Below are positions 1 to 64,000 of a stretch of 64,000 nucleotides of DNA, one piece after another (the stretch's first letter is position 1; each line of letters opens with the position of its first letter). The stretch is from Antedon mediterranea (Eukaryota > Echinodermata > Crinoidea > Comatulida > Antedonidae), in assembly GCF_964355755.1 (NCBI RefSeq), contig NC_092675.1:3382312-3446311 (forward strand). The letters are read 5' to 3'. The notes beneath the pieces were generated by a model. The model was not told the origin of the DNA, did no database searches, and saw nothing but the letters and a program-made list of their open reading frames with translations. Position numbers and translations under genes: made by a program.

Positions 1-341
1 GAACTTGATAATTTAACTACTGTATAGAGGTTAGGTTTAATCGACTTTTGCATAGAAATTTCCACAAATTTAGAATTGGATTTCTTACTTGTGTCTACAG
101 TATCTTGTTAAATCAACCTGAATTATACAGATGGTTTTGTTTTCTTGAATCTAAAAATTTAAAATACTGTAGTAAATTCCATTTTATCTACTGTAAACAA
201 CCTCTAGATGGTTAAATTTTTATAATTGTACATAAAAATATTCTGTGAGCAATAGAGTTCATGTAGATTCAACTTAAACCTTAGACAGTTTCAAAGCCTG
301 ATGACCTTTGATCTGACACGCTACTCTTCTCTTCCTGCTAG
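1..341 (+). other. Intron upstream of first visible cassette exon
   Basis: No coding exon is visible here. The last ~70 bases before the acceptor at 341 closely resemble the ~70 bases before the acceptor of the second cassette exon at 791 (both contain a 'caaagcctga' stretch, a 'gacctttg' stretch and end 'cttcctgctag'). The two exons were therefore duplicated together with their upstream intron. The shared 5' exon of the gene must lie to the left of the window. Confidence 0.6.
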
Positions 342-493
342 CTTTCGTGCAGAAAACGTGTAGCTTATTCGAGTCGGACGTTAACCGTGTAATAGCTGGA
401 TACATCCGAGATATCCGTCATGGAGATAAACGCAGAGAATACCGGGCTTTGAAGTTGTCTATGGCCGAGTGTGTCCGGAATACATTTAATTGA
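342..493 (+). CDS. Alternative terminal exon 1 of tandem array
   Basis: Exon with acceptor cttcctgctag, two leading bases (CT) that complete a codon begun upstream, 49 whole codons and a TGA stop. The core reads VNRVIAGYIRDIR, followed by a basic stretch. It is a close paralogue of the next exon, with which it shares AF-x-QKTC at the start. A poly(A) signal AATAAA lies at 627-632, so it can act as a terminal exon. If the shared upstream exon ends in G (as all 22 exons allow), the first residue is Ala. Product and family not recognised. Confidence 0.8.
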
Positions 494-791
494 AAAATGT
501 GTAATTCATTCATTGGGTTGTTGAAATTAGCTGTAGGGTACTTTTTAGTACAGTTTTATGGTCATTGGTATATTATTGTTTTAATCAACTGTATATGGAC
601 AAATAGAGCAGTGATATTTTATTGTGAATAAAAATGAATTTTGAAGAAAAAACAAATGTTGAACAAATATTGGATTATTTTTTTAATTCATGTAGCTTTA
701 AATCCAGCCCTTTAACTTTGACCTTAGACAATTTCAAAGCCTGACGCACTATGACCTTTGGCCTGACACGCTACTCTTTTCTTCCTGCTAG

Positions 792-961
792 CTTTCATGC
801 AGAAAACGTGCCAGGAATCTGAATCTGACAGTAACCGAATGATAGCGGGATACATCAGAGATATCCGCCGAGGCTACCGTGCTCGGGCTTTGAAGTTGTT
901 TACGGCCGAGAGCGTCAGCTCAAATGACTTGCCAGCTCACTATTACTATTCATTCAACTAA
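792..961 (+). CDS. Alternative terminal exon 2 of tandem array
   Basis: Same acceptor (cttcctgctag) and phase as exon 1; 55 whole codons then TAA. The core SNRMIAGYIRDIR is nearly identical to that of exon 1, but the C-terminal tail diverges and ends in a Tyr-rich segment (HYYYSFN). Conservation of frame with divergent nucleotides and tails suggests selection on the core. Function unknown. Confidence 0.8.
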
Positions 962-2457
962 GCAAGGTCAAGGCTAGCTGTAGAAAATAATAGTTTTAAT
1001 ATTACTAGTACAGTGGAGCCTTAATTTGAAAAATTGTACAATATTTGGCTTGTTTGTATGTTTAAATTGAGGTTCCACTAGATAGATTTTAGTGCTGAGT
1101 GTATGTAACCATGGCAACTATTAATACAAAAATACCAAAGAAAAAATTATAGTTCTAAAAGCTTTTAATATTTAACAATAACATACAGTAAATAATGTTT
1201 ATTATAAAAAATATGGAATATATTTCAATTTTGTAACTAAAAAATAGATATTTTTTATCATCACTATGCTGATAATTATTAATATAATAATGCCTCGTTT
1301 TTGGCTTCTTTTATTCATTTTACCACATAGTTTTTAATCCATTTGGTTAAAATTGCCAAATTTTATTTGTGAAATGAGCATGTGTTGTTAAATTGTATTC
1401 AAAATTATCATTATACAGTATTTTTTAATTTGTATTAATTTTAAAAATTAAATTATTATTTCTACTGTACAGATGTCGTAGCATAGCTTTTAAAAACTTA
1501 TCACGATATTCCCATTACTATTTTACCAAACTGTGTGTTCTTGCGGTATGATAGTATGTCTGAGATTGTTTTTTTTTCTGTTTTAGAATTGTACATAAAG
1601 TATAGTATTTTAAATCATAGATTTATAGTTTTTATACTCTGTATTATATGTTCAAAATAGTTTTTCAAACTATAATACTGTATATTTGGGAATGTGTTTT
1701 ATTACAGTAGGTAACTGACTTTCCAAAATGTAGAGGCTATTCTGAATGCTTATCTAGGATCTAAGTATGTCCAAAGCTGAAACCCTCCCTGTTTCTGCCC
1801 AAACAAATTAAAAACCAGTTCTCGTCTAGTTTTTGTCTTGTACTTTTCGGTTGATTGTACTATAGTAGGCCTACAGTGTCGAAATGCAGTATATCATTTT
1901 GTGCTTTGTTATTCTGTGAATGTAAATTCATCAAAATGAATTATATTATAAGACTGTACTTATTGAATGACTAGATTGTAGACTTTAAATACTAACTTAT
2001 TATAAAACACATTATAAATACTGACTAATTATTATAAAACACATGCAAACTAAATATAAGATTCTTGTGTAAAACTATAAATTAAATATTCAGATTTGTT
2101 TTAAAATAAAAATCTTTTAATAATCAAATCATTTCGATATGCTACAATGTACAATAATTACAATTGTATATAGCACAGTGTCTACAGTTTATAACCGCTC
2201 TTCTATTTAAAGAAATGATATTTTATTATAATATAGGTGATACTACTGTAGTTATGCACTTAATTTAGGTCTACATAAACACAAAATAATGCAGATTTTA
2301 TTAAAATTAAAAAACCATATTTTAATTGTAAATTTAATTATTAAACAAAAATGTGTGATGCAAGTGTGGAATCAGTTATGATTATAAACGAAGCTTTAAT
2401 AGCCAATTCCAATATTTTCTACAATATTATTGAGAGATGCCCTCTTTTTCATAACAG
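962..2457 (+). other. Intron between cassette exons 2 and 3, no gene seen
   Basis: About 1.5 kb of AT-rich DNA. I looked for further acceptor-plus-core exons and found none. An acceptor-like site near 1586 is followed by an open stretch with no core motif. Many short TACTGTA/TACAGTA-type words occur. Confidence 0.4.
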
Positions 2458-2621
2458 TGTACGTGTCAACGAAACATGGTCTGCCAGATCGCAGGCGAAA
2501 TTTAACGCAATGCGTCAGTGATTATATAGGACATGTGCGTACTTCACTGCAGAACAAACAGCGGCGCACACAGGTCCTTAGTGAAGCTGCCAATTTGTAC
2601 AATACGGTTTTTGAATCATAG
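2458..2621 (+). CDS. Alternative terminal exon 3 of tandem array
   Basis: Acceptor ttttcataacag, leading TG (a Val codon if the upstream base is G), 53 whole codons, TAG. The core is RRNLTQCVSDYIGHVR. This founds the larger LGPP-type subfamily of exons 3-12, although here the turn reads GLPDRRR. The tail is longer and polar (QNKQRRTQVLSEAANLYN). An AATAAA at 2809-2814 follows, with a T-rich context. Confidence 0.8.
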
Positions 2622-3175
2622 TCAGCGAACTTGTTACAGGTGCTGTATAGACTCCTTCCTATATTCAACTATTTTTAGTAGTATCTTTTGTGCCAGTTTG
2701 TGCCAATTTTATTTTTTTTTTGGATTCTGGTCCATACTCTTTTGTGAATGTTTTATTTTTATTTGTTTTAAACCGAGAGAAAACGAGAGGGAGAAACTCC
2801 CCACTGAAAATAAATCAATTTGATGGTAAATAAGTTTGTAATCGCCTTATTTTTCACATTTTTAACGATTTAAAGAGTTTTAAAAGTTATCTCAGTACCA
2901 TATAGTATTTATATTTAGATTAATGTAGTTTGTGACCTTAACTTAGATCTAAAAAAAAGGTAGGCAAAGGGTCTTTAAATAAATTAATTTTGAATATCTA
3001 CACTAAGTAATGCATACTCTTGAGCTGTAAGACTGAGTGACATTGTGCTCCCTCTGGGGTCTTAATGCTATCTATACAATTGACTAAAATTAATGGAAAA
3101 TTCCGTAAAAAATCATATTGACACAAAATATAAAGACAAGCATCAAGTAATCGTGGCTATTATGGTGTTTTACAG

Positions 3176-3303
3176 CCTTCGTCATATCGGTGCATGGTCC
3201 GCCCAAACGAAGAAACTTAAATCAATGTGTAAGCGTCTACATAACAGATGTACGGATAGCACTCCGAAGAATTATGCAGAAACGTGGGATGGATGGCGTG
3301 TGA
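3176..3303 (+). CDS. Alternative terminal exon 4 of tandem array
   Basis: Acceptor ggtgttttacag, same phase, 41 codons, TGA. Encodes FV-x-S-V-H-GPP then RRNLNQCVSVYITDVR and a basic tail ending GMDGV. It opens the tightly related block of exons 4-11, which also share about 34 bp of intron directly upstream of the acceptor. Confidence 0.8.
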
Positions 3304-3761
3304 GATTTAGAAACTAATGGAAATGCAAAATCTCTACCTAGTCTACAGAAACTGGAAATAGACATCAAATTGACTTTGTTTCATCTTTAAAAAAATGTTC
3401 ACAAAAAGCTTTGACAATCAAATGTTTAGCATGAAATTCCACATCATTGATTCCTTGCTACCTTAGTTATACAATTTATTTTTTATTTAATTTATTTGAG
3501 ACAATATTCTTTATATTACACAGTACTTTTTTGTTCATCCACATCCCTTAGAACTGTTGAAATACAGTTAGTATTTAGTTAGGATGATTTGAAGAATATG
3601 GCTGTTGCGTATTATTACTAAGGTGAAAATAATTTTATTTGTGGAAATCTATGCTTTCTTCTTCCATCTTTTCAACATAATTAACTAATTATAATAAATT
3701 TCAAGAAATATTTTGAAACTTCCAATCATCAAGTAATCGTGGCTATTATGGTGTTTTACAG

Positions 3762-3895
3762 CCTTCGTCATATCGATGCATGGTCCGCTCATCGGAGGAA
3801 AGTTGAATAAATGCGTAAGCGTCTACATAACAGATGTACGAATAGCACTTCGAAAAATTATGAGGAAACATGGGATGGAGAATATGTACTTGTGA
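3762..3895 (+). CDS. Alternative terminal exon 5 of tandem array
   Basis: Acceptor ggtgttttacag, same phase, 43 codons, TGA. Core GGKLNKCVSVYITDVR. The usual GPPxGRR turn is altered to GPLIGG. Flanking intron DNA on both sides is homologous to that around exon 4, so the repeat unit (about 590-610 bp) includes intron. Confidence 0.78.
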
Positions 3896-4372
3896 GACTT
3901 CGCAGCAACTGGAAATGTAAACGAAACTTTCTCTACCTAGTCCAGGAAAACTAAAAACAGACATCAAATCGACTTTGTCAAATACTAACAAAATATTCAC
4001 GGAAACGCTTTGATAATTAATAGTCTAAAATGTTTAACAGAAAATTCATCTTATTGATTTCTTACTACCGTAGTTATAAATGTATACTAAAATTGATTTA
4101 TATTTGAGACGACATTTTTAATATTACAATACATACAGTACTTTTTTGTTCCTTTACATCCCATTAGACCTGTAGAAATGGTACAGTAGTATTTGGTTAG
4201 GATTCTTTGAAGAATATGTGACTTATAAATAGTGTGAAAATAATCTTATTGTGGAAATCTATGTTTCTAAATTTTCAACGTGATTAACTTTATTTATAAC
4301 AAAATTCAAGAAATATTTGTCAAAATCACAATCATAAAATCAAGTAATCGTGGCTATTGTGGTGTTTTACAG

Positions 4373-4509
4373 TGTGCGTCATATCGGTGCATGGTCAACC
4401 CGACGGCAGAAGAAACTTAAATCAGTGTGTTAGCGACTACATAACAGACGTACGGACAGCTCTTCGAAAAATCATGCAGAAACATGGAATTGAGGGCGTG
4501 TACTATTAA
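4373..4509 (+). CDS. Alternative terminal exon 6 of tandem array
   Basis: Acceptor ggtgttttacag, leading TG, 44 codons, TAA. Core RRNLNQCVSDYITDVR, tail basic and ending GIEGVYY. AATAAA at 4761-4766 could terminate this transcript form. Confidence 0.8.
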
Positions 4510-5200
4510 ATATGAAGCTGAAGGAAAATATAGAAGAAAATTTTCTCAACCTAGTGTAATAATAACCTTGAATGACTTTCGCCATTAGGCTAACAAAGGA
4601 AACTGAAAATGTCAACCAAAACTGCTCTGAACATTATTCGCTGAATCTTCTACAAATACTGGGACATACGATAACATTGAGAATCTATAACCAAGGTGTT
4701 GCGGACACTTGCATGTTATGGCGCATTGTTGCTGTTACAATCTCTTGACCGATGGTGTCAAATAAATAAATGAAATGAAAACACTGTTTTGCTGATGATA
4801 CTATAATGCTCAGGAGAAGATTTGATCGTTTTATTCATATAAATATTGTACTTTTTAATTAAAATCAAATATTTGACTACAGTACTACACTGTACTTTTA
4901 AGTATATTTTGGACCATAATATTTGTGTTGCGTTCTATTTTTATATTAATTGTTTTTAATTGATATTTTTAACATACTTTTCTCATTGGAAGCTTATTCA
5001 ACAACAATTTTGTAGTAATTAGTGTAAAACTGACTGATTAAATTTACAGAATAAGTGAACATTTAGAGAGGTGAAATATTTTATTTTAGTGTTTTCCCAT
5101 TCCAATTAACTTTTGTTATAAATTAATAAAAATCTTACAGTAACAAATTCATTTTTATTGGCACACAATCATAAAATCAAGTTATTGTGGTGTTTTACAG

Positions 5201-5334
5201 CCTTCGTCACGTCGTTGCTTGGTCCACCTGACGGTAGAAGACAGTTGAATCAATGCGTTAAAGACTACATAATTGATGTACGAACAGCTCAGCGAAAAAT
5301 TATGCAGAAACGTGGAATTGAATGCATGTACTAA
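5201..5334 (+). CDS. Alternative terminal exon 7 of tandem array
   Basis: Acceptor ggtgttttacag, same phase, 43 codons, TAA. Starts FVTSLLGPPDGRRQ; core LNQCVKDYIIDVR. The upstream conserved intron word is shortened (the 'aatcgtggctatt' part is partly deleted). Confidence 0.8.
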
Positions 5335-5859
5335 ATGTATGAGACTTGTTAGATAATAGAAACTGAAACCAATTCTTGGCCTAATCGAAGACTAAACCAA
5401 ATCGGTTCTTTCACAGAATTTCTTTTATAATAAGATTTTACAGGAAAACACTACAATATACTAATAATACTTATTAGACTAATTATACTTATTAGACTAA
5501 TTATGTCACAGAGACAAGATTCAGACTGACAACGTTTTAGACAAACACTACAGGCTTCGTTTATTTGTAATCCCATAAAAAAAAATAGTTTTTCTGTAAC
5601 ATTCAGAAAAAAATTCATAATGGTAGAGTGTGTTGTATCAATTCGTTCCCACATATATATATCGCTTTTTGACCATATTTGTGTTATATTCAATTTTTAC
5701 TTTTGGATTCGATTACTTTATTACACATATTAGATTGAAAGTATTGGAACTAAAATCAGATAGTGGTTAGGATGAATTACATTTAAGAGATTATATGTTT
5801 TCAACATAATTTTTATTGTCATAAAATCAAGTAATCGTGGCTATTGTGGTGTTTTACAG

Positions 5860-5981
5860 CCTTCGTCACAGTAATGCTTGGTCCACCGGAAGGCAGAAGA
5901 CAATTGAATCAATGCGTTAGCCTCTACATAACAGATATTCGAAGAGTTATGAAGAAACATGGGATGGAGGGAATGTACTAA
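5860..5981 (+). CDS. Alternative terminal exon 8 of tandem array
   Basis: Acceptor ggtgttttacag, same phase, 39 codons, TAA. Core RRQLNQCVSLYITDIR. Relative to exons 7 and 9 it has lost 12 bases (four codons) just after the core, an in-frame deletion that keeps the downstream KKHGMEGMY ending. Frame preservation argues for function. Confidence 0.8.
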
Positions 5982-6504
5982 ATGTGAGGCTACTACTAGC
6001 TAAAAGGAAAATGTAAAGAAAATCAAAGAATGTCAACCAAGTCTGCTCCATCAAGTCCTAAATATTGTAGCCAATAATAAACAAGTCATAGTACTGTAGG
6101 AACTTTTTAAAAGTGTACGTAATATTGTGAGAAAATAGTACCACAGGGACTATAGTGAAATCAGTACATGTACGCATCATTGATGGTATTTGCAAGTCTA
6201 GTTCACAATTCTCTGGGAAAGATTCATACTGCATCAATTTAAATTCTAAAACAACAATACTTATTTTTCATTTATATTTCTGTATTAAATGGACCATATT
6301 ATTTCAATTTTCCCTTTAAACGTATATTTTTCATTAGATTCTAACACACCCTAGAAAACTGTTGTTTTTTTTAAAAATAGTATGTATAATTATTTGAGAG
6401 AAATTATTTCATTTTTTTTTTTAAGTTATGTTCAAGTTTTCAAGATTATAATTAATTTTAGATAATGAAAATCAAGTAATTATGGCTATTGTGGTGTTTT
6501 ACAG

Positions 6505-6638
6505 TCTTTGTCACATCGTTCCTTGGTCCACCTGACGGCAGAAGAAAGTTATCTCATTGCGTTAGCGACTACATAACGGATGTACGAAGAGCTTTACGAA
6601 ACATTATGAAGGGTCGTGGAATTCAGGGCGTGTACTAA
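6505..6638 (+). CDS. Alternative terminal exon 9 of tandem array
   Basis: Acceptor ggtgttttacag, leading TC, 43 codons, TAA. FVTSFLGPPDGRRKL, core SHCVSDYITDVR, tail RALRNIMKGRGIQGVY. AATAAA at 7056-7061. Confidence 0.8.
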
Positions 6639-7198
6639 ATATGAAAGAAAATGTTCAAATATTGTGAGAAGAAAGCTGCCTGAAGAGAATGTTTGAAAGG
6701 ATGACTAATTTTATTCTGATGGTGCTAATTGATGTTTGGTGGAAGTATTTCTCAAAACCTGCTCTTATAAATATTTCAGGAACAAAAATGACATTATTAT
6801 CAGGGTCTACAGTAGTCAGTAAAACTAGTTCATGCCACAGAGACCAAGAGTTACAGTACATAGGGTTGTGAATATAGTACTTAGAAAATTGCTTTATTTT
6901 GTCTGAATTCTGTAGTGTTATAAAGTAATGTTGTGCCACTTGTTGGATACGGTACATGTTAGTCCATTTGTGTGATTTTTATTATTTTATTTGATTGATT
7001 TTAAACACATTTCATACAGTACAATTCAAAAAATTGTTTCCAATTATGTTGGAACAATAAATGTTAGGCCTTTAAATTCAGATTGAGAGGTAGAAATATT
7101 AATAGATTTTTTAAATTACAATATCTAAGCCAACAAAATTGTAATATTAGTTGCCAGCTTGTTAAAGTAGTAATCGTAGCTATTGTGGTGTTTTGCAG

Positions 7199-7344
7199 CC
7201 TTTGTCACAGTGTTGCTTGGTCCGCCCGATGGCAGAAGAAAGTTGAATGTGTGCGTTAATGACTACTTGACGGATATACGAACAGCGCTCCGAAAAATTA
7301 TGAAGAAACGTGCTATAGGGATTGAGGGCGTGTACCAAATGTGA
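7199..7344 (+). CDS. Alternative terminal exon 10 of tandem array
   Basis: Acceptor ggtgttttgcag, same phase, 47 codons, TGA. FVTVLLGPPDGRRKL, core NVCVNDYLTDIR, tail TALRKIMKKRAIGIEGVYQM (a two-codon insertion before GIEGVY, and the former TAA has become CAA). Confidence 0.8.
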
Positions 7345-7699
7345 AGTTTACTAACTGAAAACATAAACAAAATTTTGCCAACCAAGTTAAAAATAAAGCA
7401 TTATAAAGGAACTATTATTGCGAGAGTATTGTTTACGCAAAGTGCTTCATCTTTTTGAGAAAGAAGAATTTCTATACAGTGTGGTTTTGCCAGAAAGGCC
7501 AGTAACAAAAAGCAAAGAACACTGCGAAATTTTATGTTCTTTATTAAGAAAACTGTTTGGTCCATTTATGTAACTATTTATTTTGCTTTTTTTTTGTCAC
7601 TTACCGTACAGTTTTGTAGAAACAATTTTAACTAACTTTTAAAATAATAAAATCGAACTAATATTTCAAAGTAATCGTGGCTATTGTGGTGTTTTGCAG

Positions 7700-7848
7700 C
7701 GTTCGTCACACTGTTGCTTGGTCAGCCCGACAGGAAAAGAAAATTGAATGCGTGCATCAACGACTGTATAACAAATACACGTACATCGCAACGTCACATT
7801 ATGAAGAAACAAGGACTTCTGCAACAAAATGTGGATTTTACTACGTGA
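7700..7848 (+). CDS. Alternative terminal exon 11 of tandem array
   Basis: Acceptor ggtgttttgcag, same phase, 48 codons, TGA. It is the most diverged member of the exon 4-11 block: core KRKLNACINDCITNTR replaces the Tyr by Cys and the final Val-Arg by Thr-Arg. It is still open to a normal stop. Confidence 0.7.
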
Positions 7849-8467
7849 AAATAAAACTGAATCTGAGAATACTTTTTACTATAAACCTGTCTGCAAATGT
7901 AAGGGAACAATTTGGCTTCAGTGGTAGAGATTGTGCTTGAAAGAACAAAGCAATGCTTTTTAAAAAAACTGCGATACAATAATTGTCTAAATATGTTAAC
8001 ATGTGTTTCATTGTCATGACGAACAAACTAAGTTGAGGCAAACAGTACAGGATTACTTGCTTAGCAGTATCGCTTTTAACTTGTTTATTTATTCTGTTCA
8101 AAGATTGTAGTTAACTGTATGTGTTACATGTACATTCGCTTTGAGTTCTTGTTGCTTAACCCATTAGCCAGTTGAATTCAAGTTCCAATTCTCTTCTTTC
8201 TCGTGTTTAACGCAAATCATGTATGTATAGTCTACTAGCAGTAATAGTACTTTTTTGGTTGCAAACAAAAATGATTCCCTTTTCGCTTTATGTTACGTTA
8301 TGTTTTCTAATACTGTACAGTAATGTCAGGCCTTGTATGTATATCACATAGATTTTAATTGTTAAAATGTGTGTTCGTTATGTCCAACCAGCAGCTGACG
8401 AGATACCTTTCTTAAATTTAAAAGACTTTAGTAATATATGCTGTTTTGTATCTTTCACCACTGACAG

Positions 8468-8613
8468 AGTTTGTAGATAATAGTCTTGGTCCAACAAGTA
8501 CAAGGAGAAATTTAACTCAGTGCATCAGTGACTACATAAGGTCTGTTAGAGTTGGCCTACTGAATAAAACGAGACGAGGACACAACAACCTCAACGTATG
8601 GTACTCCTCTTAG
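8468..8613 (+). CDS. Alternative terminal exon 12 of tandem array
   Basis: Acceptor tttcaccactgacag, leading AG (Glu if the upstream base is G), 47 codons, TAG. NSLGPTSTRR then NLTQCISDYIRSVR; tail basic. It most resembles exon 3 rather than its immediate neighbours, so exons 3 and 12 bracket the young exon 4-11 expansion. Confidence 0.75.
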
Positions 8614-9041
8614 GTAGGATAGACATTTTACCATTGCGGTCTGCGGTTAGATTCATAGGTAAGGAAAAGGGGGAAATGAGCAATATCAGGCTTGGTTTAG
8701 GACTAGGTTGTGTTTAAAGGCATAGTGTAGTATTATTTTTGAAAGCCTCTCGGACGGATCAACGAGGATGTAGTCGGAGTGGTGTTTTCCTTCAGCATTG
8801 TATCGGACATGTTAGGGTTGTGAATTTTTTTAAGATCAGGGACAATTTGATTTGTGGGTTCATTAATAGGAATCACTACTTTGATAAGGGTTCTCTTTAA
8901 AAATGTAATGATTACATCCATGTGACACAAATCAAATATACTATTTAAAATTTAATATTGAGTGATTTTATCCCATTTCAGAAATTATAATTATTTATCA
9001 GATATGATCTATGATATTTAGTGTCTATTATGTCTGAAACA

Positions 9042-9276
9042 AACTTTACTCGACCAATGGTATGATTTATCAGATTCTTGATGTTTGATTCACCAATAAT
9101 TTGCATATATGTAAATTAGTCCAGGTGTGATTTTTTTATATGCTTTAAATATTAAACTTAATATTTTTAGCCAGACTTTACTTGATCAATGAAATTCGGC
9201 ATGATTTTGATTACGGTAATTGTTAAAGATTAATTTACCAATAATTTGCATATAATATGTAAATTAGTCCAGGTGT
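9042..9276 (+). repeat. Two-copy tandem duplication in intron
   Basis: A segment running from 'actttactcgaccaatgg' to 'gtaaattagtccaggtgt' (about 9042-9127) is repeated in diverged form at about 9174-9276. Both copies end 'ttagtccaggtgt'. No coding content seen. Confidence 0.5.
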
Positions 9277-9323
9277 TCTTTTTTTTGGTTCTAATACGGC
9301 TTTCCTTTTGCTTCTTTATGCAG

Positions 9324-9463
9324 TGTTCGTCCGGTCCCTTTTTGAGGTTACCACCAAACAATTGAACATTGTCATCAAAAATTTCATATTCAGTGAAAAG
9401 CGACGACGCAAAGGAAGGCTTGGAATGCTCTATGGAACAATGAGTGGGAATTGGTTAGATTAA
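9324..9463 (+). CDS. Alternative terminal exon 13 of tandem array (diverged)
   Basis: Acceptor cttctttatgcag, leading TG, 45 codons, TAA. FVRSLFEVTT then KQLNIVIKNFIFSEKRRRK. The layout (hydrophobic start, short linker, K/R-x-L, amphipathic helix, basic end) matches the array, although the Y-I-x-D-V-R core is changed to F-I-F-S-E. It groups with exons 14 and 15. Confidence 0.68.
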
Positions 9464-10007
9464 TATAGCAGGGTCTAATTTGCATAATATTACATTTAAA
9501 GTATATAAACAGTTTGAGATTAAAGGCAGAATATGTTTTGTACCATAGGAGGTTATATTTTGAATTAATGTTACAAAATAGGTTGTCTTAAAATGAAACT
9601 ATTCTACTGCTGCTAGGTACTGTTTTAATTTGTGTTTTATTAACTGAGTGAGAGAGCGTTTTTAATATTCGAAAAGTTTTAGAAGAGAGTTCCAATGTTC
9701 ATAAGTCTTTTTACCATTTTTTTTATCGGTTTCAATTCGTGTTGAATTCAGTCTTTCATTCAGTGATTAATTATTTCTATTTCTTGTTGAAGTTAAATTT
9801 TGTATTGATTTATTGTATTACCATAATTCTAATAAATAATAATGTATATTGGTGATTATATTTTTGCTTAATCAAATTATAAAAAACCTTTATTCATTAT
9901 CAAATGATGTATTATGTCAGTACATAACTGATACTGACTGATACGCATGTCAGTAAAAATAGATTTTTAAAAAAACCATAACCATTTCGCCAAGCAGATT
10001 ATTCTCG

Positions 10008-10192
10008 GTGGCGTAACGGCTATGATCGCTCACAGACTAAACCCAGAGGGCCTGGAGATTATGAGGCCCCTGAGCAGTGCAAGGCATTAAAATATGTCGA
10101 AACGGGCTAAAAACGCCAGAGGCCTCCAGCGTTGGAGGGCCACTTAGGGTTCCTAAACCAGGGGCCTCGGGCCTCTGCGTTGCGCCACTGAT
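10008..10192. mobile_element. Short MITE with GGCGTAACG-type ends
   Basis: The left end (ggtggcgtaacgg) and the inverted right end (gcgttgcgccactg) are imperfect inverted repeats around ~160 bp of GC-richer DNA. The CAGTGGCGYAACG terminus resembles hAT-type non-autonomous elements. No ORF. Confidence 0.4.
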
Positions 10193-10245
10193 TGTGCTGT
10201 ACGTAGCCAGATTTTAATGTTAGTTTCCTTCTCCTCTTTATATAG

Positions 10246-10364
10246 TGTATACCCAGCTAGTCTTTGCAGTGGCTACAACTAAGTTGAATACTATCATCAA
10301 AGAACGAATATTCAACGTAAGACGGCAGTTAGAAGCGTCACATGGCTCGTATCAAATGTATTGA
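10246..10364 (+). CDS. Alternative terminal exon 14 of tandem array (diverged)
   Basis: Acceptor ctcctctttatatag, leading TG, 38 codons, TGA. YTQLVFAVAT then TKLNTIIKERIFNVRRQLE. It clearly resembles exons 13 and 15 (KLN..I.K..IF..RR). AATAAA at 11441-11446 lies before the next exon. Confidence 0.68.
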
Positions 10365-10666
10365 ATTCGGACCCAAATTAAGCCAAATTATTAATATAAA
10401 ATGACCAACAGTATAATACAGTACAACTATTTAATATTTTTTTATATTTTATTTTATGTAGTTCATCATCGCCATGTCGCATACAAATAAATTTATGGTT
10501 GTATGGGAATCAATTTTCCTTAAATATTATAACATCAGAGAAAGAATAGTTTTTCAGTTTGATTTTATTAGTTTTGTTTATTTTTTTGTCTGTTAATGTA
10601 TCAAAACACCTTAAATGGCACTGTAGTATGGTTTTTTTCCAGACTTTTTAGCATCAGATAATAATA

Positions 10667-10891
10667 GGGAGGTTTCGCTCACTCCCTTTGATGTTACGCT
10701 AGGCCTAGGCAGCCAAGCACCAAGCAACACGTACTTGCGCTTCGCTCAAATTTACCGCAGTCATATTTTGGATGGCGCCCTCAATATTTCGTTGCCATGC
10801 GAGACAGATTTTTACTGGCTTGCGAAAAACGAATACGTGTGCGTGACGTATCCGTTTTCGTTATCGTATTCGTAAGATTGCGAAACCTCCC
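10667..10891. mobile_element. MITE with GGGAGGTTTCGC inverted ends
   Basis: Starts GGGAGGTTTCGC and ends with the exact inverse GCGAAACCTCCC. The flanks are ataataata and taataat, consistent with insertion at a TA-rich target. About 225 bp, with no ORF. Confidence 0.6.
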
Positions 10892-11515
10892 TAATAATAC
10901 AGTAATAACATGTCGTCGATTAATGTTGTTTTAATTCTGGTTAACACTCCAATGAGTTGTCCTAGTTATAGCATGTATTTTAATTTATACCACCATGTAT
11001 TAACCTCGATAATAAATTAGGATATTGACTACAAAGATAGATAACTTATCGTAGTATTAACTATTTCAACATTGTAGTATACTTGTTTTTTTTCTGTTGT
11101 TGGTTTGCGATCATAATTGTGTGTTCAGATTTTCTGCCTTTGTGATTGTGTCATTTTATAAAATGTAAATGAGGCCTATGTGATTATATATTTTTAACTA
11201 ATAATAGACTGCAACTTGTTTTAACTGATATTAAGGAGTTCCAATATGTCACATTTTAAAACAATCAATTTAATGACTGCTGGCAAAACTTGATCGTTTT
11301 AAATTGCCATTAGATATTACAATACATGTACAGAAGGATTTATTCAATTTGGAATTTCCAAGAGAGCATTTGTATATAATAAATTAAATTTGTCCAATTG
11401 TTGTTAAACTATTTTACATAAAAATGTTCAAACTTTTGTGAATAAAGTTTAAAATCGAATTAAAATAAGTTGTAGTTTATGAGATCATTTATTTCAAGTC
11501 CTCTGTGTTCTACAG

Positions 11516-11811
11516 CTTATACTCGCATCACCCACAACGTCTTAGACTCGAAACAGAACTTAAGAATCAAAGAATACATATTCACCTGCAGACGGAGTCT
11601 AAACACCAGCCTCAGAAGGGAGGAGCTGGAAAACCTGAGCTGTGGACAGTTAGCTGAGGCTGAGCAGGTGGAAGAGTCTTCTAGGAACTCAGCAAGCCTT
11701 TCTACCACCGAACAGCAATCAAGAGATTGGACGAGTCAAGAAGGGGTTGTTATTAAAGAGGAACCAAACTTTCTAGATGATTTCTATCAACTTTTTAAAG
11801 AAACTGAGTAG
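11516..11811 (+). CDS. Alternative terminal exon 15 of tandem array, long acidic tail
   Basis: Acceptor ctctgtgttctacag, leading CT, 97 codons, TAG: by far the longest cassette. It starts YTRITHNVLDSKQNL, core RIKEYIFTCRRSL, then an extra ~60-residue tail rich in Glu/Ser. The tail contains an EQVEESSRNS stretch, a VVIKEEPNFLDD segment (IKEEP resembles a sumoylation-type psi-K-x-E site) and ends FYQLFKETE. It could be the founder or standard C-terminus of the gene, because it is the only one with such a tail. AATAAA at 12654-12659. Confidence 0.75.
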
Positions 11812-13399
11812 ATTAATTATAAATTCAAGATTCTGCTTTGTTATCTTGAGTGGGACGGCTAGAGAACATTTTTGATTAGCCATAACTACTGAATCTGAAT
11901 TTGGAAAGATAGATTGTATTGCATGATAAATGATAAGGTTGAATTGTGTATAATTTGAATATGCTACATACACTGGCTAAAAATATAAAGTATTTAGATG
12001 CATGATAAATTCATATCTTTGAAATGTATTGCAATTGAGAATTCTGAGTGTACTGTTAGTGAATGAGATTTGTGTGTGTATGGTACAATGTTGATTGAGA
12101 ATTGTTTGTGAACTTTAAGAGATTATATCTTTTGTTTAGCCTGCTGTTACATTATGTATTGGATTGATGCTGTTTAATTATCATGTAATGTATCTTGATC
12201 CATATTGCATGTCTGTTAGTCTGGGCTCCAGATGGAGTTTTGTCTTAATATTAGTAAAAATATAAATATTTTGCACATATGGCGTTTCATACGTGTATTA
12301 CTTGAGTTTTCAGACAAAAATCAAAACGACGACGTGTGGAATGACATTAAAAACAGACTTGGAGCTTAAATAATTGACTACCGGTACCAAAAATTAATCT
12401 TGAATTCACCAATCATGTTTAACATTAGAATGTTAAAAGTTGTAAGGCTGTGTTCATACGTACAACGTGTAAGAATGGAAGTGACTGTTTATCTGTCTTT
12501 TTGTAATCTTGTTTGGATAAATGTACATATGTAAATTCAAATTCAATTTGGTGCTGTAATTAGCTGAACTATTGTTTAAAAAATACCACCGGCTTCCTTC
12601 CCTAATTGGTGTTATTTTACTTGTGACCACAATAACTGTTACTGTGTAATTTAAATAAAAATGAATGTATTTATATTATATTCATCTACAGAGTTATGGT
12701 TTTGTGTCATGTGCAAAGTTAAATTTAATTTGGCATCATAATCAACAAAGTAGACTCGATCAAAAATAAAATGTTCTCTTGCGTTGTTTATTTATGTTCT
12801 TATCAGGGATAATTGTTTAATGGTGCTACTAAAAGTCAGAATTTTCTGGCACCCAATGATAGTTTTTGTCTGCAAGTTCCAATATTCTATGTAGAAATTA
12901 TTATAAATGGTTTTGTAAATTCCGTAATTTGTGTCAACTCTTACTGTAATTTAGTAAAACTTTTGGTTACAATTCTGTATAAAAAGTTGTACTAGTGCGT
13001 TTTTGTAATTTTGTGTGGAAATCTGATAATTTTTCTATTGATATTAAGTTTATTGCTCTTCCTACATTTGTAAGACAACCATGTGTTGCACTACCCACAC
13101 TGCATTGCATTGATTGTACAGTTAGTATATGTGTATACTGTATTACAAACAATAAATATACACATAAAATAAATCTAAGCATTTTAACAGTGTTCTGCTA
13201 CTTGTATAGAGTATAATACTGTATATTAAAATCCCATCTTTTTTAGCACAATATACTTTACATGATTCCTCACTGCGTTATACATATTATATACTCTACT
13301 TCCAAATGATAAACTTTTACATCTTTTTGTGCCATTCACTATAATATTCATTTTAATGACAAAAGTGTTGAATGTGTCCTATTGCTGTTTTTTCTACAG
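11812..13399 (+). other. Inter-exon region, one weak exon candidate
   Basis: Mostly AT-rich, with AATAAA signals near 12654. At 12314-12369 a cag acceptor is followed, in the array phase, by 17 codons (DVWNDIKNRLGA at the end) and TAA. It lacks the array core and is not counted as a member. Confidence 0.35.
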
Positions 13400-13527
13400 T
13401 GTTCTTTTATGACCAACATGGTGTAGAGAAGTCCGAGTCGATGCGTCTTATCGGTGTGTACCTCCGCGACATCCGCAGGCCCCGGGCGAAGACAATCAAA
13501 CAATCATTCCAATTTCTCCCATCATGA
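13400..13527 (+). CDS. Alternative terminal exon 16 of tandem array
   Basis: Acceptor tgttttttctacag, leading TG, 41 codons, TGA. FFYDQHGVEKSE then SMRLIGVYLRDIRR, tail basic. It founds the YLRDIR subfamily (exons 16-19), close in core to exons 1 and 2 (GYIRDIR). AATAAA at 13591-13596, only 64 bases after the stop. Confidence 0.8.
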
Positions 13528-14177
13528 TTTTTGCTAGTTAGTCAGTTCTGATTATTTCATAAAATATTTAGTTAAATTACATTTTTTATTAATAAATGCT
13601 CTATTAGGTTGTATTATACTCCAATTCTCGTTCATTCAATAATTGTCAAAAGTATCGTTGAGCAATGGCAAGAAAGATTGATTTGTTTTCGCCTTGTGAT
13701 AAGGTTATTATATAAAGTCAGATTGAGTTGGTGGGAGGGTGTGGAGGAAGTGAGCAGTTAGAGTTGTAGAAGTAAATATTATCTAAGTCTAGCACTGGTG
13801 GTATTTGTTCTTCAAGGTTTTAATTTCCATTAATTTCTTTAATATTGGAAAGCAATATTTTAGATTCTGCTATAATCTCTTTGGATTGAGGGCGGGTAGT
13901 TGGTGATAATTAAAATAGATTGTACTACAATAAGAGATAATTTTTGCATTTTTCTTATATCCCATATTTTGTTTTTATTATGCTTTAAATGAAACAATAT
14001 CGTGAAAAATGAAGAATTCATCTATTAAAATATTTTCTACCAAAATTATGGCAGAAAATAATTCAATCAAATAACAAATTTTTTAACAAATACTTTACTG
14101 TGAATTTTATTAAAATTATTTATAATAAAATTTGTAATCTTGTTGGTGACATCCGATCTTGATATTTTTCCCAACAG

Positions 14178-14323
14178 CGTTTATTCTGAAAACGTACGCG
14201 GTAGGCAAACCGGAAACTGGTCGTATAATGGGCGTCTACTTACATGATATACGCAGATGTCGGGCCAGGAAAGCCAATCAAACAAGCGAATTTACATACG
14301 TGATTCATACGTACAAGTGTTGA
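14178..14323 (+). CDS. Alternative terminal exon 17 of tandem array
   Basis: Acceptor atttttcccaacag, leading CG, 47 codons, TGA. FILKTYAVGKPE then TGRIMGVYLHDIRR, basic RARKANQ, tail ending in Cys. The first residues (AF-x-x-KT) match exons 1 and 2. Confidence 0.8.
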
Positions 14324-14546
14324 ATGAGTTGTTTATTCATGGTTTCGTAGATTCGCAAGGTATTTCCACTGGGGAACTATGAACTGATTGTTAATATACG
14401 TCTATTATTTTTACATAATTTTTTATAATTTTTCAAAAATGTGGATTACAGTATTTGTTTCTAAAGAAAGACTGCATTACTGTATATTTAAATTCTCACT
14501 TTTTACAGTTGAACCATTATTAAAAGTAAACTTGGAGGAACCAATG

Positions 14547-15245
14547 AAGTGTCTCCTTAATAGAGGTGCACTCTGAATAGGGATTAACCAGTGTTATAAA
14601 ACATATATTTACCCTTGTTTGTTTCATAGGAAAGTGTCTCCTTAATAGAGGTGCACTCTGAATAGGGATTAACCAGTGTTATAAAACATATATTTACCCT
14701 TGTTTGTTTTATGGGAAAGTGTCTCCTTAATAGAGGTGCACTCTGAATAGGGATTAACCAGTGTTATACAACATATATTTACCCTTGAATGTTTGTTTTA
14801 TGGGAAAGTGTCTCCTTAATAGAGGTGCACTCTGAATAGGGATTAACCAGTGTTATACAACATATATTTACCCTTGTTTGTTTTATGGGAAAGTGTCTCC
14901 TTAATAGAGGTGCCCTCTGAATTGGGATTAACCAGTGTTATAAAACATATATTTACCCTTGTTTGTTTTATGGGAAAGTGTCTCCTTAATAGAGGTGCCC
15001 TCTGAATAGGGATTAACAAGTGTTATACAACATATATTTACCCTTGTTTTTTTATGGGAAAGTGTCTCCTTAATAGAGGTGCATTCTGAATAGGGATTAA
15101 CCAGTGTTATACAACATATATTTACCCTTGTTTGTTTTATGGGAAAGTGTCTCCTTAATAGAGGTGCCCTCTGAATTGGGATTAACCAGTGTTATAAAAC
15201 ATATATTTACCCTTGTTTGTTTCATAGGAAAGTATCCCCTTAATA
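14547..15245 (+). repeat. Minisatellite, ~85 bp unit, about 8 copies
   Basis: The unit starts aagtgtctccttaatagagg and recurs at about 14547, 14632, 14717, 14806, 14891, 14976, 15059, 15145, with a degenerate start at 15229. Period is 83-89 bp with few differences between copies. It lies in the intron between cassette exons 17 and 18. Short ORFs through it are an effect of the repeat, not genes. Confidence 0.9.
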
Positions 15246-15527
15246 GGGTTGTTTACTGCCTTGGTGGTTTCCCAAAGGTTCTTGTATACGCCCAGGCTTA
15301 TTATTAATCGCAACAGAGGTTGTCGACATGTGTTATAAAGATTTGCTGACGCAACCCCTAGACGGCATGTTGTCAAATAAATAAAATGAATACCCCATGA
15401 TGCAACATAAACGGAAACATTCTTTTGATGAGATTGATCAGTGATATTCCATTTGGCCTGGTTCCAGCCTGGTGATTGGTAATAAAATAATGCTTCCTGT
15501 CACTATATTCGCTTACAATAGTACCTT

Positions 15528-15682
15528 CTGACACTATCAAACTTTATGTGACAAAAAAGTGGGATGTGCCTGAATATGGTAGTGATATGCCCATGATAGT
15601 AATATGACATCATCATGTCCATATATGGGCACATCACATTTTTTTGTCACATAAAGTTTGAAAGTGTAGACAGAGCTTAAGA
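15528..15682. mobile_element. Palindromic MITE, copy 1 (AAAGCTCTGTC family)
   Basis: Contains the family's left arm (cactatcaaactttatgtga), a middle with gcccatgatag and gacatcatcatg, and a right arm ending gtgtagacagagctt. The left terminal 'aagctctgtcta' is missing. Confidence 0.75.
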
Positions 15683-16442
15683 CCAAAACAAGAATGAAAC
15701 TTCATTGTACCTTTCAAGCCTATACACGTCCTTTTAATATGTTTATTGTCAAATGTAAAAATTGTTGTGTGAAATACTGTATAGTAAAAAGTGTATTGTA
15801 TTTATCTGTTTTGTTTTATAATGAAAAGAAATCAAACAAAAGAACAGATGTTTACTAGGAAGGCCAGTGTTTTAATTGTAAATTTGTTTGGCATTGTTGG
15901 TAAACATGAGGTAGTCCACATGTAATTGTAGTAGTTTTCCATTTTGTTGGAGTCTATTGAAAATATTGTTTCTGTAGTTGAACAACATTCTGGAATTATG
16001 TCTTTAGGCTAAAAGTAGCATAATAAAACTATAACTTAATAAATCAAAATGTTGATATACCATAACACATATTTTCAATTTTAACAGAAATAAAGAAACA
16101 CCCACGTTTTCCGTAATATTGCCGAAATTAATCATGTGAAACGATAAAATGGAGAAAGTTATATGAATTTAAATAATTTTTAAAAAAAATGTTAGTAAAA
16201 TGAATTAGTTAATTGTAAATATTGAAAAAATAGCACACCATAGTAACTATTTTTAAAAATTGGGATACAAAATATGTTTTTATAGTTTTTATTTAAATAC
16301 AGTATTTTATAAATTCAAGTGATATGTTGCTTATAAATATACTCTGTTTCGTAAATATTTGTTTAAACTTTGAAGCAAAATAAATTGTTGAGAATGTGCA
16401 AAAAGTGGAAACTCTAGATTATTGGTCTTTTTTACCCAACAG

Positions 16443-16594
16443 TGTACTTTTATGTGAACTTTGCAGTTGAGATGACGGAAACGCGACGTTTGATCAGTGT
16501 CTACCTCCGTGATATACGCAAATTGCAACTACTCCAAGCGAATAAACGAGCTGAAGCGTTGTTGTTAGCGCACGGATTCGTAGAAGAACCATAA
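16443..16594 (+). CDS. Alternative terminal exon 18 of tandem array
   Basis: Acceptor tttttacccaacag, leading TG, 49 codons, TAA. YFYVNFAVEMTE then TRRLISVYLRDIRK, a Leu/Gln-rich helix (LQLLQANKRAEALLLAHG) and FVEEP end. AATAAA at 16921-16926. Confidence 0.8.
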
Positions 16595-17474
16595 ATTAGA
16601 CCTAACTGTTGCTTGTGGTGGACTTTGTTGGTATATTTAGCTTTAAAAACATTGTAAAAGAAAAAAATGTTTTTGAACAAATGAGCGGAGGAATTTGTTG
16701 TTGAACGAATCATAAAGCTGTTGTTGGTGTAGACTGTATCTATCTGTATCTGTGAGAAAACAAGCTAACATTGTAGATGTTACCGCTTAAATTCTTTAAA
16801 TACCTGTAACCATACATTTCAAGACAATTGTGGTTTAGACTTTTGTATCTGGTCTAAGAAAGACTTTAATATATTTAGTGTTTAATCCCCTATTTGATCA
16901 TTTGTATAAAATGATGCTTTAATAAATATCGTATGCATTTTGTTGTTTGTATTGTACATGAACTTATGAGGAAACTATTATATTTAGGGTGATAAGTTGG
17001 TTGTCTGCTTGTTTTTTCAAAATGTTTGTAATATATGTTGTACTGATTGATTGATTATTTGATATAGATTGATTGTTTGGTTGGTTGGTTTGATTGATTA
17101 ATTGATTGATTATTACTTGGTTATTCAATTGGCTGTTTGCTCAGTTGTTAAATCTGAATGTAGTTAACTCTCTCTCTCTCTCTGAAGGCCCTTCCATTTT
17201 AAAATTAAAACACCATAATTTCACCATTTCAAATCTCTAAACATTATATCTTTTTGAAATTTTATGATGGAAAACATTTAATTTTTATTATCATTACTTG
17301 CATTTTATATGGCTAATTTTACATACTGTACATTTGAGGATTTTCCGTTTGATTTGACATTTTTTCTTCACCATAAAATATAGATGGCTAATTTCATATC
17401 CAAACATACTTTTATATTTCATTTTCTTACATACATTTGAGGCTTTTCCATTTATTTGATATTTTTTTCTTCAG

Positions 17475-17629
17475 CATTCTTTCAAGATACATATGCAATA
17501 GACAAGATTGAGTCTCGTAGACTTATGGGATTCTACTTGCGAGATATACGTAAACAAGATGAACGCAAAACATTACGTGGACAGAAATTTGCTAAGAATA
17601 CATACATCGCCAAAAATTATTTTCAGTGA
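17475..17629 (+). CDS. Alternative terminal exon 19 of tandem array
   Basis: Acceptor atttttttcttcag, leading CA, 50 codons, TGA. FFQDTYAIDKIE then SRRLMGFYLRDIRK and a strongly basic tail (KTLRGQKFAKN). Closest to exons 16-18. Confidence 0.8.
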
Positions 17630-18863
17630 ATGATCGGCCAATGAGAGGCAAGAGTTACTATTTTTTATTTAAAACATTTATTATCGGTTCATAAAGCTAA
17701 TTTTGAAGAAAAAAAATTAATACAAGATTTTAAAAATAAACAGTAAAGCAGTTATTTTTCTTCTTGTTTTCTCGGGAAAACATGTCAGCTAACGCATTGA
17801 TAAATTATTCAGTGAAGAAACTACAATTTTTAATTATTTACTAAATGACGGCGTGAAGAGTTCAAGATGGCATTGATGGGGTGTGGTTTAGCACATTTTT
17901 GACATGTTATTTAGGTCTAGAGGAATGATGCTTTTGAAATAGTTCTACTGTAGTCATATCCTCATCACTTGGCAATATCTTTGTTATTTATTTGAACAAT
18001 TATTGTTTCATTTTCAATTCTCAATTATGAATATGAGTATCATGGATGTACAAGTCATCCATTTTAGATTCATTTCCACCTAGGCACAGTTAATTTATTC
18101 AAACCTTCCAGCTTAGTTAACCTGGTACCTGCTTAAGAAGCTGTTTCTGGTTATATTGTAACATTTTAGGTGTAGTAGTATGTTTCTGGTCATTTTATCA
18201 TGTTTGTTTTAATATTGGATTGCAATATTCTAAGCTTTTCAAGCTCTATTATTATATTCATTTTGGTTTTCCAATTTCATGATGACGTTTTCCACTGTTC
18301 ATCTCTCAGTACCAGGAAGATATTGGGTGTGGTTCGGCACATTTTAACATTAAAAAATTGTACTGTTAGAACAATTTTATATGAAACACTAATGGTTTTC
18401 TATATTCAGAGGGATTTGCTAATCATATTTTGCTGATATCATATTTTGCTGATATCATATTTTGCTGATCATATTTTCGCTGTATCATTGTACCAATAAA
18501 TACATGACTTTATTAACCATTTACAACCAAGTTCTTTGGAATGCTTAGGAGACCTTAAGAGTCATAATTTTAAAATCTGTAATTATGCTTTAAAAATTCC
18601 TACCGTAATTAGAAAGGTTTTTAAACTTTGTATGCAGGCCTACATAAAATGAGGATGTTGTTTAGATGTAAATTTGTATAATAATAAGAAACTGTAAACA
18701 TATTTATTTTTTTAACAATAATGTGATTGTGTTAGCTGCCTGTAAATTTGTAATGATTATATTACTGTGGTTTGATCTGTTTTCTAATTTTGCTAAGTGC
18801 CTTATTAAAGGTTTATATAGTATATTGTTATAATTATTAATTTTGTATTTATTCCTTCTCCAG

Positions 18864-19006
18864 AATATCTGTATCGTATGTACAATGTCAGTTTCATACA
18901 TACAGTGAAACTAATCGGCTTGCATCTCTGTAACGTAAAAAAATTGTTTCGCTTGAAAGCACGGAGACGAGAAGAGCAGTTAATTCAAGGACATTTTCCA
19001 GTTTAA
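18864..19006 (+). CDS. Alternative terminal exon 20 of tandem array
   Basis: Acceptor attccttctccag, leading AA (Glu if the upstream base is G), 46 codons, TAA. YLYRMYNVSFIH then TVKLIGLHLCNVKK and a basic RRREEQL stretch. Near-duplicate of exon 21 (identical NVSFIHTVKLIGLHLCNV). Confidence 0.8.
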
Positions 19007-19040
19007 TAATTTTTGCGATCAAAATACTTGATTCTATAAA

Positions 19041-19193
19041 GCTACACTATCAAACTTTATGTGACAAAAAAATGTGATGTGTCCATATATGCCGACATGA
19101 TGATGTCATATCAATACCATATTTAAGCATATCACTTCCATATTTGGGCATATCACTTTTTTTTGTCAAACTTGATAGTGTGGGCAGAGCTTA
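19041..19193. mobile_element. Palindromic MITE, copy 2
   Basis: Runs from ctacactatcaaactttatg to gatagtgtgggcagagctta, with internal gccgacatgatgatgtcata. It sits between cassette exons 20 and 21, just after the stop of exon 20. Confidence 0.8.
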
Positions 19194-19385
19194 ACATTGC
19201 ATAGGATTAGGATTCTAGAAAAATTGTGATAAATATCTATTAACATTGTCTGTTGTTAAGTAACTTTATTAAAGTATCGGTATTTTAACTATGAATCACA
19301 GAACTGTAACAAATATCCGGTTGATTTTATTAAGGCCAAAAATAAAATAATTTTTTTGTTTATTATATATTATTTCTTTCTCCAG

Positions 19386-19549
19386 AATATCTGTACCGTT
19401 TGTACAATGTAAGTTTCATTCATACAGTGAAACTAATCGGCTTGCATCTCTGTAATGTTCAAAAAACGTATCAAAGAAAAGTACGCAGACGAGAAGAGCA
19501 GGTAATGCAAGGACTCATGCCAGTGAAAATTGTCTACAATATAAACTAA
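19386..19549 (+). CDS. Alternative terminal exon 21 of tandem array
   Basis: Acceptor tctttctccag, leading AA, 53 codons, TAA. YLYRLYNVSFIH, core TVKLIGLHLCNVQK, RRREEQV and a longer tail ending YNIN. Several poly(A) signals follow, the first at 19798-19803. Confidence 0.8.
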
Positions 19550-21237
19550 ATATTCTATTATTAATTTGTTTGTCTCGATATTTCTTGTTGGTCTTCTGTG
19601 AGACATCAGTAAACAGTGCCTCTAATGTTTATTATTTATTGAATTATGAAATAAGATCAATATTTTTGTTTATTATTTAAACTGATCCGAACATCAGTAC
19701 AAATCCATATTATTACAATATTCATTGCTAATTTAAAGCCTAAACTAAGTTTTAATTGTTGATAATTAATTTATGTAATTTATGAAAAATGTGTGTAAAT
19801 AAATTATCTGTTTTATTTTTGCATTGTGTTTGTTTAATTTGTTGATTTGTATTATATTTTGTAAAATGTATCATTTGCCTGAATAAATAATAATAATAAT
19901 AATAAAACTCAATTTTTATTTTTATATTGTTTTATGTGTTTATTTCTGTATGTAAAACAGTTTTGATTACAGAAAAAATACATATTCTCTGTATTAAAAT
20001 GTATATGAATATAATTAATTGAACTTGAATCTTGTAGTTAGTTGAACTTACCCTAAAAATTGTGGCGGTGGTTCATGCTACTGAAAACCAGTCATTAAGG
20101 TTTTGCGATATTGGATGCAATAATTTATTAAACAGTCCTAATCTGTTTCATGAGTTTTGTGGGTTTATCAAGTCGTCCAACTCAATTGTGATTAGTTACT
20201 TTAAGAAAATTGTTTTCCAGTAAACTAAATAAGTAAATTAATCTATCACCAGTAATTAAACTATTAAAATTATTGCTAATAATTGTTTATTGCTAATAAT
20301 TGTTGATTATGACCAATGTATTTAATGTGAATATGTAAAAATATGTGAATAAAACAGTAATTAAGCTGTTTTGGTAGAAAATAAGGTATAATTCTGAGCA
20401 ATTGTAATACTGTACAAAATGTACAGTATATAGCATTTTAACCTTCCCGCATTCTCGTAAGACCACCTTTAGATGTACAGTAATATAAATATGTACACAA
20501 TTGTAAACAGAAAGTAGACTATTCCCAAGAAAATGTTTAAAAATCTATTGAAGATTTTTTTTTTTTGCATTTCTATGTATTTAATATCTCAAAAGATAAG
20601 ATAAACTTTGAATCATACTTCAGATTCATAGATGGATATACTAAAATCTCCGAGTTTATTCAGTTATTTGGGGGTGGGGGTGGGAGGGGGTGGGGGGTAG
20701 ACTTGCATCTTTTGTTTTGTTTTAAGGAGCTTGGGGATTAAGGAGCTTGAGGAGTAGGAGCTTGGGGATTAAGGAGCTTAGGGATTAAGGAGCTTGGGGA
20801 TTAAGCTCTCAACTACAACAAATTATTTTTTGTATGCATTAATATGTTTTATGATAATTTTATTGCTATGGTAATTTTAAACTATTTGATAATTATTTAT
20901 CTAATTGTTAAAATTCTGAAATACTTTAAACTGGCCATTAAAATGTATTCATGTTTCAATTGTATTTATTTTTGTACATAATTGTTTGTAATGTTTCTTT
21001 TGTGAATAAAAATAGAAAGAATAAAGAGTGATAATTTACCTCATTTGTTTATTTTGAAATAGAAATTATTTTAAAATCTAAATGTTTAACATAAAGCAGT
21101 ACAAACAAACAGTGCTAACTGATTCTCTGTACTCTAGAATTTCTAAAGTATCCATCGGCTAATTCTGTTTTTTATATGATGTGATGCATAATACAGGTGT
21201 AACATGTGGTGTGACACTGTATGTCACTGTTTTACAG
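19550..21237 (+). other. Non-coding stretch with poly(A) signals and a G-rich run
   Basis: No ORF supported. It contains AATAAA signals after cassette exon 21, a G-rich tract at 20670-20698 and a short tandem array of 'gagcttggggattaag'-like units at about 20725-20805. I could not find an upstream coding exon or start for the FKBP gene here. Confidence 0.45.
20670..20698 (+). other. G-quadruplex-capable G run
   Basis: Five runs of 3-6 G separated by single T or A bases (ggggg t ggggg t ggg a ggggg t gggggg). Such a tract meets the usual four-run G-quadruplex pattern on the + strand. Confidence 0.6.
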
Positions 21238-21374
21238 AATTTGCCTATGATATTGTACACAGTATAATGTCATATGTGCAGATACAGTACAGAGGGGACA
21301 ATGTTAGCACAGCAGGCATCACCAAAGTGATAAAGCATTATTGCAAAAATCACATTTTTATCGCGGATTATTAA
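21238..21374 (+). CDS. Probable alternative terminal exon 22 (diverged)
   Basis: Acceptor gtcactgttttacag, leading AA (Glu, as in exons 20 and 21), 44 codons, TAA. FAYDIVHSIMSYVQIQYR, then TAGITKVIKHYCKN. It follows the array layout (aromatic start, T-x-x-I/L, amphipathic helix with Tyr) but the core is weak, so membership is less certain. It ends only 42 bases before the first visible FKBP exon, which makes its relation to that gene an open question. Confidence 0.5.
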
Positions 21375-21416
21375 ACGTTCTTTTTAAAATCATTCTGTGA
21401 ATTTGTTTATTGACAG

Positions 21417-24400
21417 CGAGTTGTACGATACATATTTGAGGTCAGATCTTGATGGTAAGTACTGTGGAATCTACGTACAGTAGAACTCCTTAGGCTGGCC
21501 CTATTAAGGGACACCCCTATCAAGAGGACACTTTATCATGAAACGAATGAGGTGAAATATACTTTAACACTAACTAACCTCTATTCAAGGGCCAGTCATT
21601 ACTTAGAGGACAGTTCATTAGGTCCAAACGGTATAACATTTGTGGTAAATTTGTGTGGCAAAATAATTTCAACAAAGAATAACACCTATAAATAAAGACT
21701 ATAACATTTCCCTTTTTACTCTCAAAAAAGCATGGATGGAAAACATTCTTTTGAATCATTTTTTGTTGGTTTCAACAGATGAATCCATCACACTACAAGA
21801 TTTATCAGCTGCAAAGGAACTTCTTGAGTCTGATGACGAAGAAGAAGAGAATGAAGCCGACTGGATGCCACCTGGGAAAAGTAAGTACTAGATGAATAGG
21901 GGGTTACCACGGTGTACTAGTTTACACACAGCCACTGTCACAAACTCATCATATATTCACACTAGGCCCTCTGGGAGAACAGTCAAAGAGGCTACCCCAG
22001 TATAAAGAATAAATAATAATAATACTCGCATTACTTGTTGAATTAAGTAATAATAAAAAATAAAAAATGTGTTTTGGAATAGGAAGAAAGAAAATGAAGA
22101 TATCTAAATCAATTAAAGCAGTTGAAGTTCCCAAGAGGAAAAAAGCAAAGAAGACAACGGAGATACCGGAGGATGATTATGATGAAGAAGAAGATGAAGA
22201 TTATGTATATGAAGGTTGATCATATAGTCTTATCAATCACATACAGTCTAGAATTGTTTTTTTTTTTATTTATTTGTTTTTATTTCGACCGCGATTTTTG
22301 TCTGAAAATACAAACTCAAGTAATACACGTATGAAATGCCATATGTGCAAAAATATTTATATTTTTACTAATATTAAGAAAAAACTCCGTCTGGAGCCCA
22401 GACTATCTAGAGACAAGAAGCAGCTTGCAGTATTGTGTCTGCTGCCATCAACCTTATTCCTTCTTAGTGTCTCCTGATAGTGCGCATTTTGCCTCTTTTT
22501 AAAATTTATTTTACTCATTTTTCAAAATAAGGATCTGGCGAAGATGAAGATGAGGAGGAGGAGGATGATGAAGATGACAATGAATTTGTCTTGTACGAAG
22601 CAGAAGAAGCAAGTGAAGATGAAGAATCTGAAGTAGAGGAGGAGGAGGAGGAGGAACCGATGGAAGAACTAGAGTCTGAAGAAGAAGTACAAGTAAAGAA
22701 AACAAAAACAAAGAAAAAAGGAAAGAATAAGAAAAAAGGTATTGAAATTCAACAATTTATTTAAATTTACAATTGTTGGTTCATGATGTTAAATAAATAT
22801 TCTTAATTTGTCTTTTATCATAGTCAAAAGAAAGTATGGTTTTCTATAAGAACTTATTCCTCCATGTACAATAATGACAACATGCATATAAAGCATTTTG
22901 TCATTCTCACTTTTTTTCAGATAAAAATGGAACAAAATCGAATGAAACATCAAAAGAAATAGGTTCTGAAAAGAAATGCACAAAAAATGTAAGTAAATAT
23001 TGTGTTTATCCATACAGTGGTGAATACTGAATATGTTTATTTGACCTAAAGCTCTGTCTACACTATCAAATTAGTTTGAAAAGTGTGCCCAAATATGGTA
23101 GTTGTGTGCCCAAATATGGGCATCATGCATATCACTTTTTTTTTCACTTAAAGTTTGAAAGTGTAGATAGAGCTTAAGAAATGGTCTCCTTTTCCTCATC
23201 GATCCCTTATCAACATACAACGTCTCTTCCTTCCTTAATAAAAGAGCGAATTATTCTATTTATAGGGTTACATTTTGATCCACAAATACACAGCACTGCT
23301 GTTATTTGATTATTATTATTATTATTATTATTAAAATTGTTTTACAGAAGTCAACTGGCGACAACAAGGAAAACATTGAAAGGAAAGCCCTCGCAGAAAC
23401 AAATATATTGACACCAAAACAAAAACTAAAACAATCACCAAAACAAACACCAAAACAAACCCCAAAACAAACCCCAAAATCAGAGAAAAAAACACCAAAA
23501 AGCCAAGTAAAGAAAGAAGACAGCAGTCCAGAAAAACAAAACAAAAAACAGGTAAGACCCAATTCACATGTATATAAATCTTACTGTAAAAAATATATTA
23601 AATTTTTAACTCGGTACATATGAAAGCATGTCTGTGTTACATCGATTTAAATCTTTGAACATGAATAATAATTGATAATATTAAGGAAATACTTAAATAT
23701 TAACAAGAGTTGTGTATATATATAGTTATAGTGTTTGTTTTTTTAAACAGAAATCAACTCCACAAAAGTTAAAAGGTGGGACTACTATACTAGACTTGAA
23801 AGAAGGAGATGGCCCTGTTGCTAAGGCTGGGAAAAGAGTAAGAATAATATAACACAAAACTCAATCAATTACCAACACTCTGATAAGTGATAAGCGAGTG
23901 AGTGGTCGAGCGGTTAAGACAGTGGAACCGTAATTACGTAGCCATAACATCGGCAAGGGTTTGAGGCTCACTCGCTCCATGGTTCTGGTGGTAGAACGAT
24001 TCTTCTCGGATAAGGACTATAAACCGTAGGTCCAGTGTACATATAGCTCATGCGCACTTAAAAGAACCTAGTACATCTTTCGAGACGAGTAGGGGGTTAC
24101 CCCGGTGTACTAGTCCACACAAACACAGCCACTGTCACACACAGCCACTGTACAAATGTACTGTGCAAATTGGGACTGGACCGTTTTAGAGGTGTTTACC
24201 ACCTGTTGGTTCAGATCCTTCACTAACTGAGTTAGTGAGAAGTCGAATACAAGATAATCGAGTATAAAAGAAATAAAAGTATATTTTTATTTTTATTCCT
24301 AAGTAAAGTGGAAATGATGATAATAGTTCCAATGATCTTGTAAATCAAATTTGTACCCCCCAGTGGTTGAAAGACTTCTGGCCAGTCCACTCTCCTCCTG

Positions 24401-25692
24401 CCAGCATATGCCTTTTATTGCCATTCCAAAGATATACACATCAATATGGCTTTTGTAAAGGCCAATTTACAATATAGGAGCCGTAACGGTAATAACAACA
24501 ATGTTATTCGTTATGACCATTTACACACAATGTGGAGCGGACGGACGGTTTCCACTCAGAATAGATCATATTCTACGTGGGACGAGCTACGCGGTTGTTT
24601 TCCACTTACGGTTACTGCTCGTCTGTGTAAATTGGCCTTAAGGGAATAACATAACAATTGATAACAATTTTCTTTACCTCAGGTTTTTGTTCATTACCGA
24701 GGAACTCTCGCTTCAAGTCAAAAGCAGTTTGATTCCTGTACATCAGGCTCAGGTTTCCCATTCCGTTTGGGAAAGGGAGAAGTGATCAAAGGATGGGACA
24801 TTGGAGTTGAAGGTAAATATCATAAATAAAAAAGTTTAATAATTGTTTTTGTATTCAACTGTTTATAATATTTTATTTAACAATTCAGCATTTTATGCTG
24901 CAATGTATTTTTTTTATGAATATGCTTATATGATTGAATAAAGATACCGCATATATATAATTAATAAATAAAGTTCTGTAAGTCTTGCTTTTCAAATTCA
25001 AACTAAACAAGAATTAAAAGAATACGCAGATACAGAGAGAGAGGCCCATGCACCCTGCCCTGGTTTGAAAGGTGAAAGAAAGAACAAATGGGGTTTCTGT
25101 GAAATGTTTCCACACCACCCCCTTTCCATACGTCCTGGAACCACCTCAGAAAAATGCAATATATCAGGAATATTGTATAGGTTTATTTTTATTTTGAAGG
25201 GATGAAAGTTGGAGGAAAACGGAAGATTACCATACCACCACATCAGGGGTAAGCAATTATTATAAAATTAAATAAAAAGGCAATTGGGCCAATACTTAAT
25301 TCTTAATTCCATTATTTTTAGTACTATTTATTTTGGAAACTATGCATCTCAATCTTCTCTGACATAAAGCTCTGTCTACACTATCAAACTTTATGTGACA
25401 ACAAAATGTAATGTGCCCATATATGAACATGGTGATGTCATATCACTACCATATTTGGGCATATCACTACCATATTTGGGCACATCACACTTTTTTTGGT
25501 AGGCCTAAATAGATGTAGAGGATAAGAACTCAGTGGTTAATTTTCGAAATTGTCATTCAACATTTGTTTCTTTAAAACATTCTGTTTTTACATATTTTTT
25601 TAATTTTCTGCAGTTATGGAGGTAGAAGAACGGGTCCAATTCCACCAAACAGTACCCTCATCTTTGAAGTAGAACTGAAAAACATCAAATAA
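21417..25692 (+). CDS. Nuclear/nucleolar FKBP-type peptidyl-prolyl isomerase, 5' end not found
   Basis: Exons seen: 21417-21454, 21779-21880, 22083-22214, 22532-22738, 22921-22988, 23348-23551, 23751-23837, 24683-24812, 25200-25248, 25614-25692 (TAA). All join in frame with gt..ag introns; the donor after 22214 is weak. The visible ~360 residues run: acidic start ([15 protein letters not shown]), a Lys-rich block, a long Glu/Asp tract, a Lys-rich linker with TPKQ repeats, then a C-terminal FKBP domain of about 110 residues ([49 protein letters not shown]). In the family this domain does cis-trans prolyl isomerisation, and acidic/basic arms occur in nuclear FKBP39/46-like proteins that act on chromatin or in the nucleolus. 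The first exon starts in mid-codon, so the N-terminus (a nucleoplasmin-like domain in relatives) lies elsewhere or was missed. Poly(A) signal at 25923-25928. Confidence 0.85.
21893..22015 (+). mobile_element. SINE-A tail fragment
   Basis: Matches the 3' half of the tRNA-like SINE found at 49711-50010: gggggttaccacggtgtact, cagccactgtcac, ggccctctgggag and a taataataata tail. It lies in an FKBP intron. Confidence 0.6.
23048..23177. mobile_element. Palindromic MITE, copy 3
   Basis: Starts aaagctctgtctacactatc and ends gtgtagatagagctt; shorter middle than other copies. Lies in an FKBP intron. Confidence 0.85.
23893..24190 (+). mobile_element. SINE-A, tRNA-derived, full-length-like copy
   Basis: The head carries an A-box-like gtggtcgagcggttaagac and a B-box-like ggtttgaggctc, as in class II (Leu/Ser-type) tRNA genes. 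The body follows (ccatggttctggtggtagaa, ctcggataaggactataaac, gggggttaccccggtgtact). Related copies at 44253-44492 (-), 49711-50010 (+) and 58375-58680 (-). It lies in an FKBP intron. Confidence 0.75.
24456..24645. mobile_element. Palindromic MITE 2 (GGCCAATTTACA ends)
   Basis: Left aaaggccaatttaca and right tgtaaattggccttaa are inverse of each other; ggtaacgg/ccgttac-type inner arms. Relatives at 38537-38690 and 58078-58220. The 67-codon ORF across it is incidental. Confidence 0.75.
25366..25527. mobile_element. Palindromic MITE, copy 4 (right end decayed)
   Basis: Intact left arm aagctctgtctacactatca, two tandem copies of catatttgggc-type middle words, and a degraded right arm. Lies in the last FKBP intron. 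Confidence 0.8.
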
Positions 25693-27210
25693 TAGAAGAT
25701 TAAAGAGGATTTATCAACCAGATAGATTGATGTTTTATAAGGACTAAACCATCATGTTTCTAAGATTTTTACACTACTCTTGGAGATGGGCCTATTATAG
25801 TGTTAAGAAAAAAATCAACTAAATATATTAATTCCTCCAAATTAATTAAATGGTATTATAATAGCACAACCATTTTTCACTATAATATGCTTCTGATTGA
25901 AGAATGTTGTATTTACGAACGAAATAAAATAAAAGTAAAATTGCTTGACATGAGATATTATTTGTGAGTTTGTGAGAAGTAGGCTTGGTAAACAATGTTT
26001 GGCCTTAATAGGCCTAGTCAATGAGCACCTTGTTCTTTTCTTGAATACACGTATTATGGTGTGACTTTTTTGTATTTAAGATACCGTACTAAATTGTCTC
26101 CCAGTACAGAGAACCCATTACATTGTACGGTAAAATAAAAATATGCAGTACTATTTTAATAAAGCATGAGTTTTTTCTATGCATTCTTCTTTACTCACTG
26201 CGCTTTCATCATGCGCATTTATACGACACGCTGAAATCTACTTTCCCCGAATTTTACGTTACGTTTATAGTCTTCCACCGAAATCTACACCACAGTCTGG
26301 AAAAAGTTTTGGGCTTTTGTAAGGCCGCACCTACGAATTTTCGAATAATTACGCATCCCCGACTCATCCGTATTTTATATTACAAAAGGGGGCGAGGGCT
26401 AGCCCGATAACATCTTTGCCCCCAACGTTACCAAAGAACTTATAACATATAAGCAAAGAACTTATAAGTTCTTTGATATAAGTTCTTTGACGTTACGTAT
26501 TAAAATTGTTTACAAAAAACTTTCGCGTAAAAAGCGTGAAGCGCGCGTAAGACGCGGACGCGCCTCTTTCGGAGAGAAGTGTTTTGGTTGTGACTTCGAT
26601 TACGACGGACTAATTTTTAGGATGTAGCCGGCCTAGTAATTATAGTAACTTGCTGTACAGTAACTCTCTACCACAGTGACATGTAAGCTAAATAGAATAT
26701 TAATTTTTTAAGTTAATTAAGTTTTCAATAAATATTTATTTCATTAATACTGTAACTAATAGTAGCTTGTTTGCGGCCAGTGGCACAGAGATGATGCGGA
26801 CTCAAACGACTAGTGACATGACGTACCGTATAATGTGCAGTTGAAATTGTGAATCATTTTAAATTTCTCACACGTCGTACGCGCGCGTCAACCACTTCCG
26901 TGATATATACTCTGGTTAGTGTACTGTATAAGTAGGCTAAGTGGCCCTAATTATTCTTCTTTGTTTTAAATTTAATTATACCAAACTTAACTACTACTAT
27001 AAAAATGCAAAGACGTGAGAGAAGTTCCGTATCGCTTCCAAGCAACAAAAAAGGAATTATGACTCATGAGTAGGCCTATAGGCCTAGCCTATATAATAGG
27101 CTATACCATAATTATTCTCAAACTGATCATAGGCCTATTATAGTTTTAGTCCTAATACTTATTTTTATTAATTGGCGTAGGTAGTAGTGACTTTCAGTTG
27201 GGAGGTCGGG
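25693..27210. other. FKBP 3' end and intergenic region
   Basis: FKBP 3' UTR up to the AATAAA at 25923-25928, then intergenic DNA. Around 26500-26600 and 26870-26900 there are CpG-rich patches (gcgtgaagcgcgcg, cgtacgcgcgcgtc), which could be promoter DNA of the downstream ORF. The 95-codon ORF at 26123-26410 shows no protein-like features. Confidence 0.45.
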
Positions 27211-27762
27211 ATGGCGAAGGATAAAAGTAACACACGAGAGAATTCCCGAACAAACGATATATCATGGAATAGTCGAATTGCACGATTTTTTAGCCAACGA
27301 TTTTCACGTCTGAACTCAGAAAGTGACGAAGCAAATGCTGCTAAGAACACCAGCCGCAGCTTAAGTGACAGGAATACTAAAGACAGATTCACTAATGTAT
27401 CTACCGCCAAACGGTCACTGAATTTTAGACAAACGTGTTCACACAATATGAAGAAAGTCGTCATCATCCACGACGGCTATCCATCAAGCCCTGAAAGACA
27501 TTCAAGAAAGGAAAGGTTCCCTCAATCTGCAAACGGTGCTCCTAGAAGGACTCTTAATATACAATCAGTGCCCACCATAATCGAAGAAGAAGAAGAAGAA
27601 GAGTGTCCTGATTCCGTGAAGAGTGGAATCACTCCGACTGAAAAACGAGTTAGAAGGAGTGGATTCCTCCGTAACCATTCACATGGGCAGATATGGGATG
27701 CACGTGTGACTTCTTGTCAACAATGCAAGGACATTCCACGGCAGCAGTCACAACTCGACTAA
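27211..27762 (+). CDS. Unrecognised intronless 183-residue basic, disordered protein
   Basis: The open frame extends upstream to 27187, but the first ATG is at 27211 (gtcgggATGGCG, with G at +4 and a purine at -3), giving MAKDKSNTREN onward and ending QQSQLD, TAA. The sequence is rich in Ser, Arg, Asn and Lys. It holds one short hydrophobic patch (KKVVIIHDGYPS), one acidic run of eight Glu residues after TII, and a C-terminal segment with CQQC. No signal peptide, membrane segment or known domain is recognisable. Length and composition support real coding, because the codons avoid stops for 576 bases in AT-rich DNA. A poly(A) signal follows at 28100-28105. It could also be the first exon of a longer gene. 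Function unknown. Confidence 0.55.
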   Translation: MAKDKSNTRENSRTNDISWNSRIARFFSQRFSRLNSESDEANAAKNTSRSLSDRNTKDRFTNVSTAKRSLNFRQTCSHNMKKVVIIHDGYPSSPERHSRKERFPQSANGAPRRTLNIQSVPTIIEEEEEEECPDSVKSGITPTEKRVRRSGFLRNHSHGQIWDARVTSCQQCKDIPRQQSQLD

Positions 27763-29325
27763 CTGTTGTACTGACTCTTTTTATAAAAAGTAATACTGAT
27801 CTTAGTTTCTTTTACTATTTATGATAGAAACTATCATCATATTACAACAAACTTAATTCAATCTACATTGTAATGTTTTATTTGCGATTGTTTATTATGG
27901 CATAATGTGGAGCTGCGCGGTTGGTTGTTACCACCACCGCGGCGTCATCACTGGACAACTGTGCTTGCTTAGAGAAACAGGTTGTTATAATATATAATGT
28001 GAGCAGTTTCTCCTCTTCATTAAAGATGTATTGTCCCCCCAAAACATGAAAAATGAAGATTAATTAAATCAGACTTTGAATATGTTATTTTGTAGTTTTA
28101 ATAAAGAATCACTTCTATAGAAAAAAAAACAAAACAAAATGTTTTCACTTATAAAATGACAAAATAAATGGTTAAATTCAACCAAAAATCCATTGGCTGG
28201 CAGCCAATTTGACCATTTTTTGCTTAAATTACATTTTTTTCAGGTAAATACATTTTTTTTCGATCCAATTTTTGGTCTAAGTTGATAACTATTATGTTAA
28301 TATTCAACAAAAAATGTTAAGAATTATTCATTCAGGGGGACAATACATCAATAAATTACAAAAACAACTGTGTGTTTATATCAAGGTACTACTACTACAA
28401 ATTAATGCGTCACACATCTCGATTAGAAACGATTATAAAGTTTCGTGTAGTTTGTTTGTTTGTTTATTTTAAAATGAAATCGGAACTTAAAATACGGTAT
28501 TTATTATAGATAATATATATATATATTTAAGTGATTATTATTTATAATTAAATTATTGTATGCAAAGCTAGTGTTATGATTTTAATGATTGGAAATTACA
28601 GGCCACGCCTAAAGTTTTTTAGTTTCCTGATATAAATTATTTATTGGCAACTCAATCCACATCGTTATAAATATAATCTATATATTCACAGTAGTTTAAT
28701 CATAATTATATTAATAAAATATTATAACATGTGATTTCAAGGTTTATTGATTGATGACAATAAATTTAAAGTAATTTTCAATTTTTGAGAGCCGGTGTTT
28801 TTTAGCCAGTAAATAGAACAAATTTATAACGGCCGCGAACAATTTTATTTTGGCATATGCGTGCTCAATTATTATACTTAGAAACTAAAAATTCGTGGCA
28901 ATATCTACGTCACGTACGTACATATGATACGCCGATTATAGTCTTTTGAAGAGTTTATTGTCTTTCTTTCTTGTTTGTTCTTTTTCAAATACATAAAATC
29001 AAAACTAAAGACAAAAGACCAAAAAAAAAAGCTTTCGCTTATCGAGTTTTGGCCTTTAAAATAAATAAAACTTAAACTAGAACGTATATCATTTCTGAGA
29101 AAGAAAAATCTGAAGAAAATTAATTACATAAATGAAAATGAATAACTCACTGGCATTATCAATATGAATATGAAATAAGTAATAGAAGAATATTATACAC
29201 ATTTTTTGTTTGTTTTTTAAATAGAAAAAAACTAGAAAAAAAACTAAGTATCATAGGCCTATAAGGTTATTAAATGTTCTTTGACTTTGATGGCAAATTA
29301 TGTTCTAAATGAAATTGACTTAATA

Positions 29326-29517
29326 TTAAACTGGGAGTTTATTCCAGAGTTTGGGACCTTGGTATGTTATATTGGTTTTAGATAGAGTCGTACGGCAAAA
29401 GGGGATCGAGAGATTAAACGGGTCATTAAATCGGGTGTTAAATGGATGGTTTACATAGTTAAAGTATAGTATAGGCCTAATATGATGAGTTATGTGACGA
29501 CAGGCGACATTTGGCAT
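29326..29517 (-). mobile_element. Possible decayed LINE ORF2 fragment
   Basis: The minus-strand frame includes TNITYQGPKLWNKLPV near its end, a form (GPKLWNxLP) commonly seen at the C-terminal end of invertebrate LINE ORF2 proteins, preceded by a polar R/N/F-rich run. No catalytic motifs, and too short to be active. Recognition is by motif style only. Confidence 0.4.
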
Positions 29518-29633
29518 ACAGAAGGCCTATGTATCGGCGATATAAAGTCTGCTTCTGAAAGCCAAGACGAATGTTTAAACATACCCACTAATAAGATTAC
29601 ATATTTAGTGACAGGTCACCTAAGATGAGGTGT

Positions 29634-29803
29634 TTAGTTAAGCGTGGCTTCCACTAGTGACGCAACGTACGGTACGCAACCTAACACACCCGACAATAGT
29701 GATGCAAACATCGCAGGTTTGATTTCACGCAGGCGGGGGCAAACACAATTATTGGAAGGGCATTTTCTTACGTTGCGTATCTAGTGTGAACCAAGCTTAA
29801 CTT
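29634..29803. mobile_element. MITE 3 with TTAAGCGTGG / CCAAGCTTAA ends
   Basis: Left gttaagcgtggcttccacta and right tagtgtgaaccaagcttaac are imperfect inverse copies, with acgcaacg and cgttgcgt as next-inner arms. A shorter relative lies at 30338-30410 in the last MPHOSPH10 intron (right end gtgggaaccacgcttaa). Confidence 0.6.
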
Positions 29804-30145
29804 ATGGCCATGTCACAGCCTATGCCGTCGACGTATATGCGGAATATACGCCACGCTGGCATGCGCGCTATAAATAGCCTACGTACGTTACGTACATGAG
29901 CAACGTATGTGTCTTAAACATATTTCCACTTATATTATACTTGACTGTATTGTTGTTTTATTCGTCACAAAACATGATTGTCAGCCACCATAATAATTTT
30001 AAAATGCTATTCATCAGCGAAAAACAATAAACACTTCATTACCAATTCATTTTTAAATATTTATTATGAATCAGCTTTAACATATAAAGCATTGACGATT
30101 TGAAACCAATATTAGTAAAATTTAATTTACGTCCTCTGTATAAAT

Positions 30146-33100
30146 CTAAAGTTTTAATTTCTTGGCAGACACCATGGACGAATCACGTTTCGTTGACCGT
30201 TTCTTTGGCCCATGTATCTCAGTTTGAACCTCTTCCTGAAGTCTTGTGAAGAATGTCTTTGAAGAGGTCAATGAACTCTTGTTACCAGATTTATCCTAAA
30301 AAATATAAATGTATTTATGAAATTTAATAAAAAGTTCCCACTTGTCATTACGCAATACAGCACTTTGCGTCAATACGTCGTTGCGTTCTAGTGGGAACCA
30401 CGCTTAAACTAAAAATGATTTTAAATTCAAATACCTTTACAATCTTTGTTGTTTTTGAAAATCCTTTAGCCTTTTTCTGAAGCTCTTCCATCGATGCTTT
30501 CTGAGACAACTGATCCACCTTCCCTGCGTTGATCTTCTCCTGTAGCCTCTTCTGTTTAGAGAGTGCCTTGATGTGTTGCCGCAACTTTTTCTTTCGTCTG
30601 GATCGCTTCTTATCAGTTTCTGACATTTCTTCTTTAGATTTTATTTCACCACTTCCAACTTTCATCTTAAAAAAAACCCCATAAAACTTTATAGTCGATG
30701 GAAAATATGGGTGTATGCTTAGTGGAAACAAGTGCGTATGCTTAGTGGAAACAAGGGCGTATGCTTAGTGGAAACAAGGGGCAGATGCTTAGTGGAAAAC
30801 AGGGGCGTATGCTTAGTGGAAAACAGGGGCGTATGCTTAGTGCAAAACAAGGGGCGTATGTTTAGTGGAAACAAGGGGCGTATGTTTAATGGAAACAAGG
30901 GCATATTCTTAGTGGAAACAAGTGCGTATGCTTAGTGGAAACAAGGGCGTATGCTTAGTGGAAACAAGGGGCGTATGCTTAGTGGCAACAAGGGCGTATG
31001 TTTAGTGGAAAACATGGATGTATACTTTGTGGAAACAAGGGGCGTATGCTTAGTGGAAACAAGGGGCGTATTCTTATTGGAGACAAGGGGCGTATGCTTA
31101 GTGGAAACAAGGGGCGTATGCTTAGTGGAAACAAGGGCGTATGCTTAGTGGAAACAAGGGGCGTATGTTTAGTGGAAACAAGGGGCGTATGCTTAGTGGA
31201 AACAAGGGCGTATGCTTAGTGGAAACAAGGGCATATGCTTATTGGAATAACCTGTGCATAGTGGAAAACACAAGTGGAAAAGGGGCTTAAATGCTTAGTT
31301 GAAAACAGACATAAAATAGGGGCTAAAGACAAAAGACAACGGCAAACCTTCAGTTCTTCTGGAGCTAACAGATCAGAATCATTAACCGTTACTGGAGCAA
31401 CATCCTCAAGAGATATAGAAGGTATATTATGAACAATCTTAATCTCAGGTAATGGCTGAAAAATAAATACAAAAGAACAACAAATAAATATAAAATGTAT
31501 TAAGTGTTAAGTCGATTAAATGAGGTAAATATATTAGCTGAATATTTTGCATAATAGTACATCAATTAATACATAAACCAACCAGTGGTGTCTAGATAAA
31601 CTTAAAAGTTTGAGAGAGTTGATATCAAAAGTAAAAATTCTTCCAAACACACCACATACAAAATGCCAGCGTGACGCCTCAGTGCCAGGCAATGTGAAGG
31701 GGATATTATAGGCTATTGTTAAGGTCCATTTACAATAGGATGATCATACTAGTGTTAATGGGACTTTAGTGTATTCAGGTAAACTAGCCATGAAATGAAA
31801 ATGACTTACTGGTTTTGGGATATAGTGAAAGTTTGAAAGTGCATCTAATTTCACAAACAAAGACTGCATCATCTTACGAATCTCAACGTGTTCTTTATTT
31901 TCTTCTTCCTTCTTTTCCTGATAAAATAACATTATCAAAATTGTTATTGAAGGTCATTTCTCTGAAGTAATTCAATTGGTAGGGTTTTTAGCCAAACGCA
32001 GTGATAACAACCAGAGCTAAAGCGGACTAGAACATTAGGTTTTTGCACACAAGTCAGATGTGTTTATTGGTCAGATATTTTGACTGTGATTTGAGTTTAA
32101 AGTTGTCCCCATAATGGTCTCCCCATAATAGAGGTTACACTGTATACATTTACTATTTATTCTTTACCCGAGTTTGTTTTAAATATTCCTCTTCGTATAT
32201 AGCACTTAGACTACTTTTACTTTTCTCCTGGTCAAGTGTTACTCGTTTCTTAAACTCATACGCTTCTTCTTTTGGTTTTACTTTCCTCTCCACATCATCC
32301 CATGCCTTGTCCTTTATTCGTTGGGTTATCAGTTCTTCTAAAGTTTGTGTAGTTTCCTCGGTAATAATGGGAGCTGTAGAGTAAGGATTTTACTTTATTC
32401 ACGATCATAACTATGTGTAAAACCAGACTTGCATTCTGCAAGATAGATATTCCGGGCTGACCCAATGCTGCCTGGTTTTGCAAGAGTTGACTTTAATAGT
32501 TTTAAGCACCGTGTTTTATTGTTAAGTGACTACCCACTGTGCTGGATGTATGCAATAAACTGATCTTCCTTCACAAGGTCATACACTGCTATTAACTTCA
32601 CTATAACAGTGCACATCACCATCCAATAGCTAATTATCTATAATTAATTAATATATTTCATAAGCAAACAGTAATATCCACAAATAAAAACATCTTTATA
32701 GTTCACTCTCTACCCCATATGCTCCGATTTCTAGCGCCTTCAACCTCTCATTCTAGTAACCAAATAAACTCTCTAAATGCTTGTCCCTAGTAGTCCAAAC
32801 CTGGTATGCACTAAGATGTACCAAAACTATTGAACTAAAATAAAGTTACAGGCACAAGTTACAAGTAAATTCATAGTACCTGGATTAGTGGTGACGTCAA
32901 ATTGAATATCTTCTGCCAACAAACTGTTCTCAGGTCGTTTTAACGCCGTCGTTTCTCCCGACATTTGCCATGGTTTTTCTGAAAGATTCGCCTTTTCTAC
33001 CTCTGCAATTTTCTGTCTCAGCTAAAAAAAAAATCAGACAATTTTTTTTTTAGAATGCAAGGTAAGTTTTTAAACACATCAGTCATCCTTAAACACCGAT

Positions 33101-35641
33101 ATCAGCTTTCTTCTGTGACCACTTTTATTAATATAATTGAATAAAAGGAAAAACTCTTTCATCAATCAATATACTGGGCCCATTGCAGCAGTGATGCGCT
33201 TGTAAAAGAAGATAATTGTAACTTATTAGGTGAGGCAAAATACATGGTACACAAACTAATTTTACGAGATTTTTGGGAGTTTGCAAAGCTTTGGTGAAAG
33301 TTTAATGAATGTGAAAACCATACCAACCTTCTGTTGTCTTCTTTCGTGGCCAGATAGGCCTTTGTCTTCCTTACTACTACCCAGAATATCTTTGATATCT
33401 TCTCCATCACTATCATCATCCTCATCATCATTTTTCACAGTTTTTTTCCTGTTTTGCTTAAAATATATTTCACTATAGGAAAAAACATTCAGATTATATA
33501 AAAAAGTGCCCACTTTAAAGACAATTATACATTTTTTTGCATTTATAGTTTTTTTTTACTACGAAATAGGTTTTTTTATAACATAATAATATTGAGAGTT
33601 TATTTTACACACACAAAAATAAACCATGTTCTTGTCTGTTTATTGAAGGTTTAAAGCTCTGCCTACACTATCAAACTAGTTTGACAAAAAAAAGTGTGAT
33701 GTACCCAAATATGGTAGTTATAATGCTTCATCATGTCCATATAAGGGCACATCACATATTTTTTTGGCACATAAAGTTTGATAGTGTAGAAAATGCTTTA
33801 GTGTTAAAACATATACTTTCTCTTTGTTTTCTGAAAGTGTCCTGAATATGGGTGTCCAAAAGGGGGGTCTACTTTATTGTAAATTAGAATGCGACAATTA
33901 TTTGCAATATTGATATATTTCATACGTTTCATCTTCATCTTCTAGATTTGTTCCCCAGTTTTCTTCTTCTTCTTCCTCCTCCTCCAATTCATCTTCCTCA
34001 TCCTCTTCACCCTCCTTCTCATCTTCATCACCATTTTCATCATCTTTGAAATAATCTTTATAATGAAGTTCTCGTGCACTTTGTATATTTGGTTCCTGTA
34101 ATGAAATAAAAAGCCATTTTAAAGACATACACTATATAAAACATTTTTCTTTACTATTTTTATTTATTATTTTAAGCTCAAATCAATATTAATTAAATTA
34201 TTGTTTATGATAGATTAACAAATACAGGATACGTACTAGAACAACTAATATTTAAATTTTCAAATTGGAAACTGTGGGAACAAAGTTGAGTTGACCGTTT
34301 AAATACTCACATTATCAAGGTCTAGGCTTCCTTCCTCATCCTCATCATCCGATGGAATATCTTCCCAATAATCTACATCTTCTGAGTCGTCTTCTTCATC
34401 ATCTTCAATCTTATGTTTCCTTGCTTCTTTAGCATCCTCTATTTCCAGAAATTTCTCCATCTGCGATAACTTAAAGAACTGATCATCAACTATTGAAGGA
34501 GTCACTTTTATTTTCATTTGTTGTTTAAGATTTTTCTTCTTACTCTTTCTCGTGCTTGTTGATGCTTCTACAATATCAAAATCAAGCTCATCTTCATCAT
34601 CATGTTCAACTTCTTGTAGCTCTTTTAATTTATTATCAAGTAGTTCTTCCTCACTATCAATAAACTCTTCGTCTTCTTCATTAATACTTTCCAACTCTTC
34701 CTCATCCTCTCCAGTAATATCTCCACCTTCAGAAACGTCCTCATCCTCTCCAGTAATATGTTCATCTTCAGAAACGTCATCATTAAATGTGTTCTTTGAT
34801 GCATGACCAACCAATTTTAACCGTTTTCCGGCAGCTAACACTTTTGCAACTCGCTTCAAATGAACCTGAAGGGCTGGTGTATTATGCAATTCAATTTGCT
34901 GCCAAATTTGTTCATCATCAAAGTTCTCTATTGTCAGTTCCTTTAATGGTCCAGTTTGAATGTCCTCCGGTTCATTTTGTTTACACAGTTCAAATAATTG
35001 TTTTGTCAGATTTGTAAAAATTGAATGATTCTTTTCATGATATCTGTAAAAAATAATCAGTCGCACCCCAATTATAAGTTAAAAACACTAGGCTTACTAC
35101 TCTACTTATATCCTGGGCTTTATTAATAATAAATATTGTACGTCCGTTAAATCTTTTTTAGGACTGTAGGGTGGGCTTCTTTTCAAGAAGATGGGGTACT
35201 TTTTTTTAAGATTACTTTTGCTAACTCTAAAGAGGGTGGCTTCTTTTTAAAGTGACTGCTATATATTAATGAGTGTAAATTTTTTTTGACATCTACTGCA
35301 AATTATAGGCCTACATTAGCTTTCAAGGTAATTCAAGGTAATTTAATGAAGCACGGTTACACGGTGAAATAATTAGACCCAACGTATCTTTCACTTGGTT
35401 AATATATTATTAAGGGACGGGCCCAAACGACCAAACATCCAGTCACCATACAATATTTTGGCATTTGCTGGTGGTTGCGATACTCTACTGGATAGGCCTA
35501 CAATTTAAGACGCTACTATTTAGCTAGCATAACAAATAATACCATAAATTATATTTTCACATACGCTACAAACTGTTCTGGTTTTGACGTTGCAGCATTA
35601 AATACGTTAGCAATACTTTGAAGTTCATTATTTAAAGCCAT
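30146..35641 (-). CDS. MPHOSPH10: MPHOSPH10, U3 small nucleolar ribonucleoprotein Mpp10
   Basis: Ten coding exons on the minus strand, 5' to 3': 35641-35565, 35043-34311, 34095-33926, 33472-33328, 33021-32880, 32373-32168, 31917-31810, 31455-31348, 30665-30435, 30295-30146 (TAG). Total 2070 bases, 689 residues, close to the vertebrate length (about 680). Visible Mpp10 features: N-terminal TSKPEQF, a long acidic mid-region, EKPWQMSGE and RPENSLL, then [20 protein letters not shown] and [29 protein letters not shown], and a Lys/Arg-rich C-terminal third. In the family the protein is a core scaffold of the U3 snoRNP/SSU processome with Imp3 and Imp4 and is needed for 18S rRNA maturation in the nucleolus. 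It is head-to-head with eEF2. A poly(A) signal on the minus strand is at 30065-30060. Introns hold a minisatellite and a MITE. Confidence 0.97.
30338..30410. mobile_element. MITE 3 fragment in last MPHOSPH10 intron
   Basis: Segment from aaagttcccacttgtcatta to gtgggaaccacgcttaa; it pairs with itself as an imperfect hairpin and matches the ends of the element at 29634-29803. Confidence 0.5.
30705..31260. repeat. Minisatellite, ~24 bp unit, about 22 copies
   Basis: Unit cgtatgcttagtggaaacaa with a variable run of G or A (period 23-25 bp), in the MPHOSPH10 intron between exons 8 and 9. It produces open frames on both strands (repeats such as MLSGNKG and, on the other strand, PLFSTKHT) that are by-products of the repeat. 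Confidence 0.9.
33653..33802. mobile_element. Palindromic MITE, copy 5
   Basis: Starts aaagctctgcctacactatc, middle gtacccaaatatggtag and tcatcatgtccatataaggg, ends gatagtgtagaaaatgcttt. Lies in the MPHOSPH10 intron between exons 3 and 4. Confidence 0.85.
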
Positions 35642-35886
35642 TCTGTGTTTTTTTCTGACAACGTTCTCATACTCTCTGGAAACACATGTGTTTTGTGTGT
35701 GTTGAAAAAACATGTTCCCCGCCCTCTATAGTTTAAGCAATCGTGATGACGTTTTACAGGCTGCTGCATAAATCCATGACGTGTTCACGTGGGGCCGAAT
35801 TACCGAAAGAAAATTCTCTTTCGCAACGAGTCCTCCGTGGACTATAAGGTATATTTTTGTGTTCGTGAAAATATCCAAAACCAATC
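35642..35886. promoter_or_regulatory. Shared bidirectional promoter of MPHOSPH10 and eEF2
   Basis: Only 245 bases separate the two start codons. The segment holds two TGACG(T) CRE-like half-sites (near 35748 and 35778), a perfect E-box CACGTG at 35786-35791 and a pyrimidine-rich word (ttctctttcgc, about 35812-35822) that could be the eEF2 transcription start, because 5'TOP mRNAs such as eEF2 begin with C followed by pyrimidines. No TATA box is evident at the expected place. Promoter function is inferred from position. Confidence 0.65.
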
Positions 35887-43506
<7,620 letters not shown>

Positions 43507-44252
43507 ATCAACTCGTTTGGAAAAGATACGTGCTTTCCGTTAAAAAAAAGTATACTTAATATAACCAGTGTTGGTTTATAATACAATAAGTTATTTTAAT
43601 ATTTACTGATTTTGAGAAAAAGACAATCGTACTTGTGTTGTCTGTCTGAACGGATGCTTTTATGTTCTAAAAAAAAACTCACAATGAAATATCAAAATTC
43701 AAAATAGATTAAGTTAAAGCATTATGCACTTAAGTGAAAAAAAAGAAAGTGTTCTATTCTATAAAAAAAAGGAATAAAATAACCATAATATTAATAAAGG
43801 TCAGGTACAAAGAATTATGTCTCTTGGTTTGTTTATTTTTATTATAATAAAATACATAAAGTCTGGTTGATATTGTATTTATCAAAATCACTATCGTCTA
43901 TCTTGGGGACTTTATCTTGATGTAATTTGTATAAGCCATAAAAATGCAATATTACAGTACATGTATGAATGGATAGAATATTGTCATGATTTGTAAGTTT
44001 GATTTAATAAGCAACAAATGAAATTATTCTATCTATTTCATGAATGCATTATTGGCAGTGATGACAATTTATTTCAATCTTTTGTTTACAAAAGTTGTGA
44101 AATCTAGATATGCTTTCACAGTTCTTCTATGAATGCAGATGACTAGTTTGGAGAGAAGAGTGTTTGGTTTAATGTTCTCCTAAAAACTACGCCCAATGCT
44201 ATTCAAGACGACTCGCTGATAATTCTTTTTTTTAAATTCAAGTTCTCACGAA

Positions 44253-44492
44253 CTCTGTTAATGAAGGATCGGGACCAACAGGTGGTGTGTTTGTGTGGAC
44301 TAGTACCCCTACTCGAGAAAAATGTACTAGTGCACATGAGCTATGTGTACACTGAACCTATCGTTTATAGTCCTTATCCGAGAAGACTCGTTTTACCACC
44401 AGAACCATGGAGCGATTGTACCATTGCCCATGTTATGGCTACGTAATTACGGTTCCACTGTCTTAACCTCTCGACCACTCGCTCGCTCATAC
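44253..44492 (-). mobile_element. SINE-A, reverse orientation, 3' end truncated
   Basis: Reverse complement of the SINE-A body and head: ctatcgtttatagtccttat, ccgagaagactcg, ccaccagaaccatggagcga, tggctacgtaattacggttc, and the A-box-like head in reverse (cttaacctctcgaccactcg). Confidence 0.7.
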
Positions 44493-45639
44493 ACAGTACC
44501 ATGCTGCCATCAATCAAGATATCTATAAACTACCTCGCATTCCTTTACAACATTACAGAGAGATTGCAGGAAGGCAACAAAAACGTACAATATTATACTG
44601 AGTTTCTTTTTTTTAAAGTGTTTATTCACCTAATGAACAATATTACAGTAGGGTTGCAATTTAAGTTATATAGCCCATTTTGAATGACGTTAATTCTGAT
44701 TGTACAAGCCACAGAATACATGAAAATGGTTTGTGTTCACTGATTAAAGCCATAATTAATATTTACCAAACAAACTTAAAATAATTTGACCTAAATTCTG
44801 TCATGCAAACTGTTTAAAGTTGCTATATACAGTACTTACATATTTTTGACATACTAAACATATAAACTGTGTTTACATTATTACAACACAGAAAGTATGT
44901 CATGGCTGTGTTTACACTGGACATTTGGTTGTCCACTTTGCTGTTTAAGGAAAATAGTCTGAATCTGTATTTTATAAATATATATATACTGTATACAAAA
45001 TTAAACAGCAATAAACACCACAGCAAACCTTAAGGGGTTTCTTACTTGATTTTACATTACACTACCATGACTATTATTGAATAGTTACTTGAGAAAATAC
45101 CAAGTATGCCTTGTACGATAAACATCCATCACTTTTAATTAAGTTAAATAGTCCGCCCTCTGTTGCTATATGCCAAGTATTTTGGTCAGTTTTTTAATAA
45201 TAGTTTAAAAATGGTCACATTTTTTACACATATATTCTGGAAATTCCTTTTACTCTATCCCTCTAGAAAAACATGGCAAACACATTTCAGTTTGAATAGA
45301 CCACCAATACAATTGTTGTTTATCCAGACAATACTACACCCTCACTTAGCTAGTAACAGGCCTAATACTTAATGAAAATAGTACAACTGACCATTTATTT
45401 AATTCTTAAGGCTAAATTTAAGCACATTTTCATTTGCATATTTTGATATGGAATAAAATTGATGGGATGTTGATGAGTTGTCTGTTTGGAGGGGTGAACT
45501 AACTTCTTCTCCAGCACAGTTCAAATGAATAGTACGATAAGACATCACACTGCTCAAAACAAATGTGAAAATAATGCATATAAATTTTGATAGTTTCAAA
45601 ATGGTAAATAGAAAGCATGAATTGAATCTTTTTTATTCA

Positions 45640-45690
45640 TTTCATTTATATAGCGCTTTTCCAAAAGATCAAAGCGCTTTAACATACAAA
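45640..45690. mobile_element. SINE-B tail fragment
   Basis: catttatatagcgcttttcc matches the 'gcgctatataaat' tail word of SINE-B in reverse. Short remnant only. Confidence 0.4.
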
Positions 45691-45700
45691 AATGCAATGA

Positions 45701-46163
45701 GTTACTGTAAATCTTCTAATAGTAACCCACACTCTAATAACAACCCCCCTTCTAATAGTAACCCACCTTTATAAGTCAATCTATAATAATAACCCACTAC
45801 TGATATAGTAACCCATGGGGGTTACTATGAAGACTGGTCGTTTGTGATGCAGCCGTATTTTGAAAATAAAGGAGATAATGCATGTTGATCTCGGGAGTAG
45901 GGGAGGATTAAATGTTTTTGAGTTTATAAAATAAAGTTGGAACAAATTTGTTTATTCGTACAGTTTATTATTTTGCTATGAGTAACTGACCGGAAAAGTT
46001 GGGGTGGGTTACTATTTTCAGGTGCCTAATTTAAGATTAGTAATAGTAACCCATTACTCTAATAGTAACCATACCCCCCCCCCCCCACCCACTTCTAATA
46101 GTAACCCACCCTAAAAAACAATCAAAGAATAATAACCCCGGGTTACAATTAGAAGATTTACGG
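45701..46163. mobile_element. Inverted-repeat element with TAATAGTAACCC repeats
   Basis: Left arm begins actgtaaatcttctaatagt and the right arm ends caattagaagatttacggta, which are inverse. Both arms carry several copies of 'tctaatagtaacccac'. About 460 bp, including a C-rich run near 46075-46090. No ORF. Confidence 0.65.
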
Positions 46164-47774
46164 TACCTTCTTAGGTTTGTTAATTTCACATCACAGGTTC
46201 AAATTTCGTAAAAGTATTATTACGAGAGGTCAGCGACAAAACATGACCTGCAGGTTGATCCAACTGATAGGATTGTTTATTGTGTGGCACAGACATGCAA
46301 ATTAGCAATCATATTGCTTAAAATCGTATGCATGTTGAATTAATTAAATATTCTAAAGCATTATACATATCAGTTGGATTAGCCCAGATAGATCTCTTCA
46401 CATGTATAGGAACACACACTGTACACGATTAAATAATTTCTCAATTTTGTGAATTTTTGTGAATCAGTTTGTGAATACAGTTTAAAACAACTGAAATAAA
46501 AAGATAACATTAAGTACTACAACTTAAATCTAATCATAAATTTAAAGTAATAAATCTTTGGTATCAAATAATGATGACACCAACAAAATATAATTAAGAA
46601 ATATATAAAACAATACCAAATTTGCATAAAAGTATAAAACATTGTTGACAACAAAAACAATATAGAACTTACAGCAATTGTTTAAAATGTAGATAATACT
46701 TTTTTCGGAAATACCAATTAAATCAATCGAAATGATTATTTGGTCAGATGTTTTTTCTTACTCTTAAGTAATTGTATTGTGTATTCATACATTGAAAACA
46801 CCAACCATGGTAATGTATTTCCAGGGAAGAGTAAATTGTAATTTATTTATGGTATTTCTGAAAGCCAAAATACTAACATTTTTTCTGAGATTTTACAGTA
46901 ATTTACAATGCCCCAATAAATCTATAATAATTATTTAAAAAAAAGTACTCATCATATTTTATAAGAATCTGATTTCAAGTTTGAACCAAATATCATTTCA
47001 ATAATACAGCATTTTCCCAAGCAGATTTAACGTAAATCTAATAAACTGTACAAATGTATCAATTTTAATCATAATTTGAACTTATATCTTTAAATATAAA
47101 TGTCTATTTATAGTTCTTTCCATCAAGAAAATAGTGTGTTATGTCTTATTGTATCCACCGTGAATGCCTTGAATCATCCTTGTATTATGACAAAATCACT
47201 TCCAAAATCTATGATCTGTACTATGACAAATATTCTGCAAGCAACCCTTATATAATAATTATAAACCTGTGTGTGTTGGTATCATGATAACTCTACATCA
47301 CTTTCCACAATTATACCCACTGTTATTAGGCTTAACAAACAATCAAATACCACTGAATATGTAAGATGTATAAGCCTACAATTTTATAAGTACAGGGAGC
47401 TTGTTCGAGATACGTGAAAATCAGGATGTAAAATTGTGGTACGGTTTACGCTGAAGGCAAGAATCAAAATAACAGCATGGGATTCCTCCTCATGTGTTGT
47501 AAGCTATATTCTTGTATTTCACACACTTATAAAACATTAGTTTTATTTCTAACATAAAAAACAATTCATCTATAAATATAAAATATTTGATAATTCATAA
47601 ACAAGACTCGTAAACAGTTTAGCGTCGATACGGAAATGCAAAGCAACAGTTCTTCAATTTTAAAATCTTAGTTGGTCTCGAAAATTTGGTAAAAGTTGTA
47701 CCGAGATTCTCTGTATTCTCATAATTAAAAAGATACAGTTTATTTAGAAAAGCAAAAAGCGTGTCCGTTGATGA

Positions 47775-60542
<12,768 letters not shown>

Positions 60543-60597
60543 CTTAAGGGGTCAGCTATGCATGAGCGATTTATGATGTTCAAACTTGTCTTGTATA
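60543..60597 (-). other. 5' UTR part of the CSK start exon, with acceptor
   Basis: On the minus strand a strong acceptor (tttttttttttacag, ending at 60598) precedes 55 untranslated bases and then the ATG at 60542. The start exon is therefore spliced to a non-coding exon farther upstream (to the right). The reading frame of the ATG has TGA 12 bases upstream within this exon. Confidence 0.7.
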
Positions 60598-62430
60598 CTG
60601 TAAAAAAAAAAGTATCGTAAAATAATAGTGTTAAGCCATTATACGACACGTACCACACAACGTAACATATTGGTAACTTTTAGCATTTTACTGAATACTA
60701 AATTTTGAATAGATACAGCTGCTTTCTACAGTATGTTGTGCATTGAACCATAACTGACTAAGTTTGCTTAAGTGTACTGTATGTAAAAATCAAAATTGGA
60801 CACAAAAAGGCAAACCAAATCTTTTTAATTGGAGACAGAGCCTGTGTATTATTACAAGTTATGTACTGCTGTTGTAATAAAACAGAAAGACCACCTACAA
60901 ACAAAATCTTGATTGTTAAATATAATATTAACTTCCTCCTCATAATGATAGCTAATGATGTCATTACGACGTCAACAAATCATTATCTTCCGTAAAGGTG
61001 GTTATTATTCAGAAGTGGAAATGTTTAATAATGATTATTTCTTGTTTTTAAAATGGGTGGGAATGAGGTGAATTCAAAGAACAATCAATAAAATAGTACT
61101 GCTGGAAGTGCACACGTAAACAAACCACCACTTATGTTATAATAATGTACATTCATTTTAATATTGCATGAGGTAATTTCCTGTATGTAACATAAGGTGC
61201 TGTGTTTGGTCAACTAGCATTACCCATAGACTGTATGAATACAAAGCACTGAAATAATATAAAAAAAATATGGACTGGACTGAGGGGCATGGTTCAAAAT
61301 ATAACCTGTGTTCTGGAGACTATCCGGAGAAAAAGTCGAGGGATTATTTCATTTGTGAATTACATACAATGATTCCTTGAAGTGGTATATGTTTTGATTT
61401 TATTTAAGGGTATACACTATTTCTCTTAGCCTTAGTGTGAATCAGGTGGATATGGTGATAGAACCATGGGATTCGTAACCAAGCACAAATACAATTCCTG
61501 GTATTATGAATAAATAAATAATGAATTAGTTAAACTAAAAAACCATAAAATTAGCTCAAATATTTTCAAAATTTTCATTAAACTAATCAATCAGGTACAC
61601 ATAGTTGATTTGTGCCTAAAAAAATTCAATCCGGTAAAAGAATTGAATTATTACAATGAGTACATATCATTATGTTAATTAATTGCATGACTAATCAAGG
61701 TGTTAGCTTTCTAATTTTAAACAGAACGTACTGTACACAAAAACAATTTCTAGTCTACATTTTTATTTAATAAAATTTATCTTATTCTTTTTCAAATTCA
61801 GTCAAATGCGTCTCTCAAAACTAGCCTTTTTTTTCCAACAGGACTTGGGTCCTTGAAAAAGTAGTAGTAGTTGGTAGATCTAATAATTCTTGATCCCACC
61901 CACTAGTCAAACCTTTCTAAACCAGACTCTCTTTCTAACCAGCCTCTAACTTTAGTTAGAAAGACCAAAATCAGTATATATCTGTACAGTACAGTATTTT
62001 AATACAGGTACAGTAAATTATTCAGGAGTTGAATTAAAAATAAATCAGAAACTAATTCCTCGATTATGACTCATCATGGAATAAAATTACAGGAGTTCAT
62101 GGAAGTACAGTTAACATTGTTCAACCTTCTATGGCAATGGGCGTGGAAGATTAAATAATGTTCTCTTATTTTTACTTTTAAAAGAAAAAAAAAGAAAACA
62201 TGAGGTGTCACTTTAAAATGTAAAATTTAAGTGTTTAAGATGCACAATACACAAATTTAAAATAGAGATTACCTTGGCTATTCATATTGAACTTGGAAGA
62301 AAGGAATCTCTATGTATGCTGGTGTTTATGTGTATAATATGTAATGTATTTAACATTTCTTGTTGAATTAATTAAATTGTATCTAGCATAAATTTGTTCA
62401 AAGTTATCTAAAACAGTTATTACATCCTAT

Positions 62431-62599
62431 TAACCTCTGTCTACACTATCAAATAGTTTGACGAAAAAAGTATGACGTGTCCAAATATTGTAGTAATATG
62501 CCCAAATATGGTAGCAATATGACATCATCATGTCCATATATAGGCACATCACATTTTTGTGTCACATACAAAAAGTTTGATAGTGTAGACATAGCTTTA
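62431..62599. mobile_element. Palindromic MITE, copy 12
   Basis: acctctgtctacactatcaa to gatagtgtagacatagcttt, with doubled 'gcccaaatatggtag'-type middle. Confidence 0.85.
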
Positions 62600-63436
62600 A
62601 ATCAATAATTCTTCGAAAAGTACAAGTACTGTGCTTTCAGTATTTGAATAAAGATTGTAAAGCCTACACTGATTTTGTAATGTGCCTGTAGTACTGTATG
62701 CATTGAAGATTGACGACCCAAACCTTATAATTGTTTTATGGTTTTGTCACTACTACTGGTCCACATACTTCTTTATCATTGCCAAGGTAAATAATACTAA
62801 TTAATCCAGTTTTTAAATAGCCAATCCTGGTACGGTCAATTGAATCTAGAGGTAAAAAACAATTGGAAATACACTTTCGCACTATTTTTAAGGTTAGGGT
62901 CACATTTGAAATTGTTTTAATCAGTGTCGTTATTGTCAAACATGACCTTAAGCCTTACAGTATGACCTTAAATTACTATAGGTGCAAATGTCACTGGTAG
63001 ACTGTGTGCCTTCTTTTGTAAAATATTAGATTCTTATATTATTTTTTTGATTATTAAAAACTAAAGGTTTAGTGGGTAAACAGAACGATATTTGGTGTGG
63101 ATTAAGGCGAAGCTTTTAGGCCTTCCTCCCCTAAAATTTAACAGCCCTGTTTTTTTACCTCTTTTTAAACAAATAAAATGTTGACTAGGCTTATGCATTG
63201 AATGAAAATCAAAAACAAAACACAGTATAAACTATATCTGTGTGTGAAAAACGAAAAAATAATCGACGGTTCCTCAAACAACAACAAATCACTGATTCCA
63301 GCAGCAAAATATGATCGTTTGGCGATTGCTGTGCGCGATACATGGGAGAGTGTCATTTCCAGGCAGATTAGACTAGTGGGAGGTGCCATTTTATTATGAA
63401 TGGTGTGTTGTCATTTGCCTAAATTCGCTTCGTCCC

Positions 63437-63726
63437 AGGGCCGCCTGTGGCTAAAATGTGTAATTAATGCACTTGTGCATCATCATGGGTGCGTCATTTA
63501 CAAATAATTACTGATGCAGGGGCAGCGTAAAAAAACCTAGAAGGTACGTCACATCAATGAACGATGGTGTGTCAATGTCCATCACTTTACCACTCAAATT
63601 ATCATAAACAACATAACATGGTCAAATGACGCACCTCTCCCGGGGTCGTATAGTGGGTCATACAATTGACAAGTGCATAAAGTGTTTTAGTATTTATACC
63701 CCCACCCCTGCCCTGGATCCGCCCTG
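63437..63726. mobile_element. Possible hAT-like MITE
   Basis: Left cccagggccgcctg and right ccctggatccgccctg resemble the CAGGGCGGATCC type ends seen in hAT non-autonomous elements; matching is imperfect. Confidence 0.35.
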
Positions 63727-63897
63727 AAAAAAATAATTAAATTCATATAAGATAAAAGTAAATATGTAATGATATTGAAAACACACAGTAATTTTTCCAA
63801 ATTAAGCTAATACAATTTAGTATCTATAAATCAGAGAAAACTCCACTGTATTATGTATTTACTGTTAACCTGGCTATTTAATCTAGGCTAGGCCTAG

Positions 63898-63999
63898 CCT
63901 GACTGTGAGACGACTTGTCGGCCACGAGAAACACCTTCATCAGCTTGTTGAGATAATCACCAATCTGTTTCTGAACTGACTGACTGACCGACCTATCGG
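63898..63999 (-). CDS. Possible partial exon at window edge
   Basis: On the minus strand the last ~100 bases are open in one frame, reading SVQKQIGDYLNKLMKVFLVA with a basic/polar continuation DKSSHSQ. The composition is protein-like, but no good donor follows (best candidate gtcagg near 63905). It may be an exon of an upstream gene cut by the edge, or chance. Confidence 0.22.
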
Positions 64000-64000
64000 C

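Follow-up and report, generated by a model that had tools for sequence, protein, structure and literature searches.

A single BEN-domain transcription factor gene with 28 interchangeable last exons, each carrying a recognition helix, is the probable reading of this locus, and we give it a probability of roughly 0.8. There are 22 of these last exons (hereafter cassettes) in the window, which is the whole stretch of 64,000 nucleotides that was analysed, and six more just upstream of it. The protein would consist of a shared part of about 510 residues (its N-terminal start is provisional), encoded by exons a to d, and one C-terminal cassette that adds 31-97 residues. Exons a to d would stop inside the BEN domain, within the stretch that aligns to helix alpha4, and the pre-mRNA would be spliced from exon d to one of the 28 last exons. 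Each cassette would then finish the fold by contributing the end of alpha4, a loop, helix alpha5 and a stop, all of its own, while the shared part would determine backbone contacts, partners and effect. In BEN domains the bases are read mainly by alpha5, and the last exon chosen therefore most likely determines which DNA sequence is preferred. We infer that the cassettes are spliced as alternatives, that all 28 are used, that they are used exclusively and under regulation, and that the products differ in their DNA preference.

The cassette bank and its acceptors

The bank inside the window spans 342..21374 of the + strand (Table 1). All 22 of its cassettes are preceded by AG, begin two bases before their first full codon and have a frame open for 38-97 codons up to a stop of their own. 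They share one phase, which is seen directly behind the AG in each case. These segments are all found where an earlier note on this DNA, made from the letters of the window, had placed them. Its count of at least 22 is also true, and the row begins upstream of the window. A profile search with the 22 translated cassettes, which that note had proposed, was run over 160 kb of upstream sequence and the 64 kb of the window. Recovery of the same 22 is by construction, and the search revealed six homologous cassettes at -3428 to -174 (negative numbers count upstream of the window; E 9.7e-9 to 0.0028), with no other match better than E 0.28 in this region. Similar cassettes adjoin each other, which is the pattern expected from tandem duplication.

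Table 1. Cassettes and example acceptor stretches (cassettes are named in the text by their first position)
Feature	Position	Strand	Remarks
cassettes 1-6, shared exons a-d	upstream of window		
cassette 7 of 28	342..493	+	group A
group A acceptor stretch, example	750..791	+	TATGACCTTTGGCCTGACACGCTACTCTTTTCTTCCTGCTAG
cassette 8	792..961	+	group A
cassette 9	2458..2621	+	group B
group B acceptor stretch, example	3146..3175	+	AGTAATCGTGGCTATTATGGTGTTTTACAG
cassette 10	3176..3303	+	group B
cassette 11	3762..3895	+	group B
cassette 12	4373..4509	+	group B; Asp and Thr at the NACC1 Asp462 and Thr465 sites
cassette 13	5201..5334	+	group B
cassette 14	5860..5981	+	group B
cassette 15	6505..6638	+	group B
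cassette 16	7199..7344	+	group B
cassette 17	7700..7848	+	group B
cassette 18	8468..8613	+	group B
cassette 19	9324..9463	+	group C
cassette 20	10246..10364	+	group C
cassette 21	11516..11811	+	group C; 97 codons, longest
cassette 22	13400..13527	+	group D
cassette 23	14178..14323	+	group D
cassette 24	16443..16594	+	group D
cassette 25	17475..17629	+	group D
cassette 26	18864..19006	+	group D2
cassette 27	19386..19549	+	group D2; sole cassette with donor-like strings
cassette 28	21238..21374	+	most divergent, with insertion; BEN 32.9 bits joined, positions 3-73

The earlier statement that no cassette has a donor stands for 27 of the 28 and fails for cassette 19386, which contains two loose donor-like strings. 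Poly(A) signals count for nothing as evidence because they barely exceed the background: AATAAA is found within 450 nt for 21 of 28 cassettes and for 65.5% of 2000 random window stretches. There is also a decayed 29th copy at -2456..-2327 upstream of the window, which is detectable as DNA (nhmmer, E 1.1e-21) and has a stop after three codons.

The cassette frames are under purifying selection, as judged from a codon omega of 0.34-0.39 over all cassettes. Silent differences within the groups are large, with pooled pS by group of 0.31-0.79. We also simulated neutral decay by introducing 0.1-0.4 substitutions per site into the cassettes as they now stand and counting only copies that were still recognisable; the probability that AG and 30 open codons are kept in 28 of 29 copies was 2e-6 or less. 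These results make it very improbable that most of the cassettes are defunct copies of a single working last exon, since acceptor and frame have been kept in all but one recognisable copy despite the extent of silent change. What speaks for such a history is the one decayed copy and the likeness of neighbours, as after tandem duplication.

The acceptor stretches of two groups are better conserved than silent sites. A stretch resembling the group B example in Table 1 is found before seven further group B cassettes (shorter before 5201), and one resembling the group A example is found before the seven other group A cassettes (shorter before -1649). Among eight group B acceptors, the mean mismatch is 0.04-0.23 in the last 30 nt and 0.61-0.70 further upstream. 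When group A and these eight are considered, the mean mismatch in the last 20 nt is 0.04-0.14, compared with an exon pS of 0.53-0.56. Docking and selector complementarity is a feature of Dscam-type mutually exclusive arrays. In the intron that follows exon d, exact complementarity extends to at most 7 nt for the A stretch and 8 nt for the B stretch, no better than for shuffled sequences.

Completion of the BEN domain

Exons a to d are located 5.7-9.1 kb upstream of the window and join in frame, with GT donors on all four and AG acceptors on b to d. Exon d ends in G|GTGAGT at phase 1, which is the phase that the cassettes require. The earlier note had proposed one N-terminal part with many C-terminal helices, all in one phase, and an upstream exon ending in G that would yield Ala, Val or Glu with each leading dinucleotide. 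The sequence upstream of the window matches this proposal, in that the G is present at the end of exon d and one of these three residues results for 28 of 28 cassettes.

Exon d encodes the beginning of a BEN domain (Pfam PF10523, curated cut-off 23.2 bits). Alone it gives a partial match of 26.3 or 28.2 bits, and the 26.3-bit match covers positions 3-45 of 76. When exon d is joined to a cassette, the score is 29.9-41.7 bits in 28 of 28 cases, which is above the cut-off, as is exon d alone, and is in every case higher than the 28.2 bits of the exon d piece. Ten shuffled cassettes gave 26.6-30.6 bits when joined, and four of these also exceeded 28.2 bits. Real cassettes scored above the best shuffle in 25 of 28 cases and above their own shuffle in 10 of 10. 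The joined matches stop at profile position 62 or before in 13 of the 28 cassettes. Because the joined sequence scores as a BEN domain, the gene is not one of unknown family, as had been stated from the window; the accompanying suggestion of a BEN-like helix, offered then as speculation, proves right for the joined protein.

Four cassettes searched alone against Pfam gave nothing above a cut-off. A cassette profile built from 22 of the 28 had no significant match to ten BEN sequences (hhalign probability 0.4%, P 0.14). Despite this lack of significance, the hhalign match places the cassette profile on the BEN tails in the expected register.

Among solved structures, the top match is the BEN domain of human NACC1 (PDB 8yzs, 7bv9), and its alignment (E 5.4e-8) extends from exon d into cassette 4373. 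In this alignment, helix alpha5, which follows alpha4, is supplied by the cassette. An AlphaFold2 model of cassette 4373, made with 19 other window cassettes (20 of 22 in all), has a short helix, a loop and a long helix at 15-37 (pLDDT 75, pTM 0.45). On these comparisons, the predicted junction cuts the BEN fold, and the cassette is the last part of a shared domain rather than a domain of its own. With the splice junction inside the DNA-binding fold, the scaffold and the reading helix come to be on separate exons.

Variation at DNA-contact sites

As described in PMC11472053, alpha5 of NACC1 enters the major groove and contacts bases through D462, T465 and R469 and phosphates through N466, R468 and R472. 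Outside this helix, R400, R401 and R429 also contact phosphates, and Arg421 in the alpha3-alpha4 loop also reads a base (PMC11472053). According to the NACC1 alignment, exon d retains R400, R401 and R429 and has Gly at the Arg421 site, the loop being encoded here by the shared exon.

There are 20 combinations of residues at base-contact sites 462, 465 and 469 among 27 aligned cassettes. Of the 364 position triplets within 456-469, 8 are as variable, that triplet included. Beyond 469, variation in the tail equals or exceeds that of the base-contact sites. Site 468 is Arg in 24 of the 27. Cassettes 9324, 18864, 19386 and 21238 have no Arg at this site and may fail to bind DNA. In group B (n=10), Asp is found at 462 in seven cassettes and Thr at 465 in seven, and four have the Asp-Thr pair of NACC1.

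Over all cassettes, omega is 0.18 at sites that we classed as structural and 0.51 at base-contact sites. Group B gives 0.13 for structural sites, 0.85 for base-contact sites, 0.12 for the tail and 1.0 for N-terminal codons, and group A gives 0.93, 1.0, 0.62 and 0.33, respectively; both sets are small and unstable, and in group A alone omega does not separate the structural and base-contact classes. A base-contact omega below 1 over all cassettes, together with variability beyond the base-contact sites and the base reading by Arg421 of NACC1 in what is here the shared part, runs against the view that the bank serves specificity.

Perhaps the bank is spliced as proposed, but its variation mainly tunes affinity, dimer partners or stability, or yields non-binding inhibitor isoforms. 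The four cassettes that lack Arg468 and the strong variation after 469 would fit such roles, as would the two BANP molecules on one DNA whose alpha5 starts are in mutual contact in simulations, as PMC11472053 reports. We regard this as rather unlikely, because Arg468 is otherwise so widely kept and because 462, 465 and 469 belong to the most variable positions in the helix.

A change of DNA preference with the last exon is the reading that we favour, and one tentative extension of it is a natural exchangeable DNA-reading head. Here a domain cut at an old intron would receive its recognition helix from a bank of 28, and one gene would constitute a library of DNA specificities, possibly enlarged by mixed dimers. 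Groups A and B might each be switched as a unit, by factors specific for that group's conserved acceptor stretch. If the isoforms do bind different sequences, the locus would be a natural experiment on the control of BEN specificity by a single helix, with 27 alignable variants on one scaffold and a human crystal structure onto which they can be mapped. The bank also poses the question of how a cell chooses one of 28 acceptors.

Relation to known exon banks and other BEN genes

Drosophila terminal-exon banks that alter the DNA-binding part of a transcription factor are already known (PMC1947980, PMC12692577), and in anatomy the present gene has the same layout, with common 5' exons and many terminal exons of one phase. 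According to PMC1947980, lola yields at least 20 isoforms through cis- and trans-splicing, each of which combines the common N-terminal exons with one C-terminal exon, out of many, that bears the DNA-binding part. In lola the common part has a BTB domain and the C-terminal exons mostly encode separate zinc fingers, whereas in the present gene the swapped part would be the end of a single DNA-binding fold, with its reading helix, and no BTB turned up. The mod(mdg4) gene, with more than 30 isoforms made by trans-splicing, likewise serves one common part from a bank of alternative 3' exons; according to PMC12692577, however, some of its acceptor exons are on the other strand, and they are served by promoters of their own, whereas the present bank occupies one strand and would exchange the end of a BEN domain.

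The mod(mdg4) precedent (PMC12692577) raises the possibility that the same products arise by trans-splicing, in which cassettes transcribed singly or in groups from their own promoters would be joined to a common donor RNA. The conserved stretches before the acceptors of groups A and B, each group having its own, could serve such joining. However, these stretches lie directly next to the AG and, judged by eye, partly resemble a branch point and pyrimidine tract. Cis-splicing would be enough, since all 28 cassettes share their strand with exons a to d and are at most about 27 kb from exon d, and we consider trans-splicing improbable.

Dscam-type mutually exclusive arrays resemble the proposed cis-spliced bank in that a splice site splits a fold of which one part is exchanged. 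In Dscam these exons are internal ones for cell-surface domains, whereas the cassettes are terminal. NACC1 has a BTB domain at its N-terminus (PMC7764960) and a C-terminal BEN, whereas here the BEN C-terminus is a bank. None of the 74 BTB matches listed genome-wide falls in C6:3.22-3.45 Mb, the region around the gene. Among the literature matches listed, there were no BEN alternative last exons, most subscription journals being outside the search.

When exon d plus cassette 4373 was compared with the whole genome, all 11 matches fell at the present locus. The reach of this search is short, since it recovered only exon d and at most 10 of the 28 cassettes here. Two other BEN genes are split, one on C9 and one on C3, and on the gene strand no second bank was found in the 20 kb behind the former or the 30 kb behind the latter, with no cassette-like match better than E 0.35; a search for the exon that would follow in the C3 gene did not find it. 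The split of the C9 gene agrees in Pfam position and phase with that of the present gene, with one last exon seen, which was identified by eye after two pattern scripts had missed it. The C9 gene scores 41.9 bits with this last exon joined and 28.4 bits without it.

Architecture of the C6 BEN gene

The region is confirmed as the 3' part of a gene for a BEN transcription factor that has 28 putative alternative last exons (cassettes), each predicted from sequence to supply one version of the domain end that carries the DNA-reading helix. Four common exons (a to d) precede the window and join in frame to encode 510 residues from one ATG, with GT donors at all four and AG acceptors at b to d. The frame of exon a stays open further upstream, to position 822 of the upstream sequence piece L001, and thus the N-terminus is not settled. 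A Pfam search gives no match for the 429 residues of exons a to c, and exon d matches part of the BEN domain (profile positions 3-45 of 76). This last common exon lies 5.7 kb before the window and ends in AAA G|GTGAGT, which supplies both the upstream G and the phase that had been predicted from the cassettes.

None of four cassettes searched alone against Pfam exceeds a family cut-off, and similarity of the cassette profile to the tails of other BEN domains is weak. When cassettes are joined to exon d, the BEN score rises from 28.2 bits, the value of the exon d piece by itself, to 29.9-41.7 (median 36.7), an increase found in 28/28. Ten shuffled-cassette controls give 26.6-30.6 bits (median 27.5), with four above 28.2; real cassettes score above 30.6, the best shuffle, in 25 of 28 cases and outscore their shuffled partners in all 10 pairs. 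The joined match ends at profile position 65 or later in 15 cassettes and at 62 or earlier in 13. The most divergent cassette, 21238, reaches 32.9 bits over positions 3-73. In addition, alignment with the BEN domain of human NACC1 spans the junction between exon d and cassette 4373, the cassette used in this comparison (E 5.4e-8). The score gain and this alignment indicate that the junction cuts a BEN domain, the cassette being its last part. The earlier note had called this an unknown gene of no recognised family, which does not hold; its BEN-like speculation is correct for the joined protein. A NACC gene by architecture was considered and rejected, as there is no BTB match nearby among the matches listed.

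Organisation of the cassette bank

All 22 segments first described in the window are present, each preceded by an AG, beginning with two bases ahead of the first complete codon and running 38-97 codons to the stop. The alignment also bears out their layout of an aromatic first residue, a linker and, in most, a helix core of Y-I/L-x-D/N-V/I-R; cassette 4373 is the exception in its first residue (Cys). The total is larger than 22, because a profile built from these cassettes finds six further members before the window (the rest of the 224 kb gives E >= 0.28). The bank therefore comprises 28 cassettes across about 25 kb, plus one decayed copy. By alignment and flanks, neighbours were grouped by eye as A (n=8), B (n=10), C (n=3), D (n=4), D2 (n=2) and an odd last one, and such adjacency of like cassettes is the pattern expected from tandem duplication.

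Exons and cassettes before the window, which is C6:3382312-3446311 (negative coordinates are counted back from window base 1 and equal the L001 position minus 10000)
Feature	Window coordinates	Contig coordinates	Remarks
Exon a	-9106..-9031	C6:3373205-3373280	counted from an ATG
Exon b	-8246..-7206	C6:3374065-3375105	AG acceptor, GT donor
Exon c	-6850..-6681	C6:3375461-3375630	AG acceptor, GT donor
Exon d	-5908..-5665	C6:3376403-3376646	AG acceptor, GT donor
Cassette 1	-3428..-3280		group A
Cassette 2	-2773..-2619		group A
Decayed copy	-2456..-2327		
Cassette 3	-1989..-1844		group A
Cassette 4	-1649..-1456		group A
Cassette 5	-596..-454		group A
Cassette 6	-174..-77		group A

A tandem array (window 14547-15246; 85-nt unit, 8.2 copies) lies between cassettes 14178 and 16443. 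Directly behind the last cassette, exon-like segments of an apparent other + strand gene were seen by eye (window 21418-22218), whose putative product is acidic and then basic and matches no Pfam family over its cut-off. This segment is not a further cassette, since an acceptor in the phase of exon d leads to a stop within a few codons.

The Drosophila genes lola (PMC1947980) and mod(mdg4) (PMC12692577), as far as the consulted parts of these reports describe them, have the same layout, whereas in the C6 gene the exchange falls inside the DNA-binding fold. A literature search yielded no BEN gene of such design among the matches listed, which hints that this arrangement may be new.

Variation in the DNA-reading helix and possible cassette use

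Of 29 recognisable copies, 28 retain both acceptor and frame, whereas many losses would be expected under simulated neutral decay. For group A and 8 of 10 group B cassettes, mean mismatch is 0.04-0.14 in the last 20 nt before the acceptor, compared with 0.56-0.75 at more than 40 nt upstream and 0.53-0.56 at silent sites. These retained acceptors and frames and conserved stretches argue indirectly that the cassettes are in use. Inspection by eye reveals a branch-point-like motif in the stretch (CTGAC in group A, TAAT in group B) and, in group B, G/T-rich sequence where a good pyrimidine tract would stand; in group A some of the stretch 5' of CTGAC is also conserved. Perhaps RNA-binding proteins control the cassettes group by group, though this is a guess. 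Poly(A) signals at the cassettes are uninformative. A search of the intron behind exon d for exact complements to the group A and B stretches yielded no candidate docking sequence.

According to the consulted portion of a structural report on NACC1 bound to DNA (PMC11472053), alpha5 lies in the major groove, where D462, T465 and R469 touch bases, and its authors note that no other helix is inserted to read bases in the human BEN structures. The same source lists phosphate contacts by N466, R468 and R472 and, outside alpha5, by R400, R401 and R429, as well as minor-groove base reading by R421 in the alpha3-alpha4 loop. In the exon d/4373 alignment, R400, R401 and R429 are kept and Gly stands at R421. 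Among 27 cassettes (21238 left out), site 468 is Arg in 24, Lys in two and Gln in one, and sites 462, 465 and 469 hold 7, 10 and 6 residue types, forming 20 different triplets. Among the 364 position triplets in helix 456-469, 8 are equally variable, the base-contact one included. The tail beyond 469 also varies, so that variability at the base-contact sites supports, but does not prove, selection for new DNA specificities.

Codon models give omega values of 0.34 and 0.39 over the cassette core. The values by site class are as follows: structural sites (our own assignment) 0.18, remaining helix sites 0.23, base-contact sites 0.51, tail 0.38 and first six codons 0.53. The contrast holds within group B (0.13 structural versus 0.85 base-contact) and is absent from group A (0.93 versus 1.0), where there are few sites. 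The anatomy of the bank is secure; cassette use, its regulation and a change of DNA specificity are so far proposals.

Other BEN loci and neighbouring features

The 354 Mb genome (18 contigs) has many C2H2, BTB and BEN matches which, together with GT/AG introns, suggest an animal. It contains 20 BEN matches, and in 13 of these a stop-free open frame covers almost the entire domain. On contig C9, a BEN gene breaks off at position 45 with a phase-1 G|GT, as exon d does; adding its last exon fills in the remainder of the domain and raises the score from 28.4 to 41.9 bits. A search of 20 kb at that locus revealed no second bank. A C3 gene, which we take to be BANP-like, has a BEN match of 18.9-20.1 bits, below the Pfam cut-off, and is interrupted at the same position and in the same phase; its next exon was looked for and not found. 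The shared intron position and phase suggest that the intron inside the BEN domain is probably old, and that the peculiarity of the C6 gene is the amplification of the exon that follows this intron. When the genome is searched with exon d joined to a group B cassette, the C6 locus alone is matched; this search recovers fewer than half of the cassettes there, so its reach is short and distant banks could escape it.

Near-identical BEN-containing open frames (KMTRRLLDIMFTQEELAVSNLYG...) occur on C3, C11, C4 and C5 (pieces L024, L025, L026 and L027, respectively) and resemble a repeat with a BEN domain that has spread recently. Another BEN piece (C9:8206354-8206506) has two stops and is apparently decayed. 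Elsewhere in the window, exon-like open frames at 38289-42553, with a GTP_EFTU match for 38845-39396, resemble what we presume to be an elongation factor 2 gene. On the contig of the bank, C2H2 zinc-finger open frames are also densely clustered at C6:20.23-20.42 Mb.
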